A stretch of 64,000 nt of DNA, taken from contig NZ_RBXL01000001.1 of assembly GCF_003634315.1 (NCBI RefSeq), forward strand, positions 914,501 through 978,500, read 5' to 3'. Each line of letters opens with the position of its first letter. Within the stretch, counting starts at the first letter, position 1. A program made the position numbers and the translations under genes. The notes beneath the pieces were generated by a model. That model was given only the letters and a program-made list of their open reading frames with translations. It searched no databases and was not told the origin of the DNA. Shown piece after piece: positions 1 to 64,000 of this stretch. The DNA comes from Thiocapsa rosea. GTDB taxonomy: Bacteria > Pseudomonadota > Gammaproteobacteria > Chromatiales > Chromatiaceae.

Positions 1-27
1 GCGACCTCGCGACGCATCGCAGCCGCT

Positions 28-115
28 TTAAACCGCGCCAGCTCCGACAGTCGGCGGAGCTGGCGCGGCCGAGCCATTCCAACGCATGAGGCATACCGCA
101 CGGGGCGCGGTTTAA
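28..115 (-). repeat. Intergenic TIR-bounded module, subtype A
   Basis: An 88-bp unit bounded by TTAAACCGCG and CGCGGTTTAA. One arm holds a strong hairpin (GCGCCAGCTCCG ... CGGAGCTGGCGC), followed by a conserved stretch reading GCGGTATGC on the minus strand. It belongs to the family also seen near 3.3, 8.6, 10.2, 13.7, 17.4, 21.2, 25.1, 28.7, 50.0, 58.4 and 63.4 kb. Its function is unknown. It could be a terminator-like or MITE-like element. Confidence 0.8.
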
Positions 116-262
116 GACGATTCGGGATCTTGTGACCCGCATCGGTTCCTGTATAAGCTGCCGTCGGCGGTGATCGGACCGCGGACCTCGAGGTTGCGGC
201 CCCGAACGGCCGGCAACCGAACGACTCGACGCCCCACGGATCCCGAGGAGGCCACGCACGCG

Positions 263-1858
263 ATGATGCCGGACCTGCACGACCTGGAGATTCTACTGCG
301 TTCGGACACCCCGATCGTGCTCATCGAGTCGATCGAGGAGCCGCGGGTCGTCGAGCTGTTTGCCGGCCTTGCCGTGCGTCTCGCCGAGCCGGCCTTTCGA
401 TGGTCGGTCACCGAGGGGCTGCGGCGCATCGAGCTCGATACCGAGCCGCAAAGTCGCCTGGCCGATCCGACCGAGGCGCTGCGCAATATCCGCTCCACAC
501 AGCAACGCGGCATCTATCTGCTGCTCGACTTTCATCCCTATCTCGACAACCCGCTGCACGTGCGCCTGCTCAAGGAGATCGCACAAGGCTACGCGGACCT
601 ACCCCGTACCCTGGTCTTGGTCAGTCATGCGCTCGAGGTTCCGCCCGAGCTGCACCATCTGAGCGTGCGGTTCGGCCTGCGCCTGCCTGACCGTCAGCGC
701 ATCATGGGCCTGATTCGCGAGGAGGCCAAGCGCTGGCAGGATTCCTCCGGCGGGCGCAGCTTCCGGACCGGTCGCGACGCGGTGGAGCAACTCGCCCGCA
801 ATCTACTCGGCGTCACCGAGTCCGACGCGCGCCGCCTGATCCGCAACGCCATCCGTCACGACGGCGCCATCACCCGGGAAGACGTCGAGACGGTCAAGCG
901 CGCCAAATACGATCTGCTCAGTCCCGATGGCGCCATCAGCTTCGAGTACGACACTCGATCCTTCGCCGAGGTCGCCGGTTTGGGCAACCTCAAGGCATGG
1001 ATCGACCGCCGCCGCGGTGCCTTTCTGGATCCCGCCCGCACCCGGGATCACCCGCGCGGGGTTCTGCTCTTGGGCGTTCAGGGCGGCGGCAAGAGCTTGG
1101 CCGCGAAGGCGGTTGCCGGACGTTTCGGCGTCCCGCTGCTGCGCCTGGACTTCGGTGCCCTCTACGACAAATATATCGGCGAAACCGAAAAGAACCTCCG
1201 CAAGGCATTGGCGACGGCCGATGTCATGTCGCCTTGTGTTCTGTGGATCGACGAGATCGAAAAAGGCGTCGCAACCGGCGCGGAGGACGACGGGGTCGGC
1301 CGGCGCATCCTCGGCACCCTGCTGACCTGGATGGCCGAGCGCAACACACGCGTCTTTCTCACTGCGACCGCGAACGACATCTCCCGACTCTCGCCCGAAC
1401 TCATCCGCAAAGGGCGGATCGACGAACTCTTCTTCGTGGATCTCCCCGGTGCGCCCGTGCGACACGAGATCTTTGCGATCCATCTGCGCAGGCGGGGGCT
1501 CGATCCCGAGCGCTTCGACCTCGCTCGGCTCGCCGAGGCGAGCGAGGGCTTCACCGGCGCCGGCATCGAACAGGCCGTCGTCTCCGCGCTCTACGCCGAC
1601 GAGACCGCCGGGGATGGCCTGACCACGGCCGATCTCCTGCGCGAGATCGCCGACACTCAGCCCTTGTCCGTCGTCATGCACGGCCAGCTTCAAGCGCTGC
1701 GCGCCTGGGCATCGGGCCGAACGGTTCAGGCGCACGCACCCGAAGAACAAGACGACGCGGCCGTGCTTGGACGCGACGTCGCCGCCGCGATGGCCTCGGC
1801 CCCCATGGAGCCCGCCGGGGAGGCGCTCGACGCGCAGCCCCCCGGACGCTCCGACTAA
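263..1858 (+). CDS. AAA family ATPase, Ycf46-like
   Basis: A 531-residue AAA+ ATPase. A Walker A motif (GVQGGGKS) lies at about residues 271-278 and a Walker B (VLWIDEIE) at about 326-333. These are followed by a sensor-like TATAND and the arginine-rich RKGRID segment typical of Ycf46/FtsH-type AAA modules. The first ~250 residues form the less conserved N-terminal region seen in Ycf46 proteins. No protease HExxH motif is present, so it is an ATPase without a peptidase. The start was chosen at 263 because GAGGAGG lies about 11 bases upstream. The frame is open to a GTG at 170, but that start has no good ribosome site. It stands alone upstream of the cbpA-cbpM pair. The family's cellular role is poorly defined, so substrate and partner cannot be named. 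Confidence 0.8.
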   Translation: MMPDLHDLEILLRSDTPIVLIESIEEPRVVELFAGLAVRLAEPAFRWSVTEGLRRIELDTEPQSRLADPTEALRNIRSTQQRGIYLLLDFHPYLDNPLHVRLLKEIAQGYADLPRTLVLVSHALEVPPELHHLSVRFGLRLPDRQRIMGLIREEAKRWQDSSGGRSFRTGRDAVEQLARNLLGVTESDARRLIRNAIRHDGAITREDVETVKRAKYDLLSPDGAISFEYDTRSFAEVAGLGNLKAWIDRRRGAFLDPARTRDHPRGVLLLGVQGGGKSLAAKAVAGRFGVPLLRLDFGALYDKYIGETEKNLRKALATADVMSPCVLWIDEIEKGVATGAEDDGVGRRILGTLLTWMAERNTRVFLTATANDISRLSPELIRKGRIDELFFVDLPGAPVRHEIFAIHLRRRGLDPERFDLARLAEASEGFTGAGIEQAVVSALYADETAGDGLTTADLLREIADTQPLSVVMHGQLQALRAWASGRTVQAHAPEEQDDAAVLGRDVAAAMASAPMEPAGEALDAQPPGRSD

Positions 1859-1965
1859 ACCCATTCACTCTAACGCGACCCGTGCAATGACCGTCGCCAG
1901 CCCATACCTCCCCTCACAACACGAGGTTCACGAGTTCGTGTCGGCCAAACCTTCGAGGCGCTGCG

Positions 1966-2892
1966 ATGGAATACAAGGACTACTATAAGACGTTGGGCGT
2001 GACGCGGGACGCCACCCAACCCGAAATCAAGCGGGCCTATCGAAAGCTTGCGCGCAAATTCCACCCCGACGTCAGCAAAGAGCCCGACGCCGAGGCCCGG
2101 TTCAAAGAGATCAACGAGGCCAACGAGGTCCTGCATGACCCGGAGAAGCGTGCCGCTTACGACGCGCTCGGCAGCAGCTGGCATGCCGGCCAGGATTTTC
2201 GCCCGCCGCCCGGCGGTGTTCATCACGACTTCCATTTCGGCGCCGACGAGGCCGCCGAGTTCAGCGACTTTTTTTCCAGCATCTTCGGACGCGAGTTTCA
2301 TCCCGGAGCACAGGGGCAACGCCGGCGGCGCGGTCAAGATCAGACCGCTCGGATCGCAATCGACCTGGAGGACGCCTATCGCGGGGCAACACGGCAGCTG
2401 CGCCTCGACATCCCCGAGGTCGGCCCGGACGGGCGCGTCACCTCACGCACCCGCACCCTGAACGTGCGCATCCCGCCCGGTGTCACGCAAGGTCGCCAGA
2501 TCCGCTTGGCCGGCCAGGGCGGGCCGGGGATCAACGGCGGTCATGCCGGCGATCTCTACTTGGAGATCGATATCAATCCGCACCGTTTCTTTACAACGGA
2601 CGGCAAGGACATCCATCTACGCCTGCCCATCGCACCCTGGGAGGCGGCACTCGGTGCGTCCGTCTCGGTCCCCACACTCGGCGGAACAGTGAACCTTAAG
2701 GTCCCGCCGGGATCTCAGTCCGGGCAACGCCTGCGCTTGAAGGGGCGGGGGCTGCCCGGCGAGCCGGCCGGGGACGCGATGATCATGCTCGAGATCGTTA
2801 CCCCGCCCGCAACCACGGATGCCGCCAAGGCAGCCTATCGCGACATGGCCGAGCGTCTACACTTCAACCCAAGGGCCGAGATGGGAGTCTGA
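1966..2892 (+). CDS. cbpA: Curved-DNA-binding protein / DnaJ-class co-chaperone CbpA
   Basis: A 308-residue Hsp40 co-chaperone. The N-terminal J domain carries the HPD motif at residues 33-35, which stimulates DnaK ATPase. A Gly/Phe/His-rich linker follows (about 75-105), then two C-terminal beta-sandwich substrate-binding domains. There is no zinc-finger (CxxCxGxG) region, which separates CbpA from DnaJ. The length fits the family (about 305). It lies 3 bases upstream of cbpM, the known antagonist of CbpA, and this pairing supports the name. In other bacteria CbpA also binds curved DNA and is cytoplasmic or nucleoid-associated; that is family knowledge, not visible here. Confidence 0.93.
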   Translation: MEYKDYYKTLGVTRDATQPEIKRAYRKLARKFHPDVSKEPDAEARFKEINEANEVLHDPEKRAAYDALGSSWHAGQDFRPPPGGVHHDFHFGADEAAEFSDFFSSIFGREFHPGAQGQRRRRGQDQTARIAIDLEDAYRGATRQLRLDIPEVGPDGRVTSRTRTLNVRIPPGVTQGRQIRLAGQGGPGINGGHAGDLYLEIDINPHRFFTTDGKDIHLRLPIAPWEAALGASVSVPTLGGTVNLKVPPGSQSGQRLRLKGRGLPGEPAGDAMIMLEIVTPPATTDAAKAAYRDMAERLHFNPRAEMGV

Positions 2893-2895
2893 CGC

Positions 2896-3240
2896 ATGAC
2901 GCAGACCGAGACACGCATTGAAGGGATCGTGCTCGACGAGGGGCTGACGGTCACCCTCACCGAACTGACCCAGCTCTGCGGCTCCAGCGGCCGCGTGGTG
3001 AGGCTGATGGTGACCGAAGGGCTCCTGCACCCAGAGGGTCAAGCCCCGGACGATTGGCGGTTCGACGGCTTCGAGGTACGTCGAGCACGTCGCGCCGTGC
3101 GCCTGCAGCGCGACCTCGACCTCAACCTCCCCGGCACCGCACTCGCGCTCGATCTGCTCGATGAGCTGGAGCGACTGCGCGATCGATTACGCGCGCTTGA
3201 GCACCAACTCGGACAACGGCGCACGCGCGAGCTCGGTTAA
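2896..3240 (+). CDS. cbpM: Chaperone modulator CbpM
   Basis: A 114-residue protein of the MerR-like CbpM family, which binds the J domain of CbpA and inhibits it. The first ~70 residues show the winged-helix pattern (LTELTQLCGSSGRVVRLMV...EGLL). The last ~45 residues form an amphipathic, Leu/Arg-rich helix. It starts 3 bases after the cbpA stop and is surely cotranscribed. The TAA stop (3238-3240) lies in the left edge (TTAAACCGCG) of the repeat composite that fills the gap to nadC, so the element sets the end of the protein. Confidence 0.9.
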   Translation: MTQTETRIEGIVLDEGLTVTLTELTQLCGSSGRVVRLMVTEGLLHPEGQAPDDWRFDGFEVRRARRAVRLQRDLDLNLPGTALALDLLDELERLRDRLRALEHQLGQRRTRELG

Positions 3241-3430
3241 ACCGCGCCCGGCGCGACATGCCATGTCTTTGGATGGGATCAGCTCCGGCAGACTTGACGA
3301 GCGCTGGATCGAGCGCGGTTTAAGATATTAAAAGATATATCATTTTAAACCGCGTCTCACCGAGGTCGAGGACATCTCCGAAGCCAAACGCAAAACGAAA
3401 ACGACGCATGTCGCTCTGGACGCGGTTTAA
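3237..3430. repeat. Composite of two intergenic modules (B + AT linker + C)
   Basis: Module B spans 3237-3323 and module C spans 3345-3430, each bounded by TTAAACCGCG/CGCGGTTTAA. They are joined by an AT-rich linker at about 3324-3344 (GATATTAAAAGATATATCAT). The facing arms of the two modules plus the linker could form a stem-loop. The composite fills the whole gap between the convergent genes cbpM and nadC and supplies the TAA stop codon of both. Confidence 0.85.
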
Positions 3431-4317
3431 CCCATGAAGCGCATCGAGAGATCGACTGCGGTCACGTCCTTCGTCAGCGCGCCAACCGAAATGCGGTCGA
3501 CGCCGGTTTCCGCGATGGCCCGAATGGTCGCAAGACCCACACCGCCCGATGCCTCCAGCCTGGCGCGCCCCGCGCTCATGGCGACCGCCAAACGCAAGTC
3601 CCCGAGCGCGAAGTTATCGAGAAGGACCGACTCCGCCCCGCCGTCCAAGGCGGTCCGCAGCTCGTCGAGACTCTCCACCTCGATCTGAATCTCAACGCCG
3701 GCACCGGCCGCTTCGGCCGCGGCGGAGAGCGCGGCCGGGATCGAGCCCGCAGCGAGGATGTGGTTTTCCTTGATGAGGATCGCGTCGAACAGACCCATGC
3801 GGTGGTTGTGGCAGCCCCCGCAGAGGACCGCATATTTCTGTTGGACGCGCAGACCGGGCAACGTCTTGCGGGTGTCCAACACCGCGACGGGGAGACCGGC
3901 GACCGCGGCGGCAAACTCAGCCGCGCGGGTCGCTGTCCCTGAAAGGGTCTGAAGGTAATTCATGGCCGTGCGCTCGCCGGTCAGCAGACCGGCCGACGGA
4001 CCTTCGATCAGCGCCAGACGCTGACCCGGGTGGATCCGATCGCCGTCGGCGACCTCCCAACGGACGGCGATCTCCGGATCAAGCAGCCTAAACACCGTCT
4101 CGAACCAGGCGCATCCACAGATGACCGCGGGCTCGCGCGTGATCAGCTCGGCGCGGGCGCGCTGATCGCGCGGCACCAAAGCCGCGGTGAGGTCGCCGGC
4201 ACCGACATCCTCCTCGAGCGCCGCTCGGACTTGGGCCTCGATGAGACGCGGGTCCGGAAGGCGCACCGGACGCACCGCCGGGCGCAAGGGATTCATCTCT
4301 TGGGTTGTTTCAGCCAT
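3427..4317 (-). CDS. nadC: Nicotinate-nucleotide diphosphorylase (carboxylating)
   Basis: Quinolinate phosphoribosyltransferase, 296 residues. It converts quinolinate and PRPP to nicotinate mononucleotide, CO2 and PPi in de novo NAD synthesis (cytoplasmic). Family signatures are [11 protein letters not shown] near the N terminus, the [11 protein letters not shown] loop, [10 protein letters not shown] and the C-terminal ASGGV and [11 protein letters not shown] segments that shape the phosphate site. The start at 4317 overlaps the upstream DUF1631 gene by 8 bases. A second Met six codons in (4299) is an alternative. The stop codon lies in the edge of the module C repeat. Placement after the DUF1631 gene suggests an operon. 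Confidence 0.95.
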
Positions 4318-6517
4318 TGGAAGGGGCCTTTTTTAGACTCGTCAACATCGCACGCAAGGCATGATCCGCCAGCGGCGTCTCGCCGTTGCCCAGAATCGTG
4401 ACCCGTCCCGCCGCGATCGCCTCGGCCAGACCCCGAGCGGAAAAACGCGTGGGGGACCGCCCCTGTCGGTCGAAGAACAACAACTCCTCGCGCGCGGGAT
4501 TCCAAGCGACCAACTTGAGACGGACCCGCCCGACATCCTCGCGCGCCCAATCGATCCAATCGCCGATCGCGCATCCGCACGGAATCGGGATCGGAGCCGG
4601 GATCCGAGCCGAGACCGAATCGCCTGACTCGACATCGGAGCCGCCAAGCACGGCGCCGCGCGCGGACCCCTGAAGCACGTCCAAATGCAGGGTCTGCAGC
4701 TCCCCGAGCCAGCGTGCCGTCAGACGTGGATCGCAGCCGACCTCGGAGAGCCCCCGCCGCAAGGTCTCGAGCAAGCGCGGGATCCGATTGAGCAACTGAC
4801 GACGCTCCTCGGCGGTACGCTTCGCGCTCACGCTCCAGAGCATTCGATCGATCAACTCAAGCGCGGCTTGCCAGTCCGGGCTATCCGAGCCCTGTGAGCG
4901 ATGGATCTCAAGCAGCACCAAAGACCAGCCCTCGCGCAGCAAGACATCGACCGTGCTCGGGATCCGTGCATAAGGCGCCAAGCGATCGGCAAGAGCAGCC
5001 GCGACCGCCTCCCGTGCGGGATCGGCGGTTGCACCGTTGGGATCGGCGTCGAAGATCGCCACGGCCGGGCCGAAAAGGCCAAACGACTTCGACCCTTGCG
5101 GCTCGGCGGGCGGCTCGGCGGGCGGCTCCCCGGCCGCGGCAGCGGCTCGGGCATCCTCGCGGGCGAGGAAGGCCCTGAAATACCGATCCATTCGGGCAAA
5201 CAGTTTGGGATCCCCGTCGAAATCCAGCACCAGGCGCTCGATCACCCGATCGATCATCCCGTAGAGGCTGTCGGGGCTACGCCCGTCAGCATCGCTCCAA
5301 CCGATCGCGGCCCTGCCGATATTGTTGATCAACACCCGCGCAGGGTGCGCATCGTCGGAGAAAAACTCCATGTCCAACAGAGCCATCTTCGCGACCGGGA
5401 TCTGCATCCTCGCGATCAGGATCTTGATGGGGTCGGGAATCGCGCCGCCGGCCAACAGATGCTCGAAGAAGAGAAAAACCAGATCGAGTGTATCCTCGTC
5501 GCGCTCCGCCAAGACACGTCTCGGACGATCCTCGCGGCAAAGCGCCGCGGAGAGTTGCGCACGCAGGAACGCCTCCGACGCCGGATAGCCGATCGCCGGG
5601 TCGGGAGCGACATCCAGATTGTCCAACAAGGACAGAAGCTCGCCCGTCGCGACCTCCACCCGAGCGCCCTCGATACGCGGAGCGCTGTCCGAACGTTGGC
5701 GTGCCAGCAAGGTCCGCAAGGCATCGAACGGGATCGAGAGGGTGTCCGGGGGCGGCTCTGGCATCTCCGGCGTGCTCGGCGTACCGAAAGACGACACGGA
5801 CGGCGGAGCGGGGTTTGGCCTTGCAGCAGGGATGGCGATCTCGGACGCCGCGGGCTCGACATGGCTCAGACAACGGCGATAGAAGTCGCCCAACTGGTCC
5901 ATGACATGACGATCGAAGAGCTTGTAGACGACAAGCTTGACGGACGGCTCGAACGGGGGCAGCGCAGTGAGGGTGTCGCGAAAGGCATGGCACAGGGCGG
6001 ACGGACCGAAGGGATTCTCCTCGAGCCCGATCTCGCCCCAGCCCATCAGGGCGGCAAATCGGCGATCCAGCTCCATCAGATCGCTGCGGTAGCGCGATTC
6101 CGCCTTCGACACCAGGTTTTCGGCGGCGAGAATCTCCTCGAGCTCGGACTGCGCAAGCAAGGCCAGATCACCGAACCCCGGCTCCTTGCCCGTGCCGCGC
6201 ACGCGCTCGGGCTCGCGATCCCGACCGACAAGATCGCCTGCCCCTTGCTCGACGCGCCGCAAAAAATCGCTCTGAAGACGTCGGCGCTGTTTGACGAGGA
6301 TCTCGCGAGCATCGAAATAGACGCGGTAGCTCGAATCGTTGGTCGATTTATCCGCAAGATCGTGCAGGGCGTCGTCGAGCTTGCCGAACATCGCGCCCCA
6401 GAGTGACGGCAGGCGTTCGCCGAGCAGACGCGCGCAGTCGACCACGAATCGCCCGCGCACGATCATCGCATCGCCGCCGGGACCGGATGCTGGATGGACT
6501 CGGGGGGACTTGATCAC
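4310..6517 (-). CDS. DUF1631 family protein
   Basis: A 735-residue protein matching the DUF1631 family, which is widespread in gammaproteobacteria and sometimes mislabelled thymidine phosphorylase. Visible features are an N-terminal helical domain ([20 protein letters not shown]), the FFEHLLAG...[23 protein letters not shown] core with [13 protein letters not shown], and a C-terminal beta-rich part that resembles the PilZ-like tail of the family. No signal peptide or membrane span is seen. Function is unknown; some members affect c-di-GMP or cell-envelope traits, which I treat as background only. A Met at codon 18 is an alternative start. It runs head to head with ampD and overlaps nadC at its 3' end. 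Confidence 0.85.
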
Positions 6518-6700
6518 GTGAATCTCGACGCCGATTGCCGGTCATGTCACCATCATGGCCCGAGGTACGGGGCGGCCGGCAAACCTCGAGGAACCGATGG
6601 AATATGTTGCCGCGATGGTAAGCAATGCAATGAACGGTGTCACCTTCGATCGGCGGGCTCTCGGCCGACTGCCCCCCTCTGCCCGCCCGCGCTGCGCCTG

Positions 6701-7426
6701 ATGAACCCCGACGAGGATGCCGCCATCGATCCCTGCGCGGTCGCATCGGCGATGGCGCGATCCTCGCCCGCGCGGATCGATGCAGTCGAGCACGCGCGTA
6801 CGAACGCCCGTGCGGTCGTTGGCGAACTCGCCGATGTCAACGCGGATATCGACGAAGAAGGCTGGTTAGCAGGCGCGGAGCGCCGGCCCTCGCCGAGCCA
6901 GGACGCCCGACCGCCGGGCACGCAGATCGATCTGTTGGTGATCCACAACATCAGCTTGCCGCCGGGCGAATTCTCGGGCGACTGGATCGACGATCTCTTT
7001 CTCGATCGGCTCGATCCCGCCGCACACCCCTACTTCCGCGAGATCGCCGGTCTGCGCGTCTCTGCACATCTCTTGATCCGGCGCAACGGCCGACTCCTGC
7101 AGTATGTCCCTTTCGAGCAACGCGCCTGGCACGCGGGCGTCTCGCGATTCGCGGAACGAGAGCGCTGCAACGATTTTTCAATCGGGATCGAGCTCGAGGG
7201 GACCGACGATATCCCCTTCACCGACGCGCAATACGCGCGCCTTGTCCAGTGCACACGGCAGATCCTCCGTCGCTACCCCGGAATCACCGAGGATCGGATC
7301 GCGGGACACGCCGAGATCGCCCCGGGTCGCAAGACGGACCCGGGGCCGGCGTTCGATTGGAATCGCTATCGAAGATCGATGCGCGCTGAAGGTCGAGCGG
7401 TTGCTCTCGACCCGCTGCAAGAATGA
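6701..7426 (+). CDS. ampD: 1,6-anhydro-N-acetylmuramyl-L-alanine amidase AmpD
   Basis: Zinc amidase of the amidase_2 family, about 241 residues from this start. It cleaves the lactyl-L-alanine bond of anhydromuropeptides in cytoplasmic peptidoglycan recycling. The zinc ligands are visible: His in LLVIHNIS, His in AGHAEIAPGRK and Asp in KTDPGPAFDW. The conserved core begins at the GWL motif near residue 50, as in other AmpD proteins (about 180-190 residues). The N terminus is therefore longer than usual. The Met codons at 6701 and 6752 are both possible, and I cannot decide between them from ribosome sites. The open frame continues upstream to 6494, but that part looks non-coding. Confidence 0.9.
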   Translation: MNPDEDAAIDPCAVASAMARSSPARIDAVEHARTNARAVVGELADVNADIDEEGWLAGAERRPSPSQDARPPGTQIDLLVIHNISLPPGEFSGDWIDDLFLDRLDPAAHPYFREIAGLRVSAHLLIRRNGRLLQYVPFEQRAWHAGVSRFAERERCNDFSIGIELEGTDDIPFTDAQYARLVQCTRQILRRYPGITEDRIAGHAEIAPGRKTDPGPAFDWNRYRRSMRAEGRAVALDPLQE

Positions 7427-7466
7427 CCGGCTCGATCAGCCGCAGAATGACCCGGCGACCACCCCG

Positions 7467-8279
7467 CTAGCCGACCCGCGCCAGAGCCAAGCGCTCCTGC
7501 GCGACGCCCGCGCTCTGCGGATAGGCGTCGGTCCAGCGCAACAGCTCGAGCCGACCGTCGTGGTGCTCCACGAGGGCGGTGCAGCTCTCCACCCAGTCGC
7601 CGCAGTTGCAGTAGGCCACCCCGGCGATCTCGCGCATCTCCGCGTGGTGGATATGTCCGCAAATCATCCCGTCGACCCGACGGCGCTCCGCCTCGCCCGC
7701 GACCGCGGCCTCGAAGTTGCCGATATAGCTCACGGCATTCTTGACCTTGTGCTTGAGATACCCGGCCAACGACCAGTACTCGAGGCCGAGCATACGGCGA
7801 ATCCGGCTGACGAGTCCGTTGAGCATCAACAAACCGTCATAGGCGCGCGAGCCGATCACGGCGAGCCACTTGCCGTTCTGAACCACCGCGTCGAACGCAT
7901 CCCCGTGCATCACCAGAAAACGGCGACCGTCGGCTGTCGTGTGAATCACCTCTTCGCGCACCGCCACATTGCCGAAATCGGCGCCCAGATGCGTACGGAA
8001 CAGCTCGTCGTGATTCCCTGGTGTATAGATGACCTCCGTCCCTCGCTTGGCCTTGTCGAGCACCTCGCGGACCACCTGATTGTGGGCCTCGGGCCAATAG
8101 ACACCGTTCTTCATCGCCCAGATGTCGACGATGTCGCCGACCAGGTATAACTGCTTGCACTCGGTCGATTGCAGGAAATCGAGCACGAGAGAGGCTTGGC
8201 ACCCTCGAAAGCCCAAATGGACATCGGAGATAAAAATACTCCGATACTTCAATGGATTCATGCGCTTGATGTCGGTCAT
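7467..8279 (-). CDS. UDP-2,3-diacylglucosamine pyrophosphatase-like metallophosphoesterase
   Basis: A 270-residue calcineurin-type metallophosphoesterase. The five metal-binding blocks appear in order: SDVHLG, GDIVD, GNHDE, MHGDAFD and CGHIHHAE. LpxH-type enzymes hydrolyse UDP-2,3-diacylglucosamine to lipid X in lipid A synthesis at the inner membrane. This protein belongs to the longer LpxH-like branch (about 260-280 residues), whose members often sit outside lpx clusters, so the substrate is uncertain. A Met at codon 7 is an alternative start. It is convergent with ampD. The 404-base gap upstream (8280-8683) holds only a simple repeat and module fragments. Confidence 0.8.
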   Translation of the reverse strand: MTDIKRMNPLKYRSIFISDVHLGFRGCQASLVLDFLQSTECKQLYLVGDIVDIWAMKNGVYWPEAHNQVVREVLDKAKRGTEVIYTPGNHDELFRTHLGADFGNVAVREEVIHTTADGRRFLVMHGDAFDAVVQNGKWLAVIGSRAYDGLLMLNGLVSRIRRMLGLEYWSLAGYLKHKVKNAVSYIGNFEAAVAGEAERRRVDGMICGHIHHAEMREIAGVAYCNCGDWVESCTALVEHHDGRLELLRWTDAYPQSAGVAQERLALARVG

Positions 8280-8505
8280 CGTATCGCCGGCCTCGAGCTA
8301 TCAACGTCGGGATATCATCTCCGCGCGCGATTGCCGGGATATTGACGAACCGTGAAGATGCGATGAAATCTCGGGGCAGCGCGCAATGCCGACTCAACCG
8401 GGGCCATCCACCCGGGCGTGCCGACCCGAGCAACCGATCGCCCCGGAAAGCACCGGGCAATCCCCTAGTGGAGCAGTGCAGAGATTCGGAGACCGTTCGA
8501 GATCA

Positions 8506-8541
<36 letters not shown>

Positions 8542-8591
8542 GATTCCGAACGAAACGATCCTTCCTTGCACATCCGCTCAGCCGGAAGCAG

Positions 8592-8686
8592 CGTCGGAGC
8601 TGGCGCGGCCAAGCCATTCCAACACATGACGCATACCGCACCTGGCGCGGTTTAGAAACATCGCATACCGCCCCGGGCGCGGTTTA
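8592..8686. repeat. Fragments of intergenic modules A and B
   Basis: Positions 8592-8655 match the distal two-thirds of module A, with the first terminal arm missing. Positions 8657-8686 match only the last 30 bases of module B (ACATCGCATACCG...GGGCGCGGTTTA). The outer edge of the second fragment supplies the TAA stop of the minus-strand gene ending at 8684. Confidence 0.75.
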
Positions 8687-9850
8687 GTCCGCGCCCCAAT
8701 GCGGGGTGCCGATCGCGTCGCCGAGATCGGCGGCGACGAGCAGACGCCTGATCTCGAGCAGACGCTCGATGAGCGCCGGCTCGCACGCCGCGTAGGCGTC
8801 ACGATCGGGAACGCGCTTGACCACGACACCGAGCAGCTCCGTGATGGCATTGCCGATCGAGTTCTGACTGATGGTCAACATCAGCCGGCCGGAGTCATGC
8901 CGAAAGATAAGCTGCTTGAAGGCCGGCTCCCAGCGGATGGAGCTGGCGTAGGCCGGGTCGCCGAGGCAGCGCTCGCGAACCCGCTTGGCGGTCTGCATGA
9001 AGGCGTTGTCGAAGAGCAGGACCGATTCGATCTGATCGGGAAAGTAGACGTCCGACAGGATCTCGGCATTGCGGCTCGACACCTGCGAGAAGAAGGTGCG
9101 GTAGAAGTCGAGAAACCCGCGCAGGATCTCGTCGTACTCCGCCCAGAAGACGGTGTCGCCGAGGGCCGCGACCCCGCCTTGGATCTCCCAGCAGGGCAAA
9201 CCCTCCGGATAGCCGGTGAGCGCGAGGCGCGACTCGTCCGTATGCACCGTTCGCAGGATGCGCAGGTCCAGCGCCTCGTCGAAAAAGCGACGGTAGACAT
9301 CGCGCATGTGGGCCTGAAAGAGGCTGTGCTGGCCGCCGTCGGTCAGATTGGGGTGGCTCGGATCGGCCGGCGGGGCAGCGCGTAGCTGCTCGGTGGGGAA
9401 GACGATAAAGTGGTTGTGCAGCATGCGGATGCTCGGCACGCCCGGCGAGGTCAGCGGCCAGGTGGCATCCAGGCTTGCCTCGCCGGCCATCACCAGTGCC
9501 TCGCCCGGATCCGGATAGCGTCCGAGCATCTCCTCGATGATGATCCGATTCATCCGGTTCCAGACGCGCTTCACCGACGGCGAGACCTGGGTGCGGCGCA
9601 CCGGACGGCCGAGCGGATTGAGGATGCGTTTGGAGGTGTCGTAGATGATCGAGCAATCCAGCTCGGTGGAATGCCCCAGCGCCTTACGGTAAAGCAGCAG
9701 ATCTTCTTGGTTGCGCAGCAGGCCGTTGTTCTGCACCAAATCCCGAAGGTTCTCGGCGCTGTTGAAGAACTCGTTCGGCGTCAGACCCGCCGGAACCTCC
9801 AACGGGATGGGCCGAAATGGGGTGATGATCTCGCGTGGACCCGATGTCAT
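8684..9850 (-). CDS. Conserved protein of unknown function (388 aa)
   Basis: I do not recognise this gene. The 388-residue protein has no signal peptide or membrane segment. Notable stretches are LRDLVQNNGLLRNQEDLLLYRKALGHS near the N terminus, a central MLHNHFIVFP that recalls but does not match a HIT motif, and a C-terminal LEIRRLLVAADLGDAIG. Many conserved-looking aromatic and acidic residues suggest a soluble enzyme or sensor. The start at 9850 follows the stop of the small Cys-rich gene by 4 bases, so the two form a unit. The frame remains open upstream to 9967, but that overlaps the small gene in another frame. Its TAA lies in a module fragment. Confidence 0.7.
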   Translation of the reverse strand: MTSGPREIITPFRPIPLEVPAGLTPNEFFNSAENLRDLVQNNGLLRNQEDLLLYRKALGHSTELDCSIIYDTSKRILNPLGRPVRRTQVSPSVKRVWNRMNRIIIEEMLGRYPDPGEALVMAGEASLDATWPLTSPGVPSIRMLHNHFIVFPTEQLRAAPPADPSHPNLTDGGQHSLFQAHMRDVYRRFFDEALDLRILRTVHTDESRLALTGYPEGLPCWEIQGGVAALGDTVFWAEYDEILRGFLDFYRTFFSQVSSRNAEILSDVYFPDQIESVLLFDNAFMQTAKRVRERCLGDPAYASSIRWEPAFKQLIFRHDSGRLMLTISQNSIGNAITELLGVVVKRVPDRDAYAACEPALIERLLEIRRLLVAADLGDAIGTPHWGAD

Positions 9851-9854
9851 GACG

Positions 9855-10073
9855 CTATGACTGCTCCCGCTCCGAGCAATGCCCGTCGCGAAGACGCCGG
9901 GCATAGTCCAGGCGCATGGGACATGTCTCCCAATCGCCCTGGGCGCATTCCGTCTTGCGGCAATCAAATTCGCAACAGGAGACCTCGTCCGGCACCCGAG
10001 CGACCCATCGACGGGAAAGCGACGATCCGATACGGCGCAGAAAGCCCGGCTTCTTCTCGGACGCCTCGTTCAT
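9855..10073 (-). CDS. Small cysteine-rich protein
   Basis: A 72-residue basic protein from the Met at 10073, which has GAGGG about 8 bases upstream. It has a CCEFDCRKTEC...CPMRL cluster (six Cys in about 45 residues with the later C) that could bind metal or a cofactor. It is not a recognised family to me. It ends 4 bases before the 388-residue gene on the same strand, which suggests cotranscription and a joint role. Coding status is supported by this spacing and by the ribosome site, not by homology. Confidence 0.55.
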   Translation of the reverse strand: MNEASEKKPGFLRRIGSSLSRRWVARVPDEVSCCEFDCRKTECAQGDWETCPMRLDYARRLRDGHCSEREQS

Positions 10074-10174
10074 TTCGGCCCTCGAACAGAGAGATCTGGT
10101 GTTGCCCGACGCAGCGCCGTCACAGGCGCGGGCAGTCATCCGGGTCCATCCGCTCGCGGTCGGTCCGTCCGAGC

Positions 10175-10367
10175 TTAAACCGCGCCCGGTGCGGTATGCG
10201 TCATGTGTTGGACTGGCTTGGCCGCGCCAGCTCCGACGACTGTCGGAGCTGGCGCGGTTTAAAGTATTAAAAATTTAAATTTTAAACCGCGTGTCGCTGA
10301 GATCAAGGAAGTCTCAGACGCTAAACACAACATGAAAATCACGCATTTCGCTCAGGACGCGGTTTAA
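10175..10367. repeat. Composite of two intergenic modules (A + AT linker + C)
   Basis: Module A spans 10175-10262, with a near-perfect hairpin CGCCAGCTCCGA/TCGGAGCTGGCG. The AT linker at about 10263-10281 reads AGTATTAAAAATTTAAATT. Module C spans 10282-10367. The arrangement equals that at 3237-3430 but with A in place of B. It occupies the middle of the 10074-10579 gap. I see nothing else in that gap. Confidence 0.85.
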
Positions 10368-10579
10368 ACCCATGGTTTGGCCTCGAACATCGCATCCTAG
10401 CAGTTTCGGGACCCGGGGAAAGTGCCCCGTCGATACAGCGCCAAACAAGCGCCTTGCACACCAACCAGCGAGCACGCCATGGATCAGGGAGGCGACCGCC
10501 CGCCGTGGCCGCGACCATCCAAACCGGTGTCTGCCCGCAGGCGCAAATCACCGAATCGATCGCGGGACCGACCTCGGGG

Positions 10580-11326
10580 TTAATCGCGCCGATGGCGCAG
10601 ACGACTCTTGCGCAATCGCATCAAGGTCCACACGGGACCCGAAACCGCGTAGGTCGTCGCCATCAAGAAGAGCATCAGCGGCGGATTGACAAAGACCACG
10701 GCAAAGCCAAGCATGACGGCGACGGCCAAGAGAAAGGGGACGCGGCCCTGGAAATTGAGCTGTTTGAAGCTGAGATACCGAAAATTGCTCACCATCAGCA
10801 GACCGGCCCCTGCAGTCAGGATGGCCGCGAGCCAGGCGACATCGGCCCCGGCGACCCCCGTATCCGCGCCGAGCCAGACCCCGCTCGCGATGATGGCCGC
10901 TGCCGCCGGACTGGCGAGACCTTGGAAGTAACGCTTGTCGGCGATCCCGACCTGCGTGTTGAACCGCGCCAGGCGCAATGCCGCAGCTGCGGTGAACACG
11001 AAGGCAGCAAGCCAGCCGACCTTGCCGAGTCCACCCAAGGCCCAGTGATAGGCAACGAGCGCCGGAGCGACCCCGAAGGCCACCATGTCCGAGAGGCTGT
11101 CGTACTCGGCACCGAAATCGCTTTGCGTTTGTGTGATGCGAGCCACGCGCCCGTCGATCCCGTCAAGCAACTGGGCCGCAAAGATGGCGAGCGCAGCCGC
11201 CTCGAAGCGACCCTGCGTGGCCGCGAGGACGGCGTAAAACCCAGCGAAGAGCGCCGCTGTGGTGAAAAGATTGGGCAGCAAATAGATGCCGCGTCTTCGC
11301 TTACGGGAAGCTGGCGCGTTGTCCAT
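10580..11326 (-). CDS. pssA: CDP-diacylglycerol--serine O-phosphatidyltransferase
   Basis: A 248-residue integral membrane enzyme. It joins CDP-diacylglycerol and serine to phosphatidylserine, the precursor of phosphatidylethanolamine. The CDP-alcohol phosphotransferase signature DGx2ARx8Gx3Dx3D is complete, from the DGRVAR to the DSLSD residues at about 60-82. Around seven hydrophobic segments are visible (for example LFTTAALFAGFYAVLAA and FLLAVAVMLGFAVVF). The start at 11326 gives the usual N terminus with a basic RKRRRG before the first span. The frame stays open further upstream, but that is unlikely to be coding. It is divergent from hoxE. Confidence 0.93.
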   Translation of the reverse strand: MDNAPASRKRRRGIYLLPNLFTTAALFAGFYAVLAATQGRFEAAALAIFAAQLLDGIDGRVARITQTQSDFGAEYDSLSDMVAFGVAPALVAYHWALGGLGKVGWLAAFVFTAAAALRLARFNTQVGIADKRYFQGLASPAAAAIIASGVWLGADTGVAGADVAWLAAILTAGAGLLMVSNFRYLSFKQLNFQGRVPFLLAVAVMLGFAVVFVNPPLMLFLMATTYAVSGPVWTLMRLRKSRLRHRRD

Positions 11327-11546
11327 GGGATCAATCTCGTTGGCGGCCGTCTGGTCGGGTCGCGAGTATAGCCGGGAGCGGGCCGGCACCGAAAGGAAGC
11401 GCGGCGAGACCGAGCGCACCGAAAGTGCGCGAAAAGAAGAACGTCGACACGCTATCCATCTGTCATAGACTTGTGGCATCGTGCGGTCGCATCGCCGTCG
11501 GCGACGCGATCGCTCGGCAACCATGACCCATTGAATCGGAGGGGAG

Positions 11547-12041
11547 ATGAGTCTGCAGCAAGCAAAGCCGCCACTGCCCAGTGACGACAAGCGTTGGAAG
11601 CTCGTCAACGCCACCATGCGCCGCAACGGCTATGCCGACCACGCCTTGATCGAGACCCTGCACAGCGTGCAGGACGCCTTCGGGTTTCTCGACGAGGGCT
11701 CCTTGCGGTTTGTTGCCGCATCGCTCGACCTTCCGTTGAGCAAGGTCTTCGGTGTCGCCACTTTTTATCATCTCTTCACGCTCAAGCCGAAGGGACGTCA
11801 TGCGTGCGTCGTGTGCACCGGCACCGCCTGCTACATCAAAGGCGCCGGGGGACTCGTCGAGCGCCTGCAGGAGCGCTACGACATCAATCCCGGCGAAACG
11901 ACCGAAGACGACCGGCTTTCGCTGCTGACGGCACGCTGTGTCGGCGCCTGTGGTCTGGCCCCGGCGATCGTGATCGACGGCGATGTACTGGGAAAACTCG
12001 ACAGCGAATCACTCATTGCCAAGCTCGAGGAGCTGACCTGA
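11547..12041 (+). CDS. hoxE: Bidirectional [NiFe]-hydrogenase diaphorase subunit HoxE
   Basis: A 164-residue subunit homologous to NuoE. The thioredoxin-like [2Fe-2S] domain has its four ligands in CTGTAC (C-x4-C) and CVGAC (C-x3-C). It extends the electron path of the diaphorase module in pentameric Hox enzymes found in cyanobacteria and purple sulfur bacteria. The start follows a good ribosome site, GGAGGGGAG. The TGA stop shares its final A with the hoxF ATG, showing translational coupling. It is the first gene of the hox operon, and the 220-base gap to pssA should hold the promoter. Confidence 0.95.
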
Positions 12042-13651
12042 TGAACCTCGACGATCTGGCCGATCTGGCCGAGCAATACCGCGCCATCGACGCGAACGTC
12101 GAGCGCGAGGTCCGCGTCTGCATGGCCGCCAGTTGCCAGTCATCCGGCGCCGCGCCCGTCTTGGACGCACTCGTCGCCGGTCTCGGGGAGAGTCAACCCG
12201 CGTGCAAGGTCAAAGGGGTTGGATGTATGGGGCTCTGCTCGGCCGGCCCCTTGGTATCGATCGCTCACAGGGACGGCTCGCTCGAAGAGTCGACGATCTA
12301 TCGCGACGTCACCGCGGATGACGCCGCCGACATCATCGCAAGCCTCGACGGCCCTCCCGTGGAGCGTCTGCGCTGCCCGACGGATCAGCCCTTCTTCGCG
12401 CGCCAGCAGAAGATCGTGCTGGAGAATGCCGGCATCATCGATCCGGACAGCTTCAAGGGCTATGTGGCCGTCGGCGGTTACTCCGCGCTGATCCGGGCCT
12501 TGAGCGAGATGACCCCGGCCGACGTGCTGCGCGAAGTGACCGACAGCGGTCTGCGCGGACGCGGCGGCGGCGGCTACCCGACGGGCCTGAAATGGTCGAC
12601 CGTCGCCAAGATGCCCGCAACCCAGAAGTACGTCATCTGCAACGCGGACGAGGGCGACCCGGGTGCCTTTATGGATCGAGCGATCCTGGAGTCGGACCCG
12701 CATCGCGTGATCGAGGGCATGGCCATCGCCGCCTACGCGATCGGGGCGAACAAGGCTTATGTCTATGTCCGCGCCGAGTACCCGCTCGCGGTCGAGCGAC
12801 TCCAGACCGCCATTCGCAAAGCCAAACGCTCGGGCTTCCTGGGCAACAAGATCGGCGACACCCAGTTCAGCCTGGAGGTCGAGATCCGGCTCGGCGCCGG
12901 GGCCTTCGTCTGCGGCGAGGAAACGGCACTGATGGCCTCGATCGAGGGTCTACGGGGCCAACCACGCCCGCGTCCACCCTACCCCGCCGAGTCGGGACTC
13001 TGGGGCTACCCCACGCTCATCAACAACGTCGAGACCTTCGCCAACATCGCCCCGATCGTGCGCGAGGGGGGCGAGTGGTTCGCCTCGATCGGCACCGAGC
13101 GATCAAAAGGGACGAAGGTCTTCGCACTCGCCGGGACCATCACCAACACCGGCCTCATCGAAGTCCCGATGGGCACCTCGCTGCGCGACATCATCGAGGT
13201 CATCGGTGGCGGCATCCCGGGCGGCAAGGCATTCAAGGCGGTGCAGACCGGCGGACCCTCGGGCGGTTGTATCCCGGCGCAGCACCTCGACATTGCCGTG
13301 GATTACGACAGTCTCAAGACACTCGGAACCATGATGGGTTCGGGCGGCATGATCGTGATGGACGAGACCTCCAGCATGGTCGATGTCGCGCGCTATTTCA
13401 TGGAGTTCTGCATGACCGAGTCGTGCGGAAAGTGCGTCCCGTGCCGCACCGGCACGCAGCAGATGCACAGCATCCTGGACCGGCTCGCCAAATCGCAGGC
13501 CAGCCGGGCCGAGCTAGCCCTTTTGGAAGAGCTCTGCGAGGTGGTGCAGGCCACCAGTCTCTGCGGACTGGGGCAGACGGCGCCGAATCCGGTGTTGAGC
13601 ACCATGCGGTATTTCCGCGACGAGTACGAAGCAAAGCTCGGCGACGCTTAA
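12041..13651 (+). CDS. hoxF: NAD-reducing hydrogenase diaphorase large subunit HoxF
   Basis: A 536-residue NuoF-like subunit. From N to C: a thioredoxin-like [2Fe-2S] domain (CMAASC and CMGLC), the FMN/NAD Rossmann region ([40 protein letters not shown]) and a [4Fe-4S] domain ([12 protein letters not shown] with a later Cys in SLCGLGQ). It oxidises or reduces NAD(H) for the hydrogenase. It starts one base inside the hoxE stop. Its own TAA (13649-13651) is part of the edge of a module A repeat that separates it from hoxU, which is unusual inside a hox operon. Confidence 0.95.
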
Positions 13652-13735
13652 ACCGCACCGGCTCCGACACTGATCGGAGCCGGTGCGGCCGAGCCAAATC
13701 CAACGAACGACGCATACCGCGCCGGGCGCGGTGTA
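13648..13735 (-). repeat. Intergenic module A inside the hox operon
   Basis: A diverged 88-bp module A copy (CACCGGCTCCGA/TCGGAGCCGGTG hairpin; right edge GCGCGGTGTA). It starts on the hoxF stop codon and ends about 100 bases before hoxU. The remaining sequence up to 13833 carries the hoxU ribosome site GGAG and nothing else that I recognise. A strong hairpin here could attenuate transcription or stabilise the upstream mRNA. Confidence 0.75.
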
Positions 13736-13833
13736 GATGCCGCCGGAAGCGAATATCTGCAGCGACGGACCTTGCGTTGTTTCCTGCGCGCCTTTGCGGT
13801 TCAAACTGCACGAACGAGGTTGACGGAGCCGAT

Positions 13834-14565
13834 ATGCCCCCACCCGCCAAGCAACCGAATGTCCGCGTCGTCACGCTCACCATCGACGGTCGGGATCTCT
13901 CCGCCCGCGAAGACGAGACCATCATCGAGGTCTGTCGCGAGAACCAAATCCCGATTCCGAGTCTCTGTTATCTCGAAGGACTCTCGGTCTGGGGCGCCTG
14001 TCGGCTCTGTCTCGTCGAGCTGGCCGGCCAAGGTCGTCTGCTGGCCGCCTGCTCGACCCGCGTCACCGAAGGCATGCAGATCCAGACGAACACCGAGAAG
14101 CTCCAGCGCTATCGCCGCACCATCGTCGAGCTGCTGTTTGCCGAGCGCAACCATGTCTGCTCGGTCTGCGTCTCCAACGGGCATTGCGAGCTTCAGTACA
14201 TGGCGCAGAAGTGCGGTGTCGACCATGTCCGTGTGCCCTACAGGCAAGCGAGCTATCCGGTCGACAGCTCGCACGAGATGTTTCGCCTCGATCACGACCG
14301 CTGCATCCTCTGCACCCGATGCGTGCGTGTCTGCGACGAGATCGAGGGCGCACATACCTGGGACGTCATGGGCCGCGGCACCGAGTGCCGCGTGATCACC
14401 GACATGGCACAACCCTGGGGCGAGAGCGACACCTGCACGAGTTGCGGCAAGTGTGTGCAGGTCTGTCCGACCGGCGCGCTGGTCAAACAGGGCACTTCGG
14501 TCGGCGAGATGGTCAAAGATCAACACTTCCTGCCGATTCTCGCACGCCGGAGACATGCCCAATGA
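13834..14565 (+). CDS. hoxU: Bidirectional [NiFe]-hydrogenase diaphorase subunit HoxU
   Basis: A 243-residue NuoG-N-like iron-sulfur subunit. An N-terminal ferredoxin-type [2Fe-2S] domain has Cys in [17 protein letters not shown] and CSTRV. The His/Cys motif [15 protein letters not shown] carries a [4Fe-4S] centre. The ferredoxin-like pair is [11 protein letters not shown] and [12 protein letters not shown]. It passes electrons between HoxY and the HoxF/HoxE diaphorase. The ATG at 13834 has GGAG 9 bases upstream. The stop overlaps the hoxY start as ATGA. Confidence 0.95.
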
Positions 14566-15104
14566 GCACATCGCCCAAGATCACGGTCGCGACCACCTGG
14601 CTGGACGGCTGCTCGGGCTGTCATATGTCCTTCCTGGACATGGACGAGCGCCTGATCGAGCTGGTCCAGCAGGTCGACATCGTCTACAGCCCGTTGGTCG
14701 ATACCAAAACCCTGCCCGACCATGTGGACGTGGGCATCCTGGAAGGCTCGATCAGCTCGGAAGACGATCTGGAAAAGGCACATGCGTTTCGCAAGCACTG
14801 CAAGATCCTGGTCAGCCTGGGCGATTGCGCCGTCAACGGAAACGTCCCGGCCATGCGCAACCACTTCAAGCTCGCCGACGTCGTCAATCACGCCTACCGC
14901 GACACCGTCGCGGTCCAACCGCAGACCCCGACTCGAGGGGTTCCTGCCTTGCTGTCCGTCGTGAAACCCATCCACGGTGTCGTGGGGGTCGATGTCTTTG
15001 TGCCCGGCTGCCCGCCGAGCGCCGACGCCATTTGGTACGTGTTGAGCGAGCTGATCGCGGGACGCACACCGGACCCCAGCTCCGTGACACGTTTCGGGGC
15101 CTGA
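14562..15104 (+). CDS. hoxY: [NiFe]-hydrogenase small subunit HoxY
   Basis: A 180-residue small subunit of the hydrogenase module with the proximal [4Fe-4S] site. Cys ligands are visible in [12 protein letters not shown], in LGDCAVNG and in [10 protein letters not shown]. There is no Tat signal peptide, which agrees with a cytoplasmic soluble enzyme. The ATG lies inside the hoxU stop (ATGA overlap). A 4-base gap leads to the small gene at 15109. Confidence 0.95.
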
Positions 15105-15108
15105 ACCC

Positions 15109-15453
15109 GTGACCAAGCCTTTTGCCCCAAGTCCATCGGCACAGGATTCCGATGCGGGCGTCATCGTCGCGCTTCTCGAGCGCCTGCGCACCCAGCGCCT
15201 GCCGCGCCTGCTCGACATCAAGTCCAAGGTCGAGCGCGGCGCGGGGCTTGACAGCTTCGATATCGAGTTCCTGACCGAGGTCTTCGCCGATGCCAAGGAC
15301 AAGCAGTCCAAGTGGACGCAGCACCCGGAGCTCGATGACATCATCGCCAGGATGACCCATCTCTACCACGAGATTACCGAGCGCGCCTTGAGCAACGAAG
15401 GCGAAGACTCGAACGCCACACCGAATCCCAACCGCCAGGGGCCGCATCCATGA
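15109..15453 (+). CDS. Small conserved protein between hoxY and hoxH
   Basis: A 114-residue soluble, highly charged, mostly helical protein. It starts with GTG 4 bases after hoxY, and its TGA overlaps the hoxH ATG (ATGA), so it is translated in step with the hydrogenase subunits. I see no Cys, no metal motif and no cyclic-nucleotide domain, so it is not HoxI. The core IKSKVERGAGLDSFDIEFLTEVF resembles a short helical adaptor. Its role may be assembly or regulation of the hydrogenase; this is inference from position only. Confidence 0.8.
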   Translation: MTKPFAPSPSAQDSDAGVIVALLERLRTQRLPRLLDIKSKVERGAGLDSFDIEFLTEVFADAKDKQSKWTQHPELDDIIARMTHLYHEITERALSNEGEDSNATPNPNRQGPHP

Positions 15454-16877
15454 GCCGCACCGTCATCATCGAACCCGTCACCCGCATCGAGGGCCATGCC
15501 CGCATCACCCTGCAGCTCGGGGACACCGGAGAGGTCGAAGACGCCAAGTTCCATCTCACCCAGTTCCGCGGCTTCGAGAAATTCTGCGAGGGCCGACCCT
15601 ATCGCGAGATGCCCGCGCTGACGGCGCGAACCTGCGGGATCTGCCCGGTCAGTCATGTCCTGGCATCCAACAAGGCCTGCGATCACCTGCTCTCGGTCAG
15701 CATCCCGCCGACCGGCGAGAAGCTTCGCCGCATCATCAACCTCGCGCAGATCACCCAGTCGCACGCCCTATCGTTTTTTCATCTCTCCTCGCCGGACCTC
15801 TTGCTCGGCTGGGACTCGGATCCGGTCTCGCGCAACATCTTCGGCGTCATGCGCCAAGACCCGGCGCTGGCCAAAGACGGCATCCGACTGCGTCAGATCG
15901 GCCAGACCATCATCGAGACCTTGGGCGGCAAAAAGATCCACCCGACCTGGGTCGTCCCGGGCGGGGTCAGCGAGCCGCTGACGCAGGAGAAGCGCGATGC
16001 GATGCTCAAGCTGATGCCCGAGGGACTGGACATCGCCAAGCGGACCTACGCCTTCTTCAAGACCCTGGTGCCGAAGTTCAAGGACGAGGCCAGTCACTTC
16101 GGCAATCAACCGACCATGTTTCTGAGCCTGGTCAGCCCCAAAGGTCACTTGGAGCACTACGACGGGTTCCTGCGACTCAAAGACGCCCAGGGCCGAATCC
16201 TCGAAGACATGGTGCCGCCGCACGAGTACGAGCGTCTGATCGGCGAGGCCGTCGAGGACTTCAGCTACATGAAGTTCCCCTACTACAAACCGCAGGGCTA
16301 TCCCAAGGGGATCTATCGGGTCGGACCCCTTGCGCGACTGAACAACGTCGATGCCTGCGGCACGCCCTATGCCGACGTCGCACTCGCTGAATTTCACATG
16401 CTTCAGGAATCCGGCCCGATCGCGAGCAGCTTCCACTATCACTATGCACGCCTCGTCGAGATCATCTACGCGCTCGAGATGATGGAGCGCCTTCTCAAGG
16501 ATCCGACCATCCTCGACGCGCGCGTGCGTGCCCGTGCCCGCAGCAACCGCTACGAAGGCATCGGGGTGACCGAAGCCCCTCGCGGGATCCTGATGCATCA
16601 CTACCGCATCGACGACGAGGGGCTCATCACCTGGGTGAACCTCATCATCGCGACCGGACACAACAACCTCGCCATGAACCAGAGCATCCGTCAGGTCGCC
16701 GATGCCTATGTCGACGGCAACAATCTTCAGGAGGGGATGCTCAATCGCGTCGAGGCGGTTATCCGCTGCTTCGACCCCTGTCTGTCCTGCGCCTCGCATG
16801 CCTTCGGGGAGATGCCGCTCGCCATCGAGCTGAAGGATGCGACCGGCCGGGTTGTCGACACGCTCAGGCGCGGCTGA
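15450..16877 (+). CDS. hoxH: [NiFe]-hydrogenase large subunit HoxH
   Basis: A 475-residue catalytic subunit. The two Cys pairs that bind the NiFe(CN)2CO centre are present: RTCGICPVSH near residue 60 and DPCLSCASHA near the C terminus. The protein continues about 24 residues past the final His, as expected for a precursor that is cut after that His by the endopeptidase HoxW, encoded immediately downstream. The start overlaps the stop of the small upstream gene. The enzyme reversibly couples H2 and NAD(H) in the cytoplasm. Confidence 0.97.
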   Translation: MSRTVIIEPVTRIEGHARITLQLGDTGEVEDAKFHLTQFRGFEKFCEGRPYREMPALTARTCGICPVSHVLASNKACDHLLSVSIPPTGEKLRRIINLAQITQSHALSFFHLSSPDLLLGWDSDPVSRNIFGVMRQDPALAKDGIRLRQIGQTIIETLGGKKIHPTWVVPGGVSEPLTQEKRDAMLKLMPEGLDIAKRTYAFFKTLVPKFKDEASHFGNQPTMFLSLVSPKGHLEHYDGFLRLKDAQGRILEDMVPPHEYERLIGEAVEDFSYMKFPYYKPQGYPKGIYRVGPLARLNNVDACGTPYADVALAEFHMLQESGPIASSFHYHYARLVEIIYALEMMERLLKDPTILDARVRARARSNRYEGIGVTEAPRGILMHHYRIDDEGLITWVNLIIATGHNNLAMNQSIRQVADAYVDGNNLQEGMLNRVEAVIRCFDPCLSCASHAFGEMPLAIELKDATGRVVDTLRRG

Positions 16878-17417
16878 ATGGATCGCACAAGCATGGGAGG
16901 CAGGAAGATCTTGATCATCGGCTACGGCAGCCCGATCCGCGGCGATGACGCGATTGGGCCGCTGGTCGCGGATCGGCTACAGGCCGAGGGCATGCCGGAA
17001 GGCGTGGAGGTGATCTCGCGCCACATCCTCACAGCCGAACTGGTCGCCGATTTGGTGGAGCACGACCGCGTCGTCTTTCTCGACGCCGCGGTCGACGGCG
17101 CACCGGGCGAGGTGCGCTGCCGGTCGCTCGCCCCCGACGCCAGCGCCATGTCGACCATGGCGCATTTTCTGGATCCACGCGAGCTGCTCGCCTGGTGCGA
17201 GACACTCTACGACAAGGTCCCCGAGACCTTCCTGGTCTCGGCGTGCGGGACCTCCTTCGACTATTCCAATTACGTGCTGACGCCGACCGCCGAAGCGGCG
17301 ATCGAGCCGATGCTGGATTGGGTGCGGCGCCTGATCGACCCGAGCGAGCCTCTCGCATCGGATCAGCTGCCGGGCGCATCGCCGCGCGAGACAGAAACGC
17401 CGCTTCGGATTCCCTAA
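16878..17417 (+). CDS. hoxW: Hydrogenase maturation protease HoxW
   Basis: A 179-residue peptidase of the HyaD/HybD/HoxW family (M52). The IGYGSPIRGDDAIGP motif holds the first Ni-binding acidic residue. The second acidic site (DAAVDGAPGE) and the His in STMAHFLDP follow. It removes the HoxH C-terminal extension after Ni insertion. The ATG directly follows the hoxH TGA. The TAA stop (17415-17417) is the left edge of a module A repeat. The last ~30 residues are poorly conserved. Confidence 0.92.
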   Translation: MDRTSMGGRKILIIGYGSPIRGDDAIGPLVADRLQAEGMPEGVEVISRHILTAELVADLVEHDRVVFLDAAVDGAPGEVRCRSLAPDASAMSTMAHFLDPRELLAWCETLYDKVPETFLVSACGTSFDYSNYVLTPTAEAAIEPMLDWVRRLIDPSEPLASDQLPGASPRETETPLRIP

Positions 17418-17500
17418 ACCGCGCCCGGAGCGGTATGCGTCATTTGTTGGAATGGCTTGGCCGCGCCGGCTCCGATGACTGTCGGAGCCGGCGCGGTTTA
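17415..17500 (+). repeat. Intergenic module A at the end of the hox operon
   Basis: An 86-bp module with a 13-bp perfect stem (GCGCCGGCTCCGA/TCGGAGCCGGCGC) followed by GGTTTA. It lies between the convergent genes hoxW and the rhodanese-like gene, starts on the hoxW stop codon and is well placed to act as a terminator for the hox operon. Confidence 0.85.
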
Positions 17501-17565
17501 GATTCGATGCTCAACTTGCCGAGCACCCTCGCAGACGTGTGGGCATCGATTACCAATGCCGCAGC

Positions 17566-18270
17566 TTATTCGTCGGCGTTCGCCGCCGACGGCTTCACGG
17601 TCGTGAAGCCGAGCTGCTCCCACATCTGCATCCCGCCGCGATACCACTTGATCCGATCCGCGGGATAGCCGAGCGCCAGCAAGGCGCGGATATTGGTCGG
17701 GGATTGCCCGCACCAAGGTCCGTTGCAGTAAAAGACCAAGGTCTTGGCGGCGCTGAAGTTCCAGAGCGCATTCAAGCGAATCGCACCGAGTTCGAACTCC
17801 AACAACTCGGCCACCGCCTCGGGCTGCGCGTGCGCCGGATCCAGTCGCGTGTAGGGGAGATGGATTGCACCCGGGATCATCCCCTGCGACACCCATGGCT
17901 CGATGCGTGAATCGATCACCAGGATCGGCTCGCCCTTGGATGCGCGCACGAGATAGGCGATCAGCTCGAGCTCGCCGATGGTCTCCACGCCGGGCGCCAG
18001 CTGCATCGGTTGGATGCAGTAGGGAGGGCAGTCGCGGGCGGTCTGCTCGTAGGGCGCAACGATGGTGTGATCCGGCTCCTGGTGGCGCATCAAGATGACC
18101 GGTTTCCCCGCGTGCTCGACCTCAACATAGGGAAGGGTTTCGGTGATTTTCACCCGAAGATCGTCCAGATCGAAGAGCCCCTCCTCCGGGTTGGCCGCGC
18201 CGGCGCCGGTCGCAACAGCGGCAAGCAACACGAGCGACGTCCTCAGGCCTGACGGCAGAGTCAATCTCAT
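17566..18270 (-). CDS. Exported rhodanese-like domain protein
   Basis: A 234-residue protein with a Sec signal peptide (basic MRLTLPSGLR, hydrophobic LVLLAAVATGAGA, probable cut near residue 25). The C-terminal half is a rhodanese fold: VIDSRIEPWVSQGMIPGAIHLPY, then the active-site loop FYCNGPWCGQSPTN with a catalytic-type Cys, then WYRGGMQMWEQLGF. The N-terminal ~90 residues have no clear family. Location is periplasmic. It resembles the rhodanese proteins with a C-x4-C loop that are common in sulfur-oxidising bacteria, so a role with sulfur compounds or redox is plausible but unproven. Start chosen at 18270, with AGAGGTG upstream. Confidence 0.8.
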   Translation of the reverse strand: MRLTLPSGLRTSLVLLAAVATGAGAANPEEGLFDLDDLRVKITETLPYVEVEHAGKPVILMRHQEPDHTIVAPYEQTARDCPPYCIQPMQLAPGVETIGELELIAYLVRASKGEPILVIDSRIEPWVSQGMIPGAIHLPYTRLDPAHAQPEAVAELLEFELGAIRLNALWNFSAAKTLVFYCNGPWCGQSPTNIRALLALGYPADRIKWYRGGMQMWEQLGFTTVKPSAANADE

Positions 18271-18354
18271 CGACACCTCTCTTGACCTCCTCCGAACCCC
18301 GCCTGCGGCGGGGGTTCTCGATACGACCAACGCACTCCCCTTACCGATCGTGTC

Positions 18355-19917
18355 TCAGCCGCGCTCGAACAGGGCACGGAACAACGCTTGGTGGTCGTCG
18401 TGCAGATACCGATCGAAGACCTCGGCGAATGCCTCGCGGGCCTGCTCCTGGCGCCCCAAGAGCTGACCGACGAGCGCGCCCATCGCGAGCAGCGTCTCGG
18501 TATCGGCCCTAGCCTCGGCCTGCATCTGCTTGGCCCAGTCGAGCAGGTGCTCGGCCTGTACCGCCAAGTCCTGAATCAGACCAAGATGATCAAGCAGGGT
18601 CTTGAGCAGCTTGATCAATCGGGTCATCTTGCCCCGCGGATAGAGACTCTGGAAAAGCTCCATCAGGTATCGGAGCTTCTTGCAGCTCTTGCGCAGCTCA
18701 TGCAGCTCGGTGGCGGGGGAGTCCGGCCGAATGGCGAGACCCTCGCGACGCACGCGTTTCGCCATGCGCCGAATGCGCTCGTCGGCGAGCGCCTTGATCG
18801 GACGCAGGGCATTGGGCTCGGCCAGATGCTCGGCGATCGGAGCCTCGAGGAAGACCCTCCACTCCCGCATCAAATCGGCGAAGGCGGGGGAGCTCAAGGC
18901 AACGGAAAGGCGGCCCTGCTCCTCGCTCAGGCGGGCCGACAAGAAGGCATGGACCGGGTCGAGACTCGGACGCAGCCGGACCGGCAGTGCCTCGCGATAA
19001 CGGTCGAAATCCAGGAGATAGACATCCAAATCACGGACCGGCCCGGTGACCTGCTGCAACCAAGCGAACCTGACCTTGTAAGCCTCGAGGAGATCGGCCG
19101 GAAACACGCCCTTCGCCTGGCCCAGGACCGAGCGCGTGCGGCGCGTGGCGACGCGCAGATCATGCAGGAACTCACTGTCCAGATGCTCCCGCGCACCGTC
19201 CAGATTTGCGATCAGGGTCGTGAACAGGCTCCGCAGGAGCGTCTTGAGCGCCGCGTCCGATCTCTGATCGGGATCGAGGCGATCCTCGATCTTGGACGAA
19301 TAGTCTCCGGGGGATCGACCGCACGCCGAGAGCGCCTCCAACAGGATCGGTGTCTCGACGGCCTCGAGCCCGAGTCGTTCGGTCAGGAGATCGGTCACCT
19401 CCTGCGCGATCTGCTCGTGGTAGTGCTCCGCGACGAGGCGGATACGCGACGCGAGCGGCCCGCAGACAGCACCGCCCGCGTTGCGTGCGCTCAGCGCCTC
19501 GATCTCGACGCGCAACAGGGTCTCGGCATCGTCGTTGACGAGCCGAAAGACGGTGATATGACTCTCGACCTCGACAAGCGGGAGCAGCCGTCGGATCCCG
19601 CAAATCTCCAGGATGCGCTCGCGCACCGGTCCGAGCGGAAGATCGGAGGCGAAACCGGGATCACCGGCAAGGGTCTGAGACAGAGACGGCGACGCGCCGT
19701 CCAGATCGCTTCGGATCAGACGTCGCGTCGAGCGCTGCGTACGGCATTCCAGAGCACCGCCGTCGTGAAAGATCGCCCAATCGAAGGTGTCGTAAAACAC
19801 ACGCGTCGTCGTCTCCGATGGCGCGAGGATAGGACGATAGAATCCCGTCAGCAGATCCGAGACCTGTTGGAACGGCGTGCCGTCGGGCACCCGAAGCTCC
19901 GTTGTCGAATGGCTCAT
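18355..19917 (-). CDS. CYTH-like / CHAD domain protein
   Basis: A 520-residue protein. The N-terminal ~200 residues look like a CYTH (triphosphate tunnel) domain, with acidic and basic strands (ELRVPDGTPF, RVFYDTFDW, LRVEIEALSAR). The C-terminal part is a CHAD helical domain (FLHDLRVATRRTRSVL; ELHELRKSCKKLRYLMELF), whose conserved His and basic residues bind polyphosphate. The CYTH signature ExExK is not complete (ELRVPD), so triphosphatase activity is doubtful. The start at 19917 gives MSHSTTELRV. Polyphosphate-related function is inferred from the CHAD family. It is divergent from tal; the 261-base gap between them shows no clear signal. Confidence 0.85.
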   Translation of the reverse strand: MSHSTTELRVPDGTPFQQVSDLLTGFYRPILAPSETTTRVFYDTFDWAIFHDGGALECRTQRSTRRLIRSDLDGASPSLSQTLAGDPGFASDLPLGPVRERILEICGIRRLLPLVEVESHITVFRLVNDDAETLLRVEIEALSARNAGGAVCGPLASRIRLVAEHYHEQIAQEVTDLLTERLGLEAVETPILLEALSACGRSPGDYSSKIEDRLDPDQRSDAALKTLLRSLFTTLIANLDGAREHLDSEFLHDLRVATRRTRSVLGQAKGVFPADLLEAYKVRFAWLQQVTGPVRDLDVYLLDFDRYREALPVRLRPSLDPVHAFLSARLSEEQGRLSVALSSPAFADLMREWRVFLEAPIAEHLAEPNALRPIKALADERIRRMAKRVRREGLAIRPDSPATELHELRKSCKKLRYLMELFQSLYPRGKMTRLIKLLKTLLDHLGLIQDLAVQAEHLLDWAKQMQAEARADTETLLAMGALVGQLLGRQEQAREAFAEVFDRYLHDDHQALFRALFERG

Positions 19918-20178
19918 AGGATGTTCGAAACACCTCGTACCCTTGGCCCGATAGGTCTTGAGTATGAACGACAAGAGCGCAGAGGACACCCGCGGAATCG
20001 ACACCGGCGAAACGCCCTCGACGGGTCACCCTGCCGGCGCGGTTCTTGCGCGGCTGCGCGACAGGCCCTTTTCTGGAGGCGCATCGAGCGCCCGGACGGA
20101 TTCGAAATCGTCATCGGATTCCGTTAAGGTCAACCCATCGACGCCGACGCGTCTCAACCTTGAAGAAGGTGTGGAACC

Positions 20179-21150
20179 ATGAGCAAGCTCGACCAACTCA
20201 AGACCATGACCACGGTCGTCGCCGACACCGGCGATTTCGAGTCCATCGCCGAGTATCAGCCCCAAGATGCCACCACCAACCCGTCCCTGATCTTCAAAGC
20301 GGCCCAGATGCCGCAGTACCGCGAACTGGTGGAGGACGCCGTTCTCTTCGGCACCCGCGAGGGCGGCAGCGACCCGATGGGCCAAGCCCGGGCAGCCATG
20401 GACAAGCTCGCCGTGAACTTCGGCACGGAGATCCTGAAGATTGTTCCCGGACGGGTCTCGACCGAGATCGATGCGCGGCTCTCCTTCAACACCGAGGCGA
20501 CGCTTAAGCGCGCCGCGGCACTGGTGGAGCTGTACCAAGCCGTCGGCATCGACCCGAGCACCCGAGTCCTCTTCAAGATCGCCTCGACCTGGGAAGGCAT
20601 CCGAGCCGCCGAGATCCTGCAGCGCCAAGGGCTGCACTGCAATTTGACCCTCTTGTTCAGCTTCGCCCAAGCCGTCGCCTGCGCCGACGCGGGCGTCACA
20701 CTCATCTCGCCCTTCGTCGGACGTATCCTCGACTGGTACAAGAACACCGACAACGTCTCCGGCTACCCGGCCGACGAGGATCCGGGTGTGCAGTCCGTCA
20801 CCCGCATCTACAACTACTACAAACGCCACGGCTACGACACCGTCGTCATGGGCGCGAGCTTCCGCAATCTCGACGAGATCCTGGAGCTGGCCGGCTGCGA
20901 CTACCTCACCATCTCGCCCGCCCTGCTCGGCGAGCTTGCTTCGACCGAAGGCGATGTTCCGCGCAAACTCGACCCCGAAGGGGCGCTCGACATGGAGATC
21001 CCGAAGGTCGGGTTCGACGAGCCCGGCTTCCGCTGGGAACTCAACGAAGACGCCATGGCCTCCGAAAAACTCGCCGAGGGTATCCGACTCTTCGCCGCCG
21101 ATACGCGTAAACTCGAGCAGTTCGCCCACGAGGTCTGCCACAACTGCTAA
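20179..21150 (+). CDS. tal: Transaldolase
   Basis: A 323-residue class I transaldolase of the TalB type. It transfers a dihydroxyacetone unit between sedoheptulose-7-phosphate and glyceraldehyde-3-phosphate in the pentose phosphate pathway. Signatures are DATTNPSLI near the N terminus, the Schiff-base Lys in [11 protein letters not shown], and [11 protein letters not shown] and [10 protein letters not shown]. The length matches the family (about 317). GAAGGTG upstream serves as ribosome site. The TAA stop is the first part of a truncated module repeat. Confidence 0.96.
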
Positions 21151-21199
21151 AACGCGCCCGGTGCGGTATGCGTCGTTTGTTGGAGCTGGCGCGGTTTAA
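21148..21199 (+). repeat. Internally deleted intergenic module A
   Basis: A 52-bp copy that keeps the left arm (TAAAACGCGCCC), the GCGGTATGCGTC core and the right arm (GCTGGCGCGGTTTAA) but lacks the middle hairpin half. It begins on the tal stop codon. Confidence 0.75.
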
Positions 21200-21212
21200 G
21201 CCCCGAATCCAA

Positions 21213-21305
<93 letters not shown>

Positions 21306-21435
21306 GTATAGCCTTCGACCACTTGGTTCCGGCTCTGCGGGTAGATCCTTTTCCGGAGATCGCCTCAACTCACCGGGCGCCGGACGCCCAGGCGCAAAAT
21401 ACCCCTCGAATATATCAACCATCTTAGAGCCGACG

Positions 21436-21548
21436 TGGTTTAAATGAAAAAAAATACTCTCTTAAACTGCGTCGGCTCCGACGGCCGTGGATTGATCGGA
21501 GGCCGAATCGAGGCGCAACCAATCCATATCAGGCCGGACGCAGTTTAA
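21436..21548. repeat. Diverged module pair before ksgA
   Basis: A short module end (up to about 21443), an AT linker (ATGAAAAAAAATACTCTC) and a full diverged module at 21462-21548 (TTAAACTGCG ... CGCAGTTTAA). Its last A is the first base of the ksgA ATG. It has no module C/A/B core and may be a further subtype. Confidence 0.65.
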
Positions 21549-22342
21549 TGGACCACCGCGCACGCAAGCGTTTCGGCCAGAACTTCCTTCACGACCGCCA
21601 GGTGATCGACCGTATCCACGGGGCGATTGCCGCCACACCCGGCGAGCGCGTCGTCGAGATCGGTCCCGGGCAGGGCGCCATCACACAAGGACTCCTGACC
21701 GCCGTCGGCTCGCTCGATGTCGTCGAGCTGGATCGCGACCTGGTCGGCCCGCTCGCCGATCGGCTCGGCCCGCTCGGAGAGCTTCGGATCCACCAGGCCG
21801 ATGCCCTGAACTTCGACCTCTGCGGACTCGTGCACGAGGGCGAGAGCCTGCGTCTCGTCGGGAATCTCCCCTACAACATCTCCACACCGCTCTTGTTCCG
21901 ATTCCTGGAGCAGGCCGACTGCATCGAGGACATGCACCTGATGCTTCAAAAGGAGGTCGTGGAGCGCATCGTCGCGGACCCGGGCGACAAGACCTACGGG
22001 CGACTCTCGGTGATGGTTCAGACGCTGTGCTCGACGGACTGCCTCTTTCGCATCGGTGCTGGCGCCTTCACCCCGGCCCCGAAGGTCGAGTCCGCTTTCC
22101 TCAGGTTACGGCCCCATCGACCGCTTCCCTACCCCGTCGACGACCCGGCACTGCACGCCCGTATCGTCGCCGCGGCCTTCGGGCAGCGTCGCAAGACCCT
22201 GCGCAACAGTCTCTCCAAACTGGTCGATGCACAGCTGCTGATCGCAACCGGGATCGATCCGACGCTGAGGGCCGAAAACCTCGATGTCGCGAGCTATGCG
22301 CGCTTGGCGAATGCCGCTTGCAAATCGCCGGTCGTACCCTGA
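21548..22342 (+). CDS. ksgA: 16S rRNA (adenine1518-N6/adenine1519-N6)-dimethyltransferase
   Basis: A 264-residue SAM-dependent methylase (RsmA). It dimethylates A1518 and A1519 in 16S rRNA late in 30S assembly. Motifs are RKRFGQNFLHD at the N terminus, GPGQGAIT for SAM binding and NLPYNIST as the catalytic motif IV. The length is normal. The start lies directly on the end of the preceding repeat, so no classical ribosome site is visible close upstream (GGCCGGACGC precedes it). A 44-base gap separates it from lon. Confidence 0.95.
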   Translation: MDHRARKRFGQNFLHDRQVIDRIHGAIAATPGERVVEIGPGQGAITQGLLTAVGSLDVVELDRDLVGPLADRLGPLGELRIHQADALNFDLCGLVHEGESLRLVGNLPYNISTPLLFRFLEQADCIEDMHLMLQKEVVERIVADPGDKTYGRLSVMVQTLCSTDCLFRIGAGAFTPAPKVESAFLRLRPHRPLPYPVDDPALHARIVAAAFGQRRKTLRNSLSKLVDAQLLIATGIDPTLRAENLDVASYARLANAACKSPVVP

Positions 22343-22386
22343 AATTGACCGATCCGATTGGGGTATTGACGAAGGAGGACAGCGCA

Positions 22387-24807
22387 ATGGCGGTCGAGGA
22401 TTCAGGCGAGGATTTAGGAGAGGATTCGAGCGATATCAGGGGCGACGAGGGTTCCGAAATCACGCTCGCGCGGGCCAACGATGTCCTCCCGACCCGCATC
22501 CCCATCCTGCCGGTCGCCTCGCGTCCCTTCTTTCCCGGCCAAGCCGTTCCGCTGATGATGGATGCGGAGAGCTGGTCCTCGACACTCAAGGTGGTCGGGG
22601 AGAGCGAGCACAAGATCCTGGGCGTCGTGCTGGTGCGCAGCGAGACCTCCGAAGAGGCGCAGACGACCGATTTCTATCCGGTCGGCACGGCCTGCCGGGT
22701 CCACCGCGTCCATCAGCAAGACGGCCACCTCCAAGTCCTGGTGGAGTGCCTGCAGCGCTTCAGCATCGCCAACTGGGTCAGCCGCGAAGTCCCCTTCGAC
22801 GCGCAGGTGACCTATCTCCCCGAGCCGGCCGGTCCGCCGAACGAGGAGATCAAGGCCTACGCCATGGCCGTGATCAACACCATCAAAGAGCTGCTGCCGC
22901 TCAACCCGCTCTATGTCGAAGAGCTGCGGATGTTCCTCGACCGCTTCGGCCCCGACGATCCGTCGCATCTGTCCGATTTCGCGGCCAGCCTCACGACCTC
23001 CACCAAGGAGCAGCTGCAGGATGTCCTGGAGATCCTCCCGCTCTTGCCGCGCATGGAGAAGGTGCTGGTCTTGCTCAACAACGAGCTCGAGCTCGCCCGC
23101 GCACAGCAGAAGATCCGGCGCACGGTCGAGGAGAAGATGCACAAGCAGCAGCGCGAGTTCTTTTTGCGCGAGCAGCTCAAGGCGATCCAGAAGGAGCTCG
23201 GCATCGCCAAGGACGACCGCACGGCGGAGATCGACCGCTTCAACGAGCGGATCGAAAAGCTCGTTCTGACCGAGCAGGCGAGCAAGCGGATCGAAGAGGA
23301 GATGGACAAGCTGCGCATGCTGGAGACCGGTTCTCCGGAATACGCCGTGACCCGCAACTATCTGGACTGGATCACGATCCTGCCTTGGGGCAAGCACTCG
23401 GCCGACAAGCTGGATCTCAAGCGGGCGCGCCGCGTGTTGGATCGAGACCATTACGGCCTGGAGGATGTGAAGAAACGTATCCTGGAGTTCCTCGCCGTCG
23501 GTATCCACAAGGGCGAGATCGCCGGCTCCATCATCCTGCTGGTCGGCCCTCCCGGTGTGGGCAAGACCTCGATCGGGCACTCCATCGCCGACGCGCTCGG
23601 CCGACGCTTCTATCGCTTCTCGGTCGGCGGCATCCGCGACGAGGCCGAGATCAAGGGCCACCGTCGCACCTACATCGGCGCCATGCCCGGCAAGTTCCTC
23701 CAGGCGATCAAAGACGCCGGCACGGCCAATCCCGTCATCATGCTCGACGAGATCGACAAGGTCGGCGCCTCATACCATGGCGACCCCGCCTCGGCCCTGC
23801 TCGAGGTCCTCGACCCGGAGCAGAACAGCGACTTTCTCGATCATTATCTGGATCTGCGTTTCGACCTCTCGAAGGTTCTGTTCGTCTGCACGGCAAACCA
23901 GACCGACAGCATCCCCGGCCCCTTGCTCGACCGCATGGAGGTCATTCAGCTCTCCGGCTATATCGCCGAGGAGAAGCTCCAGATCGCGAAGAAATATCTG
24001 CTGCCGCGCCAGATCGCCCGGGCAGGGCTTGCCAAACGTGCGGTGACGCTCGACACCAAGACACTGCGCGCCCTGATCGATGCCTATGCCCGCGACGCCG
24101 GGGTGCGGCGATTGGAAAAGCAGCTCGGCAAGATCGTGCGCAAGGTCGCCGTGCGGATGCTCGAGGGCGAAGAGACACCGATCAGCGTCGGCGCGGACGA
24201 CCTGAAGGGCTATCTCGGCAGCCCGGTGTTTCGCGACGAGCGCAAGCTCTCCGGCCCCGGCGTCGTCACCGGTCTGGCCTGGACCGCGATGGGCGGCGCC
24301 ACGCTCTCCATCGAGGCCGCCCGGACCCACAGCTTCACACGCGGCTTCAAGCTCACCGGCCAGCTCGGCGACGTCATGAAGGAATCCGCCGAGATCGCCT
24401 ACGGCTACCTGGTCGGCCACGCCGCCGAGCTTGGTGCCGATCCGGCCTTCTTCGAGAACGCCTTCATCCATATCCACGTCCCCGCGGGCGCCACCCCCAA
24501 GGACGGCCCCTCGGCCGGCATCACCATGACATCGGCCCTCCTCTCCCTCGCCCGCAACCAACCGATCCGGCGGCTCGCCATGACCGGCGAGATCACCTTG
24601 ACCGGCGAGGTCTTCCCGGTCGGCGGGATTCGCGAGAAGCTGATCGCGGCACGGCGCGCCGGCATCCGCGAGATCATCCTTCCCGAAGACAACCGAGGCG
24701 AGTTCGAAGAGGTGCCCGAGCACGTTCGCAAGGGCTTAAAGGTGCACTTCGCCTCGCGCTATCACGACGTCTTGCCGCTCTTGTTCGGGAATGCGTCGAG
24801 GACGTGA
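22387..24807 (+). CDS. lon: ATP-dependent protease Lon
   Basis: An 806-residue LonA-type serine protease for misfolded and regulatory proteins (cytoplasm). The N-terminal LAN domain begins at about residue 38 (TRIPILPVASRPFFPGQ), followed by the coiled-coil region, the AAA+ domain with GPPGVGKT and IMLDEIDKVG, and the C-terminal protease with the catalytic Ser in PKDGPSAGITM and the Lys in GIREKLIAARRAG. An ideal ribosome site AAGGAGG sits 8 bases before the ATG. The first 35 residues are acidic and Ser-rich and extend beyond the usual start. It follows ksgA and is convergent with rmlD. Confidence 0.95.
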   Translation: MAVEDSGEDLGEDSSDIRGDEGSEITLARANDVLPTRIPILPVASRPFFPGQAVPLMMDAESWSSTLKVVGESEHKILGVVLVRSETSEEAQTTDFYPVGTACRVHRVHQQDGHLQVLVECLQRFSIANWVSREVPFDAQVTYLPEPAGPPNEEIKAYAMAVINTIKELLPLNPLYVEELRMFLDRFGPDDPSHLSDFAASLTTSTKEQLQDVLEILPLLPRMEKVLVLLNNELELARAQQKIRRTVEEKMHKQQREFFLREQLKAIQKELGIAKDDRTAEIDRFNERIEKLVLTEQASKRIEEEMDKLRMLETGSPEYAVTRNYLDWITILPWGKHSADKLDLKRARRVLDRDHYGLEDVKKRILEFLAVGIHKGEIAGSIILLVGPPGVGKTSIGHSIADALGRRFYRFSVGGIRDEAEIKGHRRTYIGAMPGKFLQAIKDAGTANPVIMLDEIDKVGASYHGDPASALLEVLDPEQNSDFLDHYLDLRFDLSKVLFVCTANQTDSIPGPLLDRMEVIQLSGYIAEEKLQIAKKYLLPRQIARAGLAKRAVTLDTKTLRALIDAYARDAGVRRLEKQLGKIVRKVAVRMLEGEETPISVGADDLKGYLGSPVFRDERKLSGPGVVTGLAWTAMGGATLSIEAARTHSFTRGFKLTGQLGDVMKESAEIAYGYLVGHAAELGADPAFFENAFIHIHVPAGATPKDGPSAGITMTSALLSLARNQPIRRLAMTGEITLTGEVFPVGGIREKLIAARRAGIREIILPEDNRGEFEEVPEHVRKGLKVHFASRYHDVLPLLFGNASRT

Positions 24808-24833
24808 TCCCGCGCGGTCCGAGGCATAAACCT

Positions 24834-25072
24834 AAACCGCGTCCAGCGCGGTTCTCGAGCGCGTCGCGTTGACTGCGAACTTGCGGGCCGTCGGGCCGGC
24901 TGAAGAGGACGACTGCAAGTCGTCTATCCCGGGGGGTTCGCCGCTTCGCGACGACCGTAGGCGGCACTGCCGGACGATCCTCTGCGCAATTGGGATGTTG
25001 ATTTCCGGAGATCGCCTTAATGTTGCCTTTGGCTTCGGAGATATCCTCGATCTCAACGAGACGCGGTTTAAA
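24834..25072 (-). repeat. Module C interrupted by another repeat
   Basis: Read on the minus strand, 25072 down to about 25021 matches the first ~50 bases of module C (TTAAACCGCGTCTC...GATATCTCCGAAGCC). Positions 24834-24856 match its other end (TAAACCGCGTCCAG). Intact C modules are 86 bp, while here the ends are 239 bp apart, so about 150 bp of foreign sequence, including the GACGACTGCAAGTCGTC unit, appears to have entered it. Confidence 0.6.
24900..24960. repeat. Palindromic repeat unit (GACGACT-GCA-AGTCGTC)
   Basis: The core GACGACTGCAAGTCGTC with the downstream CTATCCCGGGGG and TCGCCGCTTCGCG is nearly identical to 51672-51735. It is a second repeat family with two copies in this window. 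Confidence 0.8.
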
Positions 25073-25092
25073 TTTTTATATTTTTCAAAATT

Positions 25093-25179
25093 TTAAACCG
25101 CGCCAACTCCAACGGTCGTGACGTCTGCCGGGGCCGATCCCATCCAAAAACATCGCATATCACTCCGGGCGCGGTTTAA
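25093..25179 (-). repeat. Intergenic module B
   Basis: An 87-bp module B in reverse orientation, separated from the preceding module C end by an AT linker (about 25073-25092). Its right edge GCGGTTTAA supplies the TAA of rmlD. Confidence 0.85.
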
Positions 25180-26087
25180 GCCTTCTCGTCCAGACACTGC
25201 TTTAACGACAACCGCCAGTCGGGCATCGCCAGCCCGAAGGTCTCTTGGAAGAGGCCGTTGTCCAGGACCGAGTAGAGCGGGCGGCGCGCCGGCGCCGGAT
25301 ATTCAGACGAGGGAATCGGGATCAGACTCGCGTCCAGGCCGGCGTCCTCCAGGATCGCGCTCGCGAACCCGTACCAGCTGACCTGACCCGAGCCGGTCAG
25401 ATGATAGAGCCCGCCGACCTTCTCCAGATCCAGGTCGCCGCGCAAGACCCTGTAGAGCACCAGTGCCGTCGCCGAGGCCAACATGCGGCTCCAGGTCGGC
25501 GAGCCGATCTGGTCGTCGACGATCCGCAGCTCATCGCGCTCTTTGAGCAGACGCAGCATCGTCAGCAGGAAATTGGCACCGCGGATGCCATAGACCCAGC
25601 TGGTGCGAAAGATCAGGGCACGGGCGCCGGAGCTCAGCAACGCCTGCTCGCCGGCGAGCTTGGTCTCGCCATAGACATTGAGCGGACCCGGTGCGTCGTC
25701 TTCCCGGTAGGGCCGATCCAGGTTGCCGGAGAACACGAAGTCGGTCGAGTAATGGATGATCGGCGTCCCGCGCCCGGCCAGCATGGCGCCCAGCTCGCCG
25801 ACCGCATCGGCATTGATCCGCCGCGCGATATCGCGGTCCGTCTCGGCCTTGTCCACGGCGGTATAGGCGGCGGCGTTGACAACAGCGTCCGGAGCGGTGT
25901 CCTGGACAAGCCTCGCCAAAGATGCCGGATCCAGCAGATCGATCGTCGGTCCGTATTCCCCTTCGAGGGAGGCCGGGATCACATCCCCGAGTGTCGCGAG
26001 TGTGCGCCGCAACTCCCAACCGACTTGCCCGTTGGCGCCGATCAGGAGGATACGGGGCCGTTCGGTGGCCGTACGCTTGGTGGTCAT
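25176..26087 (-). CDS. rmlD: dTDP-4-dehydrorhamnose reductase
   Basis: A 303-residue SDR-family enzyme for the last step of dTDP-L-rhamnose synthesis (NAD(P)H-dependent reduction). The Rossmann motif GANGQVG is near residue 18, AAYTAVDKAE follows, and the catalytic Tyr/Lys pair is in VYGETKLAGE. It is the last gene of the rmlBACD operon, with a 4-base ATGA overlap with rmlC. The N terminus has about 10 extra residues before the Rossmann strand. The stop lies in a module B repeat. Confidence 0.95.
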   Translation of the reverse strand: MTTKRTATERPRILLIGANGQVGWELRRTLATLGDVIPASLEGEYGPTIDLLDPASLARLVQDTAPDAVVNAAAYTAVDKAETDRDIARRINADAVGELGAMLAGRGTPIIHYSTDFVFSGNLDRPYREDDAPGPLNVYGETKLAGEQALLSSGARALIFRTSWVYGIRGANFLLTMLRLLKERDELRIVDDQIGSPTWSRMLASATALVLYRVLRGDLDLEKVGGLYHLTGSGQVSWYGFASAILEDAGLDASLIPIPSSEYPAPARRPLYSVLDNGLFQETFGLAMPDWRLSLKQCLDEKA

Positions 26088-26650
26088 AGGCTGGCCTCGT
26101 ATTCGGGAAGGCGTTCGGGTGGGATCTCGCTCAAAAAGGCCGCGGCAGCATCCTTTGCAGAGAGCTCGGGCATCCCCTCCAGCTGCCAGTCGATGCCGAT
26201 CTCGGGGTCGTCCCAACGCAGACTGAGCTCGGTCTCGGGACTGTAATAGTCCGTGTTCTTGTAGATGAAGAGGGCCGAGTCGCCGGTGACCAGAAAGCCG
26301 TGTGCAAACCCCGGCGGGATCCAGAACTGGCGCCGATTCTCTCCCGACAGCGTGGCACCCACCCAACGCCCGAAGGTCGGCGAGCCGCGACGGATATCGA
26401 CCGCGACATCGAAGACCTCGCCGTCCATCACCTGCACCAACTTACCTTGGGCATGCGGGTGCTGGACGTGCAGGCCGCGCAGGACACCCCGGCGCGAGTA
26501 GGACAGATTGTCTTGAACAAAGGGTGCGGGGATGCCCAGCTCGGCATAGCGATTGGTCCGGTAGGTCTCCATGAAGAAACCGCGCTCGTCGCCGAACACC
26601 TTTGGCTCGAGGATCAGGACACCCGGGATCGCCGTTTCGATAACCTTCAT
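26084..26650 (-). CDS. rmlC: dTDP-4-dehydrorhamnose 3,5-epimerase
   Basis: A 188-residue cupin epimerase. It inverts C3 and C5 of dTDP-4-keto-6-deoxyglucose. Family motifs are [31 protein letters not shown] with the catalytic His, [24 protein letters not shown], and DPEIGIDW near the end. It overlaps rmlA and rmlD by 4 bases at each end, showing tight coupling. Confidence 0.96.
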
Positions 26651-27528
26651 ACGTCACCCCGCCTCAGCAGACTCAGCAGATACTCGCCGTAGCCGCTCTT
26701 CTTCAGCTCCTCGCCCATCGCGCGGAGCTGATCGTCGTCGATCCAGCCGTTGAAGTAGGCCACCTCTTCCGGACAGCAGATCTTGAGACCTTGGCGACGC
26801 TCGATCGTCTCGATGAACTGCCCGGCCTGCATCAGCGACTCGTGCGTGCCGGTATCGAGCCAGGCCGTTCCGCGGCCGATGCGGGTCACGTGAAGCTCGC
26901 CTTGCTCGAGATAGCGGATGTTGAGATCCGTGATCTCCAGCTCGCCGCGCGGCGACGGGCGCAGACCCTCGGCGAGCCCGCAGACCTGATTGTCGTAGAA
27001 ATAGATACCGGTCACCGCCCAGTTGGACTTGGGCGTGCTCGGTTTCTCTTCGAGACTCAGGACATGCCCACTCGCATCGAACTCGGCCACGCCGTAGCGC
27101 TCCGGATCCGAGACGTAGTAACCGAAGACGGTGGCGCCGCGCTCGCGCGCACCCGCGGCCCGCAGCTGATCGACCAAGCCGTGACCGTAGAAGATGTTGT
27201 CTCCCAAGATCAGACAGGAGGGCGATGTCCCGACGAAGTCCTTGCCGATCAGGAAGGCTTGCGCGAGCCCGCCCGGATGGGGCTGCTCGGCATACTCGAG
27301 ATGCAGCCCCCATTGAGATCCGTCCCCGAGCAGGGATCGGAACATCGGCAGATCATGCGGCGTGGAGATGATCAGAATCTCGCGAATCCCCGCCAACATC
27401 AGGGTCGAGAGCGGGTAATAGATCATCGGTTTATCGTAGATCGGCAGCAGTTGCTTGCTGATCGCCCGCGTCAGCGGGTAGAGACGCGTGCCGGAGCCCC
27501 CGGCCAGGATGATGCCTTTTCGATTCAT
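26647..27528 (-). CDS. rmlA: Glucose-1-phosphate thymidylyltransferase
   Basis: A 293-residue nucleotidyltransferase that makes dTDP-glucose from dTTP and glucose-1-phosphate, the first step of the pathway. The pyrophosphorylase signature [11 protein letters not shown] is at residues 9-19. [29 protein letters not shown] and EITDLN are also present. The start at 27528 gives the standard [11 protein letters not shown]; the frame remains open further upstream. It lies 11 bases after rmlB. Confidence 0.96.
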
Positions 27529-27539
27529 GATCCGATCCC

Positions 27540-28598
27540 TCAACCGGCGCCGCCGAGACGCTCGCCGAGATAGCTTCCGTCGGTGACGCGCCGACACCAA
27601 TCCGGGTTGTCCAAGAACCAGTCGACCGTGCGTCGCATTCCGGATTCAAAGGTCTCCGCCGGCTCCCAACCCAGCTCGCGTTTAAGCTTGCCGGCATCGA
27701 TCGCGTAGCGCCGATCGTGTCCGGGACGGTCTTTGACGAAGGTCTTCAGATCCACGTGCGGCCGATAGGGCGAATCGGGCAGGCGCTCGTCGAGCAGGGC
27801 GCAGAGCGTATCGACGACCTCGAGATTGGTCTTCTCGCTGTTGCCGCCGACGTTGTAGACCTCGCCGGGTCTGCCGGCCTCGAGAACGCGCAGGATCGCC
27901 CGGCAGTGATCGATGACGTACAACCAGTCGCGCACGTTCCCGCCGTCGCCGTAGATGGGCAAGGACTCGCCGCGCTGGGCCTTCAGGATCATCAAGGGGA
28001 TCAACTTCTCCGGGAACTGGTAAGGCCCGTAGTTGTTCGAGCAGTTGGTCGTCAACACCGGCAGGCCGTAGGTGTGAAACCAGGCGCGCACCAGATGGTC
28101 GGACGCGGCCTTGGACGCGGAATAGGGCGAGTTGGGCGCGTACGGAGTCGACTCGGTAAAGAGGCCCGTCGGCCCGAGCGAGCCATAGACCTCGTCGGTC
28201 GAGACATGCAGGAAGCGAAAGGCATCCTTGGCCGCGCCGCTGCGCTTGGCCCAATGGGCACGGGAGCAGTCCAGCAGGTTGAAGGTGCCGACCACGTTGG
28301 TCTGGACGAACTGCGCCGGGCCGTCGATCGAGCGGTCGACATGGCTCTCGGCCGCAAAGTTCACGACCGCGTCGACCTCGTACTCGGCAAGGAGCCGGGC
28401 GACCAGCGCAGGATCGGCGATGTCGCCCTGCACGAAGACGTGACGCGGGTTGTCCTTCAGATCGGCGAGTGTGTCCAGATTGCCGGCGTAGGTCAGGAGG
28501 TCGAGGTTGACCACCCGCGCATCGGTCGTCTCGATGATGTGGTGGACAAAGTTGCCGCCGATGAATCCGGCCCCGCCGGTGACGAGAAGGGTCAGCAC
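27540..28598 (-). CDS. rmlB: dTDP-glucose 4,6-dehydratase
   Basis: A 352-residue extended SDR enzyme that forms dTDP-4-keto-6-deoxyglucose. The [14 protein letters not shown] motif is at residues 8-18. The catalytic STDEVYG and [13 protein letters not shown] motifs are present, with [14 protein letters not shown] characteristic of RmlB. It is the first gene of rmlBACD, which feeds L-rhamnose into LPS or capsule. A composite repeat ends 34 bases upstream of its start, so the promoter must lie in or beyond the repeat. Confidence 0.96.
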
Positions 28599-28631
28599 TC
28601 GCGATGCTCCTTGACGCTGGTGGTGGAAGGC

Positions 28632-28824
28632 TTAAACCGCGCCCCGCGCGGCATGCGATGTTTTTGGACGGGATCGGCCCCGGCAGACTTAACGACCGTT
28701 GGAGCCGGCGCGGTTTAAGAATTTAAAAAATTGATTATTCTAAACCGCGTCCCCGCCAAGGGCCGTCGATGCACAAAAGGTCGAGCTCACTCAAAATCAG
28801 CATCTCGCTCTGGACGCGGTTTAA
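28632..28824. repeat. Composite of two intergenic modules (B + AT linker + C)
   Basis: Module B spans 28632-28718, the linker GAATTTAAAAAATTGATTATT follows, and module C spans about 28741-28824. It lies between ssb and rmlB, both on the minus strand. Its outer edge supplies the ssb TAA. Same structure as 3237-3430. Confidence 0.85.
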
Positions 28825-29333
28825 AACGGGATGTCGTCGTCGAAATCCGCCGCACCTTGGCTGCTGCCTCCGGGGCTACTGCCTCCCGACGACGGCGCCG
28901 GACTTGAGGACTGCGGCCGCCCGCCGCGCGAGGACTGATGGGCGGGCGCGTCGTCGAAGGGCACCGATGACCCCATACCACCGCCGCCCGAACGGCTGTC
29001 GAGCATCTGCATGGTCCCGTTGATGTCGACTATGATCTCGGTCGTGTAGCGATCTTGTCCGTCCTGACCCTGCCATTTTTTAGTGCGCAGCTTGCCTTCG
29101 ACATAGATCTTCGACCCCTTGTGCAGATACTGCTTGACGATCTCGGCGATCTTGCCGAAGAACACGACGTTGTGCCACTCGGTGCGCTCCTGTCTCTCGC
29201 CCGTGTTCTTATCCTTCCAGGTCTCGCTTGTTGCGATGCGGATATTCGCCACCGCATCGCCGCTCGGCATGTAACGCACCTCCGGATCAGCCCCGAGGTT
29301 GCCGATGAGAATTACCTTGTTGACGCCTGCCAT
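28821..29333 (-). CDS. ssb: Single-stranded DNA-binding protein
   Basis: A 170-residue SSB. The N-terminal OB fold ([45 protein letters not shown]) is followed by a Gly/Ser/Pro-rich linker and the conserved acidic tip DFDDDIPF, which recruits partner proteins. Start chosen at 29333 (MAGVNKV) with AGGACTGC upstream. The stop codon overlaps the end of a module C repeat. Confidence 0.96.
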
Positions 29334-29411
29334 GCAGTCCTCCCGCTCCGCGCCATACGCGGGCGATTGTTGTCTCGCCAAAAAACACGCGGCCGACCCG
29401 GGCGTTTGTCC

Positions 29412-30794
29412 TCAGGCTCTGGCCGAAAATGTCTGCAATGTTGCCCAATCCAGTCGGCCACTGTCCACCTTTAGGTAGGCGACACCCTCGTCGAGCGCGA
29501 CGACGGCGTCCTCCACACCCGGGATGGCCAGCAGACGCGCCTCGAGACCCAAACCCTCGTCGCCCGGTCGATCGCCGAGCGAGAGGACATGGGCCGTCAG
29601 ATTCGCCGGCATCGCCATCGTGGCCGCCAGACCGATCCACACCAGCGAGGTCGCGGCCCCGACCAGATAGACGGCGTCCGCCCCGAAGCTCTGATGTGCC
29701 AAACCGCCGAGCAGTCCGCCCAAAAAAGCACCGATGAACTGCGAGCTGGAGAAGACCCCCATCGCCGTCCCGCGCGCACCGGCACGCGCGGCCTTCGAGA
29801 CCAGCGACGGCAGGATGGCCTCCATCAGGTTGAAGACGGTGAACATCACCAGCAGCAGGAACCCGACGACCCAAATCGACTGATTGAACAGGTAGAAGCC
29901 CACCATCGACGCACACATCGCCGTGACCGCACCGATCAGCACGGCCTTCACCTTGCCGCCGCGCTCGGCCATGATGATGAAGGGGACCATGATCACGATC
30001 GCGAGCAGGACAACCGGCAGATAGAGCAGCCAATGATCCACGGCCGCCAGGCCGGCCGATTCGATCGACAGCGGCAGCACTACGAACATGCTCACCATGG
30101 TGAGGTGCAGCAGGAAGATGCCCAGATCCAGGCGCAGCAACGTGGGGTTACCCAGCACGCCCGCGAACTGATCCATCACCGGCTGGGCCTCGCGATGGAC
30201 GCTGGAGCGTTCGGGCTCGGGCACGACATAGGCCAGCACCAACATGCCGGCGATCGCCAGAAACGCGGTCAGCCAAAAGATGCCCGAGATCCCGAGCCAG
30301 CGCGCCAAGGGCGGTCCGACCACAAGCGCCGCGGCAAACGACAGGGCGACGCTGATCCCGATCGCCGCCATGGCGCGCGTGCGCACCGCATCGCGGGTCA
30401 GATCGGCGGTGAGCGCAATGGTCGCCGCCGCGATGGCACCGCTGCCCTGAATCACGCGCCCCAGGATGACCAGCTCGATCTGATCGGCAAGGGCCGCGAC
30501 GACGCTGCCGATCGCGAACAACACCAGCCCCCCGTAGATCACGGGTTTGCGGCCGATCCGATCCGACAGCAGCCCGAGCGGGATCTGAAACAGCGCCTGC
30601 GTCAAGCCGTAGGCGCCGATCGCCAGTCCGACCAGCAAGGGCGTAGCGCCCTCCAGGTCGTGTGCATAGAGTGCAAAAACCGGCAGGACCATAAAGAGGC
30701 CCAGCATGCGCGTGGAGAAGATCGCGGCCAGACCGGCCGCAGCGCGCTTCTCCAGCCCGGTGAAGGCGACAAGGGGTTGATGAGACGGGGTCAA
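29412..30794 (-). CDS. MFS transporter, YajR-like
   Basis: A 460-residue major facilitator with twelve predicted membrane segments. The loop motif LLSDRIGRKPV between segments 2 and 3 is the classical MFS motif A. After segment 12 a soluble tail of about 65 residues (ARLLAIPGVEDAVVALDEGVAYLKVD) resembles the YAM ferredoxin-like domain of E. coli YajR. The substrate is unknown; drug or proton antiport is possible. It lies 78 bases upstream of ssb on the same strand. The frame begins at the Met at 30794 next to its own AT-poor promoter region. Confidence 0.88.
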   Translation of the reverse strand: MTPSHQPLVAFTGLEKRAAAGLAAIFSTRMLGLFMVLPVFALYAHDLEGATPLLVGLAIGAYGLTQALFQIPLGLLSDRIGRKPVIYGGLVLFAIGSVVAALADQIELVILGRVIQGSGAIAAATIALTADLTRDAVRTRAMAAIGISVALSFAAALVVGPPLARWLGISGIFWLTAFLAIAGMLVLAYVVPEPERSSVHREAQPVMDQFAGVLGNPTLLRLDLGIFLLHLTMVSMFVVLPLSIESAGLAAVDHWLLYLPVVLLAIVIMVPFIIMAERGGKVKAVLIGAVTAMCASMVGFYLFNQSIWVVGFLLLVMFTVFNLMEAILPSLVSKAARAGARGTAMGVFSSSQFIGAFLGGLLGGLAHQSFGADAVYLVGAATSLVWIGLAATMAMPANLTAHVLSLGDRPGDEGLGLEARLLAIPGVEDAVVALDEGVAYLKVDSGRLDWATLQTFSARA

Positions 30795-30928
30795 GGACGG
30801 TGGCCTGCGACGTCGATTCGGGGAAGACGCGAGTATAAGGGCTTGTCGGCGATCGTGCCCGATCGCGATTGACAGGGATCCTCCCGCAGACCAGTCTTCT
30901 CAAAACGAATTCCGCGGAGAAACACCGA

Positions 30929-31156
30929 ATGACGGCAGACATCGAAAATCTCGTCCTCGAGCATCTTCGCGCGATCCGAGCGGACATCGCAGACATCAAA
31001 CGCGAGGTGACCGCCAACAGTCTCCAGCTCTCGGCGATGGGGCAACAGCTCGCAGGACTCACGGCAGCGGTCTACGGCAGCAAATCGGACGTCGACGACA
31101 TCAAACGCCGCCTGGAACGTTTGGAGCGGCGATTGGAGCTTCACGACGAGCATTGA
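30929..31156 (+). CDS. Small coiled-coil protein
   Basis: A 75-residue soluble protein, almost wholly a heptad-rich coiled coil (LEHLRAIRADIADIKREV ... DDIKRRLERLERRLEL). The Met at 30929 has GGAGA 10 bases upstream. Such small coiled-coil genes are common near nucleases and toxin genes, but no partner is adjacent here: uvrA follows after 200 bases. No function can be assigned. Confidence 0.6.
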   Translation: MTADIENLVLEHLRAIRADIADIKREVTANSLQLSAMGQQLAGLTAAVYGSKSDVDDIKRRLERLERRLELHDEH

Positions 31157-31355
31157 GCGCTGCGTGTAGCCGCCGATGACACGGCGGCCATACCTGCCGT
31201 CGCATCTTCCCCGACACCGGGGGCCAGCCTTGGTCGCCGCCCCGGCACCATCCGCCGCAGACCGCCCGATCCGCGGCGGCGGATGGAGACGGTCGAGCGA
31301 TCTTTAAGGAATAATCGGGAATTGGCCGCCCACCCGCCGCAGGTCTCCCAGCCCC

Positions 31356-34181
<2,826 letters not shown>

Positions 34182-34482
34182 GTGGACGGATCGTGATTGC
34201 GGCCGTTGCGCCACACACCGGGCGCGGTGAGCTAGCAAGCCGCGCCGGATGTACAGGGTGCGGGTCGTTCCTCGCCGCACCCTGCGGACCGTTCCGACGG
34301 GAGGCCGCACATCATGGGCTTGGTGAACGAGCGATGCTCGAATTTCGGCAGGAGCCGATCGGCGAATCGAAGTAACCTATGGTCTGAAACGGCCAGAGGC
34401 GAAGCCGAATGAGAGTTGCATCTCCGGCGGTTCGACATCGACCGAGTCGCTGATGGCGACACAACACCTGGAGCCAGACTCA
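34182..34482. other. Intergenic region after uvrA
   Basis: About 300 bases. There is one GC-rich imperfect inverted repeat near 34245-34290 (GTGCGG ... CCGCAC), which could terminate uvrA. No gene or known repeat is recognised. Confidence 0.4.
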
Positions 34483-34750
34483 ATGAACGCAGTGTCAGAC
34501 AGCATCACGCCCCCTCTCGTACCTGGACGGCCGTATCACCGTCAATCCTGACCTCTGCAACGGACATCCGACCATCAGGGGACTGCGGATCACCGTCGAG
34601 ACGATCCTGGGTTTCCTCAGCGCCGGAGAGACACGGGAGGAAATCCTGAACCAGTATCCATCGCTGGAGCCAGCCGATATCGATGCTTGTCTGCGATTCG
34701 CTGCTGATTTGATGAGACACCGTTACGCGCTGAAGAGCTTGGCGCGATGA
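34483..34750 (+). pseudogene. Frameshifted DUF433 antitoxin-like gene
   Basis: From 34520 the frame encodes about 76 residues with DUF433 features (YLDGRITVNPDLCNGHPTIRG, LRITVETILGFLSAG, YPSLEPADIDACLRFAADL). This frame has no start codon after the upstream TGA. The only ATG (34483) opens a different frame (MNAVSDSITPP), so a one-base indel in the C-rich run at about 34509-34516 most likely broke the N terminus. The stop overlaps the next ATG (ATGA). DUF433 proteins are antitoxin-like partners of DUF5615 PIN-like toxins. Confidence 0.7.
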
Positions 34751-34896
34751 GGTTTCTGATCGACGCCAGTTCTCGAAAACCGTGGTCTGTCCCGAATGGC
34801 ACCCTGTTCCTATCCCGAACCCTCGTCACGTTACGCGACACCTTGCTGCCGCAACTGCTGAGTGGGGAACTTGCAACGTGCGAACATAAACTATGA
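34747..34896 (+). pseudogene. Truncated DUF5615 PIN-like toxin relic
   Basis: A 49-codon frame that begins MRFLIDA, the classical start of DUF5615 proteins, then loses similarity. The usual ~110-120 residues and later acidic residues are absent, so it is a truncated or internally deleted relic. It overlaps the DUF433 relic upstream and the ATPase gene downstream by 4 bases each, so the present 3' junction still permits translational coupling to ariA-like. Confidence 0.55.
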
Positions 34897-36188
34897 ACAC
34901 CTACTTCATCAGAAGTTTCGACGTTACAGGACTCTGGGGTTACAAGAACTACCCCATATTACTTCATGAAGACGTAAACGTGATCATTGGGCCAAATGCC
35001 TCGGGGAAAACGACCCTGATTAATATTCTATACGATACCCTCACCGCAAATTTCCCGCGCCTATGCCGCACGCAGTTCTCTGAAGTGGTCTTAGGGCTAA
35101 AGGCATTCGAAGGAAATGAGCGACGTGAAGTGCGGCTTACACAATCAGAACAAGATCTCACGATTCATATTGATAGACAGCCCTTTAACGTCCCACTCGC
35201 TCCCTTTCAGCAGTTTGGCGACGACCCAAGTTTCGCCGATATTCCACTTGAAATGGCGCGCCGCCATTTTGGGATTAAAGGCGACCTACGTCGTCTACAA
35301 AAAAGTCTTCGGGAGTTAGTCCCCGCGGTTTGGCTTCCGGTTAGTCGAAGACTTCCCATTGCAGAAGAAGAAGAGGTGGCGCGAAAGCGCTTGCATAGGA
35401 AGCCACTAGAGTCCGTTGATGAATGCCTTGCGGGCTTAGTGGATTCGTTGCAACAATATCGTCTATCGCTAAATACAGAGCTTTCAGAGTTAAGAAAAGA
35501 ATTCCAGCGTCACGCACTGGAAAACATTCTCTATGATAAGCAACATGATAGACTGCTGCTGAAACCACAGCAATCGATTGCGCCATCCGAGGGGGACAAG
35601 CAGGCGCTCCTTCAAGCGTTCCGCGATGTAGGGTTGGTAGACAGGAATATGGAGGAAAGGATTAACGATCATTTTGCTGCCGCAAAAAGGGCTCTGTCAA
35701 AGTTTACGTCAAGCCCAACCGAAATCGACATGGAAACGTTGATCATTATCCCGCTGATAAGTCGCACGCGATCGATCGTGACGTTCGCTCAGGAATTGGA
35801 GACTAAGCGTGAGAAGCTATTCTCTCCGCTTCACTCATACGAAAGGATTGTAAACTCCTTCCTAAGAGAGAAATCAGTCGACGTCTCTGATCGTGGAGAA
35901 TTGGTTATTTCCCCAAACAAAGCGCAACGGGGTCCGATTGAATGGCGCCATCTATCTTCCGGCGAAAAGCAGATATTGATTCTACTTACACAGGCGTTAC
36001 TGTCTGAAAAATCGCCAGTGGTTTATGTAGCGGACGAGCCCGAGCTTTCACTTCATGTATCATGGCAGGAGAAGTTACTGGGTTCACTGACGCAGCTTGC
36101 CGGGCGTTGCCAGTTTATCGTTGCAACGCACTCGCCTGATATCGCCGCCGGCTTCGGAAACAAAGTGATCGACTTGGCACGATTCTAA
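34893..36188 (+). CDS. ABC/OLD-type ATPase, PARIS AriA-like
   Basis: A 431-residue P-loop ATPase. Walker A GPNASGKTT lies at about residues 33-41, the ABC signature LSSGEKQ at about 352, Walker B VVYVADEPELSLH at about 374, and the H-loop ATHSPD near the C terminus. This order is that of OLD/RecN-like ABC ATPases. Its natural partner is the DUF4435 gene at 37614. Such ATPase plus DUF4435 pairs define the PARIS anti-phage system (AriA/AriB), which in known cases is triggered by phage anti-restriction proteins. Codon use and base composition are much more AT-rich than in the flanks, suggesting transfer. The TAA stop is also the left target duplication of the inserted ISAzo13 element, so the coding frame is intact. 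Confidence 0.75.
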   Translation: MNTYFIRSFDVTGLWGYKNYPILLHEDVNVIIGPNASGKTTLINILYDTLTANFPRLCRTQFSEVVLGLKAFEGNERREVRLTQSEQDLTIHIDRQPFNVPLAPFQQFGDDPSFADIPLEMARRHFGIKGDLRRLQKSLRELVPAVWLPVSRRLPIAEEEEVARKRLHRKPLESVDECLAGLVDSLQQYRLSLNTELSELRKEFQRHALENILYDKQHDRLLLKPQQSIAPSEGDKQALLQAFRDVGLVDRNMEERINDHFAAAKRALSKFTSSPTEIDMETLIIIPLISRTRSIVTFAQELETKREKLFSPLHSYERIVNSFLREKSVDVSDRGELVISPNKAQRGPIEWRHLSSGEKQILILLTQALLSEKSPVVYVADEPELSLHVSWQEKLLGSLTQLAGRCQFIVATHSPDIAAGFGNKVIDLARF

Positions 36189-37608
36189 GTAACCGTTCAA
36201 AAACAAGTTAAACATTTTAATAAGCGAACCCATTCGGATCGACAAGGTAGTTCCATTGTCCGTTCACGCAGTCATGGCGAATGAACCGATCCTTGACGTC
36301 GCGGAACGTGTCGGAGCACGTGCGCCCGATCTCGTAAGTTGCATCGAGGATCCGCGCGGTCACGTTCAACCCCGTTTGGGTGCGTGTCTGCTCGACGGTG
36401 CGCAGAGCCGTCTCCGGGCTGTCGAGCATGACCCCGCGCCAGGAGCGCTCGACCTGGCTGAACAGGCGGTGCTCGATGGGGTTCCACTTGGAGGTATAGG
36501 GCGGATAGTGGGCGATGCGCAGACGCACGCCCAAGCGCCGGGCCAGGTCGATCAGGTCCTCCTTGAAGCGCAGCGAGCGCGCGGCATTGGCCCCGCCGCA
36601 GTCCAACAGCAACAGCAGTTCGGTCGCGTTGGGATACATCGCCCGGAACAGCACCGTCCAGGCCAAGGCGATGGCGTCGCAGACGAAGGCGCTGGTCTCG
36701 CGCGAGGTCCCGAGCGTGATGAAGCCGACGTTGGCGCGCACGTCGTAGACGCCATGCGGCACCAGCACGCCGTCGGCGAGGTGGCGAAAGTCGTGATCGA
36801 AGACCGTTTGCGGTGCGGTGCTGTAGGACTGTCCCGGCCGATGCAGGGTGCCGAGCAACTCCTTCTTCTTGGTGTCGATACTGAACACCGGAATCCCGCG
36901 CCGACGCGCCAGACGGCGCAGCGCGGCGATGTGGCGGAACTGCTCGTCGCGCGCCTTCGGGTCGACCACGCCGGTGATCAACTCCTTGCGCAGGGCGCGG
37001 CGACGAAAGCCGGCCCGATCCAGCAACGCGGCGGCCGTATTGCGACTGATCTCGAACCCGTGCTCAAGCAGGCGATGGGCCAACTGCAGCGGTTTGAGAT
37101 CGGTCCAGCGCACCCGCTCGTCGGTCGGACTGCCGGCGCTATGGACCTCGAGCACCTCGTGCAGCGTCGATTCCAGCTGCGGTTTGCGTTCGGTGATCGG
37201 CGGACGGCCCCCGCCCGGGCGGCGCACCCGCTTGGCATCGCCGCTCGGGCGCCGCGGATGGTCCGGGTCGTCTTCGCGCAACTGCTCCAACTCGCGAATC
37301 CCGGTGTAGAGCGTGCGTCGACTCATCCCCAGCACACGCGCCACATAGGTGATGCCGCCGAAACCGATCTTCAGCGCCTCGATCGCCGCGTAGCGGCGGC
37401 GATGGTCCTCGTCCAAGGTGCGCGAGAACATCCGCATCGTCTCCTCGTGCGCTGCGCCGTAACCCGGAAACTCGTTCATGCTGCGACCACTCCCGTTCGG
37501 ATCATCGCCAGCGATGCTCGCAGCAGGTCGATTCTTTTTCAAGTGGGTGACGCTCTTCGTATACAAATGGCCCGAGATGAAATGCGTTACTTGTTAGTGA
37601 ATCGTTCC
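36189..37608. mobile_element. ISAzo13-family insertion sequence
   Basis: A 1420-bp element. The left end GTAACCGTTCAAAAACAAGTTAAACATTT and the right end read in reverse (GGAACGATTCACTAACAAGTAACGCATTT) share about two thirds of positions over ~29 bases, as imperfect terminal inverted repeats. TAA on both sides (36186-36188 and 37609-37611) is the probable 3-bp target duplication. Removing the element plus one TAA joins the AriA-like stop to the AriB-like ATG with only two bases between. One transposase gene, minus strand. Confidence 0.8.
36217..37479 (-). CDS. ISAzo13-family transposase
   Basis: A 420-residue DDE transposase. The N-terminal helix-turn-helix region (GITYVARVLGMSRRTLYTGIREL) is followed by the GGGRPPITERKPQL linker. 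The catalytic domain has FSIDTKKKELLG, LDCGGANAARS and YPPYTSKWNPIEHRLFS, matching the Rhodopirellula-type DDE domain of this family. The start at 37479 has GGGAGTGG upstream; a TTG at 37566 in the same frame is an alternative. It lies inside the terminal repeats and is antisense to the flanking defence genes. Confidence 0.85.
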   Translation of the reverse strand: MNEFPGYGAAHEETMRMFSRTLDEDHRRRYAAIEALKIGFGGITYVARVLGMSRRTLYTGIRELEQLREDDPDHPRRPSGDAKRVRRPGGGRPPITERKPQLESTLHEVLEVHSAGSPTDERVRWTDLKPLQLAHRLLEHGFEISRNTAAALLDRAGFRRRALRKELITGVVDPKARDEQFRHIAALRRLARRRGIPVFSIDTKKKELLGTLHRPGQSYSTAPQTVFDHDFRHLADGVLVPHGVYDVRANVGFITLGTSRETSAFVCDAIALAWTVLFRAMYPNATELLLLLDCGGANAARSLRFKEDLIDLARRLGVRLRIAHYPPYTSKWNPIEHRLFSQVERSWRGVMLDSPETALRTVEQTRTQTGLNVTARILDATYEIGRTCSDTFRDVKDRFIRHDCVNGQWNYLVDPNGFAY

Positions 37609-37613
37609 TAATT

Positions 37614-38495
37614 ATGTGTTTCTCAAGAACGCCCGGCGGCCTCGCGGAAAAGTGGAGATTCCATCAGGTTCCGACCATTTGGGTTGAAGGACCAACCGAC
37701 ATCTTTTTCTACGAGCCAATTACAGAGCAAATTCCCTGCCGCATGGAAGCTTTTCACGGTTCGGAGAATGCCAATGCGCTCATTCAAGCCCTGGTAGATC
37801 ACGACTACCCCTACCTCGTGATTCTGGATGGCGACTATAGGATATTGAAGCGCACAAAGGTGCCTCACCGTTGCGTCATTATTCTGGCGCGTTATTCGTT
37901 CGAGAACTATTTGTGGGAACATGAGCCAGTCAATCGAGCCTGCCTTCGGCACGCTCGATGCGGAGAGAACAAGGACTTGGTTGGAGGGGAGATGGAAAGA
38001 GTTGAAAAGCATCTTAGGGATGAATTGCTTCATGCAGTAGCCTTGGATATTGCGGCAAGAAGATCGCCAACTCCACCACGCGTTCTTCCGGATGCGATTG
38101 AACAGCTTGAGCTTACCCGTTCTGGACCAGACATTGATCCAGCAAAGATTTCTTCCCTTGTCGCATTGATCGAACCACAACTTGATCCAGTTAAGATTAT
38201 GGATGCGGAAGCGGAGCTAACTAGCTTTCTAGAAAAGCGCTGCATTACTCACATTCTCAATGGGCACCTCATTCTTGCCATCTTGAGGCGCTTGTTTATT
38301 CGGTCGGCTAAGAACGAGAGCGGTACTCCGTCCTCACTTTCCAATGATGCTCTTACTCAGCTGCTCGCCGATATTGTATGGAGGCGATGTCAGTCAGACG
38401 ATCACAAGCGCCTCAAGCGCGCTGTGCGAGCCAAAACACGGAAACTCTTGGCAAAGTATCCTGTGAATGCGCTGTCGTCGTCATCCATCCTGTAG
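37614..38495 (+). CDS. DUF4435 TOPRIM-like protein, PARIS AriB-like
   Basis: A 293-residue protein. The N-terminal half matches DUF4435: WVEGPTDIFFYEPI holds the acidic Glu of a TOPRIM fold, FHGSENANALIQAL follows, and YLVILDGDYRIL supplies the DxD pair. ARYSFENYLWEHEPVN is the conserved DUF4435 helix. The C-terminal half is helical. In PARIS the AriB partner is the toxic nuclease released when AriA senses its trigger. It begins just 6 bases after the end of the ISAzo13 element, and so is separated from its likely promoter upstream of the AriA-like gene. The frame is complete. AT-rich composition as in the AriA-like gene. Confidence 0.72.
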   Translation: MCFSRTPGGLAEKWRFHQVPTIWVEGPTDIFFYEPITEQIPCRMEAFHGSENANALIQALVDHDYPYLVILDGDYRILKRTKVPHRCVIILARYSFENYLWEHEPVNRACLRHARCGENKDLVGGEMERVEKHLRDELLHAVALDIAARRSPTPPRVLPDAIEQLELTRSGPDIDPAKISSLVALIEPQLDPVKIMDAEAELTSFLEKRCITHILNGHLILAILRRLFIRSAKNESGTPSSLSNDALTQLLADIVWRRCQSDDHKRLKRAVRAKTRKLLAKYPVNALSSSSIL

Positions 38496-38659
38496 AATGA
38501 GGGAAAGGGTTTAGGTTCAATTAAGTCTGCGAAAAGTGGCCAGATTTACCTTTGTTGCGGAAACCTGATCCGCGTGAACGGTCTTGGGTCAATACCCCAC
38601 CGAGCAGACCCGACGATGCGCCTTAAGGTGCTCCGAACCCGATCGTGTTCTTCCTGTAA

Positions 38660-39085
38660 TCATGGGCGTGCCCGTTGGCCCGCTGCCTGTCCGATGCGTG
38701 TCCAATCCCAGACATCGAGTTGATGCCCGGCAGCCTTGGCAAGATGTTTGTCGTTGGTAAAAAACTGCTCGCATTCGGATGTCAGTGCCGCGGCAAGGTG
38801 GAGCGCATCCGGTGTCTTGATACCGTGATCGATACGGAGGCGACTCGCGAGATCGAACAGCGAACGTTCGAAGGGGACAAGCAGGCAACTGTCAAAATAG
38901 CCGTCGTCGATGTTGATCAAGTCGTCTCGTTGATCGCGGACCGCTTGTAGCCTTGATTCCATGCGAACGAACTCGCTGCCGAACACCTCCTTGCCGGCGA
39001 TCAGAGCCTTGAGGTTGTCCTGCTGCTCCGGGGTACCTTCGATGAAATCGATCACGATACAGGTGTCGAGAAAGATGCGCCTCAT
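38660..39085 (-). CDS. PIN-domain toxin, VapC-type
   Basis: A 141-residue PIN ribonuclease toxin. The four acidic active-site positions are visible: FLDTCIVIDFIEG (Asp 6 and Asp 12), SEFVRMES, TPDALHLAAAL and FFTNDKHL. The start at 39085 lies 2 bases after the stop of the antitoxin remnant, as in an intact module. No frameshift or truncation is seen, so the toxin should be functional if expressed. Its antitoxin gene is split by an IS66-family element. Confidence 0.85.
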   Translation of the reverse strand: MRRIFLDTCIVIDFIEGTPEQQDNLKALIAGKEVFGSEFVRMESRLQAVRDQRDDLINIDDGYFDSCLLVPFERSLFDLASRLRIDHGIKTPDALHLAAALTSECEQFFTNDKHLAKAAGHQLDVWDWTRIGQAAGQRARP

Positions 39086-39233
39086 CGTCAGTTCCAACTC
39101 GGACGCTCAGCTTCAACTTGGGCAGCAATCGATCGGTGATCTCGCCCGGGTGAATTCTTGGGAAGTGTCGCGAGGAAAGCGTCGAGATTCCCCCGCACGG
39201 TTTCACTCTCGGCCTGCATATTCCTCTCGGTTT

Positions 39234-40758
39234 GTAACTGTTCAGGTCGGCTTGCCAAACAACACCCTGGGGCGGTAAGTTTGCGACATGCCTAAGCCGC
39301 CACCGACAACCGACCGCCCCGACAGCAAAGATGCCGAGCTGACGCGGTTGCGGGCGCAGAACGCCGAGCAGGCGAAACAGATCGCCGAACTGCTCCAGCG
39401 CATTCGCGATTTGGAAGCGCGCTTGGGCAAGGATAGCCACAACTCCAGCAAGCCCCCGTCCTCGGACCCGCCGTTCAAGAAACCGCCGCCGCGCTCGCGC
39501 CGCGTGCGCAGCGGCATGAAGCCCGGTGGTCAGAAGGATCATCCCGGCGCCACCCGAGCACTGGTCGAGGATCCCGAGCACCGCATCGTTGTGCCCCTGG
39601 AGGGGCTTTGCGGCTGCGGGCGCGACTGCGCCGAGCTGGCTGTCGAGGTCTTGCCCGAGCGCCGTCAGGTCATCGATTTGGTCGTGCGCCGCGAGGTCAC
39701 CGAGTATCGGACCGTGACCGGCGTGTGTAGCTGCGGCCAAGTGCATTGCAGCGCCTTCCCGGACGCGCTCGGTGCGCCGGTGCAGTATGGCCCCGGGTTG
39801 TCGGCCTTGGCGGTGTATTTGACGCATTATCAGCTCTTACCCTATCGGCGCAGCGCCGAGCTGCTCGGTGTCTTGGCGGGCATCACGCTCTCCCCGGCCA
39901 CCCTCGTCGGGATGGGTCGCGAGGCGGCGGCGCGCTTGGCGGCACCCGTGGCGGCGATCGGTCAATCCATCGTGCGCAGCGTCGTGGCCCATGCCGATGA
40001 AACGGGGATGCGCGTCGCCGGCGCCCTGCAGTGGCTGCATGTGCTGTGCACCTCGGTCCTGACGTTCTATGCCGTGCACGCCAAGCGCGGCGCCGAGGCG
40101 TTGACCGGCATCGGTCTGCTCGACGGCTTTCGCGGCATCCTGGTCCACGACCACTGGCGGGCGTACTTGAGCACCCCGGCACAGCACGCCTTCTGCAATG
40201 CCCATCACCTGCGCGAGCTTATCGCCCTGGCCGAAGCCGACCCCGTGCTGTCCTGGCCCAAGCAGCTGATCGCCTTGCTGTGCGAGGCCAACGACGCCAC
40301 GGTCGCCGCCCGCGCGGCCGGCCTCGAAACCCTCCCCGGCCCGGTGGTGGAGGGCTTCTTCACCCGTTACGACACCATCCTCGCCGAGGGGGCCTTCTTT
40401 CATCCCCAGCGCCTCCCGCCACCGGGCAGTCGACGACGGGTCAAACAGACGCCGGCCTACAACCTGGTCGCACGCCTGCGCACCCACCGCGACGAGGTCA
40501 TGCGGTTTGTCACGGACCTGCGCGTCCCCTTCGACAATAACCAAGCCGAGCGCGACCTGCGCATGCCCAAGCTCAAGCAAAAGGTCTCGGGCTGCTTCCG
40601 CGCGCCCGAAGGTGCCGCGGCCTTCGCCACGGTACGCTCCTATCTGTCCACCCTGCGCAAGCAGTCGATCGATCTCTATCCCGCCCTGGTGATGACCTTC
40701 CGGGGTCAGCCTCCGATGCCGCACTTGCCGTAAGGCAGTTGGCTACCTGAACAGTTAC
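39234..40758. mobile_element. IS66-family insertion sequence (single-transposase type)
   Basis: A 1525-bp element with terminal inverted repeats GTAACTGTTCAGGT at both ends. It is flanked by perfect 8-bp direct repeats CTCGGTTT (39226-39233 and 40759-40766), the target duplication size of IS66. Only the tnpC-like transposase is present (no tnpA/tnpB), as in the ISBst12 subgroup. The intact duplication suggests a recent event. Confidence 0.95.
39288..40733 (+). CDS. IS66-family transposase
   Basis: A 481-residue transposase. It has an N-terminal coiled coil (AELTRLRAQNAEQAKQIAEL), the KDSHNSSKPPSSD motif, a Cys-rich segment (CGCGRDC, CSCGQVHC) and the DDE catalytic domain (VVAHADETGMRV, ILVHDHWRAYL, AHHLREL). 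The conserved C-terminal FDNNQAERDLRMPKLKQKVSGCFR includes the final Glu. Full length and apparently active. It starts 54 bases inside the left end. Confidence 0.92.
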   Translation: MPKPPPTTDRPDSKDAELTRLRAQNAEQAKQIAELLQRIRDLEARLGKDSHNSSKPPSSDPPFKKPPPRSRRVRSGMKPGGQKDHPGATRALVEDPEHRIVVPLEGLCGCGRDCAELAVEVLPERRQVIDLVVRREVTEYRTVTGVCSCGQVHCSAFPDALGAPVQYGPGLSALAVYLTHYQLLPYRRSAELLGVLAGITLSPATLVGMGREAAARLAAPVAAIGQSIVRSVVAHADETGMRVAGALQWLHVLCTSVLTFYAVHAKRGAEALTGIGLLDGFRGILVHDHWRAYLSTPAQHAFCNAHHLRELIALAEADPVLSWPKQLIALLCEANDATVAARAAGLETLPGPVVEGFFTRYDTILAEGAFFHPQRLPPPGSRRRVKQTPAYNLVARLRTHRDEVMRFVTDLRVPFDNNQAERDLRMPKLKQKVSGCFRAPEGAAAFATVRSYLSTLRKQSIDLYPALVMTFRGQPPMPHLP

Positions 40759-41002
40759 CTCGGTTTCGTACAGGACGACGACCCGCACGCGGCCTGTGCG
40801 CGCCTCGCTTGGGAGCTTAAGGTGGATGGAGCGGTCTGCCGTGATTTCGATGTCCAACTCGATGGCGTTCATGGCAGTCTCGGATTCTGGGGTTTCGGGT
40901 CTTGGTGGTTGTCTGGATTTTCTTCCGGTCATGGGCAAGTACGATCTTGCCCGACGCCGGGGCGTTAGATCAAAGCACCCCTAATGCATTCAACAAACCT
41001 CC

Positions 41003-41190
41003 CACGCGCTCTATCCGGACCTTGCCGAAGGAGACGAAGGGCGACGTTCCGAGTACCGAGGACTCTTCGCCGAAGCGACACCGCAGGACATGCTGAACGC
41101 CCTTCGGGACGCGACCATCGGTGGCTTCGTCCGCGGGAGTCGACGCTTTCATGAACAGATCGCGATCACGGTCGGTCGACGGACTTGGCC
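41003..41190 (+). pseudogene. Relic of REP-associated tyrosine transposase (RAYT/Y1)
   Basis: About 60 codons resembling the C-terminal part of Y1 transposases of the RAYT group: HALYPDLAEG, EYRGLFAEATPQ, LRDATIGGFVRGSRRFHEQI, VGRRTWPG. No catalytic HUH or Tyr domain remains. The rest of the gap 40873-41336 shows nothing else. Confidence 0.55.
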
Positions 41191-41336
41191 CGGCGCGTCC
41201 GCGCCGGGGACGCACCATGGAAGCCGTGGGCTGTTCCCGGTTTTCGCCTCTGGGTCTTATGCCGCTCAAACGTACCTCTTGACGTACGTACGAAATATCC
41301 GACAATCGGCATTTGTAGCTCATTTGGAGATGTGTT

Positions 41337-41579
41337 ATGGCTGCAATTTCGGCCAGCGAAGCGCGCGCAAACCTGTATCGCCTGATCGACGAGACCGCAT
41401 CCTCGCATCAGCCGTTGCTGATTTCGGGGAAGCGGAACAGTGCAGTGCTGGTTTCCGCGGAGGACTGGGAGGCGATCCAGGAGACTCTGTTTCTGCTATC
41501 TGTCCCTGGTATGCGCGAATCGATCCGGGAAGGTATGAAGACGCCCGCTGACGAATGTGCCGGTGATCTAAATTGGTGA
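41337..41579 (+). CDS. Phd/YefM-type antitoxin
   Basis: An 80-residue antitoxin. The N-terminal DNA-binding part (MAAISASEARANLYRLIDE, ISGKRNSAVLVSAEDWEAIQETLFLL) matches Phd/YefM. The C-terminal tail (MRESIREGMKTPADECAGDLNW) is the toxin-wrapping segment. Its TGA overlaps the GTG start of the following toxin frame. The frame is intact, whereas the toxin is not. Confidence 0.88.
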   Translation: MAAISASEARANLYRLIDETASSHQPLLISGKRNSAVLVSAEDWEAIQETLFLLSVPGMRESIREGMKTPADECAGDLNW

Positions 41580-41839
41580 ACTGGCAGGTCGTTTATACGA
41601 AGCAAGCACAGAAGGACGCGAAGAGGCTGGCTTCAAGTGGGTTGAAGCCAAAGGCAGAGGAGTTGTTGGCGATTCTTGCCGAAGACCCATTTAAGCGGCC
41701 ACCCCCTTTCGAGAAACTCGTTGGCGATCTTGCGGGCGCCTATTCAAGGCGAATCAATATATAGCATCGCATGGTATACGAGATTCTGGAAGAGGAAAGG
41801 ATTGTTAAGGTGCTACGGCTATGGACCCATTACGAATAA
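41576..41839 (+). pseudogene. YoeB/Txe-type toxin gene with in-frame nonsense codon
   Basis: The frame opens as NWQVVYTKQAQKDAKRLASSG and runs to a TAG at 41762-41764. After the TAG the same frame continues with HRMVYEILEEERIVKVLRLW and THYE to a TAA at 41837. This C-terminal piece holds the conserved His/Tyr catalytic region of YoeB. The TAG stands where a Gln codon (CAG) is expected, so a single base change inactivated the toxin. Confidence 0.85.
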
Positions 41840-42319
41840 CGTGGACCCGTTACGCTGAGCAGAGTTCACTCGATCGCCGCCGCAGCAAGCCCAGGGTCAT
41901 GCCTTGTAATGCTGCGTTCTGGGCTGATTTGTCAACATGGTATGGCACTCCGAAACGCGCCTCCGCGGAACCTCTGAGGTCTTGTAGCCCCGCACCGTGC
42001 GAGGGAAGGCTGGTTGTGGCCTGCACGGGTGATCTGCGAGCCTTTCCCACCGATCTTCATGACACCCAGTTCCGTGAGGACTCGGCGCCGCATGTCACGG
42101 CCGGCAAGCACGATCGCCTCGACGAGCCGCTTGCGGCGGACGCCGGGCGGAGCCTGCTCGCCTCGGGTGTGCGTGCCGGCGACCTCCTCGAGCAGGCAGG
42201 ACGACTCGGTCAAGTCGGCCATCGGCTGCCTGTCAGAGCGCCGGGAATGCTCTTGCCAAACCCCGCCAAACGGGTGCGAATGACGACCACACGCGCATCG
42301 ACACGGTGCCGCTCAGCGC
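41840..42319. other. 480-base region without recognisable gene
   Basis: Both strands have open frames of about 90-180 codons, but none shows a recognisable family or a good ribosome site. It may be decayed coding DNA between two toxin-antitoxin loci. Confidence 0.4.
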
Positions 42320-42682
42320 TCAGCGCACGGAAACCGTCAACGCGAATGGCTCATCGCTGATGGAGCGCATGAGTTGGCCGACCTCAATCCGATAGGTTTT
42401 CTTCTCGGTCGTGAAGCTGTATTGATCCCGCCCGTCGACGAGGCCGGAGACCGACAACACGATGTTATTGCCTTCGACCGAGACGTCCGCGCGTTGGCCC
42501 GCACTGGTTCTGAGCTCGTAGCAAACAACGTCATCCGGCGGAGCGATCCCGCGGACGGTGCCCGAGGAATGCCCCCGCTTGAACTGAATAGGCTCGCACG
42601 ATTGGGCTTGGGCGGTGCCGGCGGCAACGAGCAAATGGATCGCCGCAAGGCAGGCGAACCCGGGTAGCTGTGGTGTCCTAAT
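42320..42682 (-). CDS. Small exported protein with PPC-like fold
   Basis: About 120 residues with a clear Sec signal peptide (LPGFACLAAIHLLVAAGTAQAQS). The mature part is a short beta-rich domain (DDVVCYELRTSAGQRADVSVEG, YRIEVGQLMRS, PFALTVSV) resembling a bacterial pre-peptidase C-terminal domain. No ATG/GTG/TTG is well placed before the signal peptide. The open frame extends to 42871, and the most suitable start by spacing from GAAGGG is a rare ATT at 42682, so the start is uncertain or damaged. Confidence 0.5.
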   Translation of the reverse strand: MRTPQLPGFACLAAIHLLVAAGTAQAQSCEPIQFKRGHSSGTVRGIAPPDDVVCYELRTSAGQRADVSVEGNNIVLSVSGLVDGRDQYSFTTEKKTYRIEVGQLMRSISDEPFALTVSVR

Positions 42683-42824
42683 GATCCCTTCTGGCGAAAC
42701 GTCGCGGTTGGAGTCAAGGAACAGACAACATACCGTACGCAGGCGAGAGTCTTCCAGCGACGTCGACCTGGGTCGGCGTCGGGTCGAGATCATATGCTCG
42801 ACAGGCCGGATCGCCCTCGCGGGG

Positions 42825-43115
42825 TCACTCCTCGAAGTGATCCGGCCACTGCCGGGCACCTTGATAGACACGCAGGATTTGCAGCTGATCGCCGCTGACC
42901 TGGTAGGGAGCGATGTAGACGGTTCCGGGGATGGCCAGCTCGCGCGTGCCGGGAACCCGGCCGGGCTTGCCGATGTGCGGGGTATCCTCGAGGTCCCTGA
43001 TGCGGCTGCGAAGTCGTTTCAGCAAAGCGCGCGCCGCGTCCGGGTTGTCGCTCGCGATGTAGAGAAAGATCTCCCGAAGATCGTCGCGCGCCTCTGGCGA
43101 GAAGACGATCTTCAT
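42825..43115 (-). CDS. ParE/RelE-superfamily toxin
   Basis: A 96-residue toxin of the ParE branch: MKIVFSPEARDDLREIFLYIA, then LEDTPHIGKPGRVPGTRELAI and the C-terminal QILRVYQGARQWPDHF. The beta-alpha pattern and lengths match. The start overlaps the antitoxin stop by 4 bases (ATGA). The module appears complete, and the likely target is DNA gyrase by family analogy. Confidence 0.88.
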   Translation of the reverse strand: MKIVFSPEARDDLREIFLYIASDNPDAARALLKRLRSRIRDLEDTPHIGKPGRVPGTRELAIPGTVYIAPYQVSGDQLQILRVYQGARQWPDHFEE

Positions 43116-43372
43116 GCGTCACGCGTGCGCGCTGTCTGCTCGATCAGCGCGTCCATTTCCTCCATCACCGCGTCGAACGGGATGCCTTCCCCGCGATCAA
43201 GCGAGGCTTGCGCCTGTTTGATTCCCTCGATCTGCCAGGACTGGGTCTGGATGTATTGTTTGAGCGCCTCCTCGATGACCCAGTTTCGGGACCGATCCAT
43301 TGCCTGCGCGAGGACGGCGATTTGCGCGGCGACTTCCGGGTCTGTGCGCACGGTGATGGTGCTTCCGGCCAT
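43112..43372 (-). CDS. ParD/CopG-type ribbon-helix-helix antitoxin
   Basis: An 86-residue protein. The N terminus STITVRTDPEVAAQIAVLAQAMDRSRNWVIEEALKQYI is a ribbon-helix-helix DNA-binding domain. The C-terminal acidic tail (GEGIPFDAVMEEMDALIEQT) binds the toxin. It precedes and overlaps the ParE-type gene, and probably represses its own promoter in the 43373-43633 gap. Confidence 0.9.
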   Translation of the reverse strand: MAGSTITVRTDPEVAAQIAVLAQAMDRSRNWVIEEALKQYIQTQSWQIEGIKQAQASLDRGEGIPFDAVMEEMDALIEQTARTRDA

Positions 43373-43633
43373 GCGGGAACCTCATGTGTATGCATTGCAA
43401 TCTTTTGCAATCATGGCATGAAAGACCAAGGACAAACAAGCGAATGCGATGCATCAGGCGTCCTGCCGCACCTCGCCGCAGCCTTTCCGGGTACCCCAAT
43501 CCATTGATTGCTTCGCGCTGCTGCGCACGATCAGCCAGGGCGAGATCGCGTCTATCGTTCTGAGCCGCGCGCGGGTGCGACAGTCACTGTCGCGGGGCAG
43601 TGCTAGTCTGGTGTCTTTGCCGAGGAATCACCC

Positions 43634-44239
43634 ATGACATCCTTCGAGTCTCGTTTCGAAGCCGCGCTCTGCCTCGCCGCGCAGGCTCACCGGGGGCAGT
43701 CGCGCAAGGGCACGGCCAACGCCTCGGGGCTGGCGCTGCCCTACATCACCCATCCGGTGGCGGTCGCGACGCTGGTGCAGCGTCACGGCGGGGACGCCGA
43801 GCAGATCATCGCCGCGCTGCTGCACGATGTGCTGGAGGACGGCGGCGCGCACTGGGCGGAGCCGATCGCGGCGGGGTTCGGTCCCGAGGTGCTGGCGCTG
43901 GTGCGCTTCTGCACCGACGGGGTGCCGGATGCGGCGGGGCACAAGGCCCCTTGGCGGGAGCGCAAGGAGGCCTACCTGGCGCATCTGGCGCGGGCCACGG
44001 GGCCGGGGCTGCTGGTGTCGGCCTGCGACAAGCTCGCCAACCTGCAGGCGATCCACCTGGATCGGCTGGAGTGTGGCGCGGTGGTCTGGTCGCGCTTCAG
44101 CGCCGGGCGCGCGGGCACGCTCTGGTACTACGGGGCCTTGGTCGAGACCTTTGCGGGGCGTCTGCCGGCGGCGCTCGAACAGGCGCTGCGGCGCGAGTGG
44201 GCGGCGGTGGAGGCCCTCGCCGACGAGGAGGGCCCGTGA
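43634..44239 (+). CDS. HD-domain protein, RelA/SpoT hydrolase-like
   Basis: A 201-residue HD hydrolase. Motifs in order are AAQAHRGQSRKGT, YITHPVAVATLV, IIAALLHDVLED (metal-binding HD) and CDKLANLQAI. These resemble the (p)ppGpp hydrolase domain of SpoT and small MESH1-like enzymes, but the substrate is unproven. No synthetase or TGS/ACT domain. It lies 10 bases upstream of the damaged umuC gene, so the two may have been cotranscribed. The start lies behind a moderate ribosome site (GAGGAA). Confidence 0.8.
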   Translation: MTSFESRFEAALCLAAQAHRGQSRKGTANASGLALPYITHPVAVATLVQRHGGDAEQIIAALLHDVLEDGGAHWAEPIAAGFGPEVLALVRFCTDGVPDAAGHKAPWRERKEAYLAHLARATGPGLLVSACDKLANLQAIHLDRLECGAVVWSRFSAGRAGTLWYYGALVETFAGRLPAALEQALRREWAAVEALADEEGP

Positions 44240-44249
44240 GGCTCTTGGC

Positions 44250-45695
44250 ATGTTCGCCCTGGTCGACTGCAACAACTTCTATGCCTCCTGCGAGTGCTTT
44301 CTGGACCTGACCGGGGTCCTGGATCCGACTGCCCTGGGCTTGGAGATCGCCCGCACCGTGCGGCGCTGGACCGGCATCCCGGTGGCGGTCGGGATCGCCC
44401 CGACCAAGACGCTTGCCAAGCTCGCCAATCGGCTGGCCAAGAAGGGCTATGGGCCGGCCGGTCCGGTGCTCGATTGGTCGGCGCTGCCGGATCGAGACGC
44501 CGTGCTGGCGGGGGTTGCGGTGGAAGACCTCTGGGGCATGGCGGCGCGCTCGGGGGCACGTCTACGCGCACTCGGCATCGCCGATGCACTGGCGTTGCGC
44601 GAGGCGCATCCGCAGCGATTGCGCGCGTCCTTCGGCGTGGTGGTCGAGCGCATCGCCCGGGAACTGCGCGGGCAAGCCTGTCTGGCGCTGGAGGAGGTGG
44701 CGCCGCCGCGCCGTCAGGTCATGGTCTCGCGCAGCTTCGGTGCTGAGGTGACCGCGCCGGCGGAGCTGCGGGCGGCGGTCACGGCCTTCGCGAGCCGTGC
44801 CGGCGAGAAGCTGCGGTCGCAGGGGCTCTCCGCCCCGGCGCTGACGGTGTTCGTGCAGACCAATCCTTTCGATACGGGCCGGGCGTTCTACGCGAACGCC
44901 GTGACGCTGGGTTTCCCCGTGCCGACTCAGGACAGCACGGCGCTGGTGCGGGCCGCGACCCGCGGGGTCGATCGGCTGTTTCGCGCAGGCGATGCCTACC
45001 GCAAGGCCGGGGTGCTGTTGCCGGATGTGGTCCCGGCCGAGCAGGCGCCGGCGGATCTGTTCGCCGAGGTCGGAGAGGACGATCGTGCGCGGCGGCGCAT
45101 GGCGGTGCTGAATGCGGTCAATCGCAAGTACGGGCGCGAGACTCTGAGGTTCGCAGGTCAGCTTGTCCGGGTCCGGTTGGCGGCGGCGCTCGGAGCGCGG
45201 CTCCGGGGTCTCGACGACACGCTGGGCGGGATTGGCGACGGTGCGCGCGGGGTCCCCGACGTCCCGAGTCGGGGCGACGACGTCAATCAAGAGGGCCGCA
45301 CGGTCCCGGCGTCGTTGCCTCGTGTGGATTTCTTCCATTGGGTCCTGATGGATATCCCGGCCTCCGTGACCGAGATCGCCGAAGGCAGTCATGCCGCCGG
45401 CGTGACCCCGCGAGGCAAGTCCGGGCCGGCCGCGCCGGACGGGATGCGCCACGGCCTGAACGACTACACATCGCGTTGTGCCGTCAGCCGTCCTCGCCGT
45501 ACACCATGGGGCGAGTACAAGCGCGGCAGGCGCTTCTTCTCGAAGCATCAATGCCCTCCCATCAACTCGTTTCGGTACGGCTCGGCAAACAACGCCGGCT
45601 GCCCGCCAGTGTGCCAGAACAGGATGCGTGCATCGCTCGGGAAGAAGCCCTCACGGATGAGATCCAGCAGACCGCCGGCGGCACGCCCGGTGTAG
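44250..45695 (+). pseudogene. umuC: umuC with large internal deletion, fused to foreign 3' sequence
   Basis: The frame starts MFALVDCNNFYASCE as in UmuC (DNA polymerase V), but the next residues are CFLDLTGV, which in intact UmuC follow the catalytic SIDE motif near residue 105. About 88 residues, including the catalytic Asp 101, are missing. The junction is at a shared GAG codon, consistent with deletion by microhomology. The rest continues as UmuC (VAVGIAPTKTLAKLANRLAK, VMVSRSFG, LTVFVQTNPF) to LRFAGQ near 45165. There the normal C terminus is replaced by unrelated sequence and by a YbhB fragment. The polymerase cannot be active. No umuD is adjacent. Confidence 0.85.
45255..45473 (+). pseudogene. 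Fragment of a YbhB/YbcL-type (PEBP) gene
   Basis: About 73 codons, in frame with the umuC relic, match the central part of YbhB-like Raf-kinase-inhibitor proteins: DVPSRGDDVNQEGRTVP, LPRVDFFHWVLMDIP, GVTPRGKSGPAAP and GLNDYTS. The N-terminal ~60 residues and the C-terminal WFAGD...PPWND part are missing. It is a fossil, not a domain fusion with meaning. Confidence 0.75.
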
Positions 45696-46531
45696 ACCGG
45701 ATCCAGCAGGATGCCCTCGGTGCGGGCGAAGATCTTGATCGCCTCGCGCTCCAGATCGGTCATGAACCCGTAGCCCGCTCCGCAGTAGCGATCATCGACG
45801 TGCACGTCCGCGGGGTCGAAGGCGATGCGTGCGCCCAGCGCCGCGCTTGCGTCGCTCGCCAGGGCGGCGACCTGTGACGTCAGCGCGGATGCCGGCTCGT
45901 CGATGCTGATTCCGAGCAGTGTCCCCCGGTAACCGAAGACGCGCTGCCCCAGGACCAGCCCGGCCTGGGTGCCGCCGCTGGAGGTGGCGAAGACCATCCA
46001 ATCCACCTCGATCCCCTGCGCCAGCACCTCCTGCATCGCAAAGGCATAGCCCAGTGCTCCGGTCGGGCTGCTGCCCCCGTAGGGAACCCGGTAAGGGGCT
46101 TGGCCCTGCGCCGCGGCGGTCTCGACGGTCTCCTCGAGGAGCCGATCGCGGTCGCGGCGATCGGATGTCGCGACGATCCGCGCATCCAGAAGGTGATCGA
46201 GGAGCAGATTCCCGGTCGCTTCGGCGGGGCGCTCGCCGGTCAACACCAGGATGCAGTCCATCCCGCAGCGGGCCGCCGCCGCGGCGGTCTGGCGACAGTG
46301 GTTGGACTGCCAGGCGCCGGTCGTGACGAGGGTCCGGGCACCCTGTGCCTGCGCTTCGGCCACCAGGAACTCCAGCTTGCGGGTCTTGTTGCCGCCGAGC
46401 GCGAGGCCGGTCTGATCGTCGCGCTTGATGAAGAGCCGGGGACCGCCGAGCAGGGCGGAGAGCCGCGGCAGCGGCTCGACGGGCGTGGGCAGGTGGGCCA
46501 GGCTCAGGCGGGGGATGGATGCGGCTGTCAT
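45548..46531 (-). CDS. D-cysteine desulfhydrase / ACC deaminase-family PLP enzyme
   Basis: A 327-residue fold-type II PLP enzyme. The PLP Lys is in LALGGNKTRKLEFL, the phosphate loop in TSSGGTQAGL, and QSNHCRQTAAAAARCG follows the substrate-binding pattern. These fit D-cysteine desulfhydrase (DcyD), which yields pyruvate, sulfide and ammonia, though ACC deaminase and L-cysteate lyase are close relatives that I cannot separate. Start chosen at 46531 with AGAATC/GGAG upstream. The 3' end overlaps the tail of the umuC relic frame by 148 bases on the opposite strand. Confidence 0.8.
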   Translation of the reverse strand: MTAASIPRLSLAHLPTPVEPLPRLSALLGGPRLFIKRDDQTGLALGGNKTRKLEFLVAEAQAQGARTLVTTGAWQSNHCRQTAAAAARCGMDCILVLTGERPAEATGNLLLDHLLDARIVATSDRRDRDRLLEETVETAAAQGQAPYRVPYGGSSPTGALGYAFAMQEVLAQGIEVDWMVFATSSGGTQAGLVLGQRVFGYRGTLLGISIDEPASALTSQVAALASDASAALGARIAFDPADVHVDDRYCGAGYGFMTDLEREAIKIFARTEGILLDPVYTGRAAGGLLDLIREGFFPSDARILFWHTGGQPALFAEPYRNELMGGH

Positions 46532-46595
46532 CGGGGGATTCTCCGCAGGTCCTTGGCACGAACAGCGAGGCGCAGATCCGCCTCCACCCAGACAG

Positions 46596-47228
46596 CTACT
46601 CGGTATGGTAGCTGTCGAGGTTGTCTCGGGTGATATGGGCAATGCCGGTATCGACGACAGCGGGCAGGGGCCGCCCGAGACGGGCCATCCAAAGCGCCGT
46701 GACCGCCCAGCTGCCTTGCAAATAGGGCTTGGTCGAGGCGGATGAATCCACCACGCACTGACGAATCAGCTCCAAGAGGGGATCGAGGTCATCCAGACCA
46801 ACGCTGTGGACCTTGCCCGCAAGACCAGCCTCGGCGATGGCCCGGCCGATGCCGATCGGCCCCAAGGCATTGCACGAGACAAAACCATTGAGGTCGGGAT
46901 GCGCCTTGAGGATGGCGCCCGCCCCGGTCTGCACGCGTGCGATGTCGTCCTGATCGATGCCTTCGGCGACGACATCGATGTCGGGGTACCTGGCGAAGAC
47001 GGCCTTATGCGCGTCGTAGCGCAAGCGGTGATTCGGCGCTGTTGGAACACCTTGCATGATGGCCACCTTGCCCTTGCCGCCCATCAGCTCCACCAGCCGC
47101 TCCGCGGCCATGGTTGCCTGAGCGCGGAAGTCGTTGCCGATACTCAGAATCCCGAGTTCATCGGGAGCGACCGAGTCGAATGCCACCATGGGAATGTCGG
47201 CTGCCAGCGCAGCGGCTGTAAGCGCTGT
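46596..47228 (-). pseudogene. C-terminal fragment of sugar-binding ABC protein
   Basis: About 210 codons match the C-terminal two thirds of RbsB-like periplasmic binding proteins: TALTAAALAADIPMVAFDS, SIGNDFRAQATMAAERL, KGKVAIMQG and FVSCNALGPIGIGRA. The N-terminal ~100 residues and the signal peptide are absent, and upstream DNA in frame is unrelated. No permease or ATPase gene is nearby. Confidence 0.75.
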
Positions 47229-47569
47229 TCTCCTCGCCGGATGATTCGCTCGGCATCGAAATCCAGTACGCGTCGTGCCTCGACATCGTCGAGGTCCGTT
47301 CGACTCCTCGCGCGGATGTTGGTGGGTGCTTGCTGCCGCACTGCGCGCTTGTGGCGACGGTCGCACAGCGCCTCACGCCCGTCAAGCCGGCGCCAATGGT
47401 GCACCAGCTCCTTCGCTGCTGGGGCGCTCGCGGCTGTGGGCGCCGCGCCTCGAGGCCCGATGACCGGATGCAGGGCCTGACCAATCGTCCGCCATACGGC
47501 CACGATCGCATAGGCGAACTCCTCGGCGTCTGCGCCGTCGGACGCCCGGTCAGCCAGCGGCGCAGGCCA
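47229..47569. other. Decayed coding DNA
   Basis: On the minus strand a stretch near 47420-47545 reads EEFAYAIVAVWRTIGQALHPVIGPRG, which resembles a family of small helical hypothetical proteins, then loses the frame. No intact gene is seen in the 341 bases. Confidence 0.35.
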
Positions 47570-48316
47570 TCAACCACCCATTCGGTTTTCCAGCTTCCAC
47601 TGCAGCGACGGCAGCGCGCGGAAGACTTTGCGCGTGCCCTCGAGCCACTGCCGGGTCAGCGCGTCGAAGTAGACGTCCCCCTCGGCGAAGCGGCGCTTCA
47701 TGGTGACCCGCAGGCTGTTCCGGGCATAGCACAACAAGTCGATCGGCATGCCCACCGAGAGATTGCTGAGCATCGTCGAATCGAAGGACACCAGCACGCA
47801 TTTGGTCGCGTCCTCCAGTGTCGCGCTGGAGCTCACGCCGAGGTCGAGGATCGGCTTGCCGTATTTGGCCTCTCCGGTTTGCAGGAAATTGGTGTCGGTG
47901 CCGGCCTCGATGAAGTTGCCCTCGGCATAGATCCGGAAGAGCCGCATCTCCTCGTCCGCGATCTGGCCGCCGAGGATGAAGGACGCGTTGAACTTCAGGC
48001 CGCTGCTCTCCAAGAAGGGGGTGTCGCGGCGCTCGATATCGCGCATCGCATCCGACACCAGGTTGGCCACATCGAACATGGAGTCGACACTCCAGAGATG
48101 CGGCGCTTCGCCGGTGGCGCGTCGGCGCAGCAGGTTGATCACCGTCTGCGTGGCGGCCAAGCCGCCCGAACTCAGCAGCACCAGTACCCGATCGCTCGGG
48201 CGATCGAACACCGTCATTTTGCAGAACTTGGCGTAGTTGTCGACACCCGCATGGGTGCGCGAGTCGCTGGCGAAGATCATGCCTTGGTCGAGCTTAACTC
48301 CGACGCAGTAGGTCAT
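47570..48316 (-). CDS. Anbu (bacterial proteasome-like peptidase)
   Basis: A 248-residue Ntn-hydrolase of the Anbu/BPH family. After Met 1 the mature nucleophile Thr 2 leads TYCVGVKLDQGMIFASDSRTHAGVDN, with the conserved Asp and, later, Lys in YAKFCKM. GGQIADEEMRLFRIYAEGNF and the FDSTMLSNLSVGMPIDLL segment are typical. Anbu forms open ring or helical assemblies; its proteolytic role is uncertain. The start at 48316 overlaps the transglutaminase stop by 4 bases, the usual Anbu operon order. The two other usual partners (ATP-grasp and alpha-E genes) are not next to it. Confidence 0.85.
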   Translation of the reverse strand: MTYCVGVKLDQGMIFASDSRTHAGVDNYAKFCKMTVFDRPSDRVLVLLSSGGLAATQTVINLLRRRATGEAPHLWSVDSMFDVANLVSDAMRDIERRDTPFLESSGLKFNASFILGGQIADEEMRLFRIYAEGNFIEAGTDTNFLQTGEAKYGKPILDLGVSSSATLEDATKCVLVSFDSTMLSNLSVGMPIDLLCYARNSLRVTMKRRFAEGDVYFDALTRQWLEGTRKVFRALPSLQWKLENRMGG

Positions 48317-49128
48317 GGCCCGGCAACCTCTTCGGCCCAGACCTTGAAGCGCTCCAGGGTGTTTGGCCCGAAGGTGCTCGCGAGGGCGACGTCGCAGGCG
48401 TCTCGGCCGCGAGCGACGAGCACGCGACCGACGCGCGGCGTGTTGTTGCGCGCATCGAAGGTGTACCAGCGGTCGCCCAGGTAGGCCTCGAACCAGCCGG
48501 CGAAATCCATGGGCCCGTGGGGCGGCTCCGTGCCCATGTCGCCGAGATAGCCGGTGCAGTACCGGGCGGGAATGTTCATGGAGCGGCACAACGTCACCGC
48601 CAGGTGGGCATAGTCGCGGCAAACGCCCCGTCGCTCCATGTAGGCCTCCCGGGCCGAGCGCGTGCGGCGTGCATGCGCGTAGCCGAACTCGATGTGCCGG
48701 TGGACGAAGTCGCAGATCGCCTGCACGCGGGCCCAACCGGTCGGCCCGTCGCCGAACTTCTGCCACGCGATGTCGGACAACAGATCCGTCTCGCAATAGC
48801 GGCTCCCCTGCAGGTAGACCAGGGTCGATTCCGGCAGGTGCTCGACCGGCGTCTGGGTTGCCCCCGGGGCCACAACGTCGGGCTCCCCGGAGTCGTTGAT
48901 CAGCGCATCGGTGCCGAGCAGGAAGCGCCCCGGCGGCGCGACCAGGCGGCTGCACCAGTTCCCGAACTGGTCGCGATACGCGGTGACCGGCACGGCGGGG
49001 TGCGTGACGAGAACATCCGGTCGCACCAAGTCGGAAGCCCGCGAATAGTGGATGTTGAGCGCCAGGATCATCGGCGTCGGGCCAGGGCACCGGTACTCCA
49101 TCTCGAAACCGACACGTATCTGCATCAT
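48313..49128 (-). CDS. Transglutaminase-like cysteine peptidase of the Anbu operon
   Basis: About 271 residues. The N-terminal beta domain (MQIRVGFEMEYRCPGPTPMIL) is followed by the catalytic core: the Cys in RRGVCRDYAHLAVTLCRSM and the Asp in WYTFDARNN. The expected His position lies in MDFAGWFEAYL, where I see no His; some family members have a Ser there, so this need not mean inactivity. Two adjacent Met codons (49128 and 49125) can start it, with TGGAG upstream. It is the first gene of the transglutaminase-Anbu pair. Confidence 0.85.
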   Translation of the reverse strand: MMQIRVGFEMEYRCPGPTPMILALNIHYSRASDLVRPDVLVTHPAVPVTAYRDQFGNWCSRLVAPPGRFLLGTDALINDSGEPDVVAPGATQTPVEHLPESTLVYLQGSRYCETDLLSDIAWQKFGDGPTGWARVQAICDFVHRHIEFGYAHARRTRSAREAYMERRGVCRDYAHLAVTLCRSMNIPARYCTGYLGDMGTEPPHGPMDFAGWFEAYLGDRWYTFDARNNTPRVGRVLVARGRDACDVALASTFGPNTLERFKVWAEEVAGP

Positions 49129-49346
49129 TGTCGCCGCTCCAGTGCTGCCGTGCCGCTTGGACGGCGCGTAAGTCACATGCTGGGCTCATGTCGTCGGCAG
49201 GTCTGTTCGGCAGCGTACCTACGGGACTCAACAGCCAGGGCGCGGCGCAACCCCGGTTTCGCTTATCCTTTGGCCCGGCCGGGCGCTGCTCAACCGCGGT
49301 AAGGGGACTCGCTCACCCGTTTGAGAGCAAGCCTTTCCGGCACCCG

Positions 49347-49592
49347 CTAGCGCGCATGATTCCCGGTGGTGAGGGTCAGCAGGATATCGGCGTACCAGGC
49401 GCAGTTCAGGCCCAGCGACTCCTCGGCCCGCATGTCCCCGCCGCTCATGTCCAGTCGGGCGGAGTGCACGCCGAGTAGCTTCCACGGCAATCGCGCATCC
49501 CCGGCAAAGAAGAACCCGCTCGCGCCGGTGAGCCGTTGGCTTCCGAAAAAGGTCGAAACGCGGGCAGTCGTCAACAGCAGGGATTCGATCAT
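49347..49592 (-). pseudogene. Trypsin-like protease N-terminal fragment
   Basis: The first ~32 residues (MIESLLLTTARVSTFF, GASGFFFAGDARL) match the start of a family of small cytoplasmic trypsin-like proteases. The expected catalytic His segment (SRHV) is missing and the frame continues with other sequence (GGDMRAEESLGLNCAWYADI). It is an internally deleted relic. Confidence 0.5.
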
Positions 49593-50017
49593 GGCAATCG
49601 AGAACGGAAGCCGATGCGGCACGAAGGCACGAGGCCGGGTCAAGATCAAATTTTTGGCGCCGATTTCCCGTGCGCCACAGGGAATAGTTCGCCGTCATGG
49701 ACGGCGCCGACACCTGCGCCACCCCGGCACGCCGCACCTCTGCCGGCGAATGGTGAAAGTCCGACAGTCCTCCCCCCTTTCCGGGGACAGTTTACCTAAC
49801 TTCGCCACCGGTCCTCGAACAATCGCGTAGTCGTCAGCTCGCACAGATCGTGGCATTTCGGGAAGCGTACCCTCTCAAAAGGCAAATTTCACGCCTATGC
49901 TTTTTGGCTCCGGTGGGCCGCACAAGCCTCCCGCGGCGTGACTCGTTTTCGTGGCTCAGGCAACGCAGCCGTTTGATGAACTCGAAAATAGCCGAAAGAT
50001 CTATATTTTTTAGTATC
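49593..50017. other. Region without gene, with RAYT-type motif
   Basis: At 49779-49800 the sequence TTCCGGGGACAGTTTACCTAA resembles the conserved leader found upstream of many RAYT/Y1 transposase genes. No transposase follows. Towards 50000 an AT-rich stretch leads into a module B repeat, like the linker of the composite elements. Confidence 0.4.
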
Positions 50018-50103
50018 TTAAACCGCGCCGGCCCAACGGTCGCCAAGGCTGCCGGGACCAATCCCATCCAAAAACATCGCATACCGATCTGAGCGCGGTT
50101 TAA
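50018..50103 (-). repeat. Intergenic module B
   Basis: An 86-bp module B in reverse orientation, preceded by an AT-rich stretch (TCTATATTTTTTAGTATC). Its right edge GCGGTTTAA supplies the TAA for the original frame of the hsdR relic. Confidence 0.8.
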
Positions 50104-51256
50104 GCGGCCGCCTCCGCGCAAAGCCACTTCTGAAAGTCCACAAAGAGACCCTTGATCTCGGCGGCACCCCCGAGATCGGCGACCGCGTCGCTCAACGAGT
50201 TCCGGTATCTGAGTCGAAGCAGAGGGGTGTGAGTTTCTCCGTCTCCAGCTCCTCGACACCGACCTGCACGTAATGCAGCAGCACGAAGTCGAGGAACGCC
50301 TGTTGGGTGCCGGAGAAGCGTGCATCGATGATGACCTTCGCGCGTGCTGCGCGCTCCTCGCGCGAGAGCGGCGCGGCTGCGTAGCCGACATAGGCGAGCA
50401 CGTCGAAGAGATCGCTCTGCTCCGCCTCGATGATCTTCTGCATCTCGGCAAGCTGCTCTTTTCCGAAGCCCTGCTCGGCGAGCCCCGCAAGTAGCCTCGC
50501 GCGGGTGTCGGGCAGGCTCCATAGCCTGCGCAGCTCGTCTTCGTCCTTCAAGAACTCGGGCAGCCGGCCGAACAGCACCTCCATGAACTGTTGGGCTGAC
50601 ATCGGCGTCCCGTCGGGGTGCCAAAACGACGTCACCGTCATGTGCTGGATGGCCCGCTCCTTGCCGTCGGGGTGCCAAAACGACGTCACCGTCATGTGCT
50701 GGATGGCCCGCTCCTTGCCGTCGGCGAGCTTCACGCGCGCCTTCCCCTTCTTTCGGCAGACGCAGGGCCTCTCGCCACAGACATGACAGGGCGGTCGTGG
50801 CACCTTGACGCAGACGGAAGGCACCTTTCCGCACAGGTCGCAGGGGACGGGATCCGGCGTCTCGCACACGCAGGGGTACTCGCCGCACCGCTCGCAGGTC
50901 TCGGGGGCGATCGGCTCCCCGTCCCACTCCGGATCGCTGAAGTGGTGGTGTGCCTTCACGAAGTCGTAGATGGTGAAGTAGTTCTTGCCGTCGTAGAGGC
51001 GCGTGCCGCGGCCGATGATCTGCTTGAACTCCACCATGGAGTTCACCGGCCGCATCAGGACGATGTTGCGCACATTGCGTGCATCCACGCCGGTCGAGAG
51101 CTTCTGCGACGTGGTCAGGATGGTCGGGATGGTCTTCCCGTTGTCCTGAAAGTCGCGCAGATGTTGGTCGCCCAAGACGCCGTCGTCCGCGGTGACGCGG
51201 TGGCAGTAGTTCGGGTCTTTGCTCGTCGTGGCCTGGTTGACGAGGTCGCGTACCGC
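50100..51256 (-). pseudogene. hsdR: C-terminal remnant of type I restriction subunit HsdR
   Basis: About 385 codons match the helicase end and C-terminal domain of EcoEI-like HsdR: AVRDLVNQATTSKDPNYCHRV, TILTTSQKLSTGVDARN, EFKQIIGRGTRLYDG, FVKAHHHFSDPEWDG, then a Cys-rich linker and LSREERAARAKVIID. The N-terminal nuclease and first helicase domain are gone (frame enters from unrelated DNA near 51260). A 54-bp tandem duplication sits at 50611-50718. Near 50220 a one-base indel in a C-rich run shifts the frame; the true end (RLRYRNSLSDAVADL ... FQKWLCAEAAA) lies in the other frame. No hsdM or hsdS is present. Confidence 0.88.
50611..50718. repeat. 54-bp tandem duplication inside the hsdR relic
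   Basis: Two perfect head-to-tail copies (50611-50664 and 50665-50718) starting CGTCGGGGTGCC. They duplicate an 18-residue block (IQHMTVTSFWHPDG region) without breaking the frame. Confidence 0.95.
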
Positions 51257-51496
51257 AAGCGTGGAAACCGGGGACGGACAACGGTTGTTTCTGGTTGACT
51301 CGGGTAACTGTGTTCTGTGATTGTTCAGCCTTGAGAAAGCTTGGACTGTCAGAGAGTTATCCCCTGTCCGTGTATCCCCCGATGAAAGCAACGTCCGATG
51401 TCACTCGTTACGGCCACGTCCTCGCTCCTTCTTTGCTTTCCGGATCATGCCCTTACATCCCGACGTCAATCGCGTAAGACGGCCCTTGTTCTTCAT

Positions 51497-51652
51497 TCCG
51501 GCCATCGTGGCAAGTGGCGCAGAGCGCCACGGGCACGCGTGACACCGCGGAGCGGGTGTCACGAGCGATTGAGCAAAGACGGAAACGGGTGACTTTTCGA
51601 GGCCGGCCATCGGGCATTCAGCGCGGTTTCCGAGATCTTCGCATCGAGCGCG
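51497..51652. repeat. Long direct repeat, copy 1
   Basis: About 155 bases (CCGGCCATCGTGGCAAGTGGCGCAGAGCG ... TTCCGAGATCTTCGCATCGAGCGCG) are repeated, diverged, at 52529-52685 in the same orientation. Contains a TGGCGCAGAGCGCCA hairpin. No coding sense. Together with the unit at 51672 this is all that I see between the hsdR relic and 52014. Confidence 0.75.
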
Positions 51653-51671
51653 ACCCTCGGCAGTTGTCGGG

Positions 51672-51735
51672 GCGGCGGAAGGGGACGACTGCAAGTCGTC
51701 TATCCCGGGGGTGTCGCCGCTTCGCGGCGATGGCG
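51672..51735. repeat. Palindromic repeat unit (GACGACT-GCA-AGTCGTC), copy 2
   Basis: Same core and flank as at 24900-24960 (GACGACTGCAAGTCGTC, CTATCCCGGGGG, TCGCCGCTTCGCGGCGA). It directly follows the long direct repeat copy. Confidence 0.8.
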
Positions 51736-52014
51736 GTCTCGCGAGCGCCCCGACCTGCCACCCGGGACACCGCGCGGAGGGTAGTGTACCGAAGTCCGCT
51801 ATCGTTCCTTCCCGATGCCCCCTGCGAGATTTGCTCCCTGCCCGAGGGCGGATACCTCGCCACCCAGGCAAGATGTCACCGGGTCGGCGCCTTTGCAGCT
51901 CGATCGACTGTGAAGACGAAATGCTCGGTCTACGCAGGATGCTCGGCGGTGGCCTCCAGACCCAACCATGCGTTCAGGGTCGTTTTGGTTCGGTAAGGCT
52001 CCGTTGGGTAGCGC

Positions 52015-52449
52015 TCACCAAGGATCATCGATCGCGGGGTTGTTGTAGCGACGCACGGTGTCCAACCAATCCGGCATCTCTTCCTTGACGGTCTGCTTCA
52101 ACTCTGCCAGGTCGTCCGCGCTCACCAAGCCCTTTTCGTGCATAAAGGCATAGAACTTCTTGAGGCTTGCCGCGTTCTCCTTGATGCTGGATGTATTTGA
52201 CCACATGGCCTTCCTGATAAACCAGTCGCCGAGAAACATGCCGACTTCGCCCGCGCCGTCCTTGGCCTCGAGCGTATCGTCGTAGAGCAGATAGTCGTTG
52301 ATGTAGAAATCGATATTGAGACGATGGTTCTTGACGACCTTCTCGGACAGGCCGGACGCCTTGAGCCAGGCCGTAAACTCCGTCAGTAGAATCGCATTCT
52401 CGGTACGGATGATTTCGCACTTGTCTTCGTAGGCTTGGTAATCGCTCAT
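52015..52449 (-). CDS. Helical protein resembling an integrase core-binding domain
   Basis: A 144-residue soluble protein. The pattern FTAWLKASGLSEKVVKNHRLNIDFYINDYLL ... SIKENAASLKKFYAFMHEKGLV resembles the N-terminal SAM-like core-binding domain of tyrosine recombinases, but no catalytic domain follows. The Met at 52449 has GGAGCCTTTTCC upstream. It seems an intact small gene of unknown role, perhaps derived from a recombinase. Confidence 0.6.
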   Translation of the reverse strand: MSDYQAYEDKCEIIRTENAILLTEFTAWLKASGLSEKVVKNHRLNIDFYINDYLLYDDTLEAKDGAGEVGMFLGDWFIRKAMWSNTSSIKENAASLKKFYAFMHEKGLVSADDLAELKQTVKEEMPDWLDTVRRYNNPAIDDPW

Positions 52450-52528
52450 GGAAAAGGCTCCAGGGTTTAGCGGGTTTGGATGAGTCCTTGCGGAGGCGGG
52501 CGCAACTCCACACGCCGGACCTGTTCGT

Positions 52529-52685
52529 CGCTCCGGCCATCGCGGCACTTGGCGCAGAGCGCCGGGTGGCATGCGTGACAGCGCAGAGCGGGTGGCACGA
52601 GCGACTGACAGGAACGCTAACCGATAACGTCTTCCGGCCGGCCAAAGGCCATTCAGCGTGGTTTCCGAGATCTTCGCGTCGAGCG
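52529..52685. repeat. Long direct repeat, copy 2
   Basis: Diverged copy of 51497-51652, also with GGCGCAGAGCGCC and ending TTCCGAGATCTTCGCGTCGAGCGCG. It lies in the 557-base gap 52450-53006, which otherwise shows no gene. An ATG-lacking open frame upstream of 53007 is probably non-coding. Confidence 0.75.
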
Positions 52686-53006
52686 CGGCGCTGCCGGCGG
52701 CCGGAGCAGGCCAGGGAGCTGGCGAACCGACTCTACGACGTACTTCTGTCGGGCGATGCCCGCCTCCCTCTCGAACCGGGTCTGCCGTCGCTCCCATTGG
52801 CCTGATCGGGCCTACAGGGTTACGAAAAGATGACAGTTTGGTTACCATGCCGACCAAGAGCCTGACACCGTTTCTGGGAGATTTTGAACCGGAGATGGTG
52901 TCATCTGTTGTACGGAGGCAGTCTATCCCTTGGGCGTCAAAGCCATTCAGACCGCCGCAGGTACTGTTCATCGGGGCCACGACCGGACCGGTGTAAGGGC
53001 ACCGCT

Positions 53007-54866
53007 TTGACAGGCCGTCGCATCATCTTGCCGATCATGTTGATGGGACTCGGCTACGGGTTCTGGGTCAGCCCGACCTTCAAGGAGATTGCCGCGGGCG
53101 TCGCCCTTTTCCTCTTCGGCATGTTGTCTTTGGAGCAAGGCTTCAAGGCCTTCACCGGGGGCGCTCTCGAGAGGGTGCTTCGCGGATCGACCAACCGGCT
53201 CTGGAAGAGCATCGGCTTCGGCGTGATCAGCACCACCCTCATGCAGTCCAGCACACTGGTCTCCTTGGTGACCATCTCATTCGTCAGTGCCGAGATGATC
53301 ACCTTGGCGGCCGGTATCGGGATCATCATGGGTGCCAACCTGGGGACCACGACGGGTGCCTGGCTCATCGCCGGACTGGGCATGACCGTGAACATCGCCG
53401 AGTATGCCATGCCCGCACTGGTCTTCGGGGTCGTCTTGCTGCTACAAAAGCCCAAGGCCATGAAAGGGTTGGGCTATTTGGCCATGGGCGTGGGTTTCCT
53501 CTTCTTGGGCATCGCCTACATGAAGTCGGGGTTCGACGCCTTCCAGGGCGCGTTCGATCTCTCGGCCTATGCGGTGGAAGGGTTCCTCGGTGTGCTCTTG
53601 TACACCGCCATCGGCGTGGCGATCACCGTCGTCATGCAGTCAAGCCATGCGACCTTGCTGGTCATCATCGCTGCTCTCGCCGCAGGCCAAATCACCTACG
53701 ACAATGCCCTGGCGCTTGCGATCGGCGCCAACCTGGGGAGCGCCATCACGACGGCGATCGGAGGCATGACCGCCAACCTCGGCGGCAAGCGTCTTGCGGT
53801 CGCACACGTCATCTTCAACCTGTTGACTGCCGCAGTCGCGATCGCGCTGATCCGGCAGATAGGATGGGCGGTCGACTACTTGGGCGGGTTGATCGGCATC
53901 GCCGATGATAATCTGCTCCTCAAACTCGCCTTGTTCCACACCCTCTTCAATCTGTTCGGGGTCATCTTGCTGGCCCCTTTCACCCGGCTCCTGGAAAGCT
54001 TCCTGATTCGCCATGTGACCTCCGTCGCCAAGCCCATGGAGCAACCCCGTTACCTGTATCCGGGCGCGCTCGAGACATCGTCCAGCGCAATCAACGCACT
54101 GCGCAAGGAGCTCGGCCGTCTGTACGACAATGCCTATGACCTGATCGCGAAGGGACTGAGCCTCTCGCGTTCGGTGATCGAATCCGATCAATCACTCACG
54201 GCGGCGGTGGCCAGCACCCAACGCATGATTCCACTCGACGTGGACGACGTTTACGAGCGTAAGATCAAGAGCCTGCACAGCGCAATCATCGCCTTCATCA
54301 GCGAGACCCAGGGACGCGGGTTGGCGGCATCAGAGGGCAATCAGCTCTACGCGCTCCAGCAGGCCAGCCGGGACATCGTCGAGGCCGTAAAGGCCATGAA
54401 GCACATGCACAAGAATCTCTCCACCTACGGCCTGTCGTCTGATCCCATCGTGCGTGGGCCCTACAATCGGATTCGGCGGCGGATCGCCAGAGTCTTCAGG
54501 GAGATCCAACAGATTCGGTCGCAGGATCCGGAGACTGTCACGAGCTTGTCATTGGACGCGCTCAAACTCTCGCTCGAGACATCGAGTCAAGACCTCACGT
54601 CCGATATCAACGAGATGATTCGCAGCAGACGGCTTGCGCCAGGGATGGCCACCTCGATGATGAACGACGAGAGCTATGCCTCCGAGATCTGCGATAATCT
54701 GATCGAGGCATCTAAGGCCCTGCTGCAACCGGGGACACCGGAGGACGAGGCCATGGAAGACAAGCTGGCCCTCGATGATGACGAGATTCAGCGTATCGCC
54801 GCTGATCGTAATTCCGAAACAAAGAGGTTCGGTGCACACCATGGCCCGGAAAAAGCTTCTCAATAA
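53007..54866 (+). CDS. Na/Pi cotransporter family protein with PhoU-like tail
   Basis: About 619 residues. Eight or more membrane segments carry the duplicated signature of the family, with QSS in TTLMQSSTLVSLVTISF and VVMQSSHATLLVI and the GANLGTTTGA and GANLGSAITTA repeats. The C-terminal ~280 residues are a soluble helical PhoU-like region. It imports phosphate or related anions, or regulates its balance, at the inner membrane. A TTG at 53007 (AAGGG upstream) gives the usual RRIILPIMLMGLGYGFWVSP N terminus; the ATG at 53037 would shorten the first membrane segment. Confidence 0.85.
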   Translation: MTGRRIILPIMLMGLGYGFWVSPTFKEIAAGVALFLFGMLSLEQGFKAFTGGALERVLRGSTNRLWKSIGFGVISTTLMQSSTLVSLVTISFVSAEMITLAAGIGIIMGANLGTTTGAWLIAGLGMTVNIAEYAMPALVFGVVLLLQKPKAMKGLGYLAMGVGFLFLGIAYMKSGFDAFQGAFDLSAYAVEGFLGVLLYTAIGVAITVVMQSSHATLLVIIAALAAGQITYDNALALAIGANLGSAITTAIGGMTANLGGKRLAVAHVIFNLLTAAVAIALIRQIGWAVDYLGGLIGIADDNLLLKLALFHTLFNLFGVILLAPFTRLLESFLIRHVTSVAKPMEQPRYLYPGALETSSSAINALRKELGRLYDNAYDLIAKGLSLSRSVIESDQSLTAAVASTQRMIPLDVDDVYERKIKSLHSAIIAFISETQGRGLAASEGNQLYALQQASRDIVEAVKAMKHMHKNLSTYGLSSDPIVRGPYNRIRRRIARVFREIQQIRSQDPETVTSLSLDALKLSLETSSQDLTSDINEMIRSRRLAPGMATSMMNDESYASEICDNLIEASKALLQPGTPEDEAMEDKLALDDDEIQRIAADRNSETKRFGAHHGPEKASQ

Positions 54867-55107
54867 GTTGGCCCGGTTTTTCGATGCCGACAGGGCAGCC
54901 CAGCGGAAAGAGATCGACTCAATCCTCAAGGTGACGAAAAAGCTCAAGATCAAGGAACGAGAGCTGCGTGAGAAGCTGACGAAGACCCCGGCCGGCGAGG
55001 AGCACGACGAGATTGCGGGCAAGCTGGACGTCATCGAGGCCCAACGTAACAAGGCGCTCAAGCTGATTCAAGAATTGCGCGCGGGTCCGAAAAAAGACTC
55101 GGCCTGA
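54841..55107 (+). CDS. Small charged helical protein
   Basis: An 88-residue lysine- and glutamate-rich coiled-coil protein (NKLARFFDADRAAQRKEIDSILKVTKKLKIKERELREKL). Its start overlaps the end of the Na/Pi gene by 26 bases, so it is translationally linked. No membrane segment. The family is unknown to me; it may assist the transporter. Confidence 0.65.
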   Translation: MARKKLLNKLARFFDADRAAQRKEIDSILKVTKKLKIKERELREKLTKTPAGEEHDEIAGKLDVIEAQRNKALKLIQELRAGPKKDSA

Positions 55108-55524
55108 TCGGCGGCTCGGCAGGCACAGACGGCGGGCCGATTCCGGCTGCCTCGGTCACGGTGTTTTCGGCTCCAAGCAAGGCGCCTTCAGCCGACTCGT
55201 TCGGCGGCGAGCGACGTGCTGGTCGACTTCGAGTTCGAGACCCTTTCGCGGCGAAGTGCGGCCCGAAACGGGGCGCCTCCAGCGACCATCGTCGCGCCCC
55301 TTTCGATCGGAAGCTCGCCACTCAAGTGCGGGTGGAACATCTCACCCCGGCGACACATGATCGGCTCTCCGCGCCTGACGGTATCGATTGATACAAAAGC
55401 GAATTCTTTTTGAGCTGCGCATTACGGGGCAGCAAGCCCCGGATCGGACGGCCTTGCTCACTGCCGGCCCGGACCTTATAGTCCGTCGAGGTCCGTCCAG
55501 GTCAGACCACCAAAACCTTCGACG

Positions 55525-55640
55525 ATGAATGCCATTCTCAGCGTGACCGACGCCAAGGCCCGCTTCTCCTGAGGTCGTCTGGCAGGCCAGCCAGGGCGAG
55601 GACATCATCATCACGAGGATGCCAAGTGTGATGTGCGCAC
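55525..55640 (+). pseudogene. Frameshifted Phd antitoxin relic
   Basis: MNAILSVTDAKARFS is followed at once by TGA; one base on, the reading continues as EVVWQASQGEDIIITRM and PSV, the next part of a Phd-type antitoxin. Thus a one-base loss broke the gene, and its 3' part and toxin are missing. The rest of the 608-base gap 55108-55715 shows no gene; it must also hold the metH promoter. Confidence 0.65.
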
Positions 55641-55715
55641 CCTTCTCGTCTGAGCGCTCGCGACCGACGGCTCCGCGCCGCGACGCAACCGCCCCCGCCA
55701 CAGTGAATCCATGCC

Positions 55716-58352
<2,637 letters not shown>

Positions 58353-58355
<3 letters not shown>

Positions 58356-58437
58356 ACCGCGCCCGGGGCGGTATGCGATGTTTTTGGATGGGATCGGCCC
58401 CGGCAGACTTGACGGCCGCTGGAGCCGGCGCGGTTTA
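58353..58437 (+). repeat. Intergenic module B after metH
   Basis: An 85-bp module B with edges TAAACCGCGCC and GGCGCGGTTTA. It supplies the metH TAA and lies between metH and the convergent coiled-coil gene. It is followed by an AT stretch (GGATTTTAAAAAACATA) but no module C. Confidence 0.85.
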
Positions 58438-58467
58438 GGATTTTAAAAAACATATCCGGGAATCGCC

Positions 58468-58854
58468 TTACCACAACTTGCCGGCGGCAATGATCAGTCC
58501 GCCGACCGTGGTGATGAACGCGATCAGCCACAGGAAGTGGCGATCGTGGCGACGGATCATCTCGTCGAAGCGCTTGTCGATCTGTTCGAAGCGCTTTTCA
58601 ACTTGCTCGAAGCGTTTGTCGATCTGCTCGAAGCGCTTATCCATGTTGGCCTGCATCGCCTCGAAGCGCTTGTCCATCTGCTCGAAGCCCTGACGCATCA
58701 ACTCGCGCTGGTGCTTGAGCTCCTCCTCGACACGCACCATGCGCTCGCGCAGCTCGATCTCGTAGACGGCCGGCGGCTTGCCGAGACTCTGCTCGGCGAG
58801 CCAAACGGCCATGTTGGATTTGATGAAATCGATGTCTTGCTGGGTCAGGCTCAT
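58468..58854 (-). CDS. Coiled-coil protein with C-terminal membrane anchor
   Basis: A 128-residue protein. The N-terminal ~35 residues are globular (TQQDIDFIKSNMAVWLAEQ). A long coiled coil follows with repeated RFEQIDK/RFEQVEK heptads (about residues 60-100). One membrane segment (FLWLIAFITTVGGLIIAAG) ends the chain. It is tail-anchored in the inner membrane. Similar genes are common in purple sulfur bacteria, but no function is known to me. Confidence 0.75.
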   Translation of the reverse strand: MSLTQQDIDFIKSNMAVWLAEQSLGKPPAVYEIELRERMVRVEEELKHQRELMRQGFEQMDKRFEAMQANMDKRFEQIDKRFEQVEKRFEQIDKRFDEMIRRHDRHFLWLIAFITTVGGLIIAAGKLW

Positions 58855-58908
58855 AGCGGGCTCCGCTGGATCGCGCGCGGTCGGGATTATATAACGAGCT
58901 ACAGCGGA

Positions 58909-61113
58909 TCAACCCCCTGTCGAGATCCCCATCCCGGCCCGTATACAGCTTAAGAGTCCATAGTTGTAGCGGCCTTCGAAGGCGTCGTAGATCGGCTTGA
59001 GGCTGATAAGCGCGCCCTCGGGCTGTTGCTCGATGGCGAATTCGATGGCCCGTAGACTGTCTCGGTCGAGGGTAACGACCTCGCCGACCGAAAGCTCGCC
59101 GACCTCGATGCAGCGCGACAGGTGCGTATAGATGGTGCTGGCCTTGAGCTCACGGCGATCGGCAATTGCATCCACCGAGAGTCCAGAACGCAGCAGCGCC
59201 AGGGTCTCTCGCACCGAGTCGTTCAGCTCGATCGCACCGGCGCGGGCCTCGCTCGCCGCCGCTCGGGCGGCCGGCAGGACCGGCACCCGTTCGGGTCGGC
59301 CGTGCTCGGCTTCATGCAGGGCGAGCAGCCGTAGGAAGCCCTCGCCGAAGCGCTCGAGCTTCACCTGACCGACACCGTTGATCCGAGACAGCTCGTCGCG
59401 ATCGCGCGGGCGGTAGGTCAGCATCTCGTTGAGCGTGACATCGTTGAAGATGTGGTACGCCGGCACATCCTGCTCCACGGCGAGCTGACGCCGGTAGTCG
59501 CGCAGGGCCTGCCAGAGCGCGAGCGCCTCCGGATCGGTCGGCGGCGCCATGGCGGGGCGACGTGCGGCGGAGCTCGTGCGTTTGCGGTCCGGATCCCGGC
59601 GCAGGTGCAGCGTTCGCTCGCCCCGCAGCAAGGGACGGCTCTGCTCGGTCAGGCAGAGCGCCCCGTGCCCCTCGAAATCGACCCTGATGAAGCCGGCTGC
59701 GACGAGCTGACGATAGACGGACTTCCATTGATCCGCGGAGAGCTCCTGGCCGATGCCGAAGGTCGTGACTTGGTCATGTCCGAAGCGGCGGATGCGCTCG
59801 TTTGCCTTGCCGAGCAGGACGTCCACCAGATAACTGCTGCCGAAGCGCTGGCCCGTGCGATAGATGCAGGAGAGCGCCATCTGCGCCGCCCGAGTCCCGT
59901 CCCAGGTGGCGACCGGCTCCAGGCAGGTGTCGCAGTTGCCGCAGGGCTTGGGAAGCGGCTCGCCGAAATAGTTGAGCAGAACCTGGCGCCGACATTCGGT
60001 GGTCTCGCAGAAGCCGAGCATGCTGTCGAGCTTCTGCATCTCCACCCGCTTGAAGCGCTCCTCGGCCTCGGAGTCCTCGATCATGCGACGCAGCATCACC
60101 ACGTCGCCCAGACCATAGGTCATCCAGGCATCGGCGGGCTGACCGTCCCGGCCGCCGCGTCCGGTCTCCTGGTAGTAGGCTTCCAGGCTTTTGGGCAGGT
60201 CCAGATGGGCGACGAAGCGCACGTCCGGCTTGTCGATCCCCATCCCGAAGGCGATGGTCGCGACGATGATCACGCCCTCCTCGCGCAGGAACCGGGCTTG
60301 GTGCGTGCGGCGGGTCTCGGCCGGAAGCCCTGCGTGATAGGGCAGCGCCGCGATGCCCTGGGTCGCGAGATAGGTCGCCGTCTCCTCGACCTTGCGCCGC
60401 GACAGACAATAGACGATGCCGGCATCGCCGGGATGCTCGTTGCGCAGGAAGGCGATGAGCTGCTGACGCGGGTTGGCCTTCTCGACGATGCGATAGCGGA
60501 TGTTCGGTCGATCGAAGCTGGACACGAACTGCCCGGCCTGCTCCAAACCCAAGCGGGTCAGGATCTCGGCTCGGGTCGGCGCGTCGGCGGTCGCGGTGAG
60601 TGCGACGCGCGGGATCTGGGGCCAGCGCTCGTGCAGCAGGTGGAGCTGGATGTATTCGGGGCGGAAATCATGGCCCCATTGGGAGACGCAGTGGGCCTCG
60701 TCGATCGCGAACAAGGCAACCCGGACGCGATCCAACAGCGCGAGGAAACGCTCGGTCAGCAGCCGCTCCGGAGCGACATAGACCAGGTCCAGATCGCCCG
60801 AGATCATCGCCTCCTCGACCGTGCGGGCCTCCTGCAGCGTCAGCGATGAGTTCAGAAAGGCGGCCCGCACGCCGAGCTGCCGCAGTGCATCGACCTGGTC
60901 CTGCATCAAGGCGATCAACGGCGAAACCACGACCCCCACGCCGGGGCGCAGGATCGCCGGAATCTGATAACAGAGCGACTTGCCCCCACCCGTCGGCATG
61001 AGGACCAGGGCGTCTCCGCCGGCGATCAGCCGATCGATAATCTCCGCCTGCGCACCGCGAAAACGGTCGTAGCCGAAGACGCGGTTGAGCACCTGAAGCG
61101 GCGTCTCGTTCAT
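58909..61113 (-). CDS. recQ: ATP-dependent DNA helicase RecQ
   Basis: A 734-residue 3'-5' helicase. Motif [19 protein letters not shown] box [18 protein letters not shown] and motif [12 protein letters not shown] are followed by the RQC zinc ligands ([12 protein letters not shown] ... CGNCDTC), a winged helix and an HRDC domain ([23 protein letters not shown]). The extra C-terminal ~100 residues look like a helicase-associated HTH domain found in longer RecQ proteins. Start at 61113 gives MNETPLQVL. Divergent from ppx. Confidence 0.96.
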
Positions 61114-61290
61114 CCTGTCACTCCACGGAATCGCAACCGCATCGGTTGCGATGCACATTTTAACCTATTCGTGTACGATGGGCGCTCTGCACGCATGCGT
61201 GCGGCCACATCGAGCAGCATCAACGCACGTCACCCGCGACGGAGTCGGCTTCTGGTACCATTTACGCGCCGCTCAGCGTTGGACCCTGCC

Positions 61291-62814
61291 ATGATTGAAG
61301 AGCCCGTCCAGGACGCCGTCGAGACCATGCTGCCAGAGGTCGTCGCAGCCGTCGATCTCGGATCCAATAGCTTTCACATGATCGTCGCCCGCATCGGCAA
61401 CGGTCACATGCAGGTGACCGATCGCCTCAAGGAGATGGTCCGACTCGGCGAAGGCGTGGGCGAGGACAAGCAGCTCGACGCGCAGGTCGCCGAGCGCGCC
61501 TTGGCGTGCCTGGAGCGATTCGGCCAGAGGCTCCGTGGCTTCCCTCCCGGCAGCGTGCGTGCGGTCGGAACCAATACCTTGCGCCAGCTCGCGCCCGACA
61601 GCGATTTTCTCCCCCGGGCGGAAGCCAAGCTCGGTCACCCGATCGAGGTCATCGCGGGCCGCGAAGAGGCGCGGCTGATCTACCTCGGCGTCGCCCACGA
61701 TCTAGCCGCAGGCACCGAGCGCCGCCTCGTCGTCGACATCGGCGGCGGCAGCACGGAGATCATCGTCGGGCTCGGTTTTTCTCCGCGCCTGCGCGAGAGC
61801 CTGCACATGGGCTGCGTGAGCATGTCGCGCCGTCATTTCGCCGACGGGCGCATCACCGCCCGGGCCATGGAAAAGGCCGAGCTTACGGGAGCGCTCGAGG
61901 TGCGGCCCGTACGCGAGCTGTTTCGCCGCACGGGCTGGCAAACGGCCGTGGGCAGCTCCGGCACCATCAAATCCATCGCAGCTGTCGTGGCGGCCGAAGG
62001 CTGGTGCGAGGACGGGATCTCGGCGACGGCGCTGCTGCGACTTCGCGATGCGCTCGTGGAGACGGGCCGAATCTCCGCCCTCGCGCTCAAGGGCTTGGCC
62101 GAGGAGCGTAAGCCGGTCTTCGCCGGCGGTGTCGCCGTCCTGCGATCGGTCTTCGAGACGCTCGGGATCCAACATCTGCAGGTCTCGGAATACGCACTGC
62201 GTGAAGGCTTGATCTACGAAACGATGGGGCGCAGCCAACACGTGGACGTCCGGGAACGCACCGTCGAGACCCTCGGCCGACACTTTCAGATCGATCAGGA
62301 CCACGCCCAGCGCGTCCGGGCGACGGCCGTGGCCCTCTTGCGCCGACTCGCCGGGCCTTGGTCGCTGCAGGACCCCAACCACAGGCTCATGCTCGCGTGG
62401 GCGGCACGACTCCACGAAATCGGCGTCATGGTCGCCCACAGCCAGCACCAGAAACACGGGGCCTATTTGCTGCGCAACGCCGATCTCGCCGGCTTCACGC
62501 GACCGGAGCAAATGCTGCTCGCCGTCTTGGTGCTCGGACACAGAAGGAAGTTTCCCGTCCAAGAGCTCGCGGTCCTACCCCGCGAGACCGGGGAGGCGGC
62601 GCGCAGGCTCTGCATGATCCTGCGGCTGGCCGTTCTGCTGCATCGCGGTCGCTCCTCGGAAAGCAAACCCAATCCGACGCTCACGACCGACGGGGACAAC
62701 CTCGCCTTGAGCTTCCCGGACGATTGGCTCGCCGATCACCCCTTGACCCGGTTGGAGCTTGAAGAGGAGGCCGAGCGCCTGGCTTCCGCGGGGATTCGCC
62801 TGGAATTCGGATGA
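61291..62814 (+). CDS. ppx: Exopolyphosphatase
   Basis: A 507-residue Ppx/GppA phosphatase. The actin-like fold has VAAVDLGSNSFHMIVARI near the N terminus, RAVGTNTLRQ, VVDIGGGSTEIIVG and GSSGTIKSI. The C-terminal ~200 residues are the HD-like domain (LAWAARLHEIG, YLLRNADLAGFTRPEQ). It releases phosphate from long-chain polyphosphate; GppA activity on pppGpp cannot be excluded. Start chosen at 61291. Confidence 0.93.
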   Translation: MIEEPVQDAVETMLPEVVAAVDLGSNSFHMIVARIGNGHMQVTDRLKEMVRLGEGVGEDKQLDAQVAERALACLERFGQRLRGFPPGSVRAVGTNTLRQLAPDSDFLPRAEAKLGHPIEVIAGREEARLIYLGVAHDLAAGTERRLVVDIGGGSTEIIVGLGFSPRLRESLHMGCVSMSRRHFADGRITARAMEKAELTGALEVRPVRELFRRTGWQTAVGSSGTIKSIAAVVAAEGWCEDGISATALLRLRDALVETGRISALALKGLAEERKPVFAGGVAVLRSVFETLGIQHLQVSEYALREGLIYETMGRSQHVDVRERTVETLGRHFQIDQDHAQRVRATAVALLRRLAGPWSLQDPNHRLMLAWAARLHEIGVMVAHSQHQKHGAYLLRNADLAGFTRPEQMLLAVLVLGHRRKFPVQELAVLPRETGEAARRLCMILRLAVLLHRGRSSESKPNPTLTTDGDNLALSFPDDWLADHPLTRLELEEEAERLASAGIRLEFG

Positions 62815-62983
62815 GCCTGTCGGGTCCGCCCGGATGGAACCACCTGCTCGCCCGTATCCTTTTCCCCTCATCCTGGTAAAATTACAAGTGAACCTGGGTT
62901 CGCCACCGCAGACCCCGGAACGGAATTTTCCCGCCGCCGCGGTATCGCGCGCGGTTTCAACGCCGCTAAACTGGAGGACAACA

Positions 62984-63403
62984 ATGGCCGCACTTTTTTC
63001 AGCAGACTGGATGAACCATCTTAAGGACGCTTGGAACGGTGAGCCGGAGGTCACGGACAAGCTGGCCGAGATCGACTTCAACTCGGTGATCTATTGTGGA
63101 TTCAAAGACGAAGAGAATCCGCGCGGCGTCTTCGTCGTCGAAAAGGGCGTCTGCGTGCGGGCCGGCGCTTGGTCGGAGACGGATCCGCCCGCCAACTGGG
63201 ACATGCGCGCGGACCTCAAGGATTGGCTCAAGTGGGTCGAGAAGGGCATCGGTATGGCCGGCATGGGCACCGCCTTCATGACCGGCAAGCTCAAGTTCAA
63301 GGAAGGTGACTACAAGGCGATGCTGAAGGACCCGCGCATGGCCAATCCCTTCGTGAAGAGCTTCGGGCTCATGCAGCAGATTCCGACGGACGAACTCGGC
63401 TGA
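62984..63403 (+). CDS. SCP2 sterol-binding domain protein
   Basis: A 139-residue soluble lipid-binding-fold protein. It keeps the pattern VIYCGFKDEENPRGVFVVEKGVC, WDMRADLKDWLKWVEKG and FMTGKLKFKEGDYKAMLKDP, typical of SCP2 domains. GGAGGACAACA is the ribosome site. The ligand is unknown. Many methylotrophs and purple bacteria carry such genes singly. Confidence 0.8.
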   Translation: MAALFSADWMNHLKDAWNGEPEVTDKLAEIDFNSVIYCGFKDEENPRGVFVVEKGVCVRAGAWSETDPPANWDMRADLKDWLKWVEKGIGMAGMGTAFMTGKLKFKEGDYKAMLKDPRMANPFVKSFGLMQQIPTDELG

Positions 63404-63410
63404 ACCTGAA

Positions 63411-63491
63411 CCGCGCCGGCAGTAACATCAATCGTTTCGAGGTGACTGCGAGGTCACCTCGGACAACCGACTCGGCGGGACGCGGTTCAGG
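63411..63491. repeat. Diverged intergenic module
   Basis: Edges TGAACCGCGCC and GGGACGCGGTTCA with a different interior (GAGGTGACTGCGAGGTCACCTC hairpin). A remote family member about 8 bases after the SCP2 gene stop. Confidence 0.6.
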
Positions 63492-63547
63492 TTGATTGAA
63501 GATCTTCCCGCGCTTGGCGTCTTGGCCTAATAACAGCTCGTTTCGGA

Positions 63548-64000
63548 TTAGCCAAGCGCATACCCCGCGTCGACGTTGAGGCACGCACCGGTAATCCTGC
63601 GCGCATTCTCGGACGCAAGAAAGAGGACGGCACGGGCCACGTCGTTCGGCTCGACGGCCTCTTGGCGTAAGCGATGACGGCGCTTCACGGTCGAGGCGAT
63701 CAGATCGCTCGCCCCTCCCCACATCGGGGATTCCACCACGCCCGGAGCCACAGCGTTCACCCGAATGCCGCGTGACCCCAACGCCATCGCCAATCGCCGC
63801 GTCAACATCTCCAGACCCGCCTTGCTGGCGGAATAGCTGGTCGATGTGCAGGTCTCGAAGGGGTGCTGCGCGCAGGCCGACGACATGTTGATCACGACCG
63901 GAGCGGCGCTTTGCTCCAACACGCCGAGACAGGCTTGGGTCAGGGCAAAAGGCGCAATCAGGTTGACCTCCAGGGTCGTCCGCCAGGCATCGACCGTCTC
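63548..64000 (-). CDS. SDR-family oxidoreductase (5' end outside the window)
   Basis: The last ~150 codons of a short-chain dehydrogenase/reductase. Visible are EVNLIAPFALTQACLGVL, the catalytic Ser in VVINMSSACAQHP, the YSASKAG active-site Tyr and Lys, RVNAVAPGVVESPM and the C-terminal GACLNVDAGYALG. The N-terminal NAD(P)-binding Gly motif lies beyond 64000. The substrate cannot be told. Confidence 0.9.
   Translation of the reverse strand, partial: ETVDAWRTTLEVNLIAPFALTQACLGVLEQSAAPVVINMSSACAQHPFETCTSTSYSASKAGLEMLTRRLAMALGSRGIRVNAVAPGVVESPMWGGASDLIASTVKRRHRLRQEAVEPNDVARAVLFLASENARRITGACLNVDAGYALG

What the first reader, a model, noticed from the sequence alone, without database searches (positions are those of the whole stretch)
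28..63491. Family of ~87-bp intergenic modules that supply stop codons
At least 15 full or partial copies are seen, bounded by TTAAACCGCG...CGCGGTTTAA. In ten genes (cbpM, nadC, the gene at 8684, hoxF, hoxW, tal, rmlD, ssb, the hsdR relic, metH) the TAA stop lies in the module edge, and ksgA starts on the last A of one. This could reflect target preference for TTAA/TAA, which in GC-rich DNA is found mainly at stop codons, and would make the family a non-autonomous mobile element. It could also be a selected bidirectional terminator/mRNA-stabilising element, since several copies hold perfect 12-13-bp hairpins.
Basis: partly seen in the sequence, partly recalled or inferred. Interest (0 to 1): 0.82.

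Follow-up and report, generated by a model that had tools for sequence, protein, structure and literature searches.

The report
Mobile 85-bp palindromes supplying stop codons
Hundreds of short mobile DNA pieces in a purple sulfur bacterium often sit exactly on the stop signals of ordinary genes and replace them with their own, and the matching ends of these pieces stay largely intact while their middles mutate.

Summary
The window has 14 full and about 6 partial copies; the genome (a Thiocapsa) has 588 exact-ended ones, reversed control 0. A module is mostly 84-86 bp between TA...TA, bounded by TRAACCGCG / CGCGGTTYA. Many form a 193-bp pair: one A/B and one C/D module in fixed relative orientation around an AT-rich linker (82 of 83 pairs with both halves classified).

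Empty sites in a congener show modules in Y-TA-R with the TA doubled (7 of 12; 4 show CA/TG). Where relatives lack the module, their stop is at the same codon (14 of 16 clean genes in G139, 10 of 12 in G023): the element's end turns the TA of a stop into TAA, keeping protein length. In 924 kb, 66 of 138 facing gene ends use a module's stop. Sites just past the stop look equally filled, so stops are hit mainly because YTAR is there.

Ends are conserved about three- to sevenfold better than interiors and, in Thiocapsa, vary in matched pairs. A terminator role is not supported. No autonomous partner was found. I read it as a TA-duplicating MITE of the ERIC/RUP/NEMIS kind with constrained ends and a heterodimeric form.

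The parts
28..115 (-). full module, single, A subfamily, internal hairpin
8592..8687 (-). truncated A copy and a short B fragment; supplies stop of ORF 8684..9967
10175..10262 (+). left (A) half of a pair
10282..10367 (-). right (C) half of a pair
13648..13736 (-). full module, A subfamily; supplies stop of the ORF ending at 13651 (hoxF); empty site in G071 is CTAG at the same codon
17414..17501 (+). full module with C..G outer bases; supplies stop of the ORF ending at 17417 (hoxW)
21147..21199 (+). deletion derivative; supplies stop of the ORF ending at 21150 (tal)
21462..21548 (.). divergent module with matched end change ACTGCG/CGCAGT; ATG of the ORF at 21548 (ksgA) overlaps its last A
25017..25071 (+). 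truncated C half of a pair
25093..25179 (-). B half of a pair; supplies stop of the reverse ORF ending at 25176 (rmlD)
28632..28718 (+). B half of a pair also present in G023 and G071; only this half in G139
28740..28824 (-). D half of the same pair; supplies stop of the reverse ORF ending at 28821 (ssb)
50018..50103 (-). single B module; supplies stop of the reverse ORF ending at 50100
58352..58438 (+). single B module with C..G outer bases; supplies stop of the ORF ending at 58355 (metH)
63407..63489 (.). old-type module with TGA..TCA ends; a look-alike (by eye) is in G023 at C1:2115131

Best explanation
A family of non-autonomous, MITE-like elements moved in trans by an unidentified transposase. 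Shown: it occupies a TA inside Y-TA-R and doubles the TA, both as an 85-bp module and as a 193-bp heterodimer. Shown: because its ends read TA|AACCGCG, insertion into the TA of a TAA or TAG stop gives TAA at the same codon, so protein length does not change; copies pile up at gene 3' ends, where YTAR sites are mostly stop codons. Shown: the ends are conserved about three- to sevenfold better than the interior, also in copies shared between species; in Thiocapsa the two ends vary in matched pairs. Inferred: harm elsewhere removes other insertions, and the paired ends of resident copies are kept because they act as a hairpin or cruciform at gene boundaries (3'-end protection, transcript boundary or DNA structure site).
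For: Copy numbers 588, 474, 275, 213 and 121 in five Thiocapsa genomes and 0 in a sixth; 18 of 146 family genomes have any. Of 12 near-clean empty sites in G139 (gap 8 bp or less, read by eye) 7 show one TA, for example CTCC|TAG|CGG against CC TA[AACC..GGTT]TA G CGG; 4 show CA/TG, 1 neither. Outer bases Y..R in 94 of 97 exact copies. Native stop at the same codon in relatives lacking the module: 19 of 21 (G139) and 14 of 16 (G023) with the stricter filter; after dropping decayed modules by eye 14 of 16 and 10 of 12. Interior-defined copies: 178 of 260 have both 9-bp ends exact; end divergence 2.4, 2.2, 3.5 and 6.3% at interior divergence 6.3, 11.7, 17.1 and 22.0%. Orthologous copies, own to G139: ends 2.7% and 4.7% against interior 13.8% and 19.1% (TAA and TGA classes). 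Five Thiocapsa genomes: TGA..TCA 295, mixed 60. Pair composition and orientation fixed in 82 of 83 fully classified pairs of 104.
Against: No autonomous element with these ends was found: 7 DDE_3, 9 Y1_Tnp and 21 DDE_Tnp_1 loci of this genome, plus end scans over the fetched stretches. A role of the ends in RNA is not supported. Between orthologs single arm changes (34) far outnumber matched double changes (3). In four other genera matched TGA..TCA copies (1, 0, 4, 0) are fewer than mixed ones (8, 2, 11, 1), so the matched variation is a Thiocapsa feature only. Four of 12 empty sites have CA/TG where TA is expected, and TGA is the relative's stop more often than the background suggests.
Confidence: 0.62

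Rival explanations
1. Purely selfish MITE: ends match because each transposase lineage needs matched ends; conservation of ends reflects recent activity, with no host role.
For: TA-doubled empty sites and strong copy-number differences between congeners; recent A-D subfamilies; outside Thiocapsa no matched end variation.
Against: Ends are conserved in copies shared between species, including TGA..TCA copies: 4.7% against 19.1% (own to G139), 0 of 54 against 27.7% (own to G023), 3.1% against 18.7% (G139 to G023) (modules were chosen on intact ends in one species, which could halve the apparent end rate). In-place matched double changes at own 294353, own 417952 and G139 570998 of the joined string.
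Confidence: 0.27
2. Bidirectional transcription terminator or mRNA 3' stabiliser under selection at RNA level.
For: 33 clusters against 97 convergent gaps, 72 against 382 tandem, 13 against 106 divergent; stable internal hairpins in A copies; conserved end pairing in Thiocapsa.
Against: Exit side has 23% T over 12 nt in 71 cases, no control run; mismatched ends in tandem contexts are as often A.C as G.U on the sense strand, 21 vs 17 (includes three false modules inside genes); a convergent bias is expected from stop-codon targets alone.
Confidence: 0.2
3. Ends are kept perfect by a mutational process: template switching in the quasi-palindrome rewrites one arm from the other; no selection.
For: Matched changes occur with no strand bias.
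Against: It would make arms match each other but not keep the same TRA and GCG letters across copies with unrelated interiors; mostly single changes are seen between orthologs.
Confidence: 0.12

Closest known systems
ERIC / IRU / RU-1 (enterobacteria)
   Same: Short non-autonomous repeats with terminal inverted repeats, TA at ends and TA duplication, intergenic, some at gene 3' ends (passages of PMC2229807, PMC2759123, PMC10969869).
   Different: 127 bp against 85/193 bp; an RU-1 insertion at a 3' end removed the normal stop and extended the ORF (passage of PMC2759123), whereas here the stop is renewed at the same codon; heterodimer with AT linker.
RUP of Streptococcus pneumoniae
   Same: 107 bp, TIRs, target containing TA (passages of PMC2229807).
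   Different: RUP ends resemble those of a resident IS630-Spn1 (same passages); no such partner found here.
REPINs with RAYT
   Same: Inverted doublets with conserved ends, less conserved spacer of set length and compensatory changes (passages of PMC3116915).
   Different: Ends are TRAACCGCG, TA is doubled, and the nine Y1 transposase loci of this genome are not bounded by modules.
Correia / NEMIS (Neisseria)
   Same: TIR-bounded repeats of about 107 and 155 bp with TA at termini (passages of PMC2229807).
   Different: Length, pairing rule and host group differ; the end sequences were not compared here.

Membership tests
TA-duplicating bacterial MITEs (class) | Many short copies with terminal inverted repeats | tested here: met
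   588 copies, reversed control 0
TA-duplicating bacterial MITEs (class) | Insertion with TA duplication, shown by empty sites | tested here: met
   7 of 12 near-clean empty sites in G139 show one TA; 4 show CA/TG, 1 neither
TA-duplicating bacterial MITEs (class) | Ends shared with a resident IS (known for RUP only, as far as the passages say) | tested here: inconclusive
   37 transposase loci of three Pfam families are not bounded by the ends, but the whole genome was not scanned for long elements with these ends
TA-duplicating bacterial MITEs (class) | No protein coding | not tested
   interior ORFs not analysed
ERIC | 127-bp unit | tested here: not met
   133 of 157 modules are 84-86 bp; pairs about 193 bp
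REPIN / REP-RAYT | REP sequences flank the RAYT gene | tested here: not met
   of 9 Y1_Tnp loci one (L139) has a complete module in its 1.5-kb flank, on one side only
REPIN / REP-RAYT | GTAG or CGTC tag (title of PMC3733652, listing only) | tested here: not met
   module ends are TRAACCGCG
Integron attC sites | Site inside the cassette array next to intI | tested here: not met
   intI found at C1:4066779; no module end (up to 1 mismatch) in the small-ORF region beside it, nearest pairs outside
Integron attC sites | RYYYAAC...GTTRRRY core sites (recalled) | tested here: not met
   module ends read YTRAAC...GTTYAR
Intrinsic terminator | U-rich tract after the hairpin | tested here: not met
   23% T in 12 nt on the exit side, n=71 single modules
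Rfam families | Match above gathering score | tested here: not met
   0 matches in the window

The most novel reading that the evidence does not exclude
The modules have become a genome-wide set of host gene-end markers: a mobile piece that brings its own stop codon and a folded DNA (cruciform) boundary, whose paired ends are selected at each site while the middle drifts, and whose recombinase accepts TGA stops as well and rewrites them to TAA on insertion.
Probability: 0.14. Interest if true: 0.85.

Novelty: new variant of a known kind. Interest (0 to 1): 0.6.

Why it matters
It is a worked case of how a mobile element can fill a GC-rich genome at little cost: near gene ends the target letters are mostly stop codons, and the element renews them. 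About 30% of the TAA stops called in 924 kb (55 of 186) are supplied by it. Ends conserved at copies shared between species make the old question of whether bacterial interspersed palindromes are junk or function testable by orthologous comparison. Stop-codon usage and 3' regions of these genomes are shaped by the element.

Tried and rejected
TTAA duplication: rejected, since CTAA..TTAG copies and CTAG empty sites fit TA doubling. Preference for stop codons as such: rejected, filled and empty YTAR sites are in about the same proportion 0-20 bp downstream. IS630, Y1 and DDE_Tnp_1 partners: none encloses its transposase between these ends as element ends. In one search five of 21 loci had facing end-like 9-mers (up to 1 mismatch); checked, the one pair that encloses a transposase ORF (L317) is a 1.9-kb IS sitting inside a module, and its two sister copies (L324, L325) have no such flanks. 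Of the facing lone ends, all three spans (L168 and two in L253) hold ORFs that look ordinary by eye; of those, one span was printed and one (4.6 kb) was not inspected. attC sites: rejected. RNA-level pairing by G.U bias: no support. Interior length constraint: indel/substitution ratio 0.046 against 0.084 in other noncoding DNA (own to G139), but 0.082 against 0.095 and 0.077 against 0.090 with G023, so weak. Three module calls lie inside genes and are false; they stay in the sets used, and the double change that one of them (own 634198) gave is not counted. Papers: nothing on this family in searches (listings only; the library lacks most subscription journals).
Full report
WHAT IS THERE. The window lies at C1:914501-978500 of a 6.11-Mb genome. 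A congener, G071, has a contig of 5,069,971 bases, the length of the Thiocapsa sp. KS1 contig, so I take the genus to be Thiocapsa. The window holds 14 full modules and about six partial ones (by eye). The pattern TTAAACCGCG N60-75 CGCGGTTTAA is found 282 times in the genome and TAAACCGCG N54-80 CGCGGTTTA 588 times, with 0 for the reversed pattern.

ANATOMY. I studied 924 kb of this genome (C1:1-860000 and the window), 840 kb of G139 and 838 kb of G023. Between the outer TA dinucleotides 133 of 157 copies in the 860 kb are 84-86 bp long. Subfamilies A and B share one interior type; C and D are two further clusters; 33 of 169 copies were alone. Clusters in 924 kb: 71 single, 49 paired, 1 triple. 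The four sequences together hold 104 pairs, orthologs counted more than once: in 83 both halves could be classified, and 82 of these consist of one A or B and one C or D module in one fixed relative orientation (BD 46, AC 18, BC 13, AD 5), one is D with C; 18 have no classified half and 3 have one. I read each pair with the A/B half first, so order is a convention but composition and orientation are not. The linker is 87% A+T and 23 bp long in 58 of 84.

INSERTION. 55 of 121 clusters could be anchored on both flanks in G139. Of 12 near-clean empty sites (gap of 8 bp or less, read by eye) 7 show a single TA, such as CTCC TAG CGG against CC TA[AACC...GGTT]TA G CGG, four of them for whole pairs; four show CA or TG at that place and one neither. 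Outer bases in 97 exact copies: T..A 51, C..G 22, C..A 11, T..G 10, other 3. Hence Y-TA-R with TA doubled. At two sites (window 3237; own 776454) two species carry different subfamilies between the same flanks: at window 3237 this genome has a B-C pair, G139 a single D-like copy, G102 and G023 a single A copy, and G071 none, with stop TAG at the same codon.

STOP CODONS. With a home-made gene caller (826 genes; genes covered more than 30% by modules dropped), 138 gene 3' sides face a cluster. In 66 the stop codon is the module's terminal TAA (55) or TGA (11); one more overlaps an edge, by 19 bp; 31 lie outside the tabulated range. 62 of 122 clusters have at least one such edge. Relatives: of 68 genes with a module-edge stop, one search gives the relative's stop at the same codon in 22 of 24 without a module (G139), 15 of 17 (G023), 4 of 5 (G071), 1 of 2 (G102), 1 of 2 (G123) and 1 of 1 (G033); 21 (G139) and 13 (G023) have a module there, the rest did not align, were frameshifted or had no hit. 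With a stricter module filter the figures are 19 of 21 and 14 of 16. Several rows still hold decayed modules (for example TAA GCCGCG, TGA AACGCG); dropping these by eye leaves 14 of 16 in G139 and 10 of 12 in G023. Stops inside the aligned stretch were not looked for. Compared with all free noncoding YTAR sites, stops are over-represented (102 of 731 sites against 62 of 122 clusters). But near gene ends they are not: empty YTAR sites in 860 kb number 105 at stops, 36 within 20 bp after and 37 at 20-50 bp, and modules at these distances (924 kb) number 66, 23 and 13. The preference is for gene 3' ends, and there stops are hit because that is where YTAR is.

A HINT THAT DOES NOT FIT. At the clean same-codon sites the relative's stop is TGA in 6 of 14 (G139) and 6 of 10 (G023), by my count (one further G023 row with TGA was dropped because G139 holds a decayed module there). 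For module-free genes with TAA or TAG in this genome, TGA in the relative is 9 of 59 (G139) and 4 of 24 (G023), counting rows that have a stop. Either stops switched before insertion more than usual, or TGA can be a target and is rewritten to TAA. The numbers are small and no formal test was run.

ENDS UNDER CONSTRAINT. Copies found by interior alone (n=260) have both 9-bp ends exact in 178; end divergence is 2.4, 2.2, 3.5 and 6.3% at mean interior divergence 6.3, 11.7, 17.1 and 22.0% (126, 94, 33 and 7 copies; the seven copies that had lost an end are left out of the end figure, and ends were placed at best fit within a few bases). Orthologous copies (9-bp ends): own to G139 (42 modules, 1 skipped), ends 14/522 (2.7%) against interior 236/1705 (13.8%) for TAA-type and 11/234 against 146/764 for TGA-type; own to G023 (15, 3 skipped), 6/216 against 115/708 and 0/54 against 49/177; G139 to G023 (22, 5 skipped), 6/234 against 139/768 and 5/162 against 100/536. 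Modules were chosen on intact ends in one species, which by itself could halve the apparent end rate, not cut it to a quarter.

MATCHED CHANGES. An unbiased scan for 10-bp inverted repeats of any sequence is enriched at outer lengths of about 82-89 bp and lists further module-like ends (TGAATCGCG, TAAACTGCG, TGAAACGCG, TAAGCCGCG and others) with TRA outside and GCG inside (recognised by eye). In five Thiocapsa genomes TAA..TTA number 1671, TGA..TCA 295 and mixed 60 (gap ranges differ slightly). Outside the genus this does not hold: G033, G132, G018 and G142 have TGA..TCA 1, 0, 4, 0 and mixed 8, 2, 11, 1. Between orthologs there are 3 matched double changes (own 294353, own 417952, G139 570998 of the joined string) and 34 single ones; a fourth double change lies in a false module inside a gene. 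By a hand estimate well under one matched double change would be expected from the single rate.

WHAT THE ENDS MAY DO. Not an ordinary terminator: 23% T in the 12 nt past single modules entered from a stop codon (n=71, no control run). Not clearly RNA: in tandem contexts mismatched arm positions are G.U 17, A.C 21 and other 31. Of 14 folds of 12 window modules, z-scores run from -1.0 to -6.5, strongest in A copies. A DNA hairpin or cruciform, or a protein site with paired arms, is left open.

MOVER. Seven DDE_3, nine Y1_Tnp and 21 DDE_Tnp_1 loci were checked; none has its transposase enclosed by these ends as the ends of the element; in L317 an IS has landed inside a module. Facing lone ends in about 0.9 Mb of other loci and the fetched relatives enclose ordinary-looking ORFs. 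An integron integrase exists (C1:4066779, 425.6 bits), but the small-ORF array beside it has no modules.

KNOWN KINDS. TA-ended, TA-duplicating small repeats are known as ERIC, RUP and NEMIS (passages of PMC2229807, PMC2759123, PMC10969869), and conserved ends with variable spacers and compensatory changes as REPINs (passages of PMC3116915). SPRITE repeats near 3' ends were proposed as co-opted terminators (passages of PMC3049150). IS630 preference for CTAG is recalled, not looked up. No paper on this Thiocapsa family appeared in the listings of searches. I file it as a new variant of the TA-duplicating MITE kind.

Noticed in passing
8503-8541 and 21213-21305: Hexamer runs (TCGTTG)n in opposite orientation near modules; similar runs occur elsewhere in the genome, one right after a lone module end (own C1:469045).
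   Followed up: no
24890-24954 and 51666-51730: A second repeat of 65 bp, 91% alike, with a GACGACTGCAAGTCGTC palindrome; a piece of it also appears beside the integron region (L332:8908).
   Followed up: no
G000:C1:752787-754199 and 763706-765118: Two ORFs with the same translation that look like a group II intron reverse transcriptase (by eye, no family search).
   Followed up: no
L331/L332, G000:C1:4066779-4075200: Chromosomal integron integrase with an array of small ORFs, a 300-bp piece of which is repeated at 98% identity; the array is free of modules.
   Followed up: partly
L317:1253-3382 (G000:C1 near 4825361): A 1.9-kb IS with a 608-aa transposase ORF has inserted inside one module of a pair.
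   Followed up: partly
clean empty sites in G139 and G023: Relatives' native stop is TGA more often than background at sites where this genome has a module TAA.
   Followed up: partly
G123 (same genus, 4.7 Mb): A congener with no exact-ended modules and one mixed-end copy; useful as an empty reference.
   Followed up: partly
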